Assembly: GCF_902498785.1 (NCBI RefSeq)
Contig: NZ_LR701494.1
Coordinates: forward strand, 620,001 to 684,000
DNA length: 64,000 nt
Source of the DNA: Sphingomonas sp. EC-HK361
Lineage (GTDB): Bacteria > Pseudomonadota > Alphaproteobacteria > Sphingomonadales > Sphingomonadaceae
Reading direction: 5' to 3'
Shown here one piece after another: positions 1-64,000 of the stretch; within the stretch, counting starts at the first letter, position 1; each line of letters opens with the position of its first letter. A program made the translations under genes and the position numbers. The notes beneath the pieces were generated by a model. The model worked only from the letters and a program-made list of their open reading frames with translations, searched no databases and was not told the origin of the DNA.

Positions 1-62
1 CGCGCGCGATAGCCGACGCGCGCGCTGTCGTCACCCGTGATCGTGGAACGCCGGTTCCGCCC

Positions 63-1385
63 CTAGCGATAGGCCGAAAGCTGACCCTTCTGGTCGAGCA
101 CATACAGCGTGTTGTTGGCGACGACCGGCGGCAGCGAGAAGGATTCCTTCGTCTCGATCGTCGCATGCACCGAACCGTCGCTGGGGTTCGTCGCCACGAT
201 CTGGCCGGCCGAATTGGTCAGCCACAGGCGGTTGCCCGCGAGCACCGGACCGAACCAGTTGATCGGGTTCTTCTTTTTCTTGACGTTGCGATAGCCGGGC
301 AGCTGGCTGATCCAGCGCACCTTGCCGTTGGTCCGCGACAGCGCGATCAGCCGCGCGTCGTCGGTCACGACGAACAGCCACTCGCCCGCGATCCACGGGG
401 TGGATATGCCGGCCAGATTCTGTTCCCAAAGCCGCTGCCCGGTATCGAGCTGGATCGCGACCATTCGACCACCGACACCGACCGCATAGGCGCGGCCGTC
501 CTCGATCACCGGATCGGCATCGACATCGGCAAGGCTCGACACCGAGGTCGAGATCGACGTGCGCGACAGCGCATCCTGCCACAGCGAGCGGCCATTCTCG
601 TAACGATAGGCGTTGAGCTCGCCCGAGGAGAAGCCCGCAACGACCGTGCCGGACGCGACCGCCGGCGCCGCCACGCCGAAGACGCCCTGCGTTTCGAGGC
701 TGGCGGTCTGGTTCCAGAGCACCTTGCCCGTCGCCTCGTCGAGCGCGAAGAGCTGGTTGTCCTGGCTGAGCACGTAAAGCTGGCCCCCCGCGATCGACGG
801 CGCGCCGCGCAGCGGGCCACCCGGCTTCGCGCGCCACACTTCCTTGCCGTCCGCCGCGTTCAGCGCGACGACTTCGCCAAGACCGTCGGTCGCATAGACC
901 TTGCCTTCGTCGTAGCTCACCCCGCCGCCAAAGCGCGCCGCCCGGTTCTTCTCGCCATCGGCGAGGCCGTGCGACCAGAGCGAGGCGCCGGTGTCGGCGG
1001 CAAAGGCGTGGACGTTGGCGTCGACATCGACCGCGAAGATCTTGTTATCCGCAATGACCGGCGCCGCACCCAACCGCGCGCGGCTCGATCCGCCGTCGAT
1101 CCGGGCGACCCAGGCGCGGGTCGGCTGGTCACCGATGGCGAGCTGACCCATCGACTTGGACGCATTGCCGCCGGGCTGTGCCCACGCGTCGTTGACGACT
1201 GGTGCGGGCAGCGTGACCTGAATATCGGCGAGCGTCTTGTCCGCCTCGGCGCCGTTTTCGGACACCAGGATCGGCACGCGGTTGCCCAGCGTCGGCGTCT
1301 TCTTCTGGCCGCCCTTGAACACGCCGCACGCGCTCAGCCCCATCATCGCCGCGAGGACGAGCGGGGTTGCAACAGTCTTCTTCAT
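63..1385 (-). CDS. bamB: Outer membrane assembly lipoprotein BamB (PQQ-like beta-propeller)
   Basis: BamB is a periplasmic lipoprotein of the BAM complex, which inserts beta-barrel proteins into the outer membrane. The 440-residue protein begins MKKTVATPLVL and has a lipobox with Cys20 (GLSAC). The rest is a series of PQQ-propeller blades marked by repeated tryptophan motifs (SLWSH, VWRAKPGG, VLWNQ, SLWQD, RLWEQ, VRWIS). I chose the ATG at 1385 because it gives a proper lipoprotein signal, and because it overlaps the stop of the upstream TPR gene by 4 bases (ATGA), which suggests translational coupling. TPR protein followed by BamB is a usual pairing. A longer open frame upstream lies inside the TPR gene and is not credible. 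Confidence 0.93.
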   Translation of the reverse strand: MKKTVATPLVLAAMMGLSACGVFKGGQKKTPTLGNRVPILVSENGAEADKTLADIQVTLPAPVVNDAWAQPGGNASKSMGQLAIGDQPTRAWVARIDGGSSRARLGAAPVIADNKIFAVDVDANVHAFAADTGASLWSHGLADGEKNRAARFGGGVSYDEGKVYATDGLGEVVALNAADGKEVWRAKPGGPLRGAPSIAGGQLYVLSQDNQLFALDEATGKVLWNQTASLETQGVFGVAAPAVASGTVVAGFSSGELNAYRYENGRSLWQDALSRTSISTSVSSLADVDADPVIEDGRAYAVGVGGRMVAIQLDTGQRLWEQNLAGISTPWIAGEWLFVVTDDARLIALSRTNGKVRWISQLPGYRNVKKKKNPINWFGPVLAGNRLWLTNSAGQIVATNPSDGSVHATIETKESFSLPPVVANNTLYVLDQKGQLSAYR

Positions 1386-2083
1386 TGCTTGTTCTGACCT
1401 TCGTTCGCGCCGACCGTGTCGACCCCCATCGTCCCGGCCATCTGAACCGCGCGTTGACGGATCGATTCCGGAACCCCCTCGTCCTTGGCGAGCCGGCCGA
1501 ACATCGCGCCCGCCAGATCGCGCCGCCCCTGCTTCAGATACGCCGCCGCCACCAGCTCGCCGGCGCTGCCGAACCACGGATTGCCCTGCACCGCGAGACC
1601 GCGCAGCCGCGCGATGACGTCATCCGGCTTCAGCGTGTCGAACTCCGCCGTCGTCTGACGCACGAGCGCAAGGTCGCGGAAAGGTTGCGCGACGCTGCTA
1701 TCGTTCGCGACCGAGGCGAACTTGGCTGCCGCGCCCTTCAGATCGTCCTTCTGCAGCAGAAGGTCCGCCTGTGTGAAGATCGCGAGCGCGCGGTAGCCGT
1801 CCGCACTGGACTGCGCCAGTTCCGCCAGCGGCTTGGCCGCCGCGTCCTTTTGCCCTGCAGCAAGCTTGTCATACGCTGCCTGCAGCTGCTCGCCCTCGGC
1901 GCCGGCGGCTTCGGCCTTGCGGTGCTGCCAGAACAGATACCCGCCGAATGCCACCAGCGCGACGACCACGCCGACGACGATCAGCCGTCCCCACTTGCGC
2001 CACACCGCGATCGCCTGGTCGCGGCGCAGTTCCTCATCGACCTCGCGCAGGAAGGTATCGTTGGTATTCGGCGTGACGGCCAA
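1382..2083 (-). CDS. YfgM-like tetratricopeptide membrane protein
   Basis: This 233-residue protein has a cytoplasmic N-terminus of about 30 residues, one membrane segment around residues 32-52 (RLIVVGVVVALVAFGGYLFW), and a helical TPR-like periplasmic part. That layout matches the YfgM/TPR_21 family, whose members act as ancillary periplasmic chaperones near the Sec translocon. It lies directly upstream of bamB with a 4-base overlap, as yfgM and bamB (yfgL) do in many proteobacteria. Its role in envelope biogenesis is inferred from family and context; no catalytic motif is visible. The start at 2083 puts positively charged residues (RR, RKW) before the membrane segment, which fits an N-in orientation. 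Confidence 0.85.
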   Translation of the reverse strand: MAVTPNTNDTFLREVDEELRRDQAIAVWRKWGRLIVVGVVVALVAFGGYLFWQHRKAEAAGAEGEQLQAAYDKLAAGQKDAAAKPLAELAQSSADGYRALAIFTQADLLLQKDDLKGAAAKFASVANDSSVAQPFRDLALVRQTTAEFDTLKPDDVIARLRGLAVQGNPWFGSAGELVAAAYLKQGRRDLAGAMFGRLAKDEGVPESIRQRAVQMAGTMGVDTVGANEGQNKQ

Positions 2084-2151
2084 GGGGAATGCTCCGGCAG
2101 GTGTGGAAAGGCGCGGACCTTAGCCGCGCGAAACGGGAAACGGAAGCGCGC

Positions 2152-3027
2152 TCAATCCTTGGGCGCGTAGGTCTGTTCGGGGCCGGGAAACGCGCGCGAT
2201 CGAACGTCCGCGGCATAGGTCGCCGCGGCCTTCGAGATATGGCCGGCCATGTCGTCGAACCGCTTCACGAAGCGCGGCGTCCGCTCGAACAGGCCCAGCA
2301 TGTCCTCGGCGACCAGCACCTGGCCATCGCACTGTGCAGACGCGCCGATGCCGATCGTCGGGCACTGAATCGCTTGTGTGATCGCGACCGCGATCGGCTC
2401 TACCACGCCCTCGATCACCAGCGCGAACGCGCCCGCGTCGGCCACCGCCTTGGCGTCGGCAACGATCTTGTCCGCCTCCGCCTTGGTGCGCCCGCGCGCG
2501 CCATAGCCGCCGAGCGCGTTCACCGCCTGCGGCGTCAGCCCGACATGCGCCATCACGGGAATGCCGCGCTCCGAAAGGAAACCGACCGTGGGTGCCATCG
2601 CCGCCCCGCCCTCCAGCTTCACCGCTGCGGCGCCGGTCTGCTTCAACAGCCACGCCGCGCTTTCGAACGCCTTTTCGGGCGACGCCTCGTAACTGCCGAA
2701 CGGCATGTCGATGACGACGACCGCGTGAAAGCTGCCGCGCACCACCGCCGCGCCGTGCGCCGCCATCATGTCGAGCGTCACGGGAACCGTGGAGGGCAGG
2801 CCGTAGATCACCTGGCCCAGGCTATCGCCGACCAAAAGCAGGTCGCAGTGCGGATCGAGCAGCTGGGCGTTGCGCACCGTATAGGCGGTCAGCATCACCA
2901 GCGGCTCTGCGCCCGCTGCGATCTCCGTCTTTCGCTTCCGGATGGCAGGCACGGTCAGCCGCTTCATCGGCGCGGAAACGGGATTGGCGCGGCTCGTGGC
3001 GCTGTCGATCGTGAAGGTCGTGGACAT
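2152..3027 (-). CDS. panB: 3-methyl-2-oxobutanoate hydroxymethyltransferase
   Basis: PanB makes ketopantoate from alpha-ketoisovalerate and methylene-tetrahydrofolate, the first step of pantothenate and CoA synthesis. The 291-residue protein shows the TIM-barrel family motifs in order: [12 protein letters not shown], the metal-binding GDSLG, the second Asp in [27 protein letters not shown], and the catalytic Glu region VIEGVVEP. Length is slightly above the usual 260-280 because of about 20 extra N-terminal residues, so the true start may be the Met at residue 21 ([13 protein letters not shown]). It stands upstream of the yfgM-bamB pair on the same strand, separated by 68 bases. Confidence 0.96.
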
Positions 3028-3052
3028 GGTCGCGCGCTCTACACCGCGCGCA

Positions 3053-3490
3053 TCATCCGATCCAGCCGCGACGCAGCGCCCGCCCCGACAGCCAGATGCC
3101 GAACGCTGCGATCAGCACGATCAGGATCGGGAACGGCAGGACTACGCCCGCGCCCTTGTGCGCGATGATATCGGTCGTCGCGAACAGCCAGCCGAATTGC
3201 ACGATGACCGCGACCAGCGAAATGACGAAAAGCGGCCGCGCCATCGCCGATCGCACGATCAGGCACAGGCCGCCCAGAAAGCCGGTGACGACCGCCACGG
3301 CATAGACCGAATTGTACCAGATCGGCAGCGCGGCGTAGAGCGCGCGGTCATAGTCGGTCGCCGGCCCCATCGCCTCGGCGCCGTGCAGGAACTGCATCAG
3401 ACAGGCATAGCAGCCCAGCATCCCCCACGCCGTCAGCAATACCGCCACGAGCTTGAACCAAACCGGTGCCCTGCGCCGTCCCGCCATCAT
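3053..3490 (-). CDS. Four-helix conserved membrane protein of unknown function
   Basis: I do not recognise a named family. The 145-residue product has a basic N-terminus ([11 protein letters not shown]) and four predicted membrane segments, roughly at residues 12-32, 58-80, 85-105 and 115-135. The first is [20 protein letters not shown] and the last is [17 protein letters not shown]. It has no obvious catalytic residues and the C-terminus is basic (RALRRGWIG). It looks like a small inner-membrane protein of the sort annotated as hypothetical in sphingomonads. It precedes panB on the same strand with a 25-base gap and may share its transcript. Start may be either of two adjacent Met codons. 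Confidence 0.7.
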
Positions 3491-3563
3491 CTGTCCCCTC
3501 CACCAAATGCTGGCGATATGCTGCGCCGCCTTTCCGACAAACGCAATCGAAGGAACGACTTGC

Positions 3564-3911
3564 TCAGCCAGCCAGGGGCGCGAAGCGATCCTGATCGAAG
3601 CCGACGACGAGCCGATCGCCCTGAACGACGACGGGGCGGCGTATGGCGGACGGGTTGGCGAGCATGATCGCCATCGCCTTTTCCGCGTCGATGTCCCGCT
3701 TCATATCTTCGGGCAACTTTCGAAAGGTCGTGCCCGATCGGTTGAGTAGCGCCTCCCAACCCAACCGACCGATCCAGCCGCGAAGCGCCGCTTCATCGAC
3801 ACCGTTCTTGCGGTAATCGTGGAAGGCGTAGGCAACACCGTGCTCGTCGAGCCAGCGCCGCGCGCGTTTCACCGTGTCGCAATTGGGAATGCCGTAAAGA
3901 GTCATCGTCAT
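3564..3911 (-). CDS. ArsC/Spx-family reductase-like protein (YffB type)
   Basis: The 115-residue product begins MTMTLYGIPNCDTVKRARRW, the thioredoxin-fold start of the ArsC/YffB/Spx superfamily. It has a single N-terminal Cys in NCDTVK, followed by the usual HDYRKNGVDE and the C-terminal IRRPVVVQGDRLVVGF strand. YffB-type proteins keep the ArsC fold, but their substrate is uncertain. There is no arsR or arsB nearby, so arsenate resistance is not supported by context. The start at 3911 is preferred over a longer in-frame Met at 3947 because the fold begins immediately after it. Gene ends are separated by 73 bases from the downstream membrane protein. Confidence 0.87.
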   Translation of the reverse strand: MTMTLYGIPNCDTVKRARRWLDEHGVAYAFHDYRKNGVDEAALRGWIGRLGWEALLNRSGTTFRKLPEDMKRDIDAEKAMAIMLANPSAIRRPVVVQGDRLVVGFDQDRFAPLAG

Positions 3912-3959
3912 GCGCCGCTCAATCGACGAAACGCCCACCTGCTGCAACTGCCCGCGCGA

Positions 3960-4811
3960 TCACCGCTTCTGCTGCTTGGCGAGATCGTCCGCAAAGGCGA
4001 TGCGCGCTTTCGCCACCATCGTCTGGAGCAGCCCCGGCGCGACATAGGCCCGTTCGCCGCCGCGGGTATGCCGGGTCAGCACATCGGCAAACTCGGGATG
4101 CGCAGGAAGGACGACGTCGGCGTGAAGCCTCGCAAGACGATCGAAACTTTTCCGGAAATCGCTGACGATAGCCGGATAGCGCCGGTTGCCGACGAGCCGG
4201 TTGCCGGCCACGGTAATGCTGCACGGAAACACGACATCGAGCATCCGCCCCGCCCCGCGCGTCCGCATCGTCCAGGTCGTGCAGCCCGGCGTATGGCCAG
4301 GCGTCGCGACCGCGCGCAGCGTGACCCCGCCAAGGCTTACCGCATCGCCATCCCGAACGCCGCGCGCGACCGTCACCGGCGCGAAATTTACCGGCGTGTA
4401 GGTCGTTTCGCCCGGCGGCCTGCCCGACTGCAGCGCCGCCACGTCGCCAACACCAGCCACGACCTTGGCGCCGGTCGCCTTCACCATCGCTGCATCGCCG
4501 GCCGCATGGTCGAAATGCGCATGGCTGACGAGAAGGTAGCGCACGTCGCGCGGCGACACCCCGACGCTTCGGATATTGCGCAGGATCGCTGGCACATTCT
4601 CCGCCATCGTCGCGTCGATCAGGATCGCGCCGGCCGTGGTCTTGATGAGGTACGCGGCGAGCCCCTCGCTGCCGACATACCAGATGTTGCCGACGATATG
4701 GAACGGCGCGGTCGGCCGGGTCCATTCGGGCGGGTCGGCGGCAACCGCGCTCGCCGCCGGAAGGACGGCAAGCGCCGTTGCGCTAAGCGCGATACGCAGG
4801 CGCAGGCTCAG
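3960..4811 (-). CDS. Subclass B3 metallo-beta-lactamase
   Basis: This is a secreted zinc hydrolase of the metallo-beta-lactamase fold. It has a hydrophobic leader (RIALSATALAVLPAASAVAA) followed by DPPEWTRP, typical of B3 enzymes such as those of sphingomonads and caulobacters. Zinc ligands are visible: HAHFDH supplies His116, His118, Asp120 and His121 in B3 numbering, PGHTPG supplies His196 and PAHPEF supplies His263. B3 enzymes hydrolyse beta-lactams in the periplasm; substrate range cannot be read here. There is no ATG, GTG or TTG between the end of the upstream EipA gene and the signal peptide. The given start is a CTG that overlaps the upstream stop (CTGA), and is therefore uncertain. 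The longer frame starting inside the upstream gene is unlikely. Confidence 0.85.
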   Translation of the reverse strand: MSLRLRIALSATALAVLPAASAVAADPPEWTRPTAPFHIVGNIWYVGSEGLAAYLIKTTAGAILIDATMAENVPAILRNIRSVGVSPRDVRYLLVSHAHFDHAAGDAAMVKATGAKVVAGVGDVAALQSGRPPGETTYTPVNFAPVTVARGVRDGDAVSLGGVTLRAVATPGHTPGCTTWTMRTRGAGRMLDVVFPCSITVAGNRLVGNRRYPAIVSDFRKSFDRLARLHADVVLPAHPEFADVLTRHTRGGERAYVAPGLLQTMVAKARIAFADDLAKQQKR

Positions 4812-5620
4812 AACGGCAGCCAGCGCGATTTGTGGGTGAAATTCATATAGCCGACATTGACGCCCGCCCGCCAGCCGACGCCGAGACGCACCGGGATGAG
4901 CACGACGTTGCCGCGCCGCAGATAGGTCGCCGCAAAGCCGCCGACGAAATACAGTCGGCCTTCTGCTGCCGGGAAGCGCTTGTAGAGCTCCTCGGTGTCG
5001 TAGAGATTGTAGACCAGCACGAAGACCTTGTTGGCATCGCCGCCGACATCGAAGCCGACCGAAGGCCCGGTCCAATAGACCGGCTTCTGCCCCTCGACCT
5101 TGTGGGTCATGATCCCCGATCCGTAGCGAAGCCCCACAACGAACGCCCCCGACGCCTCGCGCCCCGCAATGTAGGCGTTGGGCTGGCCCTGGTCCTTCAG
5201 GATCTTCTCGATGATCGACGCGAACCCTTCCGCGCCCTTGCCGAACACGCCTTCGCCCGCACCGATCAGATCGTCCCGCTTGAACGTCTGGTCGGCGGTC
5301 GTCGTCGCCTCGGCCCTCCGCTCCTGCGCGGCCTCGCTGTGCGCCGCCGGTGGTGGAAGCGGCTGAGCCGGCGCCTGTTGCGCGGGGGCAGGCGGAACCT
5401 CCTGCATCGGATCGGACTGCGAACCGGATTGAACCGGTTCGTACGGGTAATTCGTCGGGTCGGCCTGAGCCGTCCGCGGCGGCGCGCTACGCTGTCCGCC
5501 GAGATCGCTGTCGATCGCCTGATTGGGATCGATGGTGCGCACCTGCGCGGGCGCCGCGGCCCCGCCCAGCAGCATCGCCGCGATTGCCAACCCGTTCAGA
5601 ACCTTCCGCATGTCATTCAC
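4808..5620 (-). CDS. DUF1134 / EipA-family envelope protein
   Basis: The 270-residue product has a signal peptide (LNGLAIAAMLLGGAAAPAQ), a proline- and glutamine-rich linker to about residue 105, and a C-terminal DUF1134 domain. The domain carries glycine-rich strands such as GAFVVGLRYGSGIM, GPSVGFDVGGDANKVFVLVYNL and YFVGGFAATYLRRGNVVLIPVRLG. The founding characterised member is EipA of Brucella, a periplasmic protein needed for envelope integrity. The stop codon overlaps the presumed CTG start of the B3 beta-lactamase gene, so the two are probably one transcript. That pairing would fit a shared role in envelope or beta-lactam tolerance, which is inference. Start may be Met1 or Met4 (MRKVLN). 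Confidence 0.85.
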   Translation of the reverse strand: MNDMRKVLNGLAIAAMLLGGAAAPAQVRTIDPNQAIDSDLGGQRSAPPRTAQADPTNYPYEPVQSGSQSDPMQEVPPAPAQQAPAQPLPPPAAHSEAAQERRAEATTTADQTFKRDDLIGAGEGVFGKGAEGFASIIEKILKDQGQPNAYIAGREASGAFVVGLRYGSGIMTHKVEGQKPVYWTGPSVGFDVGGDANKVFVLVYNLYDTEELYKRFPAAEGRLYFVGGFAATYLRRGNVVLIPVRLGVGWRAGVNVGYMNFTHKSRWLPF

Positions 5621-5789
5621 CCCCCGGGGCGCACCCCACCTACCTTGGTTAACCCCGTTCGTCGCAGCCGCGCAATGAACCGTCGATGACCCGAGTCGAT
5701 TTCACGCCCGAATGCAGCGATCTTATCCGCGAAATGCGCGTTGATCCCGGCGATACCCGTCGCTATAGCCCTGCCCTCGCAGCGCATCC

Positions 5790-5879
5790 GGAGACGTGGG
5801 TGAGTGGCTGAAACCAACGCTTTGCTAAAGCGTCGTACGGGAAACCGTACCGAGGGTTCGAATCCCTCCGTCTCCGCCA
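5790..5879 (+). tRNA. tRNA-Ser (anticodon GCT)
   Basis: A 90-base gene including encoded CCA. The acceptor GGAGACG (5790-5796) pairs with CGTCTCC (5869-5875). The anticodon stem ACGCT/AGCGT encloses TTGCTAA, giving GCT. A long variable arm (GTACGG/CCGTAC) and GGTTCGAATCC T-arm are typical of class II tRNA-Ser. Confidence 0.97.
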
Positions 5880-5909
5880 CCGCCGACCAGCGCCCGAAAT
5901 CGAGAGCTT

Positions 5910-7154
5910 CTACGCGCTCAGCAGTGTCTTGAGCGGGGTCGTCGTGTCCGCAAGCTGGGCTGCGTCGATCATCGCGCGCTGTTCCACCAGCGCGCGGCCC
6001 TGCACATAGTCTCGCGTCGCATTGACGCAGTCGAGCGCGATGACCGCGCCTTCCCGCAGATAGATCAGCGAAAAGCTCCGCGTGGCGGGGTCTCCGCGCA
6101 AGACGCAGGCGTCGTGGCCGGCCGACAGTCCGACCGTCTGGAGCTTCAGGTCATACTGGTTCGACCAGAACCACGGCACGGCGGCATAAGGCTGCGGCGC
6201 GGTATCGGCGATCGCGCGGGCGGCGACCCCCGCCTGATCGACGGCATTCTGCACCGATTCCAGTCGAACGATACGACCTGCGGCAAACGGGTTCGGATGC
6301 GCGGCACAGTCGCCGATTGCGAAAATGTCGGGCAGGCTCGTCCGGCAAAAGGCATCCACCTCCACCCCGTTTCCGCCCACCGCGCCTGCATCGATGAGCG
6401 GCGCGACTTCCGGCAGGATGCCGATGCCGACGATCACCATCTCCGCCGGCAACACCGCGCCGTCGGCCAGACGCACCCCCGCAGCGCGCGCCTTCTCGAC
6501 AAGGATTTCCTCCACGGCGGCGCCGAGCCGAACATCGACGCCGTGGGCGCGGTGCTCGGCCTCGAAGAAGCGCGACAGCGGCTCTCCCGCCACCCGCGCC
6601 AGCACGCGGTCGAGCGCCTCGACGACAGTCACCTGCTTGCCCAGCTTGGTCAGGACCGCAGCCGCCTCCAGCCCGATATAGCCGCCACCGACGACGACGA
6701 CGCGCGCTACATCCGGCAGCTCGGCAATCACCCTGTCGACGTCCGCGCGCGTGCGAACGCTGTGGGCCCCAGCGGCATCATGGCCCGCGCAGGCAAGCCG
6801 CCGCGCAGCACCGCCCGCAGCCCATATGAGACGGCCATAACCGATCGTCTCGCCGTCACCGGTCGTGATGCGGTGCGCCGCGGCGTCCACCGACACCACC
6901 CGCCGCCCAGGCAGCAGCGTGATCTCCCGTTCAGCCCAGAAATGCCGCTGACGGATGAGGATGCGCATGAACGGCTTTTCGCCGGCGAGATAATCCTTGG
7001 ATAGCGGCGGGCGCTCGTAGGGCGGCTCCGCCTCGTCCCCCAGGATCGCGACGCTCCCCGTGAACCCGATCTGGCGCAGCGTGATCGCGGCCTGCGCGCC
7101 GCCATGGCCGCTGCCGACGATCAGGACGTCATAGGCCGCCGCGTCCGTCATCAA
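5910..7154 (-). CDS. FAD-dependent ferredoxin/rubredoxin reductase-like oxidoreductase
   Basis: A 414-residue two-dinucleotide-binding flavoprotein of the class containing putidaredoxin reductase and the sphingomonad RedA-type reductases. Such enzymes pass electrons from NAD(P)H to a ferredoxin. Visible motifs are the FAD-binding [14 protein letters not shown] at residues 10-23, [14 protein letters not shown], the NAD-binding [14 protein letters not shown] near 150, and the second FAD motif [14 protein letters not shown]. The C-terminus has the Reductase_C domain ([14 protein letters not shown]). It overlaps the upstream formaldehyde dehydrogenase gene by 4 bases (ATGA), so the two are co-translated. 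No ferredoxin or oxygenase gene is nearby, so the partner is unknown. Confidence 0.88.
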
Positions 7155-8263
7155 TAGACGACGACGCTGCGGATGCTCTCGCCGGCGTGCATCAGGTCGA
7201 AGCCCTTGTTGATCTCGTCCAGGGTGAGGACGTGGGTGATCATCGGGTCGATCGCGATCTTGCCGTCCATATACCAGTCGACGATCTTGGGTACATCGGT
7301 GCGCCCCTTGGCGCCGCCGAACGCGGTGCCGCGCCAGTTCCGCCCGGTGACGAGCTGGAACGGCCGGGTGCTGATTTCCCTACCGGCTTCCGCGACGCCA
7401 ATGATGATCGACGTGCCCCAGCCACGGTGGCAGCATTCCAGCGCGGTGCGCATCACCTCGGTATTGCCAGTCGCGTCGAAGCTGTAATCCGCGCCGCCAT
7501 CGGTCAGCTCCAGCACCTTCGCGATCGTCTCCTCGCGTGACAGCCCCCGGGAATTGATGAAGTCCGTCATCCCGAACTGGCGGCCCCAGGCCTCGCGCTC
7601 GGGGTTGAGGTCGATCCCGACGATGCGGCTCGCGCCCGCCAGCCGCGCGCCCTGGATGACGTTGAGACCGATACCGCCAAGCCCGAAGACGACGACCGTC
7701 TCGCCGACCTGCACCTTGGCGGTGTTGACGACCGCGCCGACCCCGGTGGTGACCCCGCAGCCGATATAGCAACTTGTCTTGAACGGCGCGTCCTCGCGGA
7801 TCTTCGCCACCGCAATCTCGGGCAGAACGGTGAAATTCGAAAAGGTCGAGCAGCCCATGTAATGGAAGATCGGCTTGCCCTTGTGGCTGAACCGCGTCGT
7901 CCCGTCCGGCATCAGCCCCTTCCCCTGCGTCGCGCGGATCGCGGTGCACAGATTGGTCTTGCCGCTGAGGCAGGATTTACACTGGCGGCATTCCGGCGTG
8001 TAGAGGGGGATGACGTGATCGCCCGGCTTCACCGAGGTCACCCCCGCCCCGACCTCGCGCACGATGCCCGCGCCTTCATGGCCCAGCACGCTCGGAAACA
8101 GTCCCTCGCTGTCCAGACCGTCGAGCGTATAGGCGTCGGTATGGCAGATGCCCGTCGCCATGATCTCCACCAGCACCTCGCCAGCCTTCGGCCCTTCCAG
8201 ATCGAGCTCGACGATCTCGAGCGGGCGTTTCGCTTCGAACGCAACGGCAGCACGGGTCTTCAT
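7151..8263 (-). CDS. frmA: S-(hydroxymethyl)glutathione dehydrogenase / class III alcohol dehydrogenase
   Basis: A 370-residue zinc alcohol dehydrogenase that oxidises S-hydroxymethylglutathione, the spontaneous adduct of formaldehyde and glutathione, to S-formylglutathione; it also reduces S-nitrosoglutathione. Catalytic zinc ligands are in [18 protein letters not shown] and [13 protein letters not shown]. The structural zinc cluster is [15 protein letters not shown]. The Rossmann motif is [15 protein letters not shown]. Length and motifs match class III ADH throughout. The usual partner, S-formylglutathione hydrolase (frmB), is not in this window. The gene immediately downstream is the flavoprotein, joined by a 4-base overlap. 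No FrmR-type repressor is seen. Confidence 0.96.
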
Positions 8264-8371
8264 GGGGACGTCTCTCTCCAGCAGGGCGGATGTCCTGTCT
8301 GGGATGCGAAAGCGCCCGCGAAGTCAATATGGCGAGTGGCGACCTCAGCGCGCGTGAAGGCCTCGGGGAAT

Positions 8372-8446
8372 TGGCTGGGGCGGCAGGATTCGAACCTGCG
8401 AATGGCGGCACCAAAAGCCGCTGCCTTACCACTTGGCGACGCCCCA
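8372..8446 (-). tRNA. tRNA-Gln (anticodon TTG)
   Basis: On the minus strand, TGGGGCG pairs with CGCCCCA across the acceptor and an encoded CCA follows. The anticodon stem GCGGC/GCCGC encloses TTTTGGT, giving TTG. The T-arm is CAGGTTCGAATCCTG. It lies between ilvE and frmA, all on the minus strand. Confidence 0.97.
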
Positions 8447-8472
8447 ACGAGGTGGCGCTCGGCCACCCGGAA

Positions 8473-8496
8473 GCGCGGGCTTATAGCGGCCCGCGC
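8473..8496 (-). terminator. Possible terminator hairpin after ilvE
   Basis: GCGCGGGC and GCCCGCGC form a perfect 8-base stem around an 8-base loop, 26 bases past the ilvE stop. The stretch that follows on the minus strand is TTCCGG, a very poor T-tract, so the hairpin could equally be a processing or stability element ahead of tRNA-Gln. Confidence 0.4.
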
Positions 8497-8521
8497 GGGT
8501 TAGGAAAGACCCGTTTCCGCC

Positions 8522-9601
8522 TCAGTCGAGGCGCTTCAGCCAGCCATGCGGATCGGGGGCGCGGGCGCGCTGGATGTCGACGAGGCGCTGTCGGATGCGC
8601 TGGGTCATCTGGCCCGGCCCGCCGCTGCCGACGGTGAACGCGAACTCCGTGCTGGTGACCTTGCCGATCGGTGTCACGACCGCAGCGGTGCCGCAGGCGA
8701 AGCTTTCGATCAGGCGGCCGCTCTCCGCATCGGCTTGCCACTGTTGGATGGCATATGGCTCTTCGCGCACCGCGACCCCCTCGTCACGAAGCAGCGTCAG
8801 GATCGAATCGCGGGTGATGCCGGGCAGGATCGTGCCGGTCAGCGGCGGGGTGACGACGCTGCCGTCCTCGAACACGAAGAAGATGTTCATGCCGCCAAGC
8901 TCCTCGATCCAGCGGCGCTCCGCCGCATCGAGGAAGACGACCTGGTCGTGCCCGCGCGCGATCGCGTCGTGCTGCGCGGCAAGGCTGGCGGCATAGTTGC
9001 CGCCGCACTTCGCCGCGCCCGTCCCGCCGGGAGCCGCACGGGTGAAATCGCGCGTCGCCCATAGCGAGACCGCCGGTGCGCCGCTCTTGAAATAGCCGCC
9101 AACGGAGGAGGCGATGACCATGTAGAGATATTCGGACGAGGGCTTCACCCCGAGGAACACCTCGCTGGCGATCATGAAGGGGCGCAGATACAGCGAACCG
9201 CCCTCGATCGTCGGGATCCAGTCGCGATCGATCTCGACCAGCCGCTCGATCGATTCGAGGAACAGCGCCTCCGGCAGTTCTGGCATCGCCATGCGACGGG
9301 CCGAATCCTGGAAGCGGCGCGCATTTGCTTCAGGGCGAAATAGCGCGGTGGTGCCGTCGTCGAGCCGATACGCCTTCATTCCTTCGAAGATTTCCTGCGC
9401 ATAGTGAAGCACAGACGACGCGGGATCCATCTGCAGCGGCGCGCGGGCATGAACCTTGCCGTCGTGCCACCCCTTCCCCTCCGACCAGCGCAGCGTGACC
9501 ATGTGATCGGTGAAAACGCGGCCAAAACCGGGATCGACGAGGCGGCCGTCGCGCTCACTGGCGGCGACGGGAGAAGGGTGAGGTTCGTACGCGAAGGTCA
9601 C
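8522..9601 (-). CDS. ilvE: Branched-chain amino acid aminotransferase
   Basis: IlvE is a PLP fold-type IV transaminase that makes valine, leucine and isoleucine from their 2-oxo acids with glutamate as donor. The 359-residue protein belongs to the longer family-II branch: it contains FTDHMVTLRWSEGKGWHDG, LHYAQEIFEGMKAYR, LYLRPFMIASE, and the PLP lysine in GAAKCGGNYAASL. Further motifs are EELGGMNIFFVFEDG, PLTGTILPGITRDSIL and the late ACGTAAVVTPIG. The start at 9601 leaves a 53-base divergent intergenic region shared with the MarR-type regulator gene at 9655, so that regulator could act on ilvE; this is inference. Confidence 0.96.
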   Translation of the reverse strand: MTFAYEPHPSPVAASERDGRLVDPGFGRVFTDHMVTLRWSEGKGWHDGKVHARAPLQMDPASSVLHYAQEIFEGMKAYRLDDGTTALFRPEANARRFQDSARRMAMPELPEALFLESIERLVEIDRDWIPTIEGGSLYLRPFMIASEVFLGVKPSSEYLYMVIASSVGGYFKSGAPAVSLWATRDFTRAAPGGTGAAKCGGNYAASLAAQHDAIARGHDQVVFLDAAERRWIEELGGMNIFFVFEDGSVVTPPLTGTILPGITRDSILTLLRDEGVAVREEPYAIQQWQADAESGRLIESFACGTAAVVTPIGKVTSTEFAFTVGSGGPGQMTQRIRQRLVDIQRARAPDPHGWLKRLD

Positions 9602-9654
9602 GTCGGCTCCAGATTGGGGACAGTATAACGCAGGTTACGGCTTGCGGACGCCTA

Positions 9655-10167
9655 GTGCCGATGGCAAAGCCGGTCAACATGACTGCCCAAACCCAGTCCG
9701 CATCAGCCTTGTTCCTGCGCGAATCGGAGATTCGGCGCGGCATCGAACTGCTGTATTTCGCGCAGACCTACATCGCCCGGAAGATCGACGCGGACCTCGC
9801 CCGACAGGGGCTGGGGCGCGCGCATCACCGCGCGCTGTATTTCATCGCGCGTAAGCCCGACATGGCGGTCAGCGACCTGCTCGCGCTGCTCGGCATTACC
9901 AAGCAGTCGCTCGGCCGCGTGCTGAACGAACTGACCGACCGCCATTATGTCGAGACCCGGCCAGGCGAGCGCGATCGCCGCCAGCGGCTGCTGCGGCTGA
10001 CGCCCGAGGGTGCGGCGTTCGAGGCGAAGATGTTCGATTACGTCCGCGATCGCTGGTCTTCGGCCTATTCGAACGCGGGGCAGGAAGCGGTCACCGGCTT
10101 CTGGTCGGTGCTGGAAGGGCTTATCCCCGAAAAGGAACTGCCGCGCGTCGCCGCACTTCGCGGATGA
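9655..10167 (+). CDS. MarR-family transcriptional regulator
   Basis: A 170-residue winged-helix regulator. The DNA-binding core is visible as AHHRALYFIARKPDMAVSDL, LLGITKQSLGRVLNEL (recognition helix) and the wing ETRPGERDRRQRLLRLT. The ligand is unknown. The start may be GTG at 9655, ATG at 9661 or ATG at 9679 (MTAQTQ); the helix-turn-helix is unaffected by the choice. It is transcribed divergently from ilvE across a short shared promoter region, the usual position for a MarR protein controlling itself and its neighbour. The RNase P RNA gene converges on its 3' end. Confidence 0.9.
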   Translation: MPMAKPVNMTAQTQSASALFLRESEIRRGIELLYFAQTYIARKIDADLARQGLGRAHHRALYFIARKPDMAVSDLLALLGITKQSLGRVLNELTDRHYVETRPGERDRRQRLLRLTPEGAAFEAKMFDYVRDRWSSAYSNAGQEAVTGFWSVLEGLIPEKELPRVAALRG

Positions 10168-10190
10168 CGATCCGGATGGAATTGCCAGAG

Positions 10191-10622
10191 GGCCTGTAAG
10201 CCGGGTTCTGTCCACCGCAGATGCGGATGGGCGACCATTCCTCTAGGCCTGCCGTTACCGACAGGCTCAAGCGACCAACCCGGGTAGCAGGCGGGAACAC
10301 GCCCCGGACGCACGAATGCGCCCTCGCTACCCCTATTCGGTCTTGCTCCCGGTGGGGTTTGCCGTGCCGCCCCTGTTGCCAGGCGCGCGGTGCGCTCTTG
10401 CCGCACCCTTTCACCGTGGCGTCGCCTAAGCGGTCGCCGTCTGCTCTCTGTGGCACTGTCCCTGAACGGTCGGCACAAGGCCGCCCGCCCGCCGGGTGTT
10501 ACCCGGCACCGTTGTTCCGCGGAGCCCGGACTTTCCTCGCCCCCCGCCTCGGGTCCCGTCAAAGTATTACTTTGACGGGCGCCCTCCGCGGGGGCCGCAG
10601 TCGCCCGGCCCTCTAGCGCGGC
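10191..10622 (-). ncRNA. rnpB: RNase P RNA (class A)
   Basis: This is the catalytic RNA of RNase P, which trims the 5' leader of tRNA precursors. On the minus strand it has the universally conserved core GAGGAAAGTCCGGGCTCC near the 5' part and the matching 3' end ACAGAACCCGGCTTACAGGCC, which together form P4 and its surroundings. A perfect hairpin CCCGTCAAAGTA/TACTTTGACGGG lies near the 5' end (P3 region). The length of about 430 bases is usual for alphaproteobacteria. End coordinates are approximate within about 5-10 bases. Several open frames cross it on both strands but none is a gene. Confidence 0.95.
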
Positions 10623-10626
10623 CTCC

Positions 10627-11322
10627 CTACGCGTCTCCGCGCGGCTTGGGAAGCAGGAGCGCGAGCAGGATCATTCGGCACTCGGCGTCGATCTCGCCGT
10701 CGATCAGCTCCGGGCGGAACCGGCGCTGAAAGGCCATGATCGCGGCCATCCGGTCGGTCACGTCATACCCGAACCGTTCGAGCGCGAGGCAGAAACCCGC
10801 TTCCGTCCAGAACGGGTCCATGAGACTTTGCGTCGGACGCGGCAGCGCAAGACGGAGGCGCGCCAGCCGGTGCCAGGGAAACAGCTCGCCGGGATCGCGC
10901 TTGCGCGCCGGGGCAATGTCGGAATGGCCGACGATGTTGCCGCGTGTGATCTCGTAGCGGTCCTTGATTTCCGCGACGAGGCGGATGACGGCGTCGATCT
11001 GCGCATCCGGGAAGGGGACATAGCCCCATTCGTGGCCGGGATTGACGATCTCGATCCCGATGCTCGCGGAATTGACGTCGTCGATCTCGCGCCAGTGCGA
11101 CGCGCCCGCGTGCCAGGCGCGGTCACCCTCATCCACCATGCAGATGACCTGCCCATCCTCGTCGACGACGTAATGGGCGGACACCTTCGCCTCGGGGTCG
11201 CGCAGCCGGTCGATCGCGGCCTCGGCGCTTTCCATGCCGGTATAGTGCAGCACGATCATGCTGATCGGCAGCGCGCGCGCGTCGAAATTGGGGGACGGCA
11301 GATCGATCGGCGGCACCGGCAT
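10627..11322 (-). CDS. N-acetylmuramoyl-L-alanine amidase (Amidase_2, AmiD/AmpD type)
   Basis: The 231-residue enzyme cleaves the bond between MurNAc and the stem peptide. The PGRP/Amidase_2 domain covers about residues 18-150: His26 in VLHYTGM, SAHYVVDEDGQV, WHAGAS, SIGIEIVNPGH, and the metal ligands in HSDIAPARKRDPGELFPW. The last 60 residues (LERFGYDVTDRMAAIMAFQRRF) look like a peptidoglycan-binding repeat. No export signal is evident, so it could be a cytoplasmic recycling enzyme of the AmpD sort. It is downstream of cheR on the same strand with a 58-base gap, probably by chance rather than function. Confidence 0.9.
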   Translation of the reverse strand: MPVPPIDLPSPNFDARALPISMIVLHYTGMESAEAAIDRLRDPEAKVSAHYVVDEDGQVICMVDEGDRAWHAGASHWREIDDVNSASIGIEIVNPGHEWGYVPFPDAQIDAVIRLVAEIKDRYEITRGNIVGHSDIAPARKRDPGELFPWHRLARLRLALPRPTQSLMDPFWTEAGFCLALERFGYDVTDRMAAIMAFQRRFRPELIDGEIDAECRMILLALLLPKPRGDA

Positions 11323-11380
11323 ATCCTTCGATTGCAGCGGTGCTAGAGCAGCTTAGGGCGCGGACACAAGCGCCAGCGCG

Positions 11381-12238
11381 TCAGGCAGCGCTCGCGACCG
11401 GGCGGGACCGCTTTGCAGGTAGCGCCTCGTAGAATCCGCGGAAGCGCTGGCTGGGGGTGAAGCGGTCCGACAATCCGATCACCGTTTCACCCGCACCGAG
11501 CACCAGCAAGCCGCCCGGACGCAATGCGTTCGCAAAGCGGTCCAGCACTGCCGCGCGCAGTGGCGGGGTCAGATAGAACAGCACGTTGCGGCACATCACC
11601 GCATCGAACAGACCGACCGGCGCCGCGTCCGCGACCAGATTCTGCCGGCGGTACCGCACCATGCGCAACAGTTCGGGCTTCGCGATCCAGTCGCCGCTGA
11701 CGGCCTCCGCATCGAACCAGCGCATCATGCGGCGGATTGGCAGACCGCGCTGGATCTCGAACTGGGTATAGCGCCCCTGCCGCGCGCGCTGCAGCGCGGC
11801 GTCCGAAATGTCGGTGGCGAGAATATCGGGCAGCAACGCTCCCTCGCTCTCCTCGGCGAAAATCATGGCGAGCGAAAGCGGCTCCTGCCCGCGCGCGCAG
11901 CCCGCGCACCAGATTTTCGGGCGCGCCGAAAGGCCATCCGCCGATGTCTCGCGAATCGCCTGCGCGGTCGCCTCGATGATCCCGGCGTCGCGAAAGAACG
12001 AGCTTTCCTGGTTGAGCAAGGCATCCACGATCCGGTCGCCGACGGTCGTGTCCTTGCCGTCGAGAAGCTGCCCCACAAGCTCGTCCAGCGTCTTGAGACC
12101 GCGTTCCGCCAGCAGCGGCTTCAGCGCAAGGTCGATTCGCCAGGCGCGATTGGCAGCGATCTCCTGACCGGCGCGCGCCTGCATCAGCGCGGCGATGATA
12201 CCGGCTGGCCCGGGATGCGGCATCGGCATCTGGATCAT
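11381..12238 (-). CDS. cheR: Chemotaxis protein-glutamate O-methyltransferase
   Basis: CheR methylates glutamates in chemoreceptor signalling domains using S-adenosylmethionine, the adaptation step that opposes CheB. The 285-residue protein has the alpha-helical CheR_N domain and then the methyltransferase domain. Landmarks are LLNQESSFFRD, WCAGCARGQEPLSLAMI (SAM loop), ILATDISDAALQRARQGRYT, FDAVMCRNVLFYL and LRPGGLLVLGAGETV. The ATG at 12238 overlaps the cheB stop (ATGA), so the frame that continues upstream through cheB is a shadow. No receptor gene is present in the window, so its substrates are encoded elsewhere. Confidence 0.95.
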   Translation of the reverse strand: MIQMPMPHPGPAGIIAALMQARAGQEIAANRAWRIDLALKPLLAERGLKTLDELVGQLLDGKDTTVGDRIVDALLNQESSFFRDAGIIEATAQAIRETSADGLSARPKIWCAGCARGQEPLSLAMIFAEESEGALLPDILATDISDAALQRARQGRYTQFEIQRGLPIRRMMRWFDAEAVSGDWIAKPELLRMVRYRRQNLVADAAPVGLFDAVMCRNVLFYLTPPLRAAVLDRFANALRPGGLLVLGAGETVIGLSDRFTPSQRFRGFYEALPAKRSRPVASAA

Positions 12239-13299
12239 GGCTGCACCCGCGCGCGCGAGGCGATCAGGCGGCCAATGGTCGGCGGATCGAGCACCGCGTT
12301 GGCGATCCCCGCGCCGACAACGGCACCCGGCATTCCCCACACGACCGATGTCTCGCGGTCCTGCGCGAAGACGGTGCCGCCGGCCTCGCGAATGAGGCGT
12401 GCGCCGTCCACGCCATCGCGCCCCATACCACTCAGCATGATCGCCAATGCGCGCGCGCCGTAAGCCATCGCGACCGACGCCATCATGGGATCGACCGACG
12501 GCATGCAGCCATTTGCGACGGGATCGCGCGACAGGCGCACCGACGCAGTGCCGTCGGGCAGCGCCACGCAAGTCATATGCGCATCGCCCGGCGCGACGAT
12601 GACGCGGCCGGGGCGGATGCGCAGCCGATCGACGGCGAGGTCGCACGGCCGATTGGCGAGCACCGCGAGCTGAGCGGCGAAATAGGGCGAAAAGGAATGC
12701 GGCAGATGCTGGGTGACCAGGATCGGCGCACGAAAATCGGTCGGGATCGCGCGGAGCAGCTGGCTGAGCGCGTGAATGCCGCCGGTCGAGGCACCGATCG
12801 CGACAACGTCGATCGTCTCGGGCATCGGACCGGAAATGGCGGCAGCCTTGCCCTCGCCCTGCACCACCGGATCGGTCAGGCGCGAAAGGCGCTCGGCGAG
12901 CATATCGGCGAAGCGGCCGTTGTGTGTGCCGATACCCGGCTTCACCAGCGTATCGGCAGCGCCAAGCGCGAGCGCCTGCACCGTCGCGGATGCGCCTTCC
13001 GCACAGGACGACGACACGACGAGGACACGCGCACCGCACCCTGCCGCGATGAGGTCGGGAAGCGCTGTAAGACCATCGATACCCGGCATGTCGAGATCGA
13101 GAAGCACGACATCGACGCGTTGGTTTTCAAGGAAGGCGAGCGCGCCGAGCGCGTCGTTGACGACCCCCGCCACGACAAAGTTCGGATGTTCGCCGATCGC
13201 GCGCGTCAGAACGGCCCGCGCGACCGCCGAATCATCGACGATCAGGACACGCTGCGCCGCGGATTGCGACCGCTCGGCGATCTGGGGGGAGGACGACAC
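12235..13299 (-). CDS. cheB: Chemotaxis protein-glutamate methylesterase/glutaminase
   Basis: CheB removes methyl groups from receptor glutamates and deamidates receptor glutamines when phosphorylated by CheA. The receiver domain covers about residues 17-130 with Asp68 in VVLLDLDMPG as the phosphoacceptor and VDD at 21-23. The esterase domain has its triad at Ser171 (IGASTGG), His198 (TQHLP) and Asp295 (SGMGRDG). A serine run (VVSSS) marks the receiver beta4. Length of 354 is normal. It is the fourth gene of the cheA-W-Y-B-R block, 16 bases after the cheY-like gene and overlapping cheR by 4 bases. Confidence 0.96.
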   Translation of the reverse strand: MSSSPQIAERSQSAAQRVLIVDDSAVARAVLTRAIGEHPNFVVAGVVNDALGALAFLENQRVDVVLLDLDMPGIDGLTALPDLIAAGCGARVLVVSSSCAEGASATVQALALGAADTLVKPGIGTHNGRFADMLAERLSRLTDPVVQGEGKAAAISGPMPETIDVVAIGASTGGIHALSQLLRAIPTDFRAPILVTQHLPHSFSPYFAAQLAVLANRPCDLAVDRLRIRPGRVIVAPGDAHMTCVALPDGTASVRLSRDPVANGCMPSVDPMMASVAMAYGARALAIMLSGMGRDGVDGARLIREAGGTVFAQDRETSVVWGMPGAVVGAGIANAVLDPPTIGRLIASRARVQP

Positions 13300-13315
13300 C
13301 CGGCTCGCTCCCGCG

Positions 13316-13681
13316 TCAGGCGAGGCCGACGAGCTGCAGCTTGCTTTCGAGCGTCTCGCGATCGAAGGGTTTCATCACATATTCGTCCGCCCCCGCCTCG
13401 ATCGCGGCGCGGATATGGGCCATCCCGTTTTCGGTGGTGCAGAAGACGACCTTGGGGCGCGACGACAATTGCGTGTCGCGCAGCGCGCGCAGGAAATCCA
13501 TGCCGCTCATCACCGGCATGTTCCAGTCGAGCAGCACCGCATCGGGCACCTTCGCCAGACACGAATCGAGCGCCTCGCGCCCGTCGGCGGCTTCGGACAC
13601 TTCGAAATTCATCGCCTCGAGAATGTGCCGGGCGACCTTGCGGATCACCTTCGAATCATCGACGACCAGGCACGTTTTCAT
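13316..13681 (-). CDS. cheY: CheY-like single-domain response regulator
   Basis: A 121-residue stand-alone receiver domain. The acidic pair is Asp8-Asp9, the phosphoacceptor is Asp52 in VLLDWNMPVMSG, the switch Thr is in VVFCTTEN, and the conserved Lys is in YVMKPFD. It lies between cheW and cheB in the chemotaxis block and is the likely phosphate acceptor from CheA. Whether it binds a flagellar switch cannot be told, because no flagellar gene is present here; alphaproteobacteria often carry several CheY paralogues, some acting as phosphate sinks. Confidence 0.93.
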   Translation of the reverse strand: MKTCLVVDDSKVIRKVARHILEAMNFEVSEAADGREALDSCLAKVPDAVLLDWNMPVMSGMDFLRALRDTQLSSRPKVVFCTTENGMAHIRAAIEAGADEYVMKPFDRETLESKLQLVGLA

Positions 13682-13755
13682 GCGGAGACACCTCGGGGGT
13701 TACAGCCAGCAAAACCCTGGCAGACAACAGTAAGGATGGGGTTAATTGTCGGACT

Positions 13756-14187
13756 TCAAGCGGCCTGTGCGATCGTGGGAACCAGGCTGCCGAGATCGAT
13801 GACGAGCAGCGCCTCGCCATCGCGTGTGACCAGCCCGCGGCCGATATCGGCCCAGCGCCCGTCGAGATGCAGTCCGACCGGCAGCGGCGCCGGTTCGAAC
13901 GGCGCGACATCCTCCAGCATGTCGACCGGCACCGCGTAGAGGTGCTCGTCGACGCGGGTGATCACTGCGCGCCGGCCCGGCGCGCCGTAGCTAGGCAGCC
14001 CAAGCGCGACGAGCGTGTCGATGACGGTGACCACCCGGCTGCGCAGTGCAGCAAGCCCCAACACCTCGGCGCGTGCTCCCGGCACGGGCACGCTCTGCCC
14101 GAGATCGACGACCGATTCGACCTGCGCCGCGTCGATCGCAACCGCGCGGCCGGCGATGTGTGCCACCAGAAACAGCTTTTCGCTCAT
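13756..14187 (-). CDS. cheW: Chemotaxis coupling protein CheW
   Basis: CheW links chemoreceptors to the CheA kinase. The 143-residue product is a single CheW domain: MSEKLFLVAHIAGRAVAID, VESVVDLGQSVPVPGA, VLGLAALRSRVVTVIDTLVALGL, HLYAVPVDMLEDVAPFEP, and the last strand LVIDLGSLVP. The ATG shares one base with the cheA stop (TGATG), so the long upstream extension of this frame into cheA is discarded. It is separated from the cheY-like gene by 74 bases, the widest gap inside the chemotaxis block. Confidence 0.94.
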   Translation of the reverse strand: MSEKLFLVAHIAGRAVAIDAAQVESVVDLGQSVPVPGARAEVLGLAALRSRVVTVIDTLVALGLPSYGAPGRRAVITRVDEHLYAVPVDMLEDVAPFEPAPLPVGLHLDGRWADIGRGLVTRDGEALLVIDLGSLVPTIAQAA

Positions 14188-16484
14188 CACGCACCCCGCC
14201 CCGAAACACTCGCCGCGACCGCCGCCAGCAGTTCTGCGCGGTCGTAGCGGTAGACCCCCTCGCCGCGCCTGCGCCCCAGCCGCACGACGGGCGCGCCACC
14301 GCTCGCCACGCTCGCATCCTCGATCATCGCGAGACGTACATCGGCTTTTTCGCCCGACGCCAACGTCGCGGCGACGCGGTAGCCTGCGCTCTCTAGCGCG
14401 GGTTTCAGAAAGGCTTCCATCCAGCCGGCATCGCTGCCTTCGAGCAGGCAGAGCGGCTGCGCAGTTGGCTGATCCGAATCGACCGCGGACGCGAGCAACC
14501 ACAGCGGATCGACAAGTTCTGTCGGCTCGCCATCGATCACCGCGACGCCAGCAATGGCGCCTCCCGGCGGAACCGCAGCGATCTCGACGGGGAGCGTCAC
14601 GATTTCGAGCGCTTCCGCGATCGGGTAACCCATTTCGACCATGTCGTCATGGAGCCGCAGGACCGGCACCATGCCGGCCGCGGCAACGTCCCCGGTCGCG
14701 ACCAGCGGCACGGTGCGATCCTCGACGGTCAGCCGTAAACGTCCGCCCGTGCGGGCGATCATGTGGGCCGGAACCTGCTCGACGCGATCGACCGCAGACA
14801 ACGCCACGGCACGGCGGACACCATCGAGATCGCGGAACAGCAGAGCGGACGCACCGATCGGGGCGCTTGCCGTCTCCACGGCGACCTCGGACGCGGCCAC
14901 GCGTTCGAAGCGGATGCCGGCCGTCGCGGCGATGCCCGAACAATCGAGCAGCAGGAGCGGCAGGCCGCTGTCCGGCAGGGTCTGCCCCGCATAAAGTCCC
15001 GCCGCCATCACCGCGGGGGCTGCCGGCTTCACCACCAGTTCCTCGGTATCCAGCACCGAATCGACGACCAGCGCGAAGCTGCCGCCGGGTACGTCGACGA
15101 TCACCAGCGTCGCATCGTCGGACGGCTCGCCGCGCAGTGCCATGAGCGTGCCGAGATCGATCAGCGGCATCAGCCGCTCGCGCACCCGCACGACCATCTG
15201 CGCGCCGACTCGGTCGATCCGGATTGCCGGGGATCGCATCGCAATGATTTCGTCGATCGCCTGGCGCGGGAGCGCAAAGCAGGTGTCGTTGACCCCGACG
15301 ACCACCGCCGACAGGATCGCGAGCGTCAGCGGCACGTGGATGGCGAGGGTCAGGCCGGCGCCGGGACGGTTGTCGAGTTCGATGCGGCCGCCGAGCTGCT
15401 CGATATTCGCGCGCACCACGTCCATGCCGACGCCGCGACCGGAGATCGCGGTCACCTCGTCGCGGCTCGACAGGCCGGGTTCGAAGACGAGGTCGAGCCG
15501 CTGACGCTCCGACATGCGGCGCAGCTCGGGTTCGCGCCGCGGATCCTGCGCGATCGTCTTGGCGACCAAGCGGTCGGTGTCGATCCCGCGGCCGTCGTCC
15601 GCGATCTCGACGATGATGCGATTGCCGGACTGCCGTGCGGAAACGGCGAGGCGCCCGCTCTCGCGCTTGCCCGCCTTGCGGCGATCCGCCGGCGACTCGA
15701 TCCCGTGGTCGATCGCATTGCGGATGATGTGGACCAGCGGGTCGCGCATCATCTCGATCAGTTCGCGGTCGAGCTCGACATCGGCGCCGTCGATGGTCAG
15801 CGCCACCGCCTTGCCGACACTCGCCGCGGTATCGCGCACCATGCGGGGCAAGGCAGAGAACAACGCATCGATCGTCTGCATCCGCGTGCGCGATACGGTG
15901 TCGCGCATTTCCGCCACGGTCGCGCTCAGCCGCTCCAGCGCCGCTTCCGTCGCGGGGTCGCCGCCATCGCTGCGCAAACGGCGCGCGAGTTCGTTGCGCG
16001 CCAGCACCATGTCGGACATGCCGCCCATCATCCGGTCGAGAAGATCGACCGACAGGCGCACGCTGCGCGTCGGCGCGCGCATCGCCATCGATGTCGTGAC
16101 GAGCGTCGCTGCGACCGCATTCTTTTCCAGCGCGGCGATCAGCAGGTCGTCGCTGGTATCGTCGAGCGCGACGCCCGCATCGATCGCCTCGACGATCTCG
16201 CCGATCCGATCGACGATCGCGAGGACCGCGTTGACCAGCGCGGGGTCGGCGCTGCGCGTGCCGTCACGCGCCGCCGCCAGCACGTCTTCGGCGGCATGGC
16301 TGAGCCGCGACAGGCGCGGCAGGTCCAGAAAGCCGCAACTGCCCTTTACGGTGTGGACGAACCGGAAGATCGAATCGAGCCGTGCGCGGTCGCTCGGATC
16401 GGCTTCCCACGCGACGATCTCGCCCGAGAGCGCTTCAAGCGTCTCGCGTGTCTCGGCAATGAATTCCTGTAGCAGGTCGTCCAT
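14187..16484 (-). CDS. cheA: Chemotaxis histidine kinase CheA, with an extra C-terminal CheW-like part
   Basis: CheA autophosphorylates in response to receptors and passes phosphate to CheY and CheB. The order in this 765-residue protein is an Hpt domain with His44 (HTVKGSCGFL), then directly a dimerisation helix pair (about 135-205). The HATPase domain follows, with the N box HIIRNAIDHGIE, G1 DDGRGID and G2 GRGVGMD. Next is a CheW domain (LAILSAVVVGVNDTCFALP) and then a second CheW-like stretch from about residue 535 (ALLFRDLDGVRRAVALSAVDRV). The end resembles a receiver lacking obvious acidic residues (PLCLLEGSDAGWMEAFLKPALE). No P2 domain is apparent. First gene of the chemotaxis block. 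Confidence 0.95.
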   Translation of the reverse strand: MDDLLQEFIAETRETLEALSGEIVAWEADPSDRARLDSIFRFVHTVKGSCGFLDLPRLSRLSHAAEDVLAAARDGTRSADPALVNAVLAIVDRIGEIVEAIDAGVALDDTSDDLLIAALEKNAVAATLVTTSMAMRAPTRSVRLSVDLLDRMMGGMSDMVLARNELARRLRSDGGDPATEAALERLSATVAEMRDTVSRTRMQTIDALFSALPRMVRDTAASVGKAVALTIDGADVELDRELIEMMRDPLVHIIRNAIDHGIESPADRRKAGKRESGRLAVSARQSGNRIIVEIADDGRGIDTDRLVAKTIAQDPRREPELRRMSERQRLDLVFEPGLSSRDEVTAISGRGVGMDVVRANIEQLGGRIELDNRPGAGLTLAIHVPLTLAILSAVVVGVNDTCFALPRQAIDEIIAMRSPAIRIDRVGAQMVVRVRERLMPLIDLGTLMALRGEPSDDATLVIVDVPGGSFALVVDSVLDTEELVVKPAAPAVMAAGLYAGQTLPDSGLPLLLLDCSGIAATAGIRFERVAASEVAVETASAPIGASALLFRDLDGVRRAVALSAVDRVEQVPAHMIARTGGRLRLTVEDRTVPLVATGDVAAAGMVPVLRLHDDMVEMGYPIAEALEIVTLPVEIAAVPPGGAIAGVAVIDGEPTELVDPLWLLASAVDSDQPTAQPLCLLEGSDAGWMEAFLKPALESAGYRVAATLASGEKADVRLAMIEDASVASGGAPVVRLGRRRGEGVYRYDRAELLAAVAASVSGRGA

Positions 16485-16563
16485 GGGTCCCCGGGCGCGT
16501 CGCGTTCGCGGCCGGTATTGCCCTCAAAGACGTTAAAGCTGCGTTAGCCTTGGCGCCGCCGGT

Positions 16564-17211
16564 TCAACCGGCGTTGAAGGCCGCACCGAAGAGCAGCGTG
16601 CCTTCCGCCGGTTCGCTGACCTGAAGCGAGCCGCCGCCCTCCGCGACAAGCGAGTGGATGAGGTAGGCAGCGGCGGCGCGCGGGGTGACGGCGGCATCCT
16701 TTGGCCCATCGACCAGCATCGCCTTCAATTCGGGGTCGAGGATCAGCCGCGGCCCGGCCGCACGCACAACGATCTCGATCCGGCCGTCTTCGCACTCGGC
16801 GCCGATATCCAGGTTGCCGCCACGCACCAGCGCCTCGCCAGCGATCAGCGAGAGGTTGAGCAGCACCTTCACCGCGGCCTTGGGCAATTGATCCGCCTCG
16901 ACCAGCCAGCCGACGGCCACGCGCTTCGATTCGGCGAACAGTCCCTCGATCGCCAGCCGCGCCTCGCGCGTTTCGACCGCATCGCCGAAGCCGCCCGCCG
17001 CACCGAAAGCGAGCCGGAAGAATTTCAGCTTGTTCGCCGATGTCCGCGCGCTTTCCGCCAGCAGATCGAGGCAGCGCTGGCGCATATCCGGATCGGTCTC
17101 GTCGGCAAGCAGCTCCAGCCCGTTGTTGAGCGCGCCGACCGGCGACAGCAGGTCGTGGCACAGCCGCGAGCAGAGCAGTCCGGCGAAATCGATCGGGGCG
17201 ACGGTGGTCAT
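16564..17211 (-). CDS. chpT: Histidine phosphotransferase ChpT
   Basis: ChpT relays phosphate from the hybrid kinase CckA to CtrA and CpdR, controlling the alphaproteobacterial cell cycle and, in sphingomonads, motility. The 215-residue protein begins with the phospho-helix FAGLLCSRLCHDLLSPVGALNNGLELL, with His19 as the phosphoacceptor. It continues with a degenerate kinase-like ATPase fold (LLNLSLIAGEALVRGG, AYLIHSLVAEGGGSL) that lacks the N and G boxes, as expected for ChpT. It is just upstream of cheA on the same strand and overlaps the JAMM peptidase gene by 4 bases. The position beside cheA may reflect CtrA control of motility; this is inference. Confidence 0.92.
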   Translation of the reverse strand: MTTVAPIDFAGLLCSRLCHDLLSPVGALNNGLELLADETDPDMRQRCLDLLAESARTSANKLKFFRLAFGAAGGFGDAVETREARLAIEGLFAESKRVAVGWLVEADQLPKAAVKVLLNLSLIAGEALVRGGNLDIGAECEDGRIEIVVRAAGPRLILDPELKAMLVDGPKDAAVTPRAAAAYLIHSLVAEGGGSLQVSEPAEGTLLFGAAFNAG

Positions 17212-17678
17212 TGAAAGTCCTTCGTATCAATCGCGTCTTCTGGCGAAGCGGAGTCGGCGGCGCAAGGCGCGAGGCTTACAAGCGTGACCGGATCGAAGCG
17301 CCCATGCACCGCCCCGTCGCGCACCGCGCGCCAGCCCCGCACCTCGTTTCCCGCAGCGATCAACCACAGCGATCCGTCGGGGGTGGCATCCGCTGCGTCG
17401 TGCGCGGAAGGCTCCGCGAAACCGGACGGATGTGAATGATAATGCCCCATGATCGCAGGCCCGCCAGAGCGCGCGTGCCGGTGCGCGGCGATCAGCGCGG
17501 CGGGATCGATCTCGAACGTTCGGGCTGGGTCCGTCGCGACGTTTAAGCATGCTTGCGCCGCGTGAATGGCGGTGCCGTCTCCGAACAGAAGGCCGCAGAT
17601 TTCCTTTGCAGGGGAGGCCCGCATTTCTGCGACGATCTGCGCCAGCACCGTGCTTGAAATCGTCACCCGCATCGCCAC
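17208..17678 (-). CDS. JAMM/Mov34 metallopeptidase
   Basis: A 156-residue JAB1/MPN domain protein. The full JAMM zinc signature is present: Glu26 in AKEICGLLFG, His81 and His83 in HSHPSG, Ser91 and Asp94 in EPSAHDAAD. Bacterial JAMM proteins cleave small-protein conjugates or precursor C-termini, often in sulfur-carrier pathways, but no ThiS/MoaD-like gene or E1-like gene is adjacent, so the substrate is unknown. Its stop overlaps the chpT start (ATGA), suggesting co-translation with a cell-cycle phosphotransferase. It is divergent from rluD with an 11-base gap between start codons, so their promoters must overlap. Confidence 0.88.
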   Translation of the reverse strand: MAMRVTISSTVLAQIVAEMRASPAKEICGLLFGDGTAIHAAQACLNVATDPARTFEIDPAALIAAHRHARSGGPAIMGHYHSHPSGFAEPSAHDAADATPDGSLWLIAAGNEVRGWRAVRDGAVHGRFDPVTLVSLAPCAADSASPEDAIDTKDFQ

Positions 17679-17689
17679 ATCGCTAGCGC

Positions 17690-18637
17690 ATGGACCGGGG
17701 GGTTTCCATCTTCGAGGCGACGATCGCCCCTTCGGCTGACGGCTGGCGGCTAGACCGCGCGCTCGCCGACGCGGTGCCGACGCTCTCGCGCGAGCGGCTG
17801 AAGGTTCTTATCAATGCCGGCCAGGTCGAAAGGGCCGGCATCCTCGCCCGCGACCCCGCCCGCAAGGCTGCTGCCGGAGAGACCTTCACCGTTGCGGTCC
17901 CGATCCCGACCGAGCCGCATAACGAAGCGCAGGATATCCCGCTCTCGATCGCGTTCGAGGACGATCATCTGATTGTCATCGACAAGCAGGCGGGGCTCGT
18001 TGTCCATCCAGCGGCTGGCAATCTCGACGGCACGCTCGTCAACGCGCTGCTCCACCACTGCAAGGGGTCGCTGTCCGGCATCGGCGGGGTCGCGCGACCG
18101 GGGATCGTTCACCGGATCGACAAGGACACGAGCGGGCTGATGGTTGCGGCAAAGACCGACCGCGCGCACGAAGGGCTGGCAAAGCAGTTCGCCGCGCACA
18201 GCATCGACCGCCGCTACCGCGCGATCGTGACGGGTCACCCCCGCCCTGCCGCCGGCACTATCGATGCGCCGCTCGCGCGAAGCCCGAGTAACCGAAAGAA
18301 GATTGCGATCGTATCTACCGGCAAGCGCGCCGTGACCCATTATCGCACCCTGGAGCCGCTCGACGGCGCCGCACTGGTCGAATGCCGCCTGGAGACGGGG
18401 CGCACGCATCAGGTGCGCGTCCACATGGCATCGATCGGCCACCCCTTGTTGGGCGACCAGTCCTATGGTAGAACAAAAGGCGCCCAGAAAGCGCTTCTCG
18501 AAACGCTCGGTTTCCGCCGCCAGGCCTTGCACGCGGCCCATCTGGGGTTCATTCATCCGGTGACAAACGCCGCTTTGGCGTTCGAAAGTACAATCCCTGC
18601 TGACATGCAGGAACTGTTCAGTCACCTCCACGTATAG
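17690..18637 (+). CDS. rluD: RluA-family 23S rRNA pseudouridine synthase (RluD-like)
   Basis: The 315-residue enzyme isomerises uridines in RNA; RluD modifies 23S helix 69 at positions 1911, 1915 and 1917. An S4 RNA-binding domain covers about residues 18-75 (RLDRALADAVPTLSRERLKVLI). The catalytic domain has the motif HRIDKDTSGLMV with Asp144 as nucleophile, preceded by VIDKQAGLVVHP and followed by RRYRAIVTG and the late ETGRTHQVRVHM. Length and an N-terminal S4 domain favour RluD over RluA or RluC. It is followed on the same strand by rpoH, 57 bases on. Confidence 0.93.
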   Translation: MDRGVSIFEATIAPSADGWRLDRALADAVPTLSRERLKVLINAGQVERAGILARDPARKAAAGETFTVAVPIPTEPHNEAQDIPLSIAFEDDHLIVIDKQAGLVVHPAAGNLDGTLVNALLHHCKGSLSGIGGVARPGIVHRIDKDTSGLMVAAKTDRAHEGLAKQFAAHSIDRRYRAIVTGHPRPAAGTIDAPLARSPSNRKKIAIVSTGKRAVTHYRTLEPLDGAALVECRLETGRTHQVRVHMASIGHPLLGDQSYGRTKGAQKALLETLGFRRQALHAAHLGFIHPVTNAALAFESTIPADMQELFSHLHV

Positions 18638-18650
18638 CTAAAGGGCAATG

Positions 18651-18665
18651 CGCTGCGATGCAGCG
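18651..18665 (+). other. Short hairpin in the rluD-rpoH gap
   Basis: CGCTGC and GCAGCG form a perfect 6-base stem around GAT, 30 bases ahead of the rpoH start. It has no T-tract. It could be part of the rpoH leader or chance; nothing else in the gap is distinctive. Confidence 0.25.
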
Positions 18666-18694
18666 TAGGTGCCCCGAAGAAAGGGAGTTCGATC

Positions 18695-19597
18695 ATGGCA
18701 GCCCGCAGCAACGTCCCAGCGACGATCCCCGCGCTTGGCGGAGAGGCGAGCCTCAACCGCTACCTTTCCGAGATCAAGAAATTCCCGATCCTCGCACCCG
18801 AGCAGGAATATATGCTCGCCAAGCGCTTTCAGGAGCATGGCGATACCGAAGCAGCAGCCCAGCTTGTTACCTCGCATCTGCGCCTCGTGGCCAAGATCGC
18901 GATGGGCTATCGCGGCTACGGCCTGCCCACATCGGAACTGATTTCCGAAGGCAATATCGGCCTGATGCAGGGCGTGAAGAAGTTCGAGCCCGATCGTGGC
19001 TTCCGCCTCGCGACCTATGCGATGTGGTGGATCCGCGCGTCGATCCAGGAATATATCCTGCGCAGCTGGTCGCTCGTGAAGATGGGCACCACGGCTGCAC
19101 AGAAGAAGCTGTTCTTCAACCTGCGCCGGATGAAGTCCAAGCTCGACGCGTTCGAGGACGGCGATCTCAGCCCCGAGAACGTCACCAAGATCGCGACCGA
19201 TCTCGGCGTGGCGGAAGCGGACGTCGTCAGCATGAACCGTCGGATGGCAATGGGCGGCGACACCTCGCTCAACGTGCCGATGCGCGAGGATGGCGAGGGC
19301 CAGTGGCAGGATTGGCTCGCCGACGATGCACCGCTGCAGGATACGATCGTTGCCGAAACGCAGGAGGCCGAGGTTCGCCACGGCATGCTCGTGTCGGCGA
19401 TGGATGACCTGAACGACCGCGAGAAGCACATCCTCACCGAACGCCGCCTGACCGACGATCCCAAGACGCTCGAGGAGCTGAGCCAGGTTTACGGCGTATC
19501 GCGCGAACGCGTCCGACAGATCGAAGTGCGCGCGTTCGAAAAGCTGCAAAAGGCGATGATGCGCCTCGCTGGCGAAAAGCGACTGCTCACCGCCTGA
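18695..19597 (+). CDS. rpoH: RNA polymerase heat-shock sigma factor RpoH (sigma-32)
   Basis: RpoH directs transcription of chaperone and protease genes under heat stress. The 300-residue protein has region 1.2-2.1 (LNRYLSEIKKFPILAPEQEYML) and region 2.2-2.4 with LVTSHLRLVAKIAMGYRGYGLP, ELISEGNIGLMQGVKKF and GFRLATYAMWWIRASIQEYI. The RpoH box follows at TTAAQKKLFFNLRRMK, with region 4.2 (VYGVSRERVRQIEVRAFEKL) at the end. The RpoH box with QKKLFFNLR separates it from RpoD and RpoS. The ATG at 18695 follows an AAGGGAG ribosome site. The gene ends at a clear hairpin terminator. Confidence 0.97.
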   Translation: MAARSNVPATIPALGGEASLNRYLSEIKKFPILAPEQEYMLAKRFQEHGDTEAAAQLVTSHLRLVAKIAMGYRGYGLPTSELISEGNIGLMQGVKKFEPDRGFRLATYAMWWIRASIQEYILRSWSLVKMGTTAAQKKLFFNLRRMKSKLDAFEDGDLSPENVTKIATDLGVAEADVVSMNRRMAMGGDTSLNVPMREDGEGQWQDWLADDAPLQDTIVAETQEAEVRHGMLVSAMDDLNDREKHILTERRLTDDPKTLEELSQVYGVSRERVRQIEVRAFEKLQKAMMRLAGEKRLLTA

Positions 19598-19636
19598 ACC
19601 CGCGCGGCGCTTGCCGCAATCCGATCCAAAAATGCA

Positions 19637-19682
19637 GCGGAATGTGGCGACCCCACGTTCCGCCGCGCCCGTCTTTCCTTTC
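19637..19682 (+). terminator. Rho-independent terminator of rpoH
   Basis: GCGGAATGTGG pairs with CCACGTTCCGC (one G-U pair) around a 5-base loop, followed by a pyrimidine-rich GTCTTTCCTTTC. It is 40 bases after the rpoH stop and well placed to separate it from infA. Confidence 0.75.
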
Positions 19683-19741
19683 GGCGCGCGATCCGCTAAG
19701 GCGCGCCGTCCTCAGATATCCCAGAATTCGGAAGGTTTTGT

Positions 19742-19987
19742 TTGGCCAAGGAAGAGCTCCTCGAAATGCGCGGCCAGGTGGTCGAGCTTCTGCCCAACGC
19801 GATGTTCCGCGTCCGGCTCGAGAATGATCACGAAATCCTCGGTCACACGGCCGGAAAGATGCGCAAGAACCGCATCCGCGTGCTCGTCGGCGACGAAGTG
19901 CTGGTCGAACTGACGCCCTACGATCTGACCAAGGGCCGCATCACCTATCGCTTCATGCCGGGCCGCGGCGGTCCGGGACCGTCCTGA
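19742..19987 (+). CDS. infA: Translation initiation factor IF-1
   Basis: IF-1 binds the ribosomal A site during initiation. The 81-residue product is a single S1-like OB fold: [68 protein letters not shown]. The start is TTG at 19742, since MAKEEL is the invariant beginning of the family and there is no ATG. The C-terminal GRGGPGPS is a small extension beyond the usual 72 residues. The gene sits between the rpoH terminator and a REP pair, upstream of maf. Confidence 0.97.
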
Positions 19988-20012
19988 GCCGCGGTTAGGC
20001 CGCACCTTCACA

Positions 20013-20099
20013 CGGTTCGGGCTGAGCTTGTCGAAGCCCCGTCCTCCTTGTTTGAAGGACGAAGAAAGAACAGCCCTTCGACAAGCTCAGGGCAAACGG
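20013..20099. repeat. REP-like inverted pair (infA-maf)
   Basis: Two facing arms of the dispersed palindrome: CGGTTCGGGCTGAGCTTGTC at the left and GACAAGCTCAGGGCAAACGG at the right. Stem triplets are GGG/CCC in the first arm and CCC/GGG in the second. A smaller hairpin (GTCCT...AGGAC) lies between them. Confidence 0.85.
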
Positions 20100-20103
20100 T
20101 TGT

Positions 20104-20682
20104 GTGTTGGCCCAGTCCCTCGTCCTTGCCTCCTCCTCCCCACGCCGCCGCGAACTGATCGCGCGGCTCGGAATCGAACCATCGCGCATCGCTGCGCCCG
20201 ATGTCGACGAAACCCCGCTGAAGGACGAGCGCCCCCGCGATTACGCGTTGCGGATCGCGGTATCGAAGGCGATGGCCGTACCGCGCGCCGATAACGAAGT
20301 GATCCTGGCCGCCGACACCACCGTCGCCGCCGGACGCCGCATTCTCGGCAAACCCGCCGACGAGGCAGACCTGCGCCGGATGCTCGCGCTTCTTTCGGGG
20401 CGCCGCCACCACTGCATCAGCGCGGTTGCAGTCATCGATCGCGCCGGCACGCTGCGCACCCGCATTTCCGACACGACGGTTGCGTTCAAGGCGCTGAGCG
20501 CTGCCGAGATCGACGGTTACGTCGCCTGCGGCGAAGGCATGGGAAAGGCGGGCGGCTACGCGATCCAGGGCCGTGCGGAAGCGTTCGTCCGGTTCCTCCA
20601 GGGGAGTCATTCGGGCGTTGTCGGGCTGCCCTTGTTCGAAACCCGCGCGCTGCTCGTCGCGGCGGGCCTGCCGCTTGCCTGA
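20104..20682 (+). CDS. maf: Maf-family nucleoside triphosphate pyrophosphatase
   Basis: Maf proteins hydrolyse non-canonical or excess nucleoside triphosphates to monophosphates and pyrophosphate. The 192-residue product has LVLASSSPRRRELIARLG at the N-terminus, DVDETP, the ADTTVAAGRRILGKP metal-binding region, and GKAGGYAIQGRAE late in the sequence, all family hallmarks. The start is GTG at 20104 or TTG at 20107, only a few bases past a REP pair. The stop overlaps the TTG start of the downstream RNase E/G-like gene by 8 bases, so the two are coupled. Confidence 0.93.
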   Translation: MLAQSLVLASSSPRRRELIARLGIEPSRIAAPDVDETPLKDERPRDYALRIAVSKAMAVPRADNEVILAADTTVAAGRRILGKPADEADLRRMLALLSGRRHHCISAVAVIDRAGTLRTRISDTTVAFKALSAAEIDGYVACGEGMGKAGGYAIQGRAEAFVRFLQGSHSGVVGLPLFETRALLVAAGLPLA

Positions 20683-21640
20683 ATGGCTGTATGAGGCCGG
20701 GATCGGCGAAGCGCGCGCAGCGCTCGTCGATGGCGAGACCATCCTCGCGGCCCGGATCGAACCCGCCGCAATCGGCCTGCGGGTCGGAACGATCGCCAAG
20801 GCCCGACTGATCGAGCGCATCTCCGCGCAGATCGGTCTTGCACGGTTGAACGATGGCCGGGACATCATTGTCGATCGCCCGCCCGCCGGCGCAACCCTCG
20901 GCAGCGCATTGACCATCGAGGTCGTCCGCGAGGCGATCCCCGAACCGGGTCGCCCCAAGCTCGCACGCGCGCGCGTCGCTGCCGAGGACGCAATCGAACG
21001 CGACGCCCCGGCCCTTCTCGAACGGATCACGGCGTCCCCCCACGCCGTCCGCATGTGTCGCGCGCATGAAGCCGACGCGCTGGAAACTGCGGGCTGGTCC
21101 GAAGTCCTGGAGGAAGCCCGCACCGGCGACATCTGCTTCGCACTCGGCGCGCTGCGTCTCTCGCCGACCCCGGCGATGACGTTGTTCGACGTCGACGGCC
21201 CTGCCCCGCTTGGCCCTCTCGCGGTCGCCGCCGCGCGCGCCGTCGCTGCCGCGATCGATCGCCACGACATCGGCGGATCGATCGGCATCGACTTCCCGAC
21301 ACTCGGTAACAAGGCGGAGCGTCAGGCCGTCGCCGACGCCCTGGACGCGACGCTCGCCCAGCCGTTCGAACGCACCGCAGTCAACGGGTTCGGCTTCCTG
21401 CAGATCGTCCGGCCGCGTCCCCGCGCGTCGCTGCCCGAATTCCTGCGCGCTGATCCCATCGGCGCCGCCGCACGCGCGGTGCTGCGCACGCTGGAGCGGA
21501 CGCCGCCGGGCGCGGTGAACGCGGTGCGCCTGCCCGCCGCCGTCATCGCGCGCATCGATAGCGAAGGCTGGCGCGCGGAACTCGAACGCCGCACAGGCGT
21601 CGTCTCGCGTATGGAGCCGAACCCAATGGAACGAGGATGA
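20675..21640 (+). CDS. Short RNase E/G-like ribonuclease
   Basis: A 321-residue protein related to the catalytic core of RNase E/G but much shorter. Features are an S1-like beginning (EWLYEAGIGEARAALVDG), ARLNDGRDIIVDRPP, and an internal DNase-I-like fold stretch TLFDVDGPAPLGPLAVAAARAVAAAIDRHDIGG with IGIDFPTLGNKAERQAV. The Asp in LFDVDG and the Asp in GIDFP correspond to the metal-binding positions of RNase E. The zinc-link CPxCxG is absent. The start is TTG at 20675, giving the family beginning (M)PEWLYEAGIGEA; ATG starts further upstream lie in maf. It overlaps maf by 8 bases and yacG by 4 bases. Confidence 0.85.
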   Translation: MPEWLYEAGIGEARAALVDGETILAARIEPAAIGLRVGTIAKARLIERISAQIGLARLNDGRDIIVDRPPAGATLGSALTIEVVREAIPEPGRPKLARARVAAEDAIERDAPALLERITASPHAVRMCRAHEADALETAGWSEVLEEARTGDICFALGALRLSPTPAMTLFDVDGPAPLGPLAVAAARAVAAAIDRHDIGGSIGIDFPTLGNKAERQAVADALDATLAQPFERTAVNGFGFLQIVRPRPRASLPEFLRADPIGAAARAVLRTLERTPPGAVNAVRLPAAVIARIDSEGWRAELERRTGVVSRMEPNPMERG

Positions 21641-21810
21641 CCAAGAGCGCCTGCCCCGTCTGCGGCAAGTCGCCGCATGCGCTTCACGTCCCCTTCTGCA
21701 GCCGCGGCTGCAAGGATCGCGACCTGCTGCAATGGCTCGGCGAAGGCTATCGCATTCCGGGGCCGAAAACTGACGAGGAAGGGCTGGACAGCCCGCCCGA
21801 CCATCCCTAG
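21637..21810 (+). CDS. yacG: DNA gyrase inhibitor YacG (zinc protein)
   Basis: A 57-residue protein beginning MTKSACPVCGKSPHALHVPF. Its four zinc ligands are arranged as CPVCG and FCSRGCKDRD, followed by DLLQWLGEGYRIPG, which is the YacG family pattern. YacG binds zinc and inhibits DNA gyrase in Escherichia coli. The ATG overlaps the stop of the RNase E/G-like gene (ATGA), so the three genes maf, RNase and yacG form a tightly coupled set. The end at 21810 is 30 bases before tRNA-Phe. Confidence 0.93.
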   Translation: MTKSACPVCGKSPHALHVPFCSRGCKDRDLLQWLGEGYRIPGPKTDEEGLDSPPDHP

Positions 21811-21840
21811 AGACGCCGCTTCCGGACGCGGTTCGGAAAT

Positions 21841-21916
21841 GCCCAAGTAGCTCAGTTGGTAGAGCATACGACTGAAAATCGTAGTGTCGGTGGTTCGATC
21901 CCGCCCTTGGGCACCA
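21841..21916 (+). tRNA. tRNA-Phe (anticodon GAA)
   Basis: Acceptor GCCCAAG pairs with CTTGGGC, followed by A and encoded CCA. The anticodon stem ACGA/TCGT encloses CTGAAAA, giving GAA. The D-arm has GCTCAGTTGGTAGAGC and the T-arm GGTTCGATCC. Confidence 0.97.
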
Positions 21917-21933
21917 TTCCCTTCTTCCTGAAA

Positions 21934-22671
21934 TCAGCGCAGTCGCCGCGGCACCTTCGGGGCGAGCGCGGACAGCACGCCGCGCAGCGTGCGGACTTCC
22001 GGGCTCGACCAGCCGGGCTTCGTCAGCAGCGTCCGCAGCGTCCGCTTCGACGCGGGAACGCGGTCCGGCGGGAAGTAGAAGCCAGCCTCCTCCAGCATCG
22101 CGTCGAGCTGCGCGATCATCCCGTCGAGCTCGCCCTGCGGCGCGGGATCGGGAAGATCGACCTCGGGCGGCTGCGCCAGCGTGACGCCCTTCGACCACTC
22201 ATAGGCGACGAGGATCACCGCCTGGGCAAGGTTCAGGCTGCCGAACTCGGGATTGATCGGCACCGTGACGATGGTGCGCGCGATCGCGACGTCATCCGTC
22301 TCCAGCCCCGAACGTTCGGGGCCGAACAGGATCGCCGAGCGCCCCGGCCCCGCATGGATTTCACGCGCCGCGACTTCGGGCGTGACGACGGGCTTGGTGA
22401 CCCCGCGCTTGCGCACCGTCGTCGCATAGACATGCGCGCAGTCGGCAACGGCGTTCGCGACGCTGTCGAAGACCTGTGCCTGCTCCAGCACGATGTCCGC
22501 GCCCGACGCAGCCGGTCCGGCCTGCGGGTTCGGCCACCCGTCGCGCGGCGCGACGAGCCGCATCTCGACGAGCCCGAAATTGAGCATCGCGCGCGCGGCC
22601 TTGCCGATGTTTTCGCCGAGCTGCGGGCGGACGAGGACGATGACGGGGGCAGGCGTGGTGGTGCTTCCCAC
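21934..22671 (-). CDS. trmJ: TrmJ-type tRNA 2'-O-methyltransferase (SPOUT)
   Basis: TrmJ methylates the ribose at position 32 of several tRNAs. The SPOUT fold is clear: PVIVLVRPQLGENIGKAARAM, EMRLVAPRDGWPNP, the knot motifs ILFGPERSGL and VPINPEFGSLNLAQAV, and a C-terminal helical part (MIAQLDAMLEEAGF). The start given is GTG at 22671, which yields a 245-residue protein of normal length. The frame does not stop upstream: it stays open through an inverted-repeat arm and joins the GIY-YIG gene that starts at 22989, so a fused 351-residue protein is possible. The GTG abuts the outer end of that arm. The exact start is uncertain. Confidence 0.87.
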   Translation of the reverse strand: MGSTTTPAPVIVLVRPQLGENIGKAARAMLNFGLVEMRLVAPRDGWPNPQAGPAASGADIVLEQAQVFDSVANAVADCAHVYATTVRKRGVTKPVVTPEVAAREIHAGPGRSAILFGPERSGLETDDVAIARTIVTVPINPEFGSLNLAQAVILVAYEWSKGVTLAQPPEVDLPDPAPQGELDGMIAQLDAMLEEAGFYFPPDRVPASKRTLRTLLTKPGWSSPEVRTLRGVLSALAPKVPRRLR

Positions 22672-22721
22672 CGTTCGGTTCGAGCCAGCGTCGAGCGCAG
22701 CCGAGGCGCGTGGTCGAGAAC
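22671..22721. repeat. Left inverted-repeat arm of GIY-YIG cassette 1
   Basis: Begins CCGTTCGGTTCGAGC and ends GTCGAGAAC, 51 bases. It is inverted relative to the arm at 22996-23045: the outer 15 bases and inner 9 bases are identical, with matching TCGAGC and GCCGAG blocks between them. It lies in frame between the nuclease and methyltransferase coding regions. Confidence 0.85.
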
Positions 22722-22989
22722 GCGAGGCCGCCGATATTCCAGCCCAGTCGCTCCGGAAGAGCGCTTCCTTCTTTTTGCGTGACCAGTCTTTCACCTGGTG
22801 CTCGCGCTCAAGCGCGTCGAGGCGCGTGGGAAATTCCTCCGCCCACATCAATTCGACCGGCAAGCGCTTGCTCGTATAGCCTTCTAATGCGCCCGTCTCA
22901 TGCTGAGCCAACCGGCGCTCCAAATCTTCGGTGTGACCGGTGTAATACGTGCCGTCCGAGCATCGGAGGATATAGACCCAGAACGTCAT
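22672..22989 (-). CDS. GIY-YIG nuclease domain, reading into trmJ
   Basis: About 85 residues of a GIY-YIG endonuclease of the small COG2827/URI type. It begins MTFWVYILRCSDG and carries the modified motif pair VYI...YTG, then the catalytic Arg in LERRLAQH, TRLDALEREHQVKDW with the Glu, and RKKKEALFRSDW. There is no stop codon; the frame continues through the repeat arm at 22671-22721 into trmJ. It is about 55% identical over an ungapped 85-residue alignment to the gene at 44225-44620. It is bracketed by inverted arms and lies between nrdR and trmJ. Family members are nucleases of uncertain substrate. Whether it is translated as a separate protein is unknown. Confidence 0.82.
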
Positions 22990-22995
22990 GCGCAG

Positions 22996-23045
22996 GTTCT
23001 CGACGATTGCATCTCGGCAAGCTCGATGCAGCTCGAACCGAACGG
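22996..23045. repeat. Right inverted-repeat arm of GIY-YIG cassette 1
   Basis: Begins GTTCTCGACGATTGCATC and ends CTCGAACCGAACGG, 50 bases. It is the reverse complement counterpart of 22671-22721, with about 36 of 50 positions matching. An internal TGCATC/GATGCA stem is present. It starts 7 bases upstream of the nuclease ATG and reaches to within 12 bases of the nrdR stop. Confidence 0.85.
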
Positions 23046-23056
23046 ATCTCTTGTTG

Positions 23057-23530
23057 TCACCCCCGCCCCACTTCCTCCACACTGCCAGCGAATTCCTCGA
23101 AGTCCCTCGCCTCGCTGAAATCGCGATAGACGCTCGCAAAGCGGATATACGCGACTGAATCGAGTCCCTTCAGCCCGTCCATCACCATCTCGCCGATCCG
23201 CTTCGACGAAACATCGGCCTCTCCCAGCGTTTCGAGCTGGCGCTGGATGCCCGACACCAGCCGCTCGATCGCGACGCCATCGACCGGGCGCTTGCGCGTC
23301 GCAATCGCGATGGAACGCAGCAGCTTTTCGCGGTCAAAGGACTCGCGGCGCACTCCGCCCGCCCCTTCGCTTTTCACGACGGTCAGATCGCGAAGCTGGA
23401 TGCGTTCGAACGTCGTGAAGCGCGCGGCGCAGCCCTCGCACTGGCGTCGCCGACGGATCGCCGCCCCGTCTTCGGTGGGGCGGCTGTCCTTCACCTGGCT
23501 GTCGTCATGGCCGCAAAAGGGGCAGCGCAT
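23057..23530 (-). CDS. nrdR: Transcriptional repressor NrdR
   Basis: NrdR senses ATP and dATP and represses ribonucleotide reductase genes. The 157-residue product has the N-terminal zinc ribbon ([20 protein letters not shown] with a second pair in [13 protein letters not shown]) and the ATP-cone domain: [21 protein letters not shown] and [15 protein letters not shown]. Length is normal, with a slight C-terminal extension EVGRG that runs up to the repeat arm of the GIY-YIG cassette. It lies downstream of glyA and a small membrane protein on the same strand. Confidence 0.97.
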
Positions 23531-23542
23531 CCGGTCTGGTTC

Positions 23543-23731
23543 CTAGGCCTTCTTGTTCTTCATATAGGCGTAGGCCGCGCCGCCGAGCGCACCGAAGATC
23601 GGGCCGACGAACGGCACCGGGATCGCCACGACCGCGCCGAGCGCCGCCCATTTCGCCATGCTCTTGCCGAGTTCAGGATCGCGCTTCACGTCGCCCGTCA
23701 CTTCCTTGATCTTGTCGTCGATGCCGGCCAT
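23543..23731 (-). CDS. Small membrane protein of unknown function
   Basis: A 62-residue product beginning MAGIDDKIKEVTGDVKRD. It has an amphipathic start and then one or two hydrophobic segments (WAALGAVVAIPVPFVGPIFGALG and GAAYAYM), and a lysine-rich end. The N-terminus resembles the CsbD-like stress proteins (DKIKEVTGDVK), but the rest does not. It is between glyA and nrdR with gaps of 13 and 12 bases, so it is presumably co-transcribed. The longer open frame upstream reaches into glyA and is less likely. Confidence 0.65.
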   Translation of the reverse strand: MAGIDDKIKEVTGDVKRDPELGKSMAKWAALGAVVAIPVPFVGPIFGALGGAAYAYMKNKKA

Positions 23732-23744
23732 GCGCCGCTGCTCC

Positions 23745-25052
23745 TTACTGATAGATGGGAAAGCGCGCGCACAGCGTGCGCACACGGGTCCGAACGTCCG
23801 CCTCGACCTTCGGGTCCCCCGCTTCGCCCTTTGCCCGCAGTCCGTCGAGGACGTCGGCGACCATATGGCCGATCTCGCGGAATTCTGCGGGTCCGAAGCC
23901 GCGGGTCGTGCCGGCGGGCGAGCCGACGCGGATGCCGCTGGTCTTCACCGGCGGCAGCGGATCGTTGGGGATGCCGTTCTTGTTGCAGGTAATGCCGGCG
24001 CGCTCCAGCGCCTCGTCGGCATCCTTGCCCGTCACGCCGAGCGGGGTGAGATCGACGAGCGCCAGATGCGTGTCGGTGCCGCCGGAGACGATCTCCGCGC
24101 CGCGCTCTTTCAGAGTCGCGGCCAGCACCTTCGCGTTCTCGATGACGGCCGCGGCGTAGCTCTTGAATTCCGGCCGCAGCGCTTCCCCGAATGCGACCGC
24201 TTTCGCCGCGATCACATGCATCAGCGGCCCGCCCTGAAGGCCGGGGAAGACCGCGGAGTTGATCTTCTTCGCCACGCCTTCGTCATTGGTCAGCACCATG
24301 CCGCCGCGCGGCCCGCGCAGCGTCTTGTGCGTCGTCGTCGTCACGACATGCGCGTGGGGCAGCGGCGAGGGATGATGCCCGGCCGCCACCAGCCCGGCGA
24401 AATGCGCCATATCGACCATCAGCTTCGCGCCGACCTTGTCCGCAATCGCGCGAAAGCGTTCGAAATCGATGACGCGCGGATACGCCGATCCGCCCGCGAT
24501 GATCAGCGTCGGCTTGTGCTCGACCGCAAGCGCCTCCAGCGCGTCATAGTCGATCAGATGGGTGTCGGGATCCACGCCGTACTGCACCGCGTTGAACCAC
24601 TTGCCCGACATCGCCGCCTTCGCGCCGTGGGTCAGGTGCCCGCCGGCATCGAGGCTCATGCCCAGGATCGTGTCGCCCGGCTTGGTCAGCGCGAGCATCA
24701 CCGCGCCGTTAGCCTGCGCGCCCGAATGCGGCTGGACGTTGGCAAAGCCGCAGTCGAAGAGCTGCTTCGCGCGGTCGATCGCCAGCTGCTCGACCTCGTC
24801 GGAAGGGTGACAGCCCTGATAGTAGCGCTTGCCCGGATAACCCTCGGCATATTTGTTGGTGAAGACAGACCCCTGCGCTTCCAGCACCGCCCTGGAGACG
24901 ATGTTTTCGCTCGCGATCAGCTCGATCTGGGTCTGCTCGCGCTCCAGCTCGTGCGCGACGCCGACGAAGATCGTGGGGTCCGCTTCGGCCAGCGTGCGGG
25001 TGAAGAAGCCGTCCGGCTGCACGTCCGAAAGGGTGCGGGGGTTGGTGCTCAT
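23745..25052 (-). CDS. glyA: Serine hydroxymethyltransferase
   Basis: GlyA interconverts serine and glycine and supplies methylene-tetrahydrofolate. The 435-residue PLP enzyme shows [36 protein letters not shown], the [13 protein letters not shown] motif, and the PLP lysine in [16 protein letters not shown]. The ATG at 25052 overlaps the rpiB stop (ATGA). The pair rpiB-glyA is usual in alphaproteobacteria, followed here by nrdR. It supplies one-carbon units that PanB, encoded at 2152-3027, also uses. Confidence 0.98.
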
Positions 25053-25489
25053 GCGAATTCCTTCCGGGATAGCTTGTCGACGCGGTGTTGGTGTCGCCCG
25101 CCCTCGAAATCGGCGTCGAGGAAGGCGGTGATGCAGGCCTTGGCCATTTCCTCGCCGACCAGCCGCGCGCCGATCGCGATCGCGTTGGCGTCGTTGTGGG
25201 TGCGCGCGAGGCGGGCCGAGAGCGGTTCGCTGACCTGTGCGCAGCGACACGCGGGGTTGCGGTTGGCGGCGATGGCGATGCCGATGCCCGACCCGCAGAG
25301 TGCGATCCCGCGTTCAACCCGGCCGTCGGCTAGCGCGCCCGCGACCGCTTCGCCATAATCGGGATAATCGACGCTGGCGGTGCCGTGCGTTCCCAGATCC
25401 TCGACCGCGTGACCCGCAGCCTCCAGCCAGGGGACGAGCACGTCCTTGAGGGCGACGGCGGCATGGTCTGATGCGATGGCGATGCGCAT
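25049..25489 (-). CDS. rpiB: Ribose-5-phosphate isomerase B
   Basis: RpiB interconverts ribulose-5-phosphate and ribose-5-phosphate. The 146-residue product begins [18 protein letters not shown] and has the catalytic Cys in [16 protein letters not shown], then [20 protein letters not shown], all diagnostic of the RpiB/LacAB family. The start at 25489 is chosen because the motif at the N-terminus is invariant; a longer frame to 25834 is a shadow. It overlaps glyA by 4 bases. It is divergent from the lipoprotein gene at 25657 across 167 bases that hold the promoters; I see no recognisable operator there. Confidence 0.95.
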
Positions 25490-25656
25490 GGGCAGCGGCG
25501 CTCCGGCTCGGGTGATCGGGGATCGCTGGCCCCTTACCGCCCAACGTCGCGAAATGCCACAGGCCAAAAAGATTCTGCGGGACACCCGACTGGAGCGGAA
25601 CGGGCGCCGCCGCGGGCGGTTGAGGATAACCTGTATCAAGAAAGGGGGTTGCGCCG

Positions 25657-26124
25657 ATGTCGCGTGGAATACCGTTATCGGCCATGTCGTGCCTCGCCCT
25701 GATCGCCGCGTGCAGCCGGCCCGCCCCCGAAACCAATGTGACCGACGTGGCCGGGTCAGCCGGCGCGGTCGATCGCAATGTTGCCGAGGTGGCGCCTTCG
25801 CCCGAGCCTTCGCCAGTTCCCGTTCCGTCGCCATCGCCCAGCGCCACGCCCGCGAATCTCGCGGGCCGCTGGATCGGGGTCGAGGGAATGTATCTCGTGG
25901 TCAAGCCGACCGCGCCGGACACCTATGCGCTCGAAATGCAATATGACCTCGACCACAAGATGACCGCGACGGGCCGTGCGGCCGACGACGGCATCGCCTT
26001 CGAACGCGACGGCAAGACGCTCACGTTGAAACCGAGCGATGGTGCCGCGACCGGCCTCAAATATCTCGACGGGAAGCGCGACTGCCTGACGGTCGCTCCC
26101 GGCGAGGGATATTGCCGCGGCTGA
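25657..26124 (+). CDS. Putative lipoprotein of unknown function
   Basis: A 155-residue product with a lipoprotein signal (LSAMSCLALIAACSR; the Cys of LIAAC would be lipidated). A Pro/Ser/Glu-rich linker follows at about residues 45-65 (PSPEPSPVPVPSPSPS). The C-terminal domain of about 85 residues starts NLAGRWIGVEGMYLVVKP and ends with a Cys pair (RDCLTVAPGEGYC). The domain looks like a small beta-barrel of lipocalin-like character, but I recognise no family. The stop overlaps the ATG of the DUF3429 gene, so the two are coupled. Confidence 0.75.
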   Translation: MSRGIPLSAMSCLALIAACSRPAPETNVTDVAGSAGAVDRNVAEVAPSPEPSPVPVPSPSPSATPANLAGRWIGVEGMYLVVKPTAPDTYALEMQYDLDHKMTATGRAADDGIAFERDGKTLTLKPSDGAATGLKYLDGKRDCLTVAPGEGYCRG

Positions 26125-26612
26125 TGTTGCACCCAACCGGCACCGCAATGGTCGGCACAACCCGGTTGCTCGGTTTCGCCGGGCTGATTCCGCAACTGAT
26201 CGCGATCCTGTTCATCGTCAGCGGCATCGATCCGGCGCTCGGCGCGCTCGCGGCGTTCCTCTATGCCGCGATGATCCTGAGCTTCATCGGCGGGATATGG
26301 TGGGGATTCGCGGTCGGGCGCGGCGAGGGCCAGGCGTCGGTCGCGGCGATCGCGGTCACGCCGACGATCGTCGCCGGCCTCTTCATCCTCGCGCGGCTGC
26401 TCGGAATGCCGGTCAGCTGGGCGCTCGTCGCGCTGGGCAGCGCGATCATGCTGACACTGCTGATCGACCGCGAACTCGTGAAGGAGGCGCGCGCGCCGCG
26501 CGACTGGATGACACTGCGGGTGCCCCTGTCGCTAACGCTGGGATCGATGACGATCCTCGCCGGCATACTTGCGCCCCATGCCATCACGATCAGCTACAGC
26601 GTCGTGAATTAG
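26124..26612 (+). CDS. DUF3429 membrane protein
   Basis: A 162-residue inner-membrane protein with five hydrophobic segments: LLGFAGLIPQLIAILFIVSG, ALAAFLYAAMILSFIGGIWWG, AAIAVTPTIVAGLFILARLL, WALVALGSAIMLTLLIDREL and the last LTLGSMTILAGILAP. The pattern GLIPQ...FLYAAMILSFIGGIWWG matches the DUF3429 family, whose function is unknown. The ATG at 26124 overlaps the lipoprotein stop; Met at 26148 is an alternative. It converges on hemA with a gap of only 4 bases. Confidence 0.8.
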   Translation: MLHPTGTAMVGTTRLLGFAGLIPQLIAILFIVSGIDPALGALAAFLYAAMILSFIGGIWWGFAVGRGEGQASVAAIAVTPTIVAGLFILARLLGMPVSWALVALGSAIMLTLLIDRELVKEARAPRDWMTLRVPLSLTLGSMTILAGILAPHAITISYSVVN

Positions 26613-26616
26613 CCGA

Positions 26617-27873
26617 TCACGCCGCGGCGCGCAGTTCCAGCCGGCCCCAGATTTCGACAAGCGCGTCGGTCAGCTCATGCATCATCGCGGCGTCATGCGT
26701 CGGGCCGGGGGTGAAGCGCAGCCGCTCGGTCCCCCGCGGCACCGTGGGATAGTTGATCGGCTGAACATAGATTCCATATTCGGCCAGCAGGATATCGCTG
26801 ATCTTCTTGGCCTTCACCGGATCGCCCACCATCACGGGCACGATGTGCGTATCGCCCGTCATCACCGGCAGGCCGGCATCCGCGAGCATCGTCTTCAGCA
26901 TCGCGGCGGACGCTTGCTGGCGGTCGCGTTCGACCGACGACTCTTTCAGGTGCCGAACAGACGCCAGCACGCCCGCGACCAGCACCGGCGACAGCGACGT
27001 GGTGAAGATGAACCCCGGCGCATAACTGCGAATCACGTCGATGATCGTCCGATCGGCCGCGATGTAGCCGCCCATCACCCCGAACGCCTTGCCAAGCGTG
27101 CCCTCGATGATCGTGATCCGGTCGGCGAGCGCGTCACGTTCCGAAATGCCGCCACCGCGCGGGCCGTACATGCCGACCGCATGGACTTCGTCGAGATAGG
27201 TCAAAGCGTGATATCTGTCGGCGAGATCGCAGATCGCGGCGATCGGGGCGATATCGCCTTCCATCGAATAGACGCTCTCGAACGCGATCAGCTTCGGCAC
27301 CGCCGGGTCCTCAGCCGCGAGCAGCTCTTCGAGATGCGCGAGATCGTTGTGCCGGAACACCCGCTTTTCGCACCCCGAATTGCGGATGCCCGCGATCATC
27401 GACGCGTGGTTGAGCTCGTCCGAAAAGATGATGCAGCCCGGCAGCACTTTCGCCAGCGTCGCCAGCGTCGCCTCGTTCGAGACGTAGCCGCTGGTGAACA
27501 GAAGTGCTGCTTCCTTGCCGTGGAGATCGGCAAGCTCGCCCTCCAGATCGATATGATAGTGTGTGTTGCCGCCGATGTTGCGCGTGCCGCCGGACCCGGC
27601 GCCGACATCGTGCAGCGCTTCCTCCATCGCCGCGATCACCTTGGGATGCTGCCCCATCGCCAGATAGTCGTTCGAGCACCAGACGGTGATCGGCTTCGGC
27701 CCGTTATGCCCGGCGAAGCACCGCGCATTGGGAAACTGTCCCTTGTTGCGCAGGATGTCGATGAAGACGCGGTAGCGCCCCTCGGCATGCAGGCGATCGA
27801 TCGCCTGGGTGAAGATCCGGGAATAATCCACCCCCAACTGAGCAGGGTGGGTCGCTTCGTTCACATCGCTCAT
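26617..27873 (-). CDS. hemA: 5-aminolevulinate synthase (C4 pathway)
   Basis: This PLP enzyme condenses glycine with succinyl-CoA to form 5-aminolevulinate, the first tetrapyrrole precursor in alphaproteobacteria. The 418-residue product shows [39 protein letters not shown], and the PLP lysine in [16 protein letters not shown]. The start at 27873 ([10 protein letters not shown]) gives about 10 residues before the family start YSRIF; the frame to 27918 overlaps the transporter stop region. Presence of this gene rather than a glutamyl-tRNA reductase fits the alphaproteobacterial assignment. The transporter gene upstream is on the same strand. Confidence 0.97.
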
Positions 27874-27914
27874 GGCCGGCCCATCTAGGCGATCGCACGG
27901 GCGCGCACCACCCT

Positions 27915-29159
27915 TCAATGGGCAAGTATCACGACATCGGTATCGATTTCATCAACCGGCTCGATGCGCGGAATGATGAGGTGGACGAGCCCGAGCGCCA
28001 CCAGATACGAGCCCGAACAGATTGCGAGCAGCGGGCCATAGCCCCAGCCATGGCTCAGCGACACCGCCGCCAGCTGGATCAGCACGATCGACCACATATT
28101 GCCGCAGAATGCCGCGATCCCGATGGTCGATCCCACCGCGCGCGCCGGCACCATGTCGGTCGCGAGGCCGAAGACGTTGGTGGAAAATCCCTGATGCGCG
28201 AAGAGGCCGAGCCCGAGCAGCAGCGCGGCGGTCCAGGCACTGTCGACGACCAGCACCAGCGTCACCGGCAAAATCAGCACCGCGTAGATCAGTAGCGTCG
28301 TCTTGCGCGCGCGGTTCACGTCCCACCCACGCGCCATAAGCCGCCCGGGGAGCCACCCACCGGTCAGTGCGCCCGCCGCAGCCATCACATAAGCGAGCGC
28401 GACGGGGAGCCCGACGGTGCCCTGCGGCAGGCCGAACATCCGGTGAAAGAGATCAGGCAGCCAGGCGAGCATGAAGAACCACACCTGATCCGACAGCACC
28501 TTCGCCACCGCGATCGCCCAGGTCTCGCGCCGACGAAGCAGGCTCGCCCAGCGGATCGGTGTCGGCTTGGCCCCCGTCTCGGCAACCGGCGGCACCTTTA
28601 CCGCGAACCATGCGACGACCCACACCAGCCCGAGCCCCCCCGCCAGCAGGAACGCCGCCTTCCACCCGAACACGACCGCAATCGCCGGGACGACCAGCGG
28701 CGTCACGATCGCCCCGATATTGGGCGCGGTGTTGCCGACGCCGAGCGCGAAGGAGCGTTCCTTCTGAGTGAAATAGGTCGCGGCAGACTTTACCGCCGCT
28801 GGCGTTCCGACCGACTCGGCCGCCCCCAGCACCACGCGCGACGCGATAAAGCCGCCGACCGACGTCGCCACCGCGTGCGCCATCCCGGCCAGACTCCAGA
28901 CCGCAACCCCGATCGCAAAACCCAGCCGCAGCCCGACGCGATCGATGAACCATCCGGTCCCCAGAAACGCGACCGCCGCCGAAACCTGGAAGGCCGACAG
29001 CATGTTGGCATAATCCTGGTCGGACCAGTTGAACTCGACCTCCAATGTCGGCTTGAGCAGCGCCAGGATCTGCCGATCGACATAGTTGAGCATGATCGCG
29101 AAGAAGACGAGCGCGACGATCCCCCAGCGCCCGCGATTTGCCGATCCCGTCATGCCCAC
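27915..29159 (-). CDS. MFS transporter (hexuronate/galactonate-like anion:cation symporter)
   Basis: A 414-residue major facilitator protein with twelve predicted helices. The opening [29 protein letters not shown] matches the anion:cation symporter branch (ExuT, GarP, DgoT), members of which bring in sugar acids. Later features are [17 protein letters not shown] (motif A) and [18 protein letters not shown] LacI-type operator lies 18 bases upstream of the start codon, and a LacI-family regulator is encoded at 30373-31404, so control by a sugar-derived signal is likely. No sugar-acid catabolic gene is adjacent, so the substrate is unproven. Confidence 0.87.
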
Positions 29160-29176
29160 TCCCGTTTTTCTTTTCC

Positions 29177-29190
29177 TGATAACGTTGTCA
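29177..29190 (-). promoter_or_regulatory. LacI-family operator upstream of the MFS transporter
   Basis: TGATAACGTTGTCA is a 14-base palindrome with a central AACGTT; only one of the seven pairs is mismatched. It matches the common operator type for LacI-family repressors and lies 18 bases upstream of the transporter ATG. The likely binder is the LacI-family protein encoded 1.2 kb away. Confidence 0.7.
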
Positions 29191-29218
29191 TAACGCAGCG
29201 CGCTTGGCTATACGCAAT

Positions 29219-29319
29219 CCGTTCGCCCTGAGCCTGTCGAAGGGACGCACTTCTTGTAAGGGAGGGCGGGGCTTCGACAAGCCTGTCCCGAGCGTGTCGA
29301 GGGGCTCAGCCCGAACGGT
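29219..29319. repeat. REP-like inverted pair with an enlarged arm
   Basis: The left arm is CCGTTCGCCCTGAGCCTGTC. The right arm ends CTCAGCCCGAACGG, but about 22 extra bases (rich in CCTCGACACGCTCGGG on the minus strand) separate CTGAGC from CTTGTCGAAG. The outer stem GGGCT/AGCCC is kept. The pair ends 1 base before the exporter start region. Confidence 0.8.
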
Positions 29320-29320
29320 G

Positions 29321-30376
29321 ATGAGATCGATGGCCAATATAAGTTCTCGCCCCCTCCCGATGGCCGCCGATCTGTACGGCGATATCGAACCCAGCCCCAG
29401 GGCGACGTGGCGCGGATACCTGCCCGGGCTCGCGATCGTCACCGCGGGGACGCTGGCCGCGGGGTTCATTTCCGATCGTTACGGCGCGCCGCTGACGCTG
29501 ATGTCGCTGCTGATCGGCCTCGCGCTCAACTTCTTGTCCGCCGATTCGCGGCTGACCCCGGGCCTCGCTTTCGCCTCACGCTCGCTGCTGCGTTGGGGGA
29601 TCGTCCTGGTCGGCGTGCGGATCACCTTCGGGCAGATCGCCGCGCTCGGCCCCGCAGCCTTGCTCGCGGTCGTGGCAATCGTTGCGCTGACGATCGGCGC
29701 GGGCATTCTGGTCGCGCGGCGGCTCGGATTCGATTCGGCGTTCGGCACGCTCGCGGGCGGCGCAGTCGCGATCTGCGGCGCGTCGGCGGCAATGGCGCTG
29801 GCGACGACACTGGGCGAACGTCGCGCGAGCCAGGCGCAGCTCACGCTCGTCCTCGTCGGCATCTCGGCGGCGAGCGCGCTCGCGATGGTCACCTACCCCT
29901 TCGTCGCACACTGGCTGCACATGAGCGACCTGAAAGCCGGCTTCATGCTGGGCGCGTCGATCCACGACGTCGCGCAGGCGCTGGGCGCGGGTTACTCCTA
30001 TTCGGACGGCGCCGGCCAGATCGCCGCGATCGTGAAGCTGACGCGCGTCGCGCTCCTCGCGCCCGTCCTGGCGATCGTCGCGATGTTCCTTCCCAAGGGA
30101 ACGAGCGGCGCGAAAGGTCCAGGCATCCCGTGGTTCGTCGTCGGCTTCTTCGTGTTGGCCGGGATAAACTCCTTCGGCCTTATCCCTGCGATTGCCGCGG
30201 GATGGGCGGAGAAGATCGCCGCCGCAATGCTCGCCGCGGCCGTCACCGCCACCGCGATCCGCTCCCCGCTCGCGCAGCTCACCGCCGCCGGACCGCGCCC
30301 GCTGGTGGTAATCCTCGCCTCCTCGCTGGTCGCCTTCGCGCTCGCGCTCGGCGCGGCGATGTTTTTGATCGGCTAG
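29321..30376 (+). CDS. YeiH-family putative sulfate exporter (UPF0324)
   Basis: A 351-residue membrane protein with about ten helices. Family landmarks are GLALNFLSADSRLTPGLAFA, LLRWGIVLVGVRITFGQI, GGAVAICGASAAMALA, and FMLGASIHDVAQALGAGYSYS. UPF0324/PSE proteins are proposed to export sulfite or sulfate during sulfur-compound degradation, but evidence is thin. The start given is ATG at 29321; ATG at 29330 and 29360 are alternatives, and an in-frame extension reads through the REP pair and is unlikely. The stop codons of this gene and the convergent LacI regulator overlap by 2-4 bases. Confidence 0.88.
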   Translation: MRSMANISSRPLPMAADLYGDIEPSPRATWRGYLPGLAIVTAGTLAAGFISDRYGAPLTLMSLLIGLALNFLSADSRLTPGLAFASRSLLRWGIVLVGVRITFGQIAALGPAALLAVVAIVALTIGAGILVARRLGFDSAFGTLAGGAVAICGASAAMALATTLGERRASQAQLTLVLVGISAASALAMVTYPFVAHWLHMSDLKAGFMLGASIHDVAQALGAGYSYSDGAGQIAAIVKLTRVALLAPVLAIVAMFLPKGTSGAKGPGIPWFVVGFFVLAGINSFGLIPAIAAGWAEKIAAAMLAAAVTATAIRSPLAQLTAAGPRPLVVILASSLVAFALALGAAMFLIG

Positions 30377-31404
30377 ACCGCCGCCGTCGATCCCCGCACC
30401 ACCAACTCATAAGCCAATTCGCGCTGTTCGGCCGGCGCATCCTCCGGCGCCAGCAGCAGGTCGGCCGCTTCCCACGCCAGTTTCCGCACTGGCTGGCGGA
30501 TCGTGGTGAGCGGCGGCCATACATAGCCGGCGAGCGAATCGTCGCCGAACCCCGCGACCGACAGATCATTAGGCAACGACAGCCCTCGCCGGTGCGCCGA
30601 CGCCAGCGCACCCGCCGCCATATCGTCTGACGCCGCGAAGATCGCGGTTGGCGCGTCGGACAGTGCCAGCAGCCGATCCGCGGCCGCCGACCCCGATGCG
30701 AAGTCATAGTCTCCCGGCAGGACCAGCGCCTCGTCCAGCGCAACCCCGGCCTTTCCGAGCGCCGCGGCATACCCCGCCTGCCGCTGCCGGCTGGTCGCAT
30801 AGTCGCGGTGCCCGGCGATGAAACCGATCCGCTTGTGCCCCAGCGACAGGAGATAGCGCGTCATCTCCGCCGCAGCGCTCTCGTTATCGATATAGACCGA
30901 CGACGACAGCGCGGGCGCCGATCCCGGCGAGACGCGCACGAACCGCACGCCGCGCTCCGTCAATAATTCAAGCACCTGCGCATGGTCGCTGACCGGCGGT
31001 GTAAGGATCAACCCATCGACATGCGTCGCGTCGATCAGCCCCTCGATCTCGCTCATCAGCCGGTCTGAGCCGCGGTCATAAGGCTGCGCGATCATCCGCA
31101 CACCGTCCACATCGCACCGGTCGCGAATCCCCGTCTGCATTTCATAGACGTAATGCGGGCTGGGATTGTCGCAGACGAGCGCGATCTGCCAGCTGCGCCG
31201 TCCCGCCAGCGAGCGCGCGGCGATGCTCGGGCGGAAATTGAGCGCGGCGACGACCGCCAGCACCTTTTCCCGGGTCGCTGCCCCCACATAGCGCTCGTTG
31301 TTGAGAACGCGGCTCACGGTCTTGATCGAAACGCCCGCTTCCCGCGATACGTCCTTGATGGTGGCGCGCAATGCCGTCTCCCGAATGGCTGCGCCTTGTG
31401 GCAT
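30373..31404 (-). CDS. LacI-family transcriptional regulator
   Basis: A 343-residue repressor. The helix-turn-helix lies at about residues 14-35 (TIKDVSREAGVSIKTVSRVLN) and the hinge helix at RPSIAARSLAGRR. The periplasmic-binding-like domain follows: IALVCDNPSPHYV, GLILTPP, YIDNESAAAEMTRYLLSLGH, FAASDDMAAGAL and VAGFGDDSLAGYVWPPLTTIRQP. The hinge Leu-Ala motif predicts minor-groove insertion at a central CpG, in agreement with the AACGTT operator at 29177-29190. The regulated transporter is the most likely target. It is divergent from the PBP gene across 63 bases. Confidence 0.93.
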   Translation of the reverse strand: MPQGAAIRETALRATIKDVSREAGVSIKTVSRVLNNERYVGAATREKVLAVVAALNFRPSIAARSLAGRRSWQIALVCDNPSPHYVYEMQTGIRDRCDVDGVRMIAQPYDRGSDRLMSEIEGLIDATHVDGLILTPPVSDHAQVLELLTERGVRFVRVSPGSAPALSSSVYIDNESAAAEMTRYLLSLGHKRIGFIAGHRDYATSRQRQAGYAAALGKAGVALDEALVLPGDYDFASGSAAADRLLALSDAPTAIFAASDDMAAGALASAHRRGLSLPNDLSVAGFGDDSLAGYVWPPLTTIRQPVRKLAWEAADLLLAPEDAPAEQRELAYELVVRGSTAAV

Positions 31405-31467
31405 GATGCCCGCACTTGCGGCAACTGTCGTATGAAGCTAATACAGTCGCCCGATAGAGATTTGTCC

Positions 31468-33630
31468 ATGCGTCCCGATCCCTTCGACCAACAGCCTGAA
31501 TGGGGCCGCCTGCGCTACAACCACGCGCCTGCCGACCCGCCCCCCGCGCCGATCGCGGACCGGCCCGGGCTAACCGGGTTCGGGGACTGGCATGGCGTCG
31601 ATTCGGGCAGCGGCAGCGGAACGCCGCCCGTCCAGCCCGCCCACCCGCGCCGCCGCTGGGGTCGCTGGATCATGCGCGGGTTCGGCTCGGCGATCATCCT
31701 GTTCATCATCATCGTCGCGTGGCTCGCGGTCACCGCGCCGCTCTCGCGCTCGCTGAAGCCCCCCACCCCACCCTCGATCACGCTGACCGCCGAGGACGGC
31801 ACACCGATCGCACGGCGCGGCGCGATCATCGGCGCGCCGGTCGATGCGGCCAAGCTGCCAGCGCATGTCCGCGAGGCGTTCCTGGCGATCGAGGACCGTC
31901 GCTTCTATTCGCATTGGGGCGTCGATCCGCGCGGGATCGCGCGCGCCGCCTGGCACAACATGCGCGGTGGCGGGGTGCGCGAGGGTGGCAGCACGATCAC
32001 GCAACAGCTGGCAAAGAACGCCTTCCTCGATTCGGATCGCACCGCCGCGCGCAAGATTCGCGAGGCGATGATCTCGTTCTGGCTGGAGGCCTGGCTGACG
32101 AAGGACGAAATCCTCTCACGCTACCTCTCGAACGTCTATTTCGGTGACAATGTCTACGGCATCCGGGCTGCGTCGAGACATTATTTCGGCCGCACGCCGG
32201 AGGACCTGAACATCGGCCAGGCGGCGATGCTCGCGGGACTCGTCAAAGCTCCTTCGCGCCTCGCCCCTACCGGCAATCTGGCGGGAGCCCGCGCGCGCGA
32301 GGCGGTTGTCGTCGGCGCGATGGTCGATGCCGGCTTCCTGACGAAGGCGGAAGCTGCGCGCGTCCAGCCGCAGCGGGTACGGCACGATGACGTCGAGCAA
32401 CTCCCCAACGGCACCTACTTCGCCGACTGGGTGCTGCCATCCGCGCGCGATCAGGCGGGGGAGATCAAGACCGAGACGACCGTCCAGACGACACTCGACC
32501 GCAAGATGCAGCGTGCCGCCGAGCGCGCGGTGAAGCGCGCCGGGCTGAAACAGGCGCAGGTCGCCCTTGTCGCGATGCGTCCCGACGGGCGCGTCGTCGC
32601 GATGGTCGGCGGCAAGGACTATGGGAAAAGCCCGTTCAACCGCGCAACACAGGCGCGGCGCCAGCCGGGATCGACCTTCAAGCTTTTCGTCTATCTCGCC
32701 GCGATGCGCGCCGGGATGACGCCCGATTCGACGGTGGAGGACCGCCCGATCGAAATCTCGGGCTGGAAACCGAAGAACTCTGACGGCCAGTATCGCGGCA
32801 CCATCACGCTGCGCGAAGCCTTTGCACGCTCGTCCAACGTCGCCGCCGCGCGGCTGACCCAGCAGGTCGGCGTCCGCGCGGTCATCAAAGCGGCGCGCGA
32901 TCTCGGTATTTCGACGCCGATCCCGGAGGAAGCGACGATCGCACTCGGCACCTCGACCGTCTCGCTGCTGGAACTCACCGCCGCCTATGGCGCGATCGCG
33001 CGCGGCAGCTATCCGGTCGCGCCGCGCGGGCTGGAACAGGTGCAGGACAAGAGCTGGTACGAGAATTTCACCAGCCGTCCGACGACGATCCCCGACGATA
33101 TCCGCGCAAAGATGCTCGACCTCATGTCCGCGTCGGTTTCGGGCGGAACCAGCCGGCAGGCGGGGCTGTCGGTCGATACGTTCGGCAAGACCGGCACGAC
33201 GCAGGACAACCGCGACGCGCTGTTCATGGGCTTCGCGAACGGGATCGTCGCCGGCGTGTGGGTCGGCAATGACGACAACACGCCAAACCCCGGCCTGTCT
33301 GGCGGCGGCATCCCGGCGCGTATCTGGCGCGATTTCATGACCCAGGCGCTCGGTCTGGAACCAGCGACGCGGCCAGCCGCAATTCCCGCCGATGACGAAT
33401 ATCAAGGCGACGATGTCGGCAATCTCATCGACCAGGGCGTCGGCGATATCGTCAATGGCCAGATCGCGCCCATCCAGGGTCAGCTCGAAGGCATGGGGCT
33501 GAACCTGAAGATGGGCGAGGATGGCAGCATCACCGTCGGCCCGTCGCGCGGCCGGGATGAGCCGCCGCCGCGCGATCGTCGCGAGGATCGGCGCGCGCCG
33601 GACGAGGATTCGGTCTACGATCAGCAGTGA
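31468..33630 (+). CDS. Class A penicillin-binding protein (PBP1A family)
   Basis: A bifunctional peptidoglycan synthase of 720 residues. A cytoplasmic proline-rich N-terminus precedes the membrane segment at about residues 72-92 (AIILFIIIVAWLAVTAPL). The glycosyltransferase domain has the catalytic Glu in AIEDRRFYSHWG, then GGSTITQQLAKN and RKIREAMISFWLE. The transpeptidase domain has the nucleophile in PGSTFK, the SxN motif in RSSNVAAA, and KTGTT. The C-terminus is low-complexity and charged (RDEPPPRDRREDRRAP). Start is ATG at 31468. The next gene is separated by a REP pair. Confidence 0.94.
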   Translation: MRPDPFDQQPEWGRLRYNHAPADPPPAPIADRPGLTGFGDWHGVDSGSGSGTPPVQPAHPRRRWGRWIMRGFGSAIILFIIIVAWLAVTAPLSRSLKPPTPPSITLTAEDGTPIARRGAIIGAPVDAAKLPAHVREAFLAIEDRRFYSHWGVDPRGIARAAWHNMRGGGVREGGSTITQQLAKNAFLDSDRTAARKIREAMISFWLEAWLTKDEILSRYLSNVYFGDNVYGIRAASRHYFGRTPEDLNIGQAAMLAGLVKAPSRLAPTGNLAGARAREAVVVGAMVDAGFLTKAEAARVQPQRVRHDDVEQLPNGTYFADWVLPSARDQAGEIKTETTVQTTLDRKMQRAAERAVKRAGLKQAQVALVAMRPDGRVVAMVGGKDYGKSPFNRATQARRQPGSTFKLFVYLAAMRAGMTPDSTVEDRPIEISGWKPKNSDGQYRGTITLREAFARSSNVAAARLTQQVGVRAVIKAARDLGISTPIPEEATIALGTSTVSLLELTAAYGAIARGSYPVAPRGLEQVQDKSWYENFTSRPTTIPDDIRAKMLDLMSASVSGGTSRQAGLSVDTFGKTGTTQDNRDALFMGFANGIVAGVWVGNDDNTPNPGLSGGGIPARIWRDFMTQALGLEPATRPAAIPADDEYQGDDVGNLIDQGVGDIVNGQIAPIQGQLEGMGLNLKMGEDGSITVGPSRGRDEPPPRDRREDRRAPDEDSVYDQQ

Positions 33631-33644
33631 TTTTCGACACTTCT

Positions 33645-33725
33645 CCGTTCGCACTGAGCTTGTCGAAGTGCCGTTCTTTCTTGCGCGGAAGAAGGACGGG
33701 GCTTTGACAAGCTCAGCCCGTACGG
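33645..33725. repeat. REP-like inverted pair (PBP-threonine aldolase)
   Basis: Left arm CCGTTCGCACTGAGCTTGTC with stem triplets GCA/TGC; right arm GACAAGCTCAGCCCGTACGG with stem GGG/CCC. It fills the gap after the PBP gene. Confidence 0.85.
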
Positions 33726-33777
33726 ATTGGCGCACATCGCGGTTGACGAGCCTTCGCACCCCCGTAATGCGCTGCGC

Positions 33778-34779
33778 ATGCGCTTCTTCTCCGACAACGC
33801 CGCCCCGGTCCACCCTGCCGTCCTGAAGGCGATGGCGGACGTCAACGTCCTCGACACCGCTTATGATGGCGACCGCTGGTCGAAGTCGCTCGACGCGCGC
33901 TTCTCGGACCTGTTCGAAACCGAAGTGCGCGCGCTCTGGGTGCCGAGCGGCACCGCTGCCAATTGCCTCGCGCTCGCCGCCCTCTGCCCGCCCTATGGCG
34001 GCGTGGTCTGCCACCGCGACGCGCACATCCAGAACGACGAGGCCGGCGCACCCGAATTCTACACCCACGGCGCCAAGCTGATGCTCGTCGACGGCGACGG
34101 CGCGAAGATGACCCCCGACGCGATCACCGCGACGCTCGACGCCATCGCGGGCGACGTCCACCGCGTCCAGCCGCACGCGATCTCGATCACCAACGCGACC
34201 GAATATGGCCGCGTGTACACGCCCGCCGAAGTCGCAGCGATCGGCGCCCTTGCAAAGGCGCGGGGCCTCGGTTTCCACATGGACGGCGCGCGCTTCGCCA
34301 ATGCTGTCGCGCATCTCGGCTGCTCGCCCGCCGAGGTGACGTGGCGAGCTGGCGTCGAGGCACTGAGCTTCGGCTTCGTGAAGAACGGCGCGATGAACGC
34401 GGAGGTGCTCGTCTTCTTCAAGACCGACCTCGCCGATGCGACGCTCATCCGCCGCAAGCGCGCCGGGCACCTGCTGTCCAAGGGTCGCTATTTGGCGGTT
34501 CAGCCGCTCGCGATGCTCGAAGACGATGTGTGGCTGGAGAACGCCCGCGCCGCGAATGCCGGCGCGACCCTGCTGGCGAGCGGCGCAGGGGATCGCCTGA
34601 TCCATCCCGTCGAGGCGAACGAAGTCTTCCTGCGCGCGACGCCCGACGAAGCCGCGGCGCTGCGGGCGGAGGGCTTCGATTTCTACGACTGGGCGGCCGG
34701 CGAGATACGGCTCGTCACGTCCTGGGATCAGCAAGCAGAGGCGATCCGGCCACTCGCCGACGCGATCGCCGCGCTCTAA
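33778..34779 (+). CDS. Low-specificity threonine aldolase / beta-eliminating lyase
   Basis: A PLP fold-type I aldolase that cleaves threonine or allo-threonine to glycine and acetaldehyde. The 333-residue product begins MRFFSDNAAPVHPAVLKAM. It shows VPSGTAANCLALAAL, CHRDAHIQNDEAGAPEF, FHMDGARFANAV, and the PLP-lysine region SFGFVKNGAMNAEVLVFF. The ATG at 33778 is preferred because the family motif follows at once; the frame is open back to a TTG at 33727, just beyond the REP pair. It sits between two REP pairs and appears to be its own transcription unit. Confidence 0.91.
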   Translation: MRFFSDNAAPVHPAVLKAMADVNVLDTAYDGDRWSKSLDARFSDLFETEVRALWVPSGTAANCLALAALCPPYGGVVCHRDAHIQNDEAGAPEFYTHGAKLMLVDGDGAKMTPDAITATLDAIAGDVHRVQPHAISITNATEYGRVYTPAEVAAIGALAKARGLGFHMDGARFANAVAHLGCSPAEVTWRAGVEALSFGFVKNGAMNAEVLVFFKTDLADATLIRRKRAGHLLSKGRYLAVQPLAMLEDDVWLENARAANAGATLLASGAGDRLIHPVEANEVFLRATPDEAAALRAEGFDFYDWAAGEIRLVTSWDQQAEAIRPLADAIAAL

Positions 34780-34783
34780 ACAT

Positions 34784-34870
34784 CCGTTTGCCCTGAGCTT
34801 GTCGAAGGGCCGCCCTTACCTTCGCTCCAAAGAAAGAAGAACGGTGCTTCGACAGGCTCAGCACGAACGG
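34784..34870. repeat. REP-like inverted pair reaching into the EamA gene
   Basis: Left arm CCGTTTGCCCTGAGCTTGTC with stem CCC/GGG; right arm GACAGGCTCAGCACGAACGG with stem GTG/CAC. It begins 5 bases after the threonine aldolase stop. The right arm overlaps the presumed EamA start codon and first codons. Confidence 0.87.
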
Positions 34871-35782
34871 GTCGCGGCCCCTCCCCAATCCACCCGCGCC
34901 GCGATCCTGATTCCCTTCGCGATCGTGACCCTGATCTGGGGCTCCACCTGGCTCGTCATCCGCGACCAGCTGGGCGTCGTGCCGCCGAGCTGGTCGGTCA
35001 CCTACCGCTTCGTCGTCGCCGGCGTCGCCATGCTCGTCTTCGCGCTGATGAAGCGCGAATCCTTCCGGTTCGACGCACGCGGACTGGCGTTCGTGGCGGC
35101 GACCGGGCTCGCGCAATTCTGTCTCAACTTCAACCTCGTCTACCGCGCAGAAGAGCATATCACCTCCGGGCTTGTCGCGGTCGTCTTCGCGATGCTCCTC
35201 GTCCCCAACGCGCTCTTCGGCCGCCTCTTTCTCGGCCAGAAGCTCGGGCGGCAATTGCTCGTCGGATCGTTCGTCGCGATGGCGGGCGTCGTCTTGCTGT
35301 TCGTGCACGAAGCGCGGATCGACCCCAGCCGCACCACCGAGGTCCTCATCGGCATCGGCTTCACCCTCGCCGCGATCCTGTCGGCCTCCAGCGCCAACGT
35401 GCTGCAGGCGACCGACACCGCGAAGCGCTATCCGATGAACGCGACGCTCGCGCTCGCGATGCTCTTCGGTGCGCTACTCGACGGCGCGTTCGCATGGGCG
35501 ACGACCGGCGCGCCGGTGTTCGAGCCGCGCTGGAGCTATGTCGCCGGAATCCTCTATCTCGGCCTCGCCGCTTCCGCCCTCGCCTTCCCGCTCTATTTCG
35601 GGGTGCTGCGCGTCATCGGTCCGGCGAAGGCCGCCTATTCCAGCGTCATCGTCCCCGTTATCGCGATGCTCCTATCGACGCTGTTCGAAGGCTATCGCTG
35701 GTCGCCGCTCGCGATCGGCGGCGCTGTGCTGACCGGCATCGGCCTCGTTATCGCACTCAGGGCACGCAGGCCCAACCGGTAA
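34844..35782 (+). CDS. EamA-family (DMT) transporter
   Basis: A ten-helix drug/metabolite transporter of 312 residues with two EamA repeats. The first opens AAILIPFAIVTLIWGSTWLV and the second begins near VLIGIGFTLAAILSASSANV. Substrate is not predictable. The only usable starts, GTG at 34844 or TTG at 34799, both lie inside the REP pair, so the first ten or so residues (VLRQAQHERV) are encoded by a REP arm. No start codon of the three usual types occurs between the REP and the first membrane helix. The 3' end overlaps the convergent SDR gene by about 90 bases. Confidence 0.85.
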   Translation: MLRQAQHERVAAPPQSTRAAILIPFAIVTLIWGSTWLVIRDQLGVVPPSWSVTYRFVVAGVAMLVFALMKRESFRFDARGLAFVAATGLAQFCLNFNLVYRAEEHITSGLVAVVFAMLLVPNALFGRLFLGQKLGRQLLVGSFVAMAGVVLLFVHEARIDPSRTTEVLIGIGFTLAAILSASSANVLQATDTAKRYPMNATLALAMLFGALLDGAFAWATTGAPVFEPRWSYVAGILYLGLAASALAFPLYFGVLRVIGPAKAAYSSVIVPVIAMLLSTLFEGYRWSPLAIGGAVLTGIGLVIALRARRPNR

Positions 35783-36603
35783 TCGGGATAGGCGGGCGAC
35801 CAGCCGAGCACGCGCTTCGCCTTGCCGTTCGCGACCCGGCGATTCTCCGCATAGAAGGCGCGCGCGATCGGTGAGAGGATTTCGAGCGGCACGAATGGCG
35901 GCGGTTCGAGGCCGAGCAGGGACGCAGCGAATGCGGCGACCTCATTCTGCCCGCACGGCGCGTCGTCGGCCAGGTTGTAGGCGCCCGCAGGCGCATCGAA
36001 TCCCGCGATCACCCCGCTGGCGATATCGTCGACATGCACCCGGCTGAAGACCTGCCCCGGAACATCGACACGGTGCGCGTGGCCCGCCGCCGCTCGATCG
36101 AGCGGGGACCGCCCCGGACCATAGATGCCCGGCAATCGGAAAACCCGCGCGCCAAGTTCGAGCCAGGCGGCATCGGCAGCGTTGCGACCCTCGCGCCTTC
36201 CCCGGATCGACACGGTTTCGTCGACCCACGCGCCCCCTGCGTCCCCATAGACACCGGTCGACGAAAGATAGCCGAGCCATAACCTTTTCCCGTCACCCCA
36301 GCGCAGGCTGGGGTCCATATCTGGTCGGTGTGGCACATCGGAGAGACATGGATCCCGGCCTTCGCCGGGATGACCAAGGAGAGGACCGAATCGCGCCAGC
36401 ACCGGATCGCCCTCACTGTCCGGCGGCACCGACGACAGCACATGCGTCGCCGTCGCCAACTCGCGCTCGACCGCCGGATCGTCGAACGCCAGCGTCCCCT
36501 CGCGCCCATCCCGCGTCGTGCCGACCACCCGCCACCCCGGCAGCCGCGCCGCGATCGCCTGCGCGGTATAGCCGAAGCCGAAGATTAGCAGCCGACCGGT
36601 CAC
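35692..36603 (-). CDS. NAD-dependent epimerase/SDR protein carrying a palindromic-repeat insert
   Basis: An extended SDR of 303 residues, YeeZ-like. It begins (M)TGRLLIFGFGYTAQAIAARL with a shortened Rossmann motif, has GYLSSTGVYGD at the active-site Ser region, VFRLPGIYGPGRSPLD and VHVDDIASGVIAGFD. Between LLGHP and KRLWLGYLSS lies an in-frame stretch encoded by a full palindromic repeat (36291-36375), adding about 28 residues just before the catalytic strand. The usual YxxxK Tyr-Lys pair is not obvious, as in other atypical members. The start is GTG at 36603, 2 bases after the M28 stop region, so it is in an operon with the peptidase gene. Confidence 0.8.
   Translation of the reverse strand: MTGRLLIFGFGYTAQAIAARLPGWRVVGTTRDGREGTLAFDDPAVERELATATHVLSSVPPDSEGDPVLARFGPLLGHPGEGRDPCLSDVPHRPDMDPSLRWGDGKRLWLGYLSSTGVYGDAGGAWVDETVSIRGRREGRNAADAAWLELGARVFRLPGIYGPGRSPLDRAAAGHAHRVDVPGQVFSRVHVDDIASGVIAGFDAPAGAYNLADDAPCGQNEVAAFAASLLGLEPPPFVPLEILSPIARAFYAENRRVANGKAKRVLGWSPAYPDYRLGLRALSAITRPMPVSTAPPIASGDQR
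36291..36375. repeat. Family 2b palindromic element inside the SDR gene
   Basis: It starts CGTCACCCCAGCGCAGGCTG and ends CGGCCTTCGCCGGGATGACC. Hairpin CCCCAGCGCAGGCTGGGG is at one end and TCCCGGCCTTCGCCGGGA at the other, with unique DNA between. The same element type lies at 49195-49330. It is read in frame as part of the coding sequence. Confidence 0.85.
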
Positions 36604-36607
36604 GCTG

Positions 36608-38257
36608 TCACCGCGCCATCGGCCCCTTGAAAAGCGTCCCGAAATAATCGCCCTTGTTCCACACCGGCCGCGTATCGGCATCGGCGAGCGCGCGCCCGAT
36701 CCGGTAGTTCACATCGACGAAGCGCACCCCCTGATCCCACATGATCGGCTGGGTCAGGTCGTCGCCGACCTTGTGATAGCGGTTCTTCATGAAATCCTCG
36801 ACCGCCGCCTTGCCCGCGCCCTTCTGCCCCGGCCACAGGAACACCGACGGCACGCCCTTCTGGACGAAGCGGAAATGGTCGGATCGCACGAAGATGCCTT
36901 CCTCCGGCATCGGATCGGGCGACAGGCCGACGCCGATCTCCTCCACAGCCTTCTGTACGATCGGACCGATCGTCGATCGCTCGGCGCCGAACACCACCAT
37001 ATCCTCGAACTTGTAGGTCAGGATCGGCATATCGAGGTTCACGTCAGCGACGATCGATTTGAGCGGCACAGTCGGGTGGTTGGCGAAGTAATCGGAACCG
37101 ACGAGCCCCTTTTCCTCCGCCGTCACCGCCAGGAACATCACCGTGCGCCGCGGCGCGGTCGCGCCCTTGAAGCGCTTCGCTTCCTCGATCAGGCTCGCGA
37201 TCCCGATCGCATTGTCCAAGGCGCCATTGTTGATCCGGTCCCCCGCGCCATCGCTCTTCATGCCGATATGATCGAGGTGCGCGGACAGCACGACCACCTC
37301 GTCCTTCAGTTTCGGGTCGCTGCCCGGAATGACGCCAACGACGTTCGACGACCGCGCCGGTTCGAAGCTGGTTTTCGTCGCAACGGATAGCGTGCCGGGC
37401 AGCACCTGCGCGCGGAACGCCGCATTGTCCTTCGCCGCTTCCGCCATCACCGCGCTCCACGGCGTCTTCGCGCCGGCGAACAGCTTCGCCGCACCCGCCA
37501 GGCTCAGCGTGCCGAGCATCGGCGTGCCGGGCGTGTCGAGGTTACCCGTGCCGTCGGGATTCGCCCACGTCATCCTCATCGCCCGATACCCCTGCGCCGT
37601 CCGCGCGAAGGGGCGCGTCTTCTCGGTCTTGGGGCTGGAAAGCATCATGATGCCGACAGCACCGCGGCTCGCCGCTTCCCGCGCCTTGGTCGCGGGCGAG
37701 CTGAAGAACGCGCGCTCCTCGCCGTCGAAGCCGGCCGGCGCACCGCCGAAGAACGCGACGACCTTCCCGCGCACATCGACGCCCGTGTAATCGTTGCGCT
37801 TGTACTTTGGCGCGTTGATCCCGTAGCCGACAAACACGACGGGCGCAGTCACGCTCGTCTCCGCCTTGGCCGGGTTGGCGGCGGGCACATAATCCTCGCC
37901 GAACACCAGCGGCTGCGGCGTCGCGCCGTGCGAAAGCACGAACGTCCCCTCGCCCGCCGCCTTGTAACTGACCAGCGGCACCGCCTGGAGATACCCGCCC
38001 TCGTCGCCCGCCGGCTTCAGCCCGGCTGCGTAGAATTGTGCGGCGACGTATTGCGCCGCGATGTCATAGGCCGCGCTCCCCGCCTCGCGCCCCTGCATCG
38101 CGTCGGAGGCGAGGAACAGAACATGCGCCTTCATCGCCGCCTGATCGGCGGGCAGCGGCGCCGCGAGCCGCGCGTTCAGCTCCGCCGGCGACGGCGCGTT
38201 GTCGGCGAGCGCGGTGCCCGAAAGTGCAAGCAGGATCAGGGGGGCGAAACGGCGCAT
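36608..38257 (-). CDS. M28-family zinc aminopeptidase, secreted
   Basis: A 549-residue exported peptidase. Signal peptide is MRRFAPLILLALSGTALADN. A PA-type insert domain sits at about residues 120-260 (VVFVGYGINAPKYKRNDYTG, GKVVAFFGG). The M28 catalytic part has zinc ligands in VVLSAHLDHIG (His and Asp), GALDNAIGIASL (bridging Asp), VTAEEKGLVGSDYF (general base Glu and ligand Glu), VNLDMP and SDHFRFVQKGVPSVFL. It likely trims peptides in the periplasm. The ATG at 38257 is divergent from pepN by 72 bases; the longer upstream frame overlaps pepN and is a shadow. Confidence 0.92.
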   Translation of the reverse strand: MRRFAPLILLALSGTALADNAPSPAELNARLAAPLPADQAAMKAHVLFLASDAMQGREAGSAAYDIAAQYVAAQFYAAGLKPAGDEGGYLQAVPLVSYKAAGEGTFVLSHGATPQPLVFGEDYVPAANPAKAETSVTAPVVFVGYGINAPKYKRNDYTGVDVRGKVVAFFGGAPAGFDGEERAFFSSPATKAREAASRGAVGIMMLSSPKTEKTRPFARTAQGYRAMRMTWANPDGTGNLDTPGTPMLGTLSLAGAAKLFAGAKTPWSAVMAEAAKDNAAFRAQVLPGTLSVATKTSFEPARSSNVVGVIPGSDPKLKDEVVVLSAHLDHIGMKSDGAGDRINNGALDNAIGIASLIEEAKRFKGATAPRRTVMFLAVTAEEKGLVGSDYFANHPTVPLKSIVADVNLDMPILTYKFEDMVVFGAERSTIGPIVQKAVEEIGVGLSPDPMPEEGIFVRSDHFRFVQKGVPSVFLWPGQKGAGKAAVEDFMKNRYHKVGDDLTQPIMWDQGVRFVDVNYRIGRALADADTRPVWNKGDYFGTLFKGPMAR

Positions 38258-38329
38258 GCGGGATCCTTGTGAAGAGCGGTGTATCGAGCGCGTAGCACGC
38301 CGAACCGCCCGCGCAAGGATTCGGATGGA

Positions 38330-40954
38330 ATGGCCGCGCACGCCGACTATATGTCGGGAATGATCGACGTGCAGACCGCGCCCGCCCAACCGACCGTCAC
38401 GCGCCGTGAGGCCTACAGCGCGCCCGAATGGCTCGTGCCGGACATCCATCTCGATTTCGATCTCGATCCGGCGGAAACACGCGTGAAAGCGCGGCTGTCG
38501 GTGAAACGAAACGGCGCGCACACGGACCCGCTACGGCTCGACGGTGCCGGGCAGCAGCCGCTCTCGGTGATGATCGACGGTGTCGCGGTCAACGACTGGC
38601 GGCTCGATGGCGAGACGCTCGTGATCCCGCTGTCGGGCGCTGCACACACGATCGAGACAGAGGTTGCGATCGCGCCGGATCGCAACACGCAGTTGATGGG
38701 TCTTTACGCCTCGGGCGGCAATCTGTGCACCCAGTGCGAGGCGGAAGGCTTTCGCCGCATCACCTATTTCCCCGATCGGCCAGACGTCCTCAGTCGCTAT
38801 GCGGTGCGGATGACCGCCGACAAGGCGCGCTTCCCGGTGCTGCTCGCGAACGGCGATCCCATCGCGCAGGGCGATGCGGATGGCGGCAAGCACTGGGCGG
38901 AGTGGAACGATCCCTATCCCAAGCCCTGCTACCTCTTCGCGCTGGTCGCTGGCGATCTCGCGGTCAATCGCGGCACCTTCACCACCCGCTCGGGCCGCGA
39001 AGTCGCGCTCGGCATCTGGGTGCGCGCGGCCGACCTGCCCAAGACCGACCACGCGCTCGACGCTCTGAAGACGTCGATGGCATGGGACGAGCGTGTCTAT
39101 GGCCGGGAATATGATCTCGACGTGTTCAACATCGTCGCGGTCGATGATTTCAACTTCGGCGCGATGGAGAACAAGGGGCTGAACATCTTCAACAGCCGCT
39201 ACATCCTCGCCGATCCCGATACCGCCACCGATTACGATTATGACGCCATCGCCGCCGTCGTCGCGCATGAGTATTTTCACAACTGGAGCGGCAACCGCGT
39301 CACGTGCCGCGACTGGTTCCAGCTGTCCCTGAAGGAAGGCTTCACGGTCTACCGCGACCAGAGCTTTTCCGCCGATCAGGGCAGCGCCGCGGTCAAGCGG
39401 ATCGAGGATGTCCGCGGGCTTCGTGCAGCGCAGTTCCCCGAGGATTCCGGCCCGCTCGCGCACCCCGTCCGGCCGGAAAGCTATATCGAGATCTCGAACT
39501 TCTACACCGCCACCATCTACAACAAGGGTGCCGAGCTCATCCGGATGATGGCGACGATCCTCGGCCCCACGAAATTCCGCGCCGCGACCGATCTCTATTT
39601 CAATCGCTTCGATGGCACCGCCGCGACCTGCGAGGATTTCGTCGCCTGCATGGAGGAGGCCGGCGACGTCGATCTCTCACAGTTCCGGCTTTGGTACAGC
39701 CAGGCCGGCACACCCCGCGTCTCGGCCAGCCTCGATCACCGTGATGGCGGCGGACGTGCGACGCTGCGTCTGGCCCAGCATGTCCCGCCGACGCCCGGTC
39801 AGGACGTGAAGGCGCCGATGGTCCTGCCACTCAAGGTCCGGCTGTTCGGCGCGGAAACCGGCAAGCCGCTGACCGAGGAACAGCTCATCCAGCTCGATTC
39901 CGCCGCCGAAACGGTGACGTTCGAAGGCATTGCCGAACGTCCGGTCCTGTCGATCAACCGCGGCTTTTCTGCCCCTGTCGTCATCGAAAGCGATCGCTCC
40001 GCGGCCGATCTCGCGTTCCTCTCGGCAAACGACGACGATCCGTTCGCGCGGTATGAGGCAATGCAGCAGCTCATGCTCGATACCCTCGTGGCCGCCACGA
40101 TCGAGGGTCGCGCCGATCACAAGGCAGTCATCGAAGCGGTATCGAACACGATCGAGGACCCGGAGCTGGACTGGGCGTTCGTCGCCGAAGCCGTACTGCT
40201 GCCGTCCGAAAGCTTCATCGGCGATCAGCTGTCGACGGTCGATCCCGACGCGATCTTCCGCGCGCGTGAGGCACTGCGCCGCGACCTAGGGCGCAGTCTC
40301 GCCGACCTGTGGCGCCTGGCCTATGATCAGGCGCCCAAGGGGCCTTACACCTATTCGCCCGACGCCAAGGGCAAGCGCCGCCTGCGCGCGGTCGCGCTCG
40401 GCTACATCGCCGCGAGCGGCGCCGACGATGCCGCCACCCTTGCCTTTCGCCAGTTCGAGGCGGCGGATAACATGACCGACCGGCAGGCCGCGCTCACGAC
40501 GCTTGCGAACGGCACGTCGGACGAGCGCGAGGCCGCGCTCGACATCTTCTACAATCGCTACGCCACGAACCCGCTCGTCCTCGACAAATGGTTCCAGACT
40601 CAGGCGCTTTCGTCGCGCGACGATACCCCCGCGATCGTCGCGGAGCTTGCCCGGCATCCCGACTTCACGCTCGCCAACCCCAATCGTGCCCGCTCGCTCG
40701 TCGGTGCGTTCGGGGTCAACCAGCGCGCGTTCAACGCGGCCGACGGGGCGGGCTATCGCTTCCTCGCCGACCAGCTCATCGCGCTCGACAAGCTGAACCC
40801 GCAGACCGCCGCGAAGCTGCTCCCCCCGCTCGGCCGCTGGCGCCGCTTCGACGAAGCGCGCGCGGCGCTCATGCGCGCCGAACTGGACCGCATCGTCCGC
40901 ACGCCGGGCTTGTCGAAGGACCTGTTCGAGCAGGCATCGAAAAGTTTGGAGTAG
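38330..40954 (+). CDS. pepN: Aminopeptidase N (M1 family)
   Basis: PepN removes N-terminal residues from peptides in the cytoplasm. The 874-residue product has the exopeptidase motif FGAMENKGLNIFN, the zinc motif VVAHEYFHNWSG with the third ligand Glu in LKEGFTVYRDQ, and the C-terminal helical domain of the bacterial PepN type (ALRRDLGRSL, TLANGTSDEREAALD). The start at 38330 follows an AAGGATTCGGATGG ribosome site; Met at 38351 or 38360 (MIDVQT) is possible. Length is normal. It is followed by a REP pair that separates it from the convergent TonB-like gene. Confidence 0.96.
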   Translation: MAAHADYMSGMIDVQTAPAQPTVTRREAYSAPEWLVPDIHLDFDLDPAETRVKARLSVKRNGAHTDPLRLDGAGQQPLSVMIDGVAVNDWRLDGETLVIPLSGAAHTIETEVAIAPDRNTQLMGLYASGGNLCTQCEAEGFRRITYFPDRPDVLSRYAVRMTADKARFPVLLANGDPIAQGDADGGKHWAEWNDPYPKPCYLFALVAGDLAVNRGTFTTRSGREVALGIWVRAADLPKTDHALDALKTSMAWDERVYGREYDLDVFNIVAVDDFNFGAMENKGLNIFNSRYILADPDTATDYDYDAIAAVVAHEYFHNWSGNRVTCRDWFQLSLKEGFTVYRDQSFSADQGSAAVKRIEDVRGLRAAQFPEDSGPLAHPVRPESYIEISNFYTATIYNKGAELIRMMATILGPTKFRAATDLYFNRFDGTAATCEDFVACMEEAGDVDLSQFRLWYSQAGTPRVSASLDHRDGGGRATLRLAQHVPPTPGQDVKAPMVLPLKVRLFGAETGKPLTEEQLIQLDSAAETVTFEGIAERPVLSINRGFSAPVVIESDRSAADLAFLSANDDDPFARYEAMQQLMLDTLVAATIEGRADHKAVIEAVSNTIEDPELDWAFVAEAVLLPSESFIGDQLSTVDPDAIFRAREALRRDLGRSLADLWRLAYDQAPKGPYTYSPDAKGKRRLRAVALGYIAASGADDAATLAFRQFEAADNMTDRQAALTTLANGTSDEREAALDIFYNRYATNPLVLDKWFQTQALSSRDDTPAIVAELARHPDFTLANPNRARSLVGAFGVNQRAFNAADGAGYRFLADQLIALDKLNPQTAAKLLPPLGRWRRFDEARAALMRAELDRIVRTPGLSKDLFEQASKSLE

Positions 40955-40974
40955 GGCCCACACGACGCCCTTCC

Positions 40975-41062
40975 CCGCTCGCACTAAGCCTGTCGAAATG
41001 CCGTACTTCTTTTGCAACTGATGCGGAGAAGGACGGTGCTTCGACAAGCTCAGCACGAACGG
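40975..41062. repeat. REP-like inverted pair (pepN-TonB)
   Basis: Left arm CCGCTCGCACTAAGCCTGTC (somewhat decayed; stem GCA/TGC); right arm GACAAGCTCAGCACGAACGG with stem GTG/CAC. It fills the gap between two convergent genes and may act as a transcript end. Confidence 0.83.
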
Positions 41063-41095
41063 AATCGAGGACCTTGGCCGCCCTGTATTCCACCC

Positions 41096-41887
41096 TCAAA
41101 ACGGAAATCGCCGCCGACGCTCCACCACGGGCGGCCCCGGTTCCGCCGGCACGATCTCTTCCGACCAGCCATGACTCTCCGTCACCACTGATTCCACAGC
41201 GCGCCCAGAAGGATCGCGTGAGGGCCTGAAGCGGAACCGTTCCTCGATCAGCCGGCACGTCGTTGCATCGAGCAGCCGGTTGCCACTCGAATGCCGGATT
41301 TGGCAGTCGGTGACACGGCCATTCGGCTGCACGACATAATCGACATAGACGGGCTTGGTCTGATTCCGATCCCCCGCCTCGTCAGGGAAATCGGAATCCT
41401 TGAGCTTCCCTCTTATCTGGACCGGCGCGGTGAAGCCTCCATCCCCGTCGCCATCGCCATAGCGTCCGCTTCCGGTCCCGTTGCCGACGCCGCCCGCGCC
41501 CGTCCCCGGCCCGACGATATCGGCATTGCCCGAGGTCGCGTCCGCGCCGACGCCGGCCTTCTCCGCGACCGGAATCGGCGGCGGCAACGGGGGCGGAATG
41601 ACGATAGGCTTGGGCGCCACCACCTGCGTCGCCTTCGATCGCAGATTGGGCGGCGCCGCAGCTCCTTCGGGACGCGTCGAGCGGACGATGTGGGGTTTGG
41701 TCGTTTCGCGCGGCGGGGGCGGCGGTGGCGGGGTCACGGCAAAGACCTTGAGGCTATCCTCGACCACCCCGGGCATGTGCATCGCCAGCCCGGTGAACAG
41801 GGCGTAGCCGAGCACCGCCTGCACGCCGAGCGCCAGCGCGGCCCCGCGCGCGCGCTCCGTCCTGGAGGGTTGCAGATACGTCGCCAT
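41096..41887 (-). CDS. TonB-family energy transducer protein
   Basis: A 263-residue product with an N-terminal membrane segment (GAALALGVQAVLGYALFTGLA) and a proline-rich spacer (PPPPPPPRETTKPHIV, then PPPLPPPIPVAE). A glycine/aspartate-rich stretch follows (GTGAGGVGNGTGSGRYGDGD). The C-terminal TonB domain includes YVDYVVQPNGRVTDCQI and LLDATTCRLIEERFRFRPSRD. TonB proteins couple the proton motive force to outer-membrane receptors. No ExbBD or receptor gene is close, so this is one of several TonB-like proteins expected in a sphingomonad. Met3 (41887) is preferred over Met1 at 41893. Confidence 0.82.
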   Translation of the reverse strand: MATYLQPSRTERARGAALALGVQAVLGYALFTGLAMHMPGVVEDSLKVFAVTPPPPPPPRETTKPHIVRSTRPEGAAAPPNLRSKATQVVAPKPIVIPPPLPPPIPVAEKAGVGADATSGNADIVGPGTGAGGVGNGTGSGRYGDGDGDGGFTAPVQIRGKLKDSDFPDEAGDRNQTKPVYVDYVVQPNGRVTDCQIRHSSGNRLLDATTCRLIEERFRFRPSRDPSGRAVESVVTESHGWSEEIVPAEPGPPVVERRRRFPF

Positions 41888-41938
41888 CGTCACGCATGTC
41901 GGCCTGCAACACCCGCGATTTCAAGAGGCTGAACCGCC

Positions 41939-42493
41939 TCAGCCCACGCGTTTCAGCGTCGTCCGATTGCGGGGCAGCCACGCGTCTTTCCCATCCCCGT
42001 CCGGATCGACCTCCTTCAACACCGTCAGCATATCGCCGTCGCGGGTCGTCGTTTCGCGCAGCTTGGCCAACCCGTCGCCGTCGCGGGCATGTTCCTGCGC
42101 AACGATCGTCCAGTGCGTCGCGTCGCGCGGCGGTGCCGGCATCGAGAGGATCGCGGTGCCGCTCGACAGCGGCTTGCCCTTGCGAAAGCTCGCATAGCTC
42201 TCGGTCTCGTTGGTGGTATCGACCAGCGAGATCGTGGTGATGACGACCGCGCCGGTCTTCGGCCCGTCGTCGAAGGTTGCCGTGCGGATCATCGTCGCGC
42301 CATCCGCCTGCAGCGCGATCGTGGCGGTCATCGGCAGGCCTTCCCAGCGATTGCTCTGATAGTCGCGATATTCCAGCCGACCGGTCCAGGTCCCCGCCGT
42401 GCCCGCAAGCAACGACGCGATACTCGGCGGCGCGACGGTCTGCGCAGTGGCCGGGAGGGCAAGCAGCAGTGAAGCGACAAACAAGCGAAGCAT
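41939..42493 (-). CDS. Secreted protein of unknown function
   Basis: A 184-residue product with a signal peptide (MLRLFVASLLLALPATAQT). The mature part starts VAPPSIASLLAGTAGTWTGRLEYRDYQSNRWEGLP and has a beta-rich appearance (TATIALQADGATMIRTATFDD, LSSGTAILSMPAPP). The layout suggests a lipocalin- or heme-binding-like fold, but no named family is recognised. The start at 42493 is chosen for the signal peptide; the longer frame overlaps the sirtuin gene. It is divergent from the sirtuin gene with 81 bases between starts. Confidence 0.72.
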   Translation of the reverse strand: MLRLFVASLLLALPATAQTVAPPSIASLLAGTAGTWTGRLEYRDYQSNRWEGLPMTATIALQADGATMIRTATFDDGPKTGAVVITTISLVDTTNETESYASFRKGKPLSSGTAILSMPAPPRDATHWTIVAQEHARDGDGLAKLRETTTRDGDMLTVLKEVDPDGDGKDAWLPRNRTTLKRVG

Positions 42494-42574
42494 GAAGACC
42501 CCCGAATGATCGACGCACAGCCTCTCACGATCGACGGCGTTGCGCGAGCGCAAAGCTGCGCTACCCTCCCGCCC

Positions 42575-43273
42575 ATGCGGGATATCCGAAACATCGTCGT
42601 CCTGACCGGCGCGGGCATTTCCGCCGAGAGCGGCATCGCCACCTTTCGCGGCCCCGGCGGCTTGTGGGAGGGGCACCGTGTCGAGGATGTCTGCACGCCG
42701 CAAGCGCTCGCGCGCGATCCCGATCTCGTCCACCGCTTCTACGATCTGCGCCGCGCGGCACTCGCCGGGGTAGAGCCGAACCCCGCCCACCGCGCACTTG
42801 CCCGCCTCGACGCCGAATGGCCGGGCAAACTTCTGATCGTGACGCAGAACGTCGATGACCTCCACGAGCGCGCCGGTGCGCGGCGCCTGCTCCACATGCA
42901 CGGCGAGCTACGATCGGCACTATGTGCGGCGTGCGGCGCGCGCATCAAATGGAGCGGCGATCTGCCACCCGACACACCTTGCGCGGACTGTGGCGCGGCG
43001 ACGCTTCGCCCCGACATCGTCTTTTTTGGGGAGATGCCCTACGCAATGGAGCGCATCGAAGCCGCCCTCGCCCAAGCCGACCTGTTCGTGTCGATCGGTA
43101 CGTCAGGTGCGGTCTATCCCGCTGCCGGGTTCGTCCAGACTGCCCGCTATCACGGTGCCGAAACGCTGGAACTCAACCTCGATCCGTCGGAAGGCAGCGG
43201 GTGGTTCGGCCAGAGTCGCCTTGGTCCGGCGAGCGTGCTGGTGCCAGCGTGGGTGGACGAAGTGCTGCCTTAA
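42575..43273 (+). CDS. cobB: NAD-dependent protein deacylase (class III sirtuin, CobB type)
   Basis: The 232-residue enzyme removes acyl groups from lysines using NAD. It starts MRDIRNIVVLTGAGISAESG with the NAD-binding loop and FRGPGGLW. The catalytic His is in HMHGEL and the TQNVDDLHERAG motif is present. Four zinc cysteines lie in CAACG and CADCG. Tyr56 and Arg59 in FYDLRR match the Tyr-x-x-Arg pair of SIRT5/CobB-type enzymes that also remove succinyl or malonyl groups, so desuccinylase activity is plausible. The ATG at 42575 begins the family domain directly. A palindromic element follows the stop. Confidence 0.94.
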   Translation: MRDIRNIVVLTGAGISAESGIATFRGPGGLWEGHRVEDVCTPQALARDPDLVHRFYDLRRAALAGVEPNPAHRALARLDAEWPGKLLIVTQNVDDLHERAGARRLLHMHGELRSALCAACGARIKWSGDLPPDTPCADCGAATLRPDIVFFGEMPYAMERIEAALAQADLFVSIGTSGAVYPAAGFVQTARYHGAETLELNLDPSEGSGWFGQSRLGPASVLVPAWVDEVLP

Positions 43274-43275
43274 AA

Positions 43276-43330
43276 TGTGCTCCCGCGAAGGCGGGAGCCC
43301 AGTCTGGGTCCCCGCCTTCGCGGGGACACA
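43276..43330. repeat. Family 2a palindromic element (sirtuin-era)
   Basis: Two hairpins, CTCCCGCGAAGGCGGGAG and TCCCCGCCTTCGCGGGGA, flank the constant CCAGTCTGG core. It lies between two convergent stop codons and may serve as a bidirectional terminator. Confidence 0.85.
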
Positions 43331-43334
43331 CGCG

Positions 43335-44228
43335 CTACTCCACCCAATCCAGCCCGATATCGCGGTAGGTTGCACGGTCTTCGTCCCAGCCGGGCTTGAC
43401 CTTCACGTGCAGATACAGATGCACCGGCCGCTCCATCAGCTCGGTCAGCTGCGCGCGCGCCTTTGCGCCGATCTCCTTGATCCGCTGCCCGCCCTTGCCG
43501 AGGATGATCGCGCGCTGGGTCGGCCGCTCGACGAGAATCTGCTGGTGAATTTCGACCGATCCGTCCGCCCGCTCGTCGAATTTCTCGGTCTCGACGGTGC
43601 TCGCATAGGGCAGCTCGGCATGAAGCTGGAGATACAGCTGCTCGCGCGTCACCTCCGCCGCCAGCGCGCGTTCGGTCGCGTCAGACACCTGATCTTCGGG
43701 AAAGTGCCACGGCCCCGCCGGCATCGCCTTCGCAAAGGCGCGCTTCAATTCGGGCACGCCGTCGCCTGTTTCCGCGCTCACGAACCACGTCTCCGCGAAA
43801 GGAAGAATCGCGTTCAGCTTCTCGGCGTGAACGAGCAGCTTCTCCTTGGTCGCGATGTCGACCTTGTTGAGGATCAGATGCTTTGGTTCGGGCCGATCTT
43901 TCAGGCTCTCGGCGATCGCCGTCACCTTCTCCGGCAGCCCGCCCTTCCCGTCGACGACGAGCGCGATGACGTCAGCGCCCTCCGCCCCGCCCCACGCAGC
44001 CGCGACCATCGCGCGGTCGAGCCGTCGCCGAGGCTCGAAAATACCCGGCGTGTCGATGAGCAGCACCTGCGTGTCGCCCTCGATCGCAACGCCCATCAGC
44101 TTGGCGCGCGTCGTCTGCGCCTTGGGACTGACGATCGCGACCTTCTGCCCGACCAGCGCATTGACGAGGGTGGACTTGCCCGCATTGGGCGCGCCGACGA
44201 CGGCGACAAGGCCGCAGGATTGGGTCAT
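43335..44228 (-). CDS. era: GTPase Era
   Basis: Era binds the 3' end of 16S rRNA and helps 30S assembly. The 297-residue product has GAPNAGKSTLVNALVGQ (G1), the Thr of G2 in AQTTRAKLMG, DTPGIFEPRR (G3), LNKVD (G4) and SAETGDG (G5). A KH domain contains ILGKGGQRIKEIG. Its start overlaps the stop of the GIY-YIG gene (ATGA), whose 3' end consists of REP sequence. In most related operons rnc is followed directly by era; here the nuclease gene intervenes. Confidence 0.97.
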   Translation of the reverse strand: MTQSCGLVAVVGAPNAGKSTLVNALVGQKVAIVSPKAQTTRAKLMGVAIEGDTQVLLIDTPGIFEPRRRLDRAMVAAAWGGAEGADVIALVVDGKGGLPEKVTAIAESLKDRPEPKHLILNKVDIATKEKLLVHAEKLNAILPFAETWFVSAETGDGVPELKRAFAKAMPAGPWHFPEDQVSDATERALAAEVTREQLYLQLHAELPYASTVETEKFDERADGSVEIHQQILVERPTQRAIILGKGGQRIKEIGAKARAQLTELMERPVHLYLHVKVKPGWDEDRATYRDIGLDWVE

Positions 44229-44620
44229 GTGATTGTCTCGGTGTCAGGCCGCCCTTCGACAGGCTCAGGGCGAACGGATTTTTGAAGATCGCTCCAGCCT
44301 TTAGCCGTTCGCCCTGAGCTTGTCGAAGGGCGGCCAGCGCTATGACGATTCCGGGCTAGCAGCGAAACGCGGTCCCAGTCCCCGGCGATCAATGCTTCCT
44401 TCTTCGCGCGCGTCCAGCCCTTGATCCGACGCTCCACTTCCAGCGCCTCCAACCGAGTGGAGAAGTCCGCACTCCATACGAGCGAAACCGGCCGGCGATG
44501 CTTGGTGTGACCATCAATCGCGCCGGTATGATGCTGGCCGATCCGCGCTTCGAGGTTGTCGGTGTGGCCGCAATAGAAGCTGCCGTCGCCACACCGTAAA
44601 AGGTAACACCAGAAGGTCAT
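44225..44620 (-). CDS. GIY-YIG nuclease inserted between rnc and era
   Basis: A 131-residue product with an 85-residue GIY-YIG domain. It begins MTFWCYLLRCGDGSFYCGHT (modified GIY and YIG motifs), then LEARIGQHHTG, TRLEALEVERRIKGW with the Glu, and KKEALIAGDW. It is about 55% identical, without gaps, to the domain at 22738-22989. The last 40 residues are encoded by two REP arms (GRPSTSSGRT... and RPEPVEGRP...) and are unlikely to fold. Both ends overlap neighbouring genes by 4 bases (ATGA with rnc, ATGA with era). Cleavage target is unknown; a link with the flanking REP arms is proposed in the findings. Confidence 0.9.
   Translation of the reverse strand: MTFWCYLLRCGDGSFYCGHTDNLEARIGQHHTGAIDGHTKHRRPVSLVWSADFSTRLEALEVERRIKGWTRAKKEALIAGDWDRVSLLARNRHSAGRPSTSSGRTAKGWSDLQKSVRPEPVEGRPDTETIT
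44252..44330. repeat. REP-like pair, arms back to back, left side of GIY-YIG cassette 2
   Basis: Arms at 44252-44277 (CCCTTCGACAGGCTCAGGGC...) and 44305-44330 (CCGTTCGCCCTGAGCTTGTC...), both with stem CCC/GGG. Their order is opposite to that in the other pairs: the GAACGG ends face each other. The 44305 arm mirrors the arm at 44650. Confidence 0.88.
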
Positions 44621-45339
44621 CCGCCCGACCTCGATTTGCGCGAAGGTCGCCCTTCGACCGGCTCAGGGCTAACGGTCCGGGTCAGGTCCTTCAGCAACGC
44701 CGCCGCCGCGGCCGTCTCCGCCTCCTGCTTGCTGGCGCCCGTTGCGGTCGCCTCGGTCAGCTTGGGAATCGCGACACGGATCGTGAAGCGCGGCGCGTGC
44801 CCGGGGCCCGAACGGTCCGTGATCTCGTAAACCGGTGGCTTGCGGTTGTTCGCCGCCGCCCATTCCTGGAGCGCGGACTTCGGATGATGCGGCACCGCGG
44901 CGTCGGCGAGAATACGGTCTGCCCAAAGGCGGCGGACGACACCGCGCGCAGTATCGAGCCCGGCCTCCAAATAGAGCGCGCCGAGCAGCGCCTCCATCAC
45001 ATCGCCAAGCACATTGTCGCTGTCCGCCGCACCGTCGTCGCGCGCCTGCTTGCCCAGCCGCAGCCGTTCGGGCACGCCCAGCCCACGCGCGACCTCGGCG
45101 CAAACAGCGCCGGTGACGAGCGCATTGAAGCGCTTCGACAATTTGCCTTCGCTTTCCTGGGGGAAGACCGCGTAAAGCCACTCCGAAACGGTCAGCCCCA
45201 AAACGCGGTCGCCCAGAAATTCTAGGCGCTCATAGGTGTCAGCGGCGCGGCTGCCGTGCGTCAGTGCGCGCTCGAACAGGGCCGGGTCGCGGGCCGTATG
45301 CCCGAAGATCGATGCGACCCAATCGGCGACTTTGTTCAA
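44617..45339 (-). CDS. rnc: Ribonuclease III
   Basis: RNase III cuts double-stranded RNA, including rRNA precursors. The 240-residue product has the signature YERLEFLGDRVLGLTVSEW, the second acidic site DVMEALLGALYLEAG, and a double-stranded RNA-binding domain (PKSALQEWAAANNRKPPVYE ... GASKQEAETAAAAALL). The start is TTG at 45339, overlapping the lepB stop (TTGA). An in-frame ATG at 45381 or 45399 would overlap lepB by more. The last 20 residues (SPEPVEGRPSRKSRSGG) come from a REP arm that borders the inserted nuclease gene, so the native C-terminus has been replaced or extended. Confidence 0.95.
   Translation of the reverse strand: MNKVADWVASIFGHTARDPALFERALTHGSRAADTYERLEFLGDRVLGLTVSEWLYAVFPQESEGKLSKRFNALVTGAVCAEVARGLGVPERLRLGKQARDDGAADSDNVLGDVMEALLGALYLEAGLDTARGVVRRLWADRILADAAVPHHPKSALQEWAAANNRKPPVYEITDRSGPGHAPRFTIRVAIPKLTEATATGASKQEAETAAAAALLKDLTRTVSPEPVEGRPSRKSRSGG
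44650..44675. repeat. REP-like single arm, right side of GIY-YIG cassette 2
   Basis: CCCTTCGACCGGCTCAGGGC followed by TAACGG. It is inverted relative to the arm at 44305-44330 and lies within the 3' end of rnc, 29 bases upstream of the nuclease start codon. Confidence 0.88.
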
Positions 45340-46166
45340 AAGCCCATCCCGATCCGGTGCCAGCGCGCGGCCGAGAACCATGTCCACGGCAGGAACCAAT
45401 TGGCCGAACCGTCGGTCGAGAAGAAGCCGACCACCGCCTTGCCCTCGATATTCTCCATCGGGACATAGCCGAATCCGCCCGCCGCCTGGCTGAACCGGCT
45501 GTCTTCCGAATTGTCGCGGTTGTCGCCCATCAGGAAGACGTGGCCGGCGGGCACCGTATAGACCTCGGTATCGTCGACGATCGTCTGGCCAAGATCGAGA
45601 ACGTTGTAGCTCTTGCCGTTCGGCAGCGTCTCACGAAACTGCGGGAAGTGGCACACGGTCTGCCCATTCTGCGCCACGCTCTGGAACTGGCCATCGCACG
45701 AGAAATTCGGGGTTACCGGCACGATGAAATCGGGCTGTGCGACCTTCGGCACCGGCTTGCCGTTCAGGATGAGCTGCCCGCCACGCATCTGGATCGTATC
45801 GCCGGGAATGCCGATCACCCGCTTGATGACGTCATGGTCGTTCGCCGGCGGGCCGCGGAAGACCACCGTATCGCCCGGGGTCGGCGTCCGTCCGAACAGC
45901 CGCCCCGGAATCGGCGGGAAGCCGAACGGCAGGCTCCAGCGCGAATAGCCGTAGTTCCATTTCGAGATGAACAGATAATCGCCGATCAGCAGGCGCGGCA
46001 GCATCGACTCGCTGGGAATGCTGAACGGCGAAAAGACGAAGCTGCGAAAGATCAGCACGACGAGTGCGAGTTTCAGCAGGAAACGCCACGTGTCGCCTGC
46101 CTCCGATCGCTTGGCGGCGGGCTTCGGCGCGGTGGTCGCCGGGGCTGCTGTGTCGGTATCGGTCAT
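45336..46166 (-). CDS. lepB: Signal peptidase I
   Basis: LepB cleaves signal peptides from exported proteins. The 276-residue product has one N-terminal membrane segment (FLLKLALVVLIFRSFVFSPF), the catalytic Ser in IPSESMLP, the catalytic Lys in DVIKRVIGIPGD, and the late GHVFLMGDNRDNSEDSR box. The start at 46166 (MTDTDTAAPA) gives a short cytoplasmic tail; the longer frame to 46250 overlaps the divergent promoter region. The stop overlaps the rnc start. The order lepB-rnc-era is the usual one in proteobacteria. It is divergent from pgi over 101 bases. Confidence 0.96.
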   Translation of the reverse strand: MTDTDTAAPATTAPKPAAKRSEAGDTWRFLLKLALVVLIFRSFVFSPFSIPSESMLPRLLIGDYLFISKWNYGYSRWSLPFGFPPIPGRLFGRTPTPGDTVVFRGPPANDHDVIKRVIGIPGDTIQMRGGQLILNGKPVPKVAQPDFIVPVTPNFSCDGQFQSVAQNGQTVCHFPQFRETLPNGKSYNVLDLGQTIVDDTEVYTVPAGHVFLMGDNRDNSEDSRFSQAAGGFGYVPMENIEGKAVVGFFSTDGSANWFLPWTWFSAARWHRIGMGF

Positions 46167-46267
46167 CGGGTGTGCGGTTTGCGAGGGCGCGGAACCCGCG
46201 TCAAGCGGTGGCGCGTTGTGCGCGGGGACGCTAGAGCGCGCCCATCCCAAATCCGGAGACTCACGAC

Positions 46268-47755
46268 ATGGCAGACTGGTCGAAGATCGAGGCGCTTCCC
46301 GCGACGAAGCTGGAACAGCTGTTCGCCGACGATGCGGACCGACTGTCTCGCCTCAGCCTCGGTGTCGCCGGCATCCATTTCGACTTTTCCAAGACGCACC
46401 TGACCATGGACGCGATTACGGCGTTCGAACAGCTCGCCAGGGAAACGGACCTCGCGGGGCGCCGTGAGGCGATGTTCACCGGCAGCCACGTCAACGTCAC
46501 CGAGGATCGCCCTGTCGAGCATACCGCGGAACGCGGCGAGGGCCTGCCCGACAGCGTTGCGCGCGCCGGCGCCTATCACGCCCGGATGCGCGCGCTCATC
46601 GACGCGATCGAATCGGACGCACTCGGCCCGGTCCGCCACATCCTCCACGTCGGCATCGGCGGCTCAGCGCTCGGCCCGCATCTCCTCGTTGATGCGCTGG
46701 GGCGCGAGGACAAGCGTTACGACGTCGCGATCGTGTCCAACGTCGATGGCATCGCGCTGGAGGATGTGTTCGAGCGTTTCGATCCCGCCGCAACGCTGCT
46801 GGTGGTTGCGTCCAAGACCTTCACCACGACCGAAACGATGATGAACGCCGAAAGCGTGATCGCGTGGATGACCGAACACGGCGTCGAGGACCCCTATGGC
46901 CGCGTGGTCGCGCTCACCGCTTCGCCCGACAAGGCGACCGAATGGGGGGTCGACGAAACCCGCGTGCTCCCGTTCAGCGAGGGCGTGGGCGGACGGTATT
47001 CGCTCTGGTCCTCGATCGGCTTCCCGGCAGCGCTGGCGCTAGGCTGGGATGCCTTCGAGCAACTGCTCGATGGCGCGGCCGAGATGGACCGCCACTTCCG
47101 CCTCTCAGCGCTGCACGAGAACGCCCCCGCGCTCGCCGCCTTCGCCGACCTCTATTATACGCAGGTCCGCCATGCCGAGACCCGCGCGCCCTTCGCCTAT
47201 GACGAGCGCCTGCGCCTCCTGCCGAGCTACCTCCAGCAGCTCGAAATGGAGTCGAACGGCAAGGGCGTCACGATCGAGGGCAAGCCCGTGGGCCGTCCGA
47301 CCGCAGCGATCACCTGGGGCGGGGTCGGCACCGATGCCCAGCATGCGGTGTTCCAGCTGCTTCATCAGGGCACCCACCTCATCCCCGTCGAGTTCATCGC
47401 CGTGATCGAGGCGGGCGACACGCTCGACGAGGGCCACCACAAGCAGCTCCTTCTCAACGCCTTCGCGCAAGGCGGCGCGCTGATGAAGGGCAAGCAGGTC
47501 GACGATCCCGCGCGCAGCTATTCCGGCGACCGTCCGTCCTCGACGCTGTTGCTCGATCAGTGCGACCCGCGCACGCTCGGCGCGCTCATCGCCTTCTACG
47601 AACACCGCGTCTTCGTGAACGGTGTGCTTCTCAACATCAATTCCTTCGACCAGTTCGGCGTCGAGCTCGGCAAGGAAATGGCGAAGGAAGCCGCGAAGGG
47701 CGGGGGCGACTTCGACCCCTCGACGAACGACCTCATCAAGCGGGCGTTCGGCTAG
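46268..47755 (+). CDS. pgi: Glucose-6-phosphate isomerase
   Basis: Pgi interconverts glucose-6-phosphate and fructose-6-phosphate. In an organism using the Entner-Doudoroff route it mainly serves gluconeogenesis and cyclic flux. The 495-residue product shows HVGIGGSALGPHLLVDAL, VVASKTFTTTETMMNAES, GVGGRYSLWSSIGFPAAL, and the catalytic HQGTHLIP region with GHHKQLLLNAF. Length is a little under the Escherichia coli form. It precedes gor, with a palindromic element between the genes. The start is ATG at 46268 in the divergent gap with lepB. Confidence 0.97.
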   Translation: MADWSKIEALPATKLEQLFADDADRLSRLSLGVAGIHFDFSKTHLTMDAITAFEQLARETDLAGRREAMFTGSHVNVTEDRPVEHTAERGEGLPDSVARAGAYHARMRALIDAIESDALGPVRHILHVGIGGSALGPHLLVDALGREDKRYDVAIVSNVDGIALEDVFERFDPAATLLVVASKTFTTTETMMNAESVIAWMTEHGVEDPYGRVVALTASPDKATEWGVDETRVLPFSEGVGGRYSLWSSIGFPAALALGWDAFEQLLDGAAEMDRHFRLSALHENAPALAAFADLYYTQVRHAETRAPFAYDERLRLLPSYLQQLEMESNGKGVTIEGKPVGRPTAAITWGGVGTDAQHAVFQLLHQGTHLIPVEFIAVIEAGDTLDEGHHKQLLLNAFAQGGALMKGKQVDDPARSYSGDRPSSTLLLDQCDPRTLGALIAFYEHRVFVNGVLLNINSFDQFGVELGKEMAKEAAKGGGDFDPSTNDLIKRAFG

Positions 47756-47766
47756 ATCACCCCACA

Positions 47767-47822
47767 ATGTGCTCCCGCGAAGGCGGGAGCCCAGTCTGGA
47801 TCCCCGCCTTCGCGGGGATACA
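47767..47822. repeat. Family 2a palindromic element (pgi-gor)
   Basis: CTCCCGCGAAGGCGGGAG and ATCCCCGCCTTCGCGGGGAT flank CCAGTCTGG. It sits between two genes transcribed in the same direction. Confidence 0.85.
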
Positions 47823-47840
47823 TCGCGTCCGGAGACCGAA

Positions 47841-49190
47841 ATGCCCGATTACGACTACGACCTCTTCGTCATCGGCGCCGGCTCGGGCGGCACCCGCGCG
47901 AGCCGAGTCGCCGCCGCCCACGGCGCGCGCGTGGCCGTCGCCGAGGAATACCGCGTCGGCGGCACGTGCGTGATCCGCGGCTGCGTCCCCAAGAAGCTCC
48001 TCGTCTACGGCGCCCACTTCGCCGAGGATTTGAAGGACGCCAGGCGCTTCGGCTGGCAAGTGCCGGACGAATGCGAGTTCAGCTGGACGACGCTGCGCGA
48101 CAACGTGCTGTCCGAGGTCGATCGGCTCAACACCGCCTACACCAACACCCTAGAAAGCCACCACGTCGAGATCATTCCCCAGCGCGCCACCGTCTCTGGC
48201 CCCAACGAAGTAACGCTCGCCGACGGCACGAGGAAGACCGCAGGTAAAATCCTGATCGCGGTCGGCGCGCACCCAGCTGTCCCCACCTGCCCCGGCCACG
48301 AACACGGCATCACCTCGAACGAGGCATTCCATCTCGATGCGATCCCAAAGCGCGTTCTGATCGCGGGCGCCGGCTATATCGCCAACGAATTCGCCGGCAT
48401 CTTCCACCAGTTCGGCGCGCACGTCATCCTCATCAACCGCACCGATGTGATCCTGCGCGGCTATGACGAGTCGATCCGCGACCGCCTGCTCCAGGTCTCG
48501 CTCGCCAAGGGGATCGAGTTCAAGTTCAACGCGGCATTCCAGGGCATCGACAAGAGCGACGACGGCTGCCTGACGGTCAAGCTGAAGGGTCACGAGCCGG
48601 TCACGGTCGATCTCGTGATGTTCGCGACCGGTCGCCTGCCAAACACCAGGGGACTCGGGCTCGAATCCGCCGGGGTCGAACTGGACGAGGCCGGCGCGAT
48701 CAAGGTCGACGACGACAACCAGTCGACCTGCCCGTCGATCTACGCGGTCGGCGACGTGACCAACCGCGTCCAGCTCACCCCCGTCGCGATCCGCGAGGGG
48801 CAGGCCTTCGCCGACAGCGTCTTCGGGGGCAAACCCACGCGCGTCGATTATGGCTGCATTCCCTCCGCCGTCTTCAGCCACCCGCCGATGGCGGGCGTCG
48901 GCATGACGGAGAGCCAGGCCAAACAGACGCTCGGCTCAGTCCGGGTCTATACGTCGGATTTCCGCCCGATGAAGAACGTTCTGGCGAACCGTAACGAACG
49001 CGCGCTCTACAAAATGGTCTGCGACGGCGACAGCGGCCGTGTCGTTGGTCTACACATGATCGGCCCCGACGCGCCCGAGATCCTTCAGGCGGCGGCGATC
49101 GCGGTCAAGGCGGGCCTCACCAAGGACCAGTTCGACCAGACCGTCGCGCTCCACCCGAGCATGGCCGAGGAGCTTGTTCTATTGCGCTAA
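47841..49190 (+). CDS. gor: Glutathione-disulfide reductase
   Basis: Gor reduces oxidised glutathione with NADPH. The 449-residue flavoprotein has the FAD motif [14 protein letters not shown], the redox pair in GGTCVIRGCVPKKLLVYGA, the pyridine-nucleotide motif VLIAGAGYIANEFAGIF, IYAVGDVTNRVQLTPVA, and the C-terminal catalytic His in VALHPSMAEELV. The CVIRGCVPKK form and length separate it from dihydrolipoamide or mercuric reductases. The NADPH it needs can come from zwf, encoded 5 kb downstream. The ATG at 47841 is preferred; the frame upstream overlaps pgi. Confidence 0.96.
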   Translation: MPDYDYDLFVIGAGSGGTRASRVAAAHGARVAVAEEYRVGGTCVIRGCVPKKLLVYGAHFAEDLKDARRFGWQVPDECEFSWTTLRDNVLSEVDRLNTAYTNTLESHHVEIIPQRATVSGPNEVTLADGTRKTAGKILIAVGAHPAVPTCPGHEHGITSNEAFHLDAIPKRVLIAGAGYIANEFAGIFHQFGAHVILINRTDVILRGYDESIRDRLLQVSLAKGIEFKFNAAFQGIDKSDDGCLTVKLKGHEPVTVDLVMFATGRLPNTRGLGLESAGVELDEAGAIKVDDDNQSTCPSIYAVGDVTNRVQLTPVAIREGQAFADSVFGGKPTRVDYGCIPSAVFSHPPMAGVGMTESQAKQTLGSVRVYTSDFRPMKNVLANRNERALYKMVCDGDSGRVVGLHMIGPDAPEILQAAAIAVKAGLTKDQFDQTVALHPSMAEELVLLR

Positions 49191-49194
49191 TTTC

Positions 49195-49330
49195 CGTCAC
49201 CCCAGCGAAGGCTGGGGTCTATGGCTCTATCGGGGTGGGGCGTCGGCCAGACATGGACCCCAGCCTTCGGCCTACGGCCGAAGTTTATCCTGAGCGCCTG
49301 CCTTGCAGGCAGTCGAAGGGCTGGGGTGAC
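49195..49330. repeat. Composite palindromic element (family 2b with a nested unit)
   Basis: The outer part is a family 2b element: GTCACCCCAGCGAAGGCTGG at the left and GGCTGGGGTGAC at the right. The right hairpin is interrupted by a nested unit from about 49265 to 49319 that carries TTCGGCCTACGGCCGAA and CCTGCCTTGCAGGCAG hairpins and ends GTCGAAGGG. It lies between the convergent gor and yhhQ genes. Confidence 0.8.
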
Positions 49331-49338
49331 AACGACGC

Positions 49339-50088
49339 TTACACCCGCGCCCGGAACGGCGTGAAATCGGTATCGCGGTCAAACACGTCGATGCCTTCGC
49401 GCCTTTTCAGGAAACCGACGACCGCATAGGTCACGGGCGTCAGTAGCACCTCCCAGCCGACCTTCAGCGCCCACTGGGTGAACAGCACCTTCACGACCAA
49501 TGCGTTGGTCCACCCCTCCGCGCCCCAGAACGCCAGCGGATAGAAGATCGCGCTGTCCACCGCCTGCCCGGCGATCGTCGATCCGATCGTGCGGGTCCAC
49601 AGATGCCGGCCGCCCGTCCAGATCTTCATCCGCGCCAGCACGAACGAGTTGACGAACTCCCCCGCCCAGAAGGCGCAGACGCTGGCGAACACGATCCGCG
49701 GCACCTGCCCGAAGATCACCTCATACGCCGCCTGGTTCTTCCAGTCGGGCGCAGGCGGCAGCTTGACGACCACCCAGGCCATGAACGCCATGAACACGAC
49801 CGCCGCGAACCCCGCCCAGATCACCCGCCGGGCGCGCGCATAGCCATAGACCTCGGTCAGCACGTCGCCGATGACGTAGCTGACGGGGAAGAACAGGATG
49901 CCCGCCCCGAACGGCCAGTCGCCGATGACCGGCAGGTTCACGACCGCGACCTTGCCGGCGCCGATGACGTTCGACAGCAGCAGGATCGCGACGAACGCCG
50001 CCATCACGAAGTCATAGTAACGGAAATTCGCGCCGCCGAGCGTGCTCGCGTCGGTCGCGCGCGGCCTGTCCTGAGCCCCCTCGATCAT
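49339..50088 (-). CDS. yhhQ: Queuosine precursor transporter (YhhQ/VUT family)
   Basis: A 249-residue inner-membrane protein with six predicted helices. Family motifs are FVAILLLSNVIGAGKVAV, GILFFPVSYVIGDVLTEVYGY, FWAGEFVNSFVLARMKIWTGG and TIGSTIAGQAVDSAIFYPLAF. YhhQ takes up 7-cyano-7-deazaguanine for queuosine synthesis in Escherichia coli. The C-terminus is a short polar tail (GIDVFDRDTDFTPFR). No queuosine gene is adjacent. The start at 50088 allows about 25 polar residues before the first helix. It converges on gor with a composite palindrome between. Confidence 0.9.
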   Translation of the reverse strand: MIEGAQDRPRATDASTLGGANFRYYDFVMAAFVAILLLSNVIGAGKVAVVNLPVIGDWPFGAGILFFPVSYVIGDVLTEVYGYARARRVIWAGFAAVVFMAFMAWVVVKLPPAPDWKNQAAYEVIFGQVPRIVFASVCAFWAGEFVNSFVLARMKIWTGGRHLWTRTIGSTIAGQAVDSAIFYPLAFWGAEGWTNALVVKVLFTQWALKVGWEVLLTPVTYAVVGFLKRREGIDVFDRDTDFTPFRARV

Positions 50089-50144
50089 GGCGAGGTTATG
50101 CTGCCGGTTTCACTCGCGCGCAATTGCCGCTAGCAGGGCCGCGG

Positions 50145-50221
50145 GCGCCCGTAGCTCAGATGGATAGAGCAAGGAGCTTCTACCTCCTTGGTCGGGGGTT
50201 CGAATCCCTCCGGGCGCGCCA
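50145..50221 (+). tRNA. tRNA-Arg (anticodon TCT)
   Basis: GCGCCCG pairs with CGGGCGC, followed by G and encoded CCA. The anticodon stem AAGGAG/CTCCTT encloses CTTCTAC, giving TCT. The T-arm is GGGGGTTCGAATCCCTC. Confidence 0.96.
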
Positions 50222-50265
50222 CCAATTCCCGGTTATCCGCGCCAAGTGGTCCGGCGCCGTGATTT

Positions 50266-50712
50266 TCAAACAAGCGTCGTTGCCCGCCGTAAATCCTTCG
50301 GCCGTCCGAACAGAAGCAGAATCGCGCGCAGTTCGGCGCGCGACGGCACACCGATCATGACGTCGCCGCATCGAATCAACTCCCGGCTCTGCGGCACCAC
50401 GCTTGCCCATTGCCCTGCATCCGCGACGTGCAAGCCGGCCATGAACTCGACCGGCAGTGGAGGGGCGGTCCATCGCGCAAATATGGCGGAGCGGAACAGC
50501 GGATCGTTCCCGCTTTCACATCGCGCCAAACCAAGTTCATCGACGAGCCGCAAAGCATCGGCGGTGCCAAGAAGCACATCGATGTCGCCGATCTCGTCCG
50601 CCGCCCCGCCGTGCAGCGCGACCGCGGCGCTGCCGATGATCCACCACGGCTCGTCCGCCTTGCCTAGCAGCGCCGCAACCCGCTCCAGCGTGGCGACGAC
50701 CGGCGGCGGCAA
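50266..50712 (-). CDS. Nucleotidyltransferase-fold protein
   Basis: A 148-residue product. The core WWIIGSAAVALHGGAADEIGDIDVLLG has the GS...DID pattern of the nucleotidyltransferase superfamily, as in AbiEii-like or MNT-like proteins, with the two metal-binding Asp residues in DID. A third acidic residue is probable in VPVEFM, read here as LPVEFMAGLHV. No partner toxin or HEPN gene is adjacent. The start is TTG at 50712; a longer frame overlaps pyrG by over 100 bases. The stop of pyrG at 50721 is 9 bases upstream, so it may be the last gene of the secG-pyrG unit. Function is unknown. Confidence 0.75.
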   Translation of the reverse strand: MPPPVVATLERVAALLGKADEPWWIIGSAAVALHGGAADEIGDIDVLLGTADALRLVDELGLARCESGNDPLFRSAIFARWTAPPLPVEFMAGLHVADAGQWASVVPQSRELIRCGDVMIGVPSRAELRAILLLFGRPKDLRRATTLV

Positions 50713-50720
50713 TATGGGCG

Positions 50721-52355
50721 TCAGACCAGCCGGCTCTGCTTCACCGCCGCGCCGATGAAGCTGGCGAACAGCGGATGCGGGTCGAATGGCTTGGACTTCA
50801 GCTCCGGATGAAACTGCACGCCGACGAACCACGGATGATCCGGCCGCTCGACGATCTCCGGCAGCGTTTCGTCGGGTGACATGCCCGAGAAGACGAGCCC
50901 GCCCGTCTCCAGTGCCGCGCGGTAGCCGGTGTTCACCTCGTACCGGTGCCGGTGCCGCTCATGGATCGTGGTGTCGCCATAGATCGACGCAACGACACTG
51001 TTGCCGTCCAGCCTCGCCTCATAGGCGCCCAGCCGCATCGTGCCGCCCAGGTCGCCGTTCGCCTCCCGCTTCTCCAGCCCGTCCTTGCCCATCCATTCCG
51101 TGATCAGACCGACCACGGGTTCGTCGGTCGGGCCGAATTCGGTCGAGGAAGCACCGGCGATTCCGGCGAGGTCGCGCGCGCCCTCGATGCAGGCCATCTG
51201 CATGCCGAAACAGATGCCGAAATACGGCACGTTGCGCTCTCGTGCGAAGCGGATGCTCGCGATCTTGCCCTCCGCGCCGCGCTCGCCGAACGCGCCGGGG
51301 ACGAGGATCGCGTGGCACGGCTCGAGGGCAGCTGCGATCTCGCTCTCGTCGCCCTCGAACAGTTCGGCGTCGATCCAGCGGATGTTGACCTTCACCTTGT
51401 GGGCGATGCCGCCGTGCACCAGCGCTTCGTTGAGCGACTTGTAGGCGTCCTGCAGCCCGACATATTTGCCCACGACGCCGACGGTCACCTCGCCTTCCGG
51501 ATTGGTCAGTCGGTCGACGATCTGTTCCCAGCGCGACAGATCGGGTGTCGAGCCCGGCTCGATCCCGAAGGCGCGCAGCACCTCGGAATCGAGGCCCTCG
51601 GCGTGATATTGCAGCGGCACCGCATAGATGCTCTTCGCGTCGAGCGCGGGGATGACCGCGGCCTTGGGCACGTTGCAGAACAGCGCGATCTTGGCGCGGT
51701 CGCTGTCGGGCAGCGGATGCTCGCAGCGGCAGACCAGAACGTCGGGCTGGACGCCGAGCGCGGCGAGTTCGCGCACCGAATGCTGGGTCGGCTTCGTCTT
51801 CAGCTCGCCCGCCGCCGAGATATAGGGAACGAGCGTCAGGTGGACGCTGATCGAATTGCCCCGGCCAAGGTCGTTCTTGAGCTGGCGGATCGCCTCGATG
51901 AAGGGCAGCGATTCGATGTCGCCGACCGTCCCGCCGATCTCGCACAGGACGAAATCCAGGTCGTCGGTGTCGGCCTTCGCGAATTCCTTGATCGCATCGG
52001 TGACGTGCGGGATGACCTGCACCGTCGCGCCCAGATAGTCGCCGCGGCGCTCGCGGGTGATGATCTGCTGGTAGATGCGACCTGACGTGATGTTGTCGCT
52101 CTGCCGCGACGCGACGCCGGTGAAGCGCTCGTAATGGCCGAGATCGAGATCGGTCTCCGCGCCGTCATCGGTCACATAGACCTCGCCGTGCTGATACGGG
52201 CTCATCGTGCCCGGATCGACGTTCAGATACGGATCGAACTTGCGGATGCGGACCTTGTAGCCGCGCGTCTGGAGGAGAGCGGCGAGCGATGCCGCCATGA
52301 GACCCTTGCCGAGCGAGGAGACCACGCCGCCGGTAATGAAAATGAACCGCGCCAT
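50721..52355 (-). CDS. pyrG: CTP synthase
   Basis: PyrG aminates UTP to CTP using glutamine. The 544-residue product has the synthetase domain ([60 protein letters not shown]) and the glutaminase domain with the catalytic Cys in [18 protein letters not shown]. The His-Glu dyad is in [13 protein letters not shown]. Length is normal. It lies downstream of secG on the same strand with an 85-base gap in which I see no clear regulatory element. Confidence 0.98.
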
Positions 52356-52440
52356 GGGAGGAAACGCCTAGCCTCTAAACACAAGGGATCACAAGCGCCC
52401 GAATCCACGGACGCGACGAAATGCCGACAATTCGGTATTC

Positions 52441-52839
52441 TTACCGCGCGAGCGGGACGCCGTTGTCCGCAGGCGGGGTGCTGTTCTGCGCCGCTGCGGC
52501 GGCCGCATTCTGCGCTGCCGTCGCGAAGGGCGCGCCCTGATCGGCGGGCGCCGGTCCGGTGCTCGCCGGGGCGAGCGGTGCCTTGCGGGCCAGCGAAGTA
52601 TCGACCGTCGTCGACTGGCGGCCGGCGGCGATCACCGACAGCGCGATGCTCATCGACACGAACAGAAACGCCAGCACTGCGGTCGACCGGGTCAGGAAAT
52701 CGGCGGCACCGCGCGCGGACATCAGCCCCGACGGGCTGCCGCCCGAAGTCAGGCCGCCGCCTTCCGACTTCTGCATCAGGATCACCGTGACGAGGGCCGC
52801 GGCGATGATCGCCTGCACGACAAGGAGAAAGGTGAACAT
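52441..52839 (-). CDS. secG: Protein translocase subunit SecG
   Basis: SecG assists the SecYE channel. The 132-residue product has the first helix FLLVVQAIIAAALVTVILMQ, the conserved KSEGGGLTSGGSPSGLMSARGAADFL loop shown here in two parts (KSEGGGLTSGG, then RGAADFLTRSTAVLA), and a second helix AFLFVSMSIALSVIAAGR. A long alanine/proline-rich tail follows (APADQGAPFATAAQNAAAAA), common in alphaproteobacterial SecG. It precedes pyrG, an arrangement found in other alphaproteobacteria. Confidence 0.95.
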   Translation of the reverse strand: MFTFLLVVQAIIAAALVTVILMQKSEGGGLTSGGSPSGLMSARGAADFLTRSTAVLAFLFVSMSIALSVIAAGRQSTTVDTSLARKAPLAPASTGPAPADQGAPFATAAQNAAAAAAQNSTPPADNGVPLAR

Positions 52840-53035
52840 GATGCGCGACGAGAGCCCGATGATGGTGATGACCGAGCGCGCACATAGGCGGGATGGTGCG
52901 TCCGATCAACCGATCAGCCCGCCCCCCCATCCAGCAAATTCGTAACACAGCTGAAACCAGCGCGGAATGCAGGCGTTATCTGCGCACAGGCAAGGCCCGT
53001 ATCCCCGGGTTTTCACTATCGGGACGAATGAAGCG

Positions 53036-53404
53036 GTGGCAACGGCAATACATCCCGAGCTCGGCGGCTGGATGCGGACGTTGGTCGATTATGTCCGCTC
53101 CGGCGAGCCCGACCTCACCAATCGGCAGATGGCGCTCCTTCTGCTTGTCTATCTCAATCCCGGCCCCCATACGGTCCGCGGTCTGGCGCGTGCATTGAAC
53201 GTGTCGAAGCCGGTGGTCACGCGCGCCTTGAACAGGCTGGGCGCGCTGGGCTATCTGCGCCGCCAGCGCGACGACAGCGACAAGCGCAATATATTCATCG
53301 CGCGCACATCCGAAGGGGCAGATTTTCTTGAGGAGTTCGGCCATTTCATCGGCGACGGAGACGAACCGCTCGCCGAACGGGCACCCAACCACGCCAGCGC
53401 GTAG
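53036..53404 (+). CDS. MarR-type winged-helix regulator
   Basis: A 122-residue regulator with the core LTNRQMALLLLVYLNPGPHTVRGLARALNVSKP shown in parts: MALLLLVYLNPG, VRGLARALNVSKPVVTRALNRL (recognition helix) and the wing LRRQRDDSDKRNIFIARTSEG. The start is GTG at 53036 after a GGGACGA ribosome site; the frame is open back to 52967. The 3' end overlaps the next gene by about 77 bases in another frame. The target is unknown. In sphingomonads this gene often precedes an SH3-like gene, but I cannot confirm that here. Confidence 0.8.
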   Translation: MATAIHPELGGWMRTLVDYVRSGEPDLTNRQMALLLLVYLNPGPHTVRGLARALNVSKPVVTRALNRLGALGYLRRQRDDSDKRNIFIARTSEGADFLEEFGHFIGDGDEPLAERAPNHASA

Positions 53405-53714
53405 CAGCTTCGCGCTGACCGGGCCGTCGCGCCACCTCGATCCGCGCACCAACGCCGTTCGGCCGGATATCGCCGACGTGCGGCTCGCCGAATACGTATT
53501 CGCGCCGCATTATGCCGCGCCGATGCCGCGCAAGCTGCTAAGCGCCGCCGTGATGACCGAAACCCGCCAAGCCGATTCCGGGACCGTTGCCCAACTCGCC
53601 GCCGGCGACGCGTTCGACGTGCTCGACGTGACCGGCGGGGTAGCCTGGGGAATCGCGACCGGCTCCGGTCTTGTCGGCTACCTGCCGGCGAAGGCGCTCG
53701 GCCTGCCGGGATGA
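53328..53714 (+). CDS. SH3-domain-like protein
   Basis: A 128-residue product. The C-terminal half (ALTGPSRHLDPRTNAVRPD, VRLAEYVFAPHYAAPMPRKLL, GDAFDVLDVTGGVAWGIA and TGSGLVGYLPAKALGL) resembles bacterial SH3-like proteins that accompany NlpC/P60 peptidases. No peptidase domain is present here. No ATG is available: a TTG at 53328 is the only upstream candidate, which makes the first 75 bases overlap the MarR gene. The next in-frame start (GTG near 53478) would cut into the conserved part. The stop overlaps the argC start (ATGA). Confidence 0.7.
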   Translation: MRSSAISSATETNRSPNGHPTTPARSSFALTGPSRHLDPRTNAVRPDIADVRLAEYVFAPHYAAPMPRKLLSAAVMTETRQADSGTVAQLAAGDAFDVLDVTGGVAWGIATGSGLVGYLPAKALGLPG

Positions 53715-54637
53715 GCGTGCGCGTCTTCATCGACGGCGCGGTCGGCACCACGGGGCTCGAAATCCGCGAGCGGCTGGCAGGCCGCGACGACGTGACGGTC
53801 ACGACGCTTTCCGATGACCTGCGCAAGGATGCCGCGGCCCGCAGCGACGCGCTGAATGCGGCAGACGTCGTCGTGCTCTGCCTGCCTGACGATGCGGCGC
53901 GCGAGGCGGTGGCGCTGGTCACCAACCCCGCGGTTCGGATCATCGATGCGTCGAGCGCGCACCGGACCGCCGCCGGCTGGACCTATGGCTTTCCCGAGAT
54001 CGAGGCCGATCGCGCCGAAACGCTGCGGACAGCGGCGCGAGTCACCAACCCCGGCTGCTATCCGACCGGCTTCCTGGCGCTCGTCAGGCCCTTGGTGCGA
54101 AGCGGCCTAATCCCCGCCGACTGGCTGATGACGGTCAACGCGACGTCGGGCTATTCGGGTGGCGGCAAGGCGATGATCGCCGAGTTCGAAGGCGCTTCCC
54201 CCGCCCCCGCATTTCGCGCCTATGCGCTCGGCCTCGCGCACAAGCATGTGCCCGAAATGCAGGCGCATGCCGGCCTGGCGCACGCGCCGATCTTCGCGCC
54301 AGCCGTGGCCAACACCTATCGCGGCATGGTCGTCGAGGTGCCGCTCCATCTCCACGCGGTCCCCGGCCGCCCGACGCTCGCCGCGATCCGGGACTGCTGG
54401 ACCGACGCCTATGCCGGTCATCCGCTCGTCCGGCTGGGCGCGGAAGCTGCGGCCATCGCGATCGCGGACGATGCCGGCACCGACCGGCTGACGCTCCATG
54501 CCTGCGGCAATGACGCGGCGGGTCAGGCGCGGCTCGTCGCCACGCTCGACAATCTCGGCAAGGGCGCGGCGGGTGCCGCAGTCCAGAACCTCAACATCAT
54601 GGCCGGGCTAGATCCGCTCGCCGGCCTCACCGCCTGA
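53711..54637 (+). CDS. argC: N-acetyl-gamma-glutamyl-phosphate reductase (short form)
   Basis: ArgC reduces N-acetylglutamyl phosphate in arginine synthesis. The 308-residue product is of the short type-2 form: VFIDGAVGTTGLEIRERLAG (NADP motif), VVVLCLPDDAAREAV, IDASSAHR, the catalytic Cys in VTNPGCYPTGFLALV, and VNATSGYSGGGKAMI. The conserved His lies in LAHKHVPEMQ. The ATG overlaps the SH3 gene stop. It is 20 bases upstream of zwf on the same strand and may be read into the sugar operon. Confidence 0.95.
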   Translation: MSVRVFIDGAVGTTGLEIRERLAGRDDVTVTTLSDDLRKDAAARSDALNAADVVVLCLPDDAAREAVALVTNPAVRIIDASSAHRTAAGWTYGFPEIEADRAETLRTAARVTNPGCYPTGFLALVRPLVRSGLIPADWLMTVNATSGYSGGGKAMIAEFEGASPAPAFRAYALGLAHKHVPEMQAHAGLAHAPIFAPAVANTYRGMVVEVPLHLHAVPGRPTLAAIRDCWTDAYAGHPLVRLGAEAAAIAIADDAGTDRLTLHACGNDAAGQARLVATLDNLGKGAAGAAVQNLNIMAGLDPLAGLTA

Positions 54638-54657
54638 TATTTCCAAGGAGACGCCCG

Positions 54658-56121
54658 TTGCAGCGCAGCCCCGTCGGTAAACTCCTGCTGTTCGGCGCCA
54701 CCGGCGATCTGGCGCAGCGCATGCTGCTGCCGTCGCTCTACGGCCTCCACGCCGACGGTCTGCTGCCCGACGGGCTGACGATCACCGGCACCGCCCGGTC
54801 CGAGCATGACGATGCGAGCTACAAGAAGTTCGCGAAAGCCGCGCTCGACGAGTTCCTGCCGGACGACCGCAAGGACGAAAAAGCGCTGAAGTCGTTCCTC
54901 GATCGGCTCCAATATCAAGCGCTCGATGCGACCGACATGGCGCACTACAAGGATCTGGCGAAGAAGATCGGCGATACGGCGGGCGGGCTCGCGATCTTCC
55001 TCTCGACCGCGCCATCGCTGTTCGAGCCGGTCATCAAGGGTCTCGAATCCGCCGGACTGACCGGCGAGACGGTGCGGATCGGCCTCGAAAAGCCGCTCGG
55101 CTACGACCTCGCCTCGTCGAAGGAGATCAACGACACTGTCGCGACTGCCTTTCCCGAGGATCGCACCTTCCGGATCGACCATTATCTGGGCAAGGAAACC
55201 GTCCAGAACATCCTTGCGCTGCGCTTCGGCAACTCGTTCTTCGAACCCGTCTGGAACGCGCAAGGCATCGACAACGTCCAGATCACCGTTGCCGAGACGG
55301 TCGGGCTCGAGGATCGCGCCGGTTATTACGAGACGGCGGGCGCATTGCGCGACATGGTCGCCAACCACATGCTCCAGCTCGTCGCGCTGATCGCGATGGA
55401 GCCCCCCGCCCGCTTCGACGGCACCGCGATCCGCGACGAAAAGGCGAAGGTCTTCCGCTCGCTCCGCCAGATGCCGCCCGAACAGGTCCCACACGAAACC
55501 GTGATCGGCCAATATGGCGACGGTGCGGTGAACGGCGAGATCGTGAAGAGCTACGTCGCCGAACTCGGCAAGCCATCGACGACCGAAACCTTCGTCGCGA
55601 TCAAGGCGCATGTCGACAACTGGCGCTGGCAGGGTGTGCCCTTCTACCTGCGCACCGGCAAGCGGATGGCGACGCGGCGCAGCGAGATCGCGATCCAGTT
55701 CAAGCCAGTGCCGCATTCGATGTTCGCTGGCCGCGGCGGGCTGCTCCAGCCCAACATGCTCATCATTCGTCTGCAGCCCGAGGAGTATATCCAGCTGCTC
55801 GTGATGGCGAAGGAGCCCGGGCTCGACCGCGAGGGGATTCGATTGCGCGAAGTGCCCTTGAACCTCAGCCTCGACGCTGAATTCGCCGGCACGCGCCGCC
55901 GCATTGCCTATGAACGCTTGCTCCTCGACCTGATCGAGGGCGACCCGACGCTGTTCGTGCGACGCGACGAGGTGGAAGCGCAGTGGCAGTGGATCGACGC
56001 GATCCGCGAGGGGTGGACCGCGAACGACATGAAGCCCAAAAGCTATGCGTCGGGCACCTGGGGACCCTCCAACGCCATCGCGCTGACGGAGCGCGACGGG
56101 GTGACCTGGCAGGACGATTGA
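54658..56121 (+). CDS. zwf: Glucose-6-phosphate 1-dehydrogenase
   Basis: Zwf oxidises glucose-6-phosphate to 6-phosphogluconolactone, making NADPH, and opens the Entner-Doudoroff route. The 487-residue product has the coenzyme motif LLLFGATGDLAQRML, LEKPLGYDLASSKEIND, the active-site RIDHYLGKETVQNIL, and YYETAGALRDMVANHMLQL. The start is TTG at 54658 behind a clear AAGGAG at 54645-54650. It is the first gene of zwf-pgl-edd-glk-eda. A palindromic element separates it from pgl. Confidence 0.97.
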   Translation: MQRSPVGKLLLFGATGDLAQRMLLPSLYGLHADGLLPDGLTITGTARSEHDDASYKKFAKAALDEFLPDDRKDEKALKSFLDRLQYQALDATDMAHYKDLAKKIGDTAGGLAIFLSTAPSLFEPVIKGLESAGLTGETVRIGLEKPLGYDLASSKEINDTVATAFPEDRTFRIDHYLGKETVQNILALRFGNSFFEPVWNAQGIDNVQITVAETVGLEDRAGYYETAGALRDMVANHMLQLVALIAMEPPARFDGTAIRDEKAKVFRSLRQMPPEQVPHETVIGQYGDGAVNGEIVKSYVAELGKPSTTETFVAIKAHVDNWRWQGVPFYLRTGKRMATRRSEIAIQFKPVPHSMFAGRGGLLQPNMLIIRLQPEEYIQLLVMAKEPGLDREGIRLREVPLNLSLDAEFAGTRRRIAYERLLLDLIEGDPTLFVRRDEVEAQWQWIDAIREGWTANDMKPKSYASGTWGPSNAIALTERDGVTWQDD

Positions 56122-56130
56122 GCACTTCTT

Positions 56131-56183
56131 GTATTCCCGCGCACGCGGGGATCCAGTCTGGGCTCCCGCCTGCGCGGGAGCAC
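56131..56183. repeat. Family 2a palindromic element (zwf-pgl)
   Basis: ATTCCCGCGCACGCGGGGAT and GCTCCCGCCTGCGCGGGAGC flank CCAGTCTGG. It lies between zwf and pgl, inside the operon. Confidence 0.85.
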
Positions 56184-56200
56184 AACGCAAAAGGCACGAT

Positions 56201-56905
56201 ATGACCGAGATCGAATGGTGGGACTATGACGACGCAGCCGAGATGGCGGGCGCGGTCGCGGGCGACATCCAGTTCATCATCGAAAGCGCGATCGACGCAC
56301 GTGGCGGCGCGGTTATCGCGCTCTCGGGCGGCAAGACTCCGGTGCCCATCTACGAGAAGTTGAGCGCGGCGAAGCTCGACTGGAAGCGCGTGACCATCGT
56401 GCCGACCGACGAGCGCGTCGTGCCGCTGGGCGATCCGCTGTCCAACGTCACGATGATCGGCAAGGCGTTCATCCCCAAGGGCGCTCGCGTCATGCCGATC
56501 GTGCCGAGCGCGACGGCGGACTACAAGGCGGCCGGGCGCTCCGCGGACGCGCTGATGCAGGACCTGCACTGGCCGCTCGACCTGTGCCTGCTCGGTGTCG
56601 GCGGCGACGGGCACACCGCGTCGATCTTCCCCGGCGCCGATTTCGACGAAGCGCTGAATGGCCCGCGCGAGCGGCGCGCGCTCGGCGTGATGCCCGATCC
56701 GCTGCCGCCCGAGGCACCGGTCGCACGGGTGACGCTCAGCCGTTCCGCCATCGTCACCGCGCGCGCGCTGATGATCGCGGTCACGGGCGATGCCAAGCGC
56801 AAGGTCATCGAGGACGCGATCTCGGAAGGTGCCGGCTCGCCCTATCCGATCGGCCGCGTGCTGGCGGATGCGGAGCTGCCGGTGGATATCCACTGGGCGG
56901 CCTGA
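56201..56905 (+). CDS. pgl: 6-phosphogluconolactonase
   Basis: Pgl hydrolyses 6-phosphogluconolactone to 6-phosphogluconate. The 234-residue product is of the DevB/SOL type: VIALSGGKTPVPIYEKL, VTIVPTDERVVPLGDP, SNVTMIGKAF, and the catalytic region LLGVGGDGHTASIFPG. The ATG at 56201 is preferred; the frame upstream reads through the palindromic element. Second gene of the sugar operon, between zwf and edd, as in other sphingomonads and in Zymomonas-like layouts. Confidence 0.96.
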   Translation: MTEIEWWDYDDAAEMAGAVAGDIQFIIESAIDARGGAVIALSGGKTPVPIYEKLSAAKLDWKRVTIVPTDERVVPLGDPLSNVTMIGKAFIPKGARVMPIVPSATADYKAAGRSADALMQDLHWPLDLCLLGVGGDGHTASIFPGADFDEALNGPRERRALGVMPDPLPPEAPVARVTLSRSAIVTARALMIAVTGDAKRKVIEDAISEGAGSPYPIGRVLADAELPVDIHWAA

Positions 56906-56920
56906 TCGCCTGACCCTAAT

Positions 56921-56974
56921 GTATCTCCGCGAAGGCGGAGATCCAGACTGGGCTCCCGTCCCTGCGGGAGCACA
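56921..56974. repeat. Family 2a palindromic element (pgl-edd)
   Basis: ATCTCCGCGAAGGCGGAGAT and GCTCCCGTCCCTGCGGGAGC flank CCAGACTGG. The first stem differs from other copies at both sides (TCTCC with GGAGA), which keeps pairing intact. Confidence 0.85.
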
Positions 56975-56986
56975 TCGGAGATCGAA

Positions 56987-58798
<1,812 letters not shown>

Positions 58799-58808
58799 GA
58801 GGATGTCG

Positions 58809-59774
58809 ATGGAAGTCGTGGCAGTTGATATCGGCGGAACCCACGCGCGCTTCGCGATCGCCGAGGTCGAGGGTGGCCGCGTCGTGGCGCTCGGCGAGCC
58901 GGTCACGCTGAAGACTGCCGAGCATGCGAGCCTCCAGACCGCGTGGCAGGCGTTCGAGGCGCAACTCGGCCGCCCAACCCCCAAGGCCGCGGCGATCTCG
59001 GTCGCCTCGCCGATCACGGGCGACGTCATCCGCCTGACCAACAATCCCTGGGTGATCCGCCAGTCGCTGATCCCCGAGCGGCTGGGCGCCGACATCTACA
59101 CCGTCATCAACGATTTCGGCGCGGTGGGCCATGCCGTCGCGCAGTTGCCGGTGGAGGATTTCGACCATCTCTGCGGCCCCGACACGCCGCTCCCGGTCGA
59201 GGGTGTGACGACCGTGTGCGGCCCCGGCACGGGGCTTGGCGTCGCGCAGGTCTTCAAGACGCCGGACCGCTATTACGTCCTGCCGACCGAGGGGGGCCAT
59301 GTCGATTTCGCCCCGCTCGACGGGATCGAGGACGCGATCCTCAAGCGGCTGCGCAAGACCTTCACCCGCGTCTCGACCGAGCGCGTCTGCGCCGGGCCGG
59401 CGATCGTCGCGATCTACGAAACGCTCGCCGAGCTCGAAGGGCGCGCCGTCCACAGCCGTGACGACAAGACGATCTGGGCCGAGGCGCTGGACGGCACCGA
59501 TTCGATCGCGCTCGCCGCGCTCGATCGCTTCTGCCTGACGCTCGGTGCCGCCGCGGGTGATCTCGCGCTCGCGCACGGCGCGAAGGGCGTTGTCATCGCG
59601 GGCGGCCTGGGCCTGCGCATCAAGCACAAGCTGCTGCGATCGGGCTTCGACCAGCGCTTCATCGCCAAGGGCCGCTTTCAGTCGCTGATGGCGTCGCTCC
59701 CGGTCAAGCTCATCACCCATCCCCAGCCCGGCCTGTTCGGCGCCGCGGCCGCCTTTGCGCAGGAACATAGCTGA
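58809..59774 (+). CDS. glk: Glucokinase
   Basis: Glk phosphorylates glucose with ATP. The 321-residue product belongs to the bacterial glucokinase family: EVVAVDIGGTHARFAIAEVE (phosphate motif), AAISVASPITGD, LTNNPWVI, VINDFGAVGHAV, TVCGPGTGLGVAQVF, and PTEGGHVDFAP. The ROK cysteine motif is absent, which fits this family. Start at 58809 is chosen because AGGAGG at 58796-58801 sits at normal spacing from it. The stop shares one base with the eda start (TGATG), so translation is coupled. Confidence 0.96.
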   Translation: MEVVAVDIGGTHARFAIAEVEGGRVVALGEPVTLKTAEHASLQTAWQAFEAQLGRPTPKAAAISVASPITGDVIRLTNNPWVIRQSLIPERLGADIYTVINDFGAVGHAVAQLPVEDFDHLCGPDTPLPVEGVTTVCGPGTGLGVAQVFKTPDRYYVLPTEGGHVDFAPLDGIEDAILKRLRKTFTRVSTERVCAGPAIVAIYETLAELEGRAVHSRDDKTIWAEALDGTDSIALAALDRFCLTLGAAAGDLALAHGAKGVVIAGGLGLRIKHKLLRSGFDQRFIAKGRFQSLMASLPVKLITHPQPGLFGAAAAFAQEHS

Positions 59775-60385
59775 TGCCCGATATCGAAACGATCATGCGG
59801 ACAAGCGCGGTGATCCCGGTCCTCGTCATCGACGACGCCGCGACCGCAAGGCCGCTCGCCGAAGCGCTCGTCGCGGGCGGTCTGCGCGTCCTAGAAGTCA
59901 CGTTGCGCACCCCCGCCGCGCTCGACGCCATCCGCGAGATGAAGCAGGTCCCCCGCGCGATCGTCGGCGCGGGCACGGTCGTCTCGACCGATCAGTTCGC
60001 GCAGGTCATGGACGCGGGCGCGGAGTTCATCGTCTCGCCCGGCCTGACCGATCGCCTCGCCGATCCGATCATCGCGAGCGGTGTGCCCTACCTCCCCGGC
60101 ATCGCGACCGCGGGTGACATCATGCGCGGGCTCGACCTGGGCCTGACGCACTTCAAGTTTTTTCCGGCGGAAACTTCTGGCGGGATCAAGGCGCTGAAGG
60201 CCCTCGCCGCGCCGTTCTATCAATGTCGCTTTTGTCCAACCGGCGGCATCACCGAAACGTCGGCACCCGAGTGGCTAGCGTTCGAAAAGGTGCTGTGCGT
60301 CGGCGGCAGCTGGGCGACCCCCGCAGGCGCGTCGATGGCTGATGTGGAAGCGAAGGCGCGGGCTGCAAGCGCAATTCATAGGTAA
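59774..60385 (+). CDS. eda: KDPG aldolase (2-dehydro-3-deoxy-phosphogluconate aldolase)
   Basis: Eda cleaves KDPG to pyruvate and glyceraldehyde-3-phosphate, completing the Entner-Doudoroff pathway. The 203-residue product has VIPVLVIDDAATARPLAEAL, LRVLEVTLRTPAALDAI (catalytic Glu), IVGAGTVVS, FIVSPGLTD, and the Schiff-base lysine in THFKFFPAE, then RFCPTGGI. It is the last gene of the sugar operon and is followed by a palindromic element facing mltG. Confidence 0.97.
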   Translation: MPDIETIMRTSAVIPVLVIDDAATARPLAEALVAGGLRVLEVTLRTPAALDAIREMKQVPRAIVGAGTVVSTDQFAQVMDAGAEFIVSPGLTDRLADPIIASGVPYLPGIATAGDIMRGLDLGLTHFKFFPAETSGGIKALKALAAPFYQCRFCPTGGITETSAPEWLAFEKVLCVGGSWATPAGASMADVEAKARAASAIHR

Positions 60386-60386
60386 T

Positions 60387-60442
60387 ATGTGTCCCCGCGA
60401 AGGCGGGGACCCAGTCTGGGCTCCCGCCTTCGCGGGAGCACG
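60387..60442. repeat. Family 2a palindromic element (eda-mltG)
   Basis: GTCCCCGCGAAGGCGGGGAC and CTCCCGCCTTCGCGGGAG flank CCAGTCTGG. It lies between the convergent eda and mltG stops and could terminate both. Confidence 0.85.
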
Positions 60443-60445
60443 TCT

Positions 60446-61414
60446 CTACATCTCGCCGCGCGCATGGCGGATCGCATACCATTTCGCGACATTGGCATTA
60501 TGCTCTTCCAGCGTGTCCGCGAACACATGCCCGCCCGTTCCGTCAGCGACGAAATACAGCGCCTTCGTGTCCGCCGGATCGAGCACCGCGTCGATCGATG
60601 CCTTGCCCGGGTTCGCGATCGGCCCGACCGGCAGGCCGGGGCTTGCATAGGTGTTGTAGCCGTTCTTCGCCTTCAGCTCCGATTCCAGGATGCGCCGCCC
60701 AAGCGGACGCCCCTTGGTGATCGGATAGATGACGGTCGGGTCGGCCTGCAGCGGCATGCCGAGGCGCAGGCGGTTGCCATAGACGCCCGCGACCGTCCGC
60801 CGCTCGGACGGTTTGCCCGTCTCCTTCTCGACGATCGAGGCGAGCGTGATGGCCTCTTCGGGCGTCTTTACCGCGATATCGGCTTTGCGCTTCTTCCACG
60901 CCGCGGCGAGATAGTCGCGCATCGCTTTCTGCATCCGCAACACCACCGAAATTCGCGTGTCACCACGCTCATAGGCATAGCTGTCGGGCAGTACCGACCC
61001 CTCACGCGGCACATCGACGCTGCCGACCAGCCCGTCCGCGCGCAGCAGCGCATCATGGACGATCACCGAAGGCAGCCCCTCCGGCACCACGACGAACCGC
61101 TGGCGGACCTTCCCCGCCTGAAGCAGGTTCAGAACCTCCGACTTGCTGGCGGACGGCGGCAGGGCATATTCGCCGGCACGAATCGACTTGTTGTTACCGA
61201 ATACGCGAGCATAGGCGCGGAAACGGAACGCAGAATCGATCGCGCCCGCCTTTTCCAGCTCGGCCGCCGCCCGCGACAGCGTCGCTCCGCGCGGGATCTG
61301 GACGGTCAGCGCGCTGTTCGAGGGCCCCGCCCCGCGCCAGTCCTGCGCGATCAGAAACGCCGCGACGATCCCGAGCAGGCCAAGCAGCAGGCCGAAGCAG
61401 CCGAGCGGTCTCAT
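60446..61414 (-). CDS. mltG: Endolytic murein transglycosylase MltG
   Basis: MltG cuts nascent glycan strands and sets their length. The 322-residue product has an N-terminal membrane anchor (CFGLLLGLLGIVAAFLIA), a LysM-like region (SALTVQIPRGATLSRAAAEL), and the YceG catalytic domain with the Glu in LASIVEKETGKPSERRTVAGVY and NTYASPGLPVGPIANPG. The start at 61414 is preferred; the longer frame to 61519 would be encoded by a REP pair. It is downstream of fabF on the same strand, the usual fabF-mltG order. Confidence 0.95.
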   Translation of the reverse strand: MRPLGCFGLLLGLLGIVAAFLIAQDWRGAGPSNSALTVQIPRGATLSRAAAELEKAGAIDSAFRFRAYARVFGNNKSIRAGEYALPPSASKSEVLNLLQAGKVRQRFVVVPEGLPSVIVHDALLRADGLVGSVDVPREGSVLPDSYAYERGDTRISVVLRMQKAMRDYLAAAWKKRKADIAVKTPEEAITLASIVEKETGKPSERRTVAGVYGNRLRLGMPLQADPTVIYPITKGRPLGRRILESELKAKNGYNTYASPGLPVGPIANPGKASIDAVLDPADTKALYFVADGTGGHVFADTLEEHNANVAKWYAIRHARGEM

Positions 61415-61425
61415 CGCGTCATTCC

Positions 61426-61495
61426 CCGTTCGTGCTGAGCGCAGTCGAAGCACCTGACGAAGCGCATGGCCTTCGACTTCGCTCAGGCCGAACGG
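61426..61495. repeat. REP-like inverted pair (fabF-mltG)
   Basis: Left arm CCGTTCGTGCTGAGCGCAGT with stem GTG/CAC; right arm GACTTCGCTCAGGCCGAACGG with stem GGC/GCC. The loops (GCAGT, GAAGT) differ from the TTGT of most other copies. It lies 12 bases upstream of the mltG start. Confidence 0.85.
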
Positions 61496-61525
61496 CGCAT
61501 TGGGCCAGGAAAATAGCAAGCCATA

Positions 61526-62785
61526 TCAGACCGCCTTCATCACGAGCGAGGCGTTGGTGCCGCCGAAGCCGAACGAGTTGTTGAGCACCGCGCGCACCTG
61601 CCGCTTCTTGGCGGTATGCGGCACCAGATCGACGCCGACGCAATTGTCGCTCGGATTGTCGAGATTGAGCGTCGGCGGGACGATCTGGTCGCGCATCGCC
61701 AGGATGCAGAAGATGCTCTCCACGGCGCCCGCGCCGCCCAGCAGATGGCCGATCGCCGATTTGGTCGAGGACATCGACACGCCGCCCAGCGCATCGCCGA
61801 ACAGCCGCCTTACCGCGCCGAGTTCCAGTTCGTCGCCCAGCGGCGTCGAGGTGCCGTGCGCGTTGATGTAATCGATATCCTCGAGCGAAAGGCCCGACTT
61901 GCGCATCGCCATTTCCATCGACCGGAACGCCCCGGAGCCTTCCGGATGCGGCGCCGTCACATGATAGGCGTCGCCGGACAGGCCGTAGCCGATGACCTCG
62001 GCGTAAATCTTCGCGCCGCGCGCCCTGGCGTGCTCATATTCCTCGAGGCAGACGACGCCGGCGCCCTCACCCATCACGAAGCCGTCGCGGTCCTTGTCAT
62101 AGGGCCGGCTGGCACGCGTCGGATCGTCGCGAAAGCCGGTGGAAAGCGCGCGCGCCTGACCGAAGCCGGCGATCCCGATGGGGCAGATCGCGCTTTCCGC
62201 GCCCCCGGCGAGCATGACATCGGCATCGTCCATCGCGATCATCCGCGCCGCGTCGCCGATCGAATGCGCGCCGGTCGAACAGGCGGTAACGACGGCGTGG
62301 TTCGGTCCCATCAGGCCGTATTTGATCGAGACCTGCCCCGAAATGAGGTTGATGAGGCGTCCATGCACGAAATGCGGGCTGACCCGCTTCGGCCCCTTTT
62401 CAGCGAGGACGAGCGACTCGCTTTCGATCCCCGGCAGCCCGCCGATCCCCGATCCGATCGAACAGCCGGCGCGCAGGCGCTCCGCTTCGCTCATGTCGGT
62501 CAGGCCCGCATCCTCGAGCGCCTGGCCGGCGGCGTCGATGCCATAGACGATGAACGGATCGACCTGGCGCTGAATCTTGTGGTCGACACGCTTGCCGGCG
62601 TCGAACCCGAATTCATGGTCAGCGGGCTTCACCTCGCAGGCATAGTTGGTCTGGAAATCCGTCGCATCGAAACGGGTGATCGTCGCCGCGCCCGATTTGC
62701 TCGCGATGATGTTCGCCCAGGCCGTTTCCACATCCGCGCCCAGCGGCGTGACAAGCCCCAATCCGGTTACGACGACACGCCGCAT
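61526..62785 (-). CDS. fabF: 3-oxoacyl-ACP synthase II
   Basis: FabF elongates acyl-ACP with malonyl-ACP. The 419-residue thiolase-fold enzyme has MRRVVVTGLGLVTPLGADVE, the catalytic Cys in VVTACSTGAHSIGDA, and the two His residues in INAHGTSTPLGD and KSAIGHLLGGAGA. NNSFGFGGTNASLVM closes the protein. The start at 62785 is chosen for the invariant beginning; the longer frame crosses a hairpin. It follows acpP with a terminator-like hairpin between them. Confidence 0.97.
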   Translation of the reverse strand: MRRVVVTGLGLVTPLGADVETAWANIIASKSGAATITRFDATDFQTNYACEVKPADHEFGFDAGKRVDHKIQRQVDPFIVYGIDAAGQALEDAGLTDMSEAERLRAGCSIGSGIGGLPGIESESLVLAEKGPKRVSPHFVHGRLINLISGQVSIKYGLMGPNHAVVTACSTGAHSIGDAARMIAMDDADVMLAGGAESAICPIGIAGFGQARALSTGFRDDPTRASRPYDKDRDGFVMGEGAGVVCLEEYEHARARGAKIYAEVIGYGLSGDAYHVTAPHPEGSGAFRSMEMAMRKSGLSLEDIDYINAHGTSTPLGDELELGAVRRLFGDALGGVSMSSTKSAIGHLLGGAGAVESIFCILAMRDQIVPPTLNLDNPSDNCVGVDLVPHTAKKRQVRAVLNNSFGFGGTNASLVMKAV

Positions 62786-62799
62786 GGCAACTCCAATCC

Positions 62800-62849
62800 T
62801 TGTCCAAAACGAAACGGCTCCCCGCCCTCTAGCCGGGGACGGGGAGCCG
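62800..62849 (-). terminator. Terminator-like hairpin between acpP and fabF
   Basis: CGGCTCCCCG at 62815-62824 and CGGGGAGCCG at 62840-62849 form a perfect 10-base stem. On the minus strand the stem is followed by TTTCGTTTTGG, a fair T-tract. It may attenuate transcription from acpP into fabF and so help keep ACP in excess. Confidence 0.65.
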
Positions 62850-62881
62850 CTCAAATCCGGCCCGATGTGGGACGTGGGGGC

Positions 62882-63118
62882 TTAGCCCTTGTGCTCGTCG
62901 ATATAGGTGATCGCGTCCTTGACGGTCGCGATCTTCTCCGCGGCATCATCGGGGATCTCGACGCCGAATTCCTCCTCGAACGCCATCACCAGTTCGACGA
63001 TATCGAGGCTGTCCGCGCCCAGATCGTCGATGAAGCTCGCATCTTCGGTCACCTTGTCGGCTTCGACGCCGAGGTGCTCGACGACGATCTTCTTCACGCG
63101 GTCGGCGGTCTCGCTCAT
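62882..63118 (-). CDS. acpP: Acyl carrier protein
   Basis: AcpP carries growing acyl chains on a phosphopantetheine arm. The 78-residue acidic product begins [19 protein letters not shown] and has the attachment Ser in [18 protein letters not shown]. Length and sequence are typical. It lies between fabG and fabF in the usual order. A hairpin with a T-tract follows the stop. Confidence 0.98.
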
Positions 63119-63195
63119 AACATTCCCTCTTCACGTTGGGGGGTTTTGGGTAATTCCTGAACGCACGTAGAACGCGTGACGCAGGGGCGCAAGTA

Positions 63196-63939
63196 TCAGA
63201 TCATCGCCATCCCGCCGTTCACATGCACGGTCTGCCCGGTGACGTATCCGGCTTCACGGCTGGCGAGATAGACGACCGCGGCGGCGATGTCCTCGCCCTC
63301 ACCCAGCCGCCCGGCGGGAATGCGGGAGGTGAGCGCGGTCTTCTGCGCATCGGGCAGCGCGTCGGTCATCGGCGAGGTGATGAACCCCGGCGCGACGCAG
63401 TTCACCGTGATGTTCCGGCTGGCGAGCTCCTGCGCGATCGCCTTCGACATGCCGACCAGCCCGGCCTTGGATGCGGCGTAATTGGCCTGCCCCGGATTGC
63501 CCGTCGCGCCGACGACCGAGGTGATCGAGACGATCCGCCCGAACCGCGCCTTCATCATCGGTTTGGCCGCGGCGCGAATCAGGCGGAAGGCAGCTTCCAG
63601 GTTGACGCGGATTACCTGATCCCATTCCTCGTCCTTCATCCGCATCGTCAGATTGTCGCGGGTGACGCCGGCATTGTTGACCAGGATATCCAGCTTGCCG
63701 CCGAGCGCATCGACCGCGCGCGGCACAAGCCCGTCCACCGCCGCGGCATCCGAAAGGTCGCAGGCGAGTGCGACATGATCGCCACCAAGGCTGGCGCAGA
63801 ACGCATCGAGCTTCGCCGCATTCGAACCCGAAACCGCCAACCGCGCACCCTGCGCCGCAAGCCCCCTGGCGATCGACGAACCGATGCCCCCAGATGCGCC
63901 GGTCACCAGCGCGGTCATGCCTGTCAGGTCGAACATCAT
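63196..63939 (-). CDS. fabG: 3-oxoacyl-ACP reductase
   Basis: FabG reduces 3-oxoacyl-ACP with NADPH. The 247-residue classical SDR has the nucleotide motif LVTGASGGIGSSIARGL, LDILVNNAGVTRDNL, the catalytic Ser-Tyr-Lys as SITSV, NYAASKAG, and NVNCVAPGFI-like NITVNCVAPGFITSPM. It is the first gene of fabG-acpP-fabF-mltG visible here; fabD, which normally precedes it, would be beyond the window end. Confidence 0.97.
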   Translation of the reverse strand: MMFDLTGMTALVTGASGGIGSSIARGLAAQGARLAVSGSNAAKLDAFCASLGGDHVALACDLSDAAAVDGLVPRAVDALGGKLDILVNNAGVTRDNLTMRMKDEEWDQVIRVNLEAAFRLIRAAAKPMMKARFGRIVSITSVVGATGNPGQANYAASKAGLVGMSKAIAQELASRNITVNCVAPGFITSPMTDALPDAQKTALTSRIPAGRLGEGEDIAAAVVYLASREAGYVTGQTVHVNGGMAMI

Positions 63940-63957
63940 ATTTTCCTTGGAATTTTT

Positions 63958-63987
63958 TCGCGCAGAGACGCGGAGGACGCAGAGGGA
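63958..63987. repeat. Possible dispersed GCAGAGACGCGGAGG-type element
   Basis: CGCGCAGAGACGCGGAGGAC followed by GCAGAGGG upstream of fabG resembles a short purine-rich direct repeat (GCAGAG-A/G) seen between genes in many proteobacteria. Only one copy is in the window, so the call rests on internal repetition and recollection. Confidence 0.35.
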
Positions 63988-64000
63988 GTGTAGTCATTGA

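Follow-up and report, generated by a model that had tools for sequence, protein, structure and literature searches.

We analyzed a window of 64,000 nucleotides from Sphingomonas sp. EC-HK361 which contains two genes for UPF0213-like GIY-YIG nucleases, each lying between inverted palindromic arms. The two proteins align without gaps over 96 residues at 53% identity, which bears out the homology of about 85 residues and about 55% claimed in an earlier sequence-only reading. PF01541 was the sole Pfam family in both genes and the HUH/Y1 domain PF01797 was not matched. The claim that arms with an outer CCGTT enclose each nuclease also held, as both genes are surrounded by CCGTTC-type palindromes with their tags outward. 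Both arms of nuclease 1 contain CCGTTCGGTTCGAGC. Nuclease 1 is neighboured by nrdR-like and RNA methyltransferase-like genes and nuclease 2 by rnc-like and era-like genes, according to the annotation of similar loci (L292 and L307, respectively) and to sequence motifs that we took to be characteristic of these genes and then tested on the sequence. In the window, where extragenic position was checked, two arms overlap ORFs. The features are presented in Table 1.

Table 1. Nuclease genes, flanking arms and dispersed repeats of the window (positions counted from its first nucleotide).
Feature	Position	Strand	Remarks
REPIN, inverted class T REP pair	20013-20099		Tags outward; structure-aware scan
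Class I left-hand arm of nuclease 1 (palindrome CCGTTCGGTTCGAGC...TCGAGC...GTCGAGAAC)	22671-22721	+	Tag outward
GIY-YIG nuclease 1, UPF0213-like	22738-22989	-	PF01541, E 5.7e-19
Class I right-hand arm of nuclease 1 (palindrome)	22996-23045	-	Tag outward
Class T REP, one arm good, partner degenerate	29219-29305		Structure-aware scan
REPIN, class T pair	33645-33725		Structure-aware scan
REPIN, class T pair	34784-34870		Right after the stop of ORF 33727-34779; structure-aware scan
REPIN, class T pair	40975-41062		Structure-aware scan
Additional class T REP adjoining the nuclease 2 element	44251-44277	-	Structure-aware scan; TGAGCNTGTCGAAG search
Class T arm downstream of the nuclease 2 gene	44305-44331	+	Tag outward
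GIY-YIG nuclease 2, UPF0213-like	44366-44620	-	PF01541, E 1.3e-16
Class T arm upstream of the nuclease 2 gene	44649-44675	-	Tag CCGTTA outward

A structure-aware scan of the window gave 14 matches, two of which (967 and 2753) were dismissed as chance, and the same scan gave 4 matches in 640 kb of simulated sequence. When TGAGCNTGTCGAAG was searched with at most one mismatch, we obtained 12 matches in comparison with 0.14 expected; the match at 53196 was not a repeat by the structure-aware scan. The sequence-only reading had described nuclease-free copies of the arms at six or more further places. We observed such copies at five places, or six if the REP at 44251 is counted, all of them of the arm class of nuclease 2 and none of that of nuclease 1: with up to two mismatches, CCGTTCGGTTCGAGC was found in the window in the two arms of nuclease 1 only.

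The REP unit is a tagged palindrome of 27 b, within the 20-40 b usual for REPs, which occurs in many copies and whose tag is CCGTTC instead of GTAG. In 226 of 236 repeats all three variable stem pairs were formed, compared to a shuffled mean of 77; the stems co-vary and the tag and the loop motif are constant. Among 44 tag-outward REPINs, 84 of the 88 stems pair with themselves and the left stem matches the right one in only 8 of the 44 pairs. Genome G208 contains 23 tag-outward and no tag-inward pairs and genome G034 contains 30 and 7, respectively, and at loci centred on nuclease genes we counted 44 tag-outward pairs versus 38 tag-inward. With an energy model, the folding of single units of classes T, C, I and L was at most slightly better than that of shuffles; the one CGTC unit and the one whole REPIN that were tried folded better than shuffles. 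The arms of one nuclease clade and REPINs have in common, as judged by eye, a CCGTTCTT-like inner stretch.

The observation holds far beyond the window. Matching inverted arms (score of at least 15) were present at 69 of 82 UPF0213-like GIY-YIG genes, a set that includes the two of the window, and at 3 of 246 random intervals. Of 81 GIY-YIG genes, 63 were flanked by the tag both left and right, compared to 17 of 844 other ORFs that had been called mechanically. Arms are thus much commoner beside GIY-YIG genes than elsewhere, which the sequence-only reading had set as a test. A draw on 299 Pseudomonadota genomes gave 37 matches, of which we examined 30 (two of these being loci sampled before): arms accompanied 21 of 25 genes scoring at least 98 bits and 0 of 5 genes scoring 75-84 bits. 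Among the open PMC papers listed by our searches, we found no report linking GIY-YIG proteins to REPs, and no repeat association for the UPF0213/COG2827 family.

Within one genus (121 genomes), the two arms were of one class at 59 of 61 genes. On the nuclease tree of the same genus we counted 6 changes of arm class, compared to a shuffled mean of 44.9, and 0 of 200 shuffles was as low; the co-variation between nuclease subfamily and arm sequence, which had been proposed as a check, is strong. At the nrdR/methyltransferase site, locus L036 has flanks in common with L001 and L003 (blastn 83-89%), the nuclease lineage differs and both arms differ along with the gene. The nuclease gene occupies conserved sites among related genera and therefore moves little. 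Y6, Y16, R26 and E63 are conserved in 109-111 of 112 nucleases; conserved Tyr, Arg and Glu are the catalytic-type residues of the GIY-YIG domain. The median dN/dS of the nuclease was 0.09, which reflects purifying selection. Profile relatives were the UPF0213 structures 1zg2 (E 1.6e-21) and 1ywl (E 1.5e-17), with a weak relation to the structure-specific nuclease SLX1. PADLOC and PHROGs gave nothing useful on the nuclease family.

We then compared repeat numbers with nuclease presence over the 121 genomes of the genus, 60 of which contain the class T pattern, with a maximum of 139 exact matches in one genome. In counts that include the nuclease arms themselves and statistics that ignore species phylogeny, at least five T repeats were present in 22 of 23 genomes with a T-arm nuclease (median 56) and in 22 of 98 without it (median 0; p=2.6e-12, one-sided Mann-Whitney), and for C repeats the figures were 11 of 13 genomes with a C-arm nuclease versus 21 of 108 others (p=5.5e-7, same test). 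The REP count, also set beforehand as a test, is thus tied to nuclease presence and mostly to the matching class. Class specificity was partial: C repeats were also more numerous in T-arm genomes (p=1.3e-4), and genome G039 contains 138 C repeats without a C-arm nuclease. Five of the 299 phylum genomes (G034, G205, G299, G301 and G193) have CCGTTC repeats and no GIY match at E<=1e-5, G034 with 72 exact copies, and four genomes of the genus without a GIY match at E<=1e-22 contain at least 20 T repeats. The same number is reached in five genus genomes whose nuclease arms were not scored T, one of which (G790) has a nuclease match without the first 15 positions.

A REPIN cleanly present in G039 (position 1656848) is absent at the G802 locus, where the flanks are 92% identical. 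In the first stretch compared between these genomes, two of three REPIN sites were without a clean boundary and one was a partly deleted REPIN remnant; three further stretches gave one clean site and two stretches without a usable REPIN site. The window REPIN at 34784 was absent, as judged by eye, from 11 of 12 homologous junctions and the twelfth has its own REP-like pair, the relatives of the window being 72-79% identical, a range in which only presence or absence is readable, and no boundaries. None of the insertion boundaries from 17 locus pairs was readable, the pairs being too diverged.

Other GIY-YIG genes, chosen as a negative control, were flanked by a different palindrome type, at 18 of 25 genes and at 9 of 13 in another set. 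The arms of this second subfamily are mostly of the CGTC/dRS3 class. In plasmid-collection records, all 9 loci with arms had a CGTC (or TGTC) tag with a hairpin on each side, together with a CCA-type tail seen by eye. Among 18 second-subfamily loci with arms from sphingomonad-type genomes, the tag and hairpin stood on both sides in 11, on one side in 3 and on neither in 4, a few of the matches being chance. A weak tblastn match in the window (54685-54936, E 0.027), considered as a second-subfamily nuclease, was rejected as a segment of glucose-6-phosphate dehydrogenase. In Di Nocera et al. 2013 (PMC3733652), CGTC REPs (dRS3 of Neisseria and others) consist of a hairpin preceded by a CGTC (or TGTC) tag and of a CCA-type tail; they are said to be apparently without a dedicated transposase, and no dedicated enzyme is reported for them; CCGTT has 0 matches in the text of that article, whose consensus sequences stand in figures.

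The earlier proposal of a GIY-YIG enzyme in the position of RAYT is, as an association, supported by the arm controls, the co-variation and the repeat counts. We consider it probable that the GIY-YIG gene and its two outward-tagged palindromes form one co-inherited unit, a REP-associated nuclease behind the gene-less REPINs. The scattered inverted pairs would be short gene-less derivatives of this unit. The nuclease probably recognises a single REP hairpin, with its unpaired CCGTTC tag and a stem that carries a tandem G-A motif and any stem letters, and probably cuts at the tag or close to it once the hairpin has been pushed out of the duplex or become accessible at a replication fork. Through such cutting, intergenic sites would gain REPIN copies or lose them, in an operation like that of REP-RAYT with a nuclease not of the HUH type, and the second GIY-YIG subfamily would stand in the same relation to CGTC/dRS3-type repeats. 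That the enzyme is mostly enclosed by a dispersed hairpin repeat type suggests that it copies or spreads these repeats; because some repeat-rich genomes are without a detected nuclease, we infer, rather than observe, that the nuclease drives the spread.

Strong purifying selection, conserved chromosomal sites and the weak SLX1 profile relation would also fit a hairpin nuclease that serves the host, in SLX1-like upkeep or in mRNA or terminator processing, with the arms as its own control elements and the repeats spread, independently of the nuclease, by general replication slippage and repair. We regard this as rather unlikely, since by itself it leaves unexplained the high number of matching repeats in genomes with the matching nuclease and the joint change of the gene and both arms. 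A homing passenger, which would have entered a REPIN between its two REPs and be kept there by homing, with other machinery spreading the REPs, is suggested by the likeness of the gene between its tag-outward arms to a REPIN with cargo and by the inner stretch common to one clade's arms and REPINs. It is very unlikely, as REPs should then be about equally frequent without the matching nuclease, against the medians above, and no other machinery was seen among the Y1 genes or, by eye, among the ORFs of a 1.4-kb interval between REPs of G301, which include no nuclease; the tag does stand on both sides of the 17 other ORFs.

The CCGTTC repeats could be moved by a RAYT (Y1 transposase) encoded at another place in the genome, which would make the GIY-YIG link incidental; of the five genomes that have the repeats and no GIY match, four do contain a Y1 gene. 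We rejected this source as extremely improbable, since none of the five Y1 genes found had class T repeats within 1.5 kb; moreover, 10 of the 11 GIY genomes that we searched had no Y1_Tnp match (E<=1e-4). REPs abound in these genomes and might simply gather in intergenic gaps where GIY genes happen to sit. Chance and such hot-spots retain next to no probability and were rejected, as the random-interval, bit-score-draw and other-ORF controls contradict them and arm class tracks the nuclease tree.

REPs are widespread in bacteria, those with a candidate enzyme are RAYT-linked (GTAG), and their spreading has so far been credited to this unrelated enzyme family. Returning to the REP-associated nuclease, we lean towards the broader view that, in Alpha-, Beta- and Gammaproteobacteria and in further groups, REPs have an independent second class of mobilising enzyme in the stand-alone GIY-YIG nucleases. 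Of these, one subfamily would act on CCGTTC (sphingomonads and others) and CCTCATCCTGAGG-type repeats, and another on CGTC/dRS3 repeats including those of Neisseria; this other subfamily would then be the enzyme that was reported missing in 2013. With two GIY-YIG subfamilies in the place of RAYT for two kinds of REP, the origin of these repeats becomes open to direct testing with a protein of about 90 residues, and the enzymes moving non-autonomous DNA would, if this is true, gain a new catalytic fold.

Overall, the closest likeness is to REP/REPIN-RAYT (TnpA-REP) of enterobacteria and pseudomonads, in which short tagged hairpins likewise form inverted pairs, a low-copy nuclease gene lies between its own repeats and repeat class tracks enzyme class. 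The RAYT enzyme is of the HUH/Y1 type and its tag is GTAG, whereas here the enzyme is GIY-YIG and the tag CCGTTC. The window nucleases have the same domain as the UPF0213/COG2827 proteins, which include YhbQ. GIY-YIG homing endonucleases and Penelope-like elements also have a GIY-YIG nuclease serving a mobile sequence. Unlike these, the present system has many dispersed gene-less hairpins, and no intron or reverse transcriptase was seen at the window genes. A homing endonuclease gene sits in its own target, which is common without it; gene-less REPINs are frequent here, although chiefly in genomes with the matching nuclease.

The two UPF0213-like GIY-YIG nuclease genes of the window (genes 1 and 2) encode domains that align without gaps over 96 residues at 53% identity, and each lies between inverted CCGTT-ended arms, as the sequence-only reading had claimed. 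That reading also described the same arm type as scattered through the window. Such repeats were found at five places, plus one adjoining gene 2, but all belong to the class of gene 2's arms (class T); the arm of gene 1 (class I) had no window copy beyond its own two at up to two mismatches. TGAGCNTGTCGAAG matched 12 times compared to 0.14 expected, and the match at 53196 was discarded as a repeat after a structure scan. The rnc-like ORF and the nuclease 2 ORF translate through REP arms, which adds REP-coded peptides to them (e.g., SPEPVEGRPS, RPSTSSGRT).

Nuclease genes and palindromic repeats in the window
Feature	Position	Strand or orientation	Remark
Gene 1 GIY-YIG domain	22738-22989	minus	PF01541, E 5.7e-19
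Gene 2 GIY-YIG domain	44366-44620	minus	PF01541, E 1.3e-16
Gene 1 arms, CCGTTCGGTTCGAGC-type	22671-22721 and 22996-23045	inverted	outer ends CCGTT
Gene 2 arms, CCGTTCGCCCTGAGC..GTCGAAGGGC-type	44305-44331 and 44649-44675	inverted	outer ends CCGTT
Scattered gene 2-type repeats	20013, 29219, 33645, 34784, 40975	inverted pairs or singles	
Gene 2-type repeat	44251		adjoins gene 2 element
Nuclease 2 ORF	44225-44620		
rnc-like ORF	44617-45399		
CGTC-like repeats, CCCGCGAAGGCGGGAG..CCCAGTCTGG and CCCCAGCGAAGGCTGGGG	43274-43330, 47766-47822, 56128-56184, 56918-56974, 60386-60442		
Further members, second palindrome family	36287, 49191		

We scored arms as the best ungapped inverted match between the 250 b upstream and the 250 b downstream of a gene, with three random same-length intervals per gene from the same loci as controls. 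The loci were the best 80 of 548 confirmed nuclease relatives from one-per-species genomes, with protein similarity as the sole criterion; of 83 genes, among them the two in the window, 82 had enough flank. A score of at least 15 was reached by 69/82 genes compared to 3/246 intervals, and a score of at least 20 by 55/82 and 2/246, respectively. Arm sequences follow CCGTTCG..TGAGC..GTCGAA.. or a variant of it, the tag pointing outward on both sides, and this type occurs in Sphingomonadales, Gallionella, Thauera, Nitrotoga, Methylobacter and some Syntrophaceae and Binatia MAGs. A CCGTTC-like tag within 200 b (downstream limit 260 b in the 81-gene set) was present on both sides of 63/81 nuclease genes and of 67/88 in the genus set, compared to 17/844 other mechanically called ORFs and 0/20 other GIY-YIG genes. 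These results confirm that arms are commoner beside the nuclease than elsewhere. Among 299 Pseudomonadota genomes (37 matches, 30 with loci examined), arms flanked 21/25 genes with at least 98 bits and 0/5 with 75-84 bits; all 38 loci of this test, at least eight of which overlap the best-80 set, gave 27/38 compared to 0/190 controls. Most of the 98-119-bit group had palindromes of a related type, CCTCATCCTGAGG...CCTCGAAGGATGAGG, whose CTGAG/TCGAAGG core is similar. Most of the more distant nuclease relatives (L101-L110 from Pseudomonadota and L293 from Methylobacterium bullatum) have CCTCATCCTGAGG/CCTCGAAGGATGAGG or GGCACCTCAGGATGAGG palindromes on their flanks; these form a third repeat type whose core is similar.

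The genus set comprised 121 genomes, 75 of which held 88 nuclease genes, and arms were sorted into five classes. Each arm fell in exactly one class in 61 genes, and in 59 of them left and right arms shared that class. On a nuclease tree of 87 genes (9 in no arm class; few columns, many forks unresolved), arm class changed 6 times (minimum 4), compared to a shuffled mean of 44.9 with 0/200 shuffles as low. Nuclease subfamily therefore co-varies with arm sequence, the relation that the sequence-only reading had put forward for testing. An all-against-all locus comparison placed the gene at sites conserved between related genera. With neighbours assigned by sequence motifs, some loose, 22 of the 83 genes lay between nrdR- and RNA methyltransferase-like genes, 9 by rnc/era and 52 elsewhere (53, 18 and 17 for the 88 genus genes). 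At the nrdR/methyltransferase site, locus L036 has flanks in common with L001 and L003 (83-89%, blastn), and the nuclease lineage and both arms differ together. Overall, the nuclease gene and its arms are a single co-inherited unit. Relative to the same neighbours, this block has opposite orientations in two species groups, L050, L021 and L069 compared to L053, L070 and L076 (block at about 9951-10308; 8242-8599 in L053), as though the inverted arms had been the ends of an in-place inversion.

Class T repeats (n = 236) were chosen by tag and loop letters, three variable stem positions being left free. All three variable stem pairs were formed in 226 of them (shuffled mean 77, largest 97), a count that measures pairing and not the constancy of tag and loop, which belong to the search pattern. 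In 44 tag-outward REPINs (inverted REP pairs), 84/88 stems self-pair and left matches right in only 8/44 pairs. These patterns suggest that the conserved unit is the single hairpin, stem letters being free and pairing within each REP maintained, which is what recognition of tag plus hairpin by a protein would produce. By nearest-neighbour folding, single T, C, I and L units were no or hardly better than shuffles; one CGTC unit and one whole REPIN tried were both better. REPIN spacing in genome G208 clustered at 43-47 and 58-61, with some values up to 77, and all 23 of its pairs were tag-outward; G034 had 30 tag-outward and 7 tag-inward REPINs, and the nuclease-centred loci 44 and 38 pairs, respectively.

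We counted exact class T and class C repeats in the 121 genomes, arms included (about two per gene). At least five T repeats were present in 22/23 genomes with a T-arm nuclease (median 56) compared to 22/98 without (median 0; p=2.6e-12, one-sided Mann-Whitney, species phylogeny ignored and arms counted). The median was also 0 in genomes with only non-T arm classes (at least five in 10/52) and in those without a nuclease match (12/46). At least five C repeats occurred in 11/13 C-arm genomes compared to 21/108 others (p=5.5e-7, phylogeny ignored). Across classes, T-arm genomes held more C repeats (p=1.3e-4), and C-arm presence against T repeats gave p=0.06. However, at least 20 T repeats were found in four genomes without a nuclease match and in five whose nuclease was not scored T, and G039, which has no C-arm nuclease, carries 138 C repeats. 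G039 has two nucleases and 115 T repeats; G802, 88-95% identical in the stretch compared, has only the one at the nrdR-like site, sister to G039's, with 18 T and 2 C repeats. In the 299 Pseudomonadota genomes, the T pattern occurred in 6/27 with the nuclease and 5/272 without, the latter five giving no GIY match even at E<=1e-5. The proposed tie of REP count to nuclease presence, and mostly also to nuclease class, is supported, with some repeat-rich genomes without a match as exceptions. In G034 (L130-L137), we observed 97 CCGTTC repeats (up to one mismatch), often GGG-stem paired with CCC-stem units, no GIY match, and a single Y1 gene without nearby CCGTTC repeats.

The window REPIN at 34784-34870, directly after a stop codon, is by eye missing at 11 of 12 homologous junctions in other sphingomonads; the twelfth (L153) has its own REP-like pair. 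A 91-b REPIN at G039:1656848 is missing from G802, where the flanks are 92% identical, the empty site joins at about TCC/GGGG and no target duplication exceeds 2 b; this difference may be an insertion or an exact loss. At a second G039/G802 site, the G802 remnant resembles an internally deleted REPIN. By eye, REPINs and the arms belonging to one nuclease clade have a CCGTTCTT-like inner stretch in common, so that REPINs resemble nuclease elements with an internal deletion.

As intended negative controls, we used 25 other GIY-YIG genes (20 of 22 matches below 60 bits and five further matches). Of these, 18 were themselves palindrome-flanked at a score of at least 20, with arms of another type (CGTCATTCCCGCGAAAGCGGGAACCCA, GTCACCCCGGACTTGTTCCGGGGTCCA and similar); a [CT]GTC tag plus hairpin was present on both sides in 11, on one side in 3 and on neither in 4. 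L120-L124 and L272-L291 include a second GIY-YIG subfamily with a GVTSNL motif and mostly CGTC/dRS3-type palindrome flanks; L124 and L282, at least, look like yet other kinds. In plasmid-collection records (13 of 31 examined, some resembling mislabelled chromosomes), arms flanked 9/13 second-subfamily genes compared to 4/96 random intervals. The armed records were from Azospirillum, Aeromonas, Neorhizobium, Shinella (two), Novosphingobium, Sphingobium, Rhizobium and Neisseria gonorrhoeae, all nine with tag plus hairpin on both sides; among the 13, the Photobacterium, one Rhizobium and Planktothrix genes had no arms. The S. meliloti gene had an arm score of 18. The Neisseria arms contain CGTCATTCCCGCG, a case that says less because several such repeats surround the gene. 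Most second-subfamily arms match the CGTC REPs described by Di Nocera et al. (2013; PMC3733652), who equated CGTC-1 with Neisseria dRS3, reported no transposase gene regularly flanked by CGTC REPs and wrote that these 'apparently lack a dedicated transposase'. The text of that article, whose consensus sequences are in figures, contains neither CCGTT nor GIY. The window's second dispersed palindrome family looks like this CGTC class, and no second-subfamily nuclease was found in the 64 kb.

The nuclease is under purifying selection, the median dN/dS over 64 close pairs being 0.09. The residues expected in a GIY-YIG active site (Tyr, Arg and Glu) are kept in 109-111 of 112 sequences. Two UPF0213 proteins are its profile relatives of known structure, together with a weak match to SLX1, a structure-specific nuclease. 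We infer that the enzyme would bind tag plus hairpin and cut near the tag, REPINs then being copied or removed as the cut ends are repaired or replicated. Beside this stands the reading of a hairpin nuclease that serves its host, which we consider improbable, and that of a homing passenger, to which we give very little credence.

For a nuclease acting on its own REPs, the nearest known arrangement is REP-RAYT. A RAYT system as owner of the CCGTTC repeats was rejected, since 10/11 nuclease-bearing genomes searched gave no Y1 transposase match and no class T repeat lay within 1.5 kb of any of the five Y1 genes found; Y1 matched in 4/5 repeat-bearing genomes without the nuclease. In RAYT systems the enzyme is maintained while its gene-less repeat spreads, and the conserved sites and low dN/dS of the GIY-YIG gene resemble this. 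The GIY-YIG/CCGTTC system would work alike; in contrast to RAYTs, its nuclease has no HUH domain and its repeats no GTAG tag. Overall, this is an enzyme unrelated to RAYT in an otherwise REP-RAYT-like arrangement.
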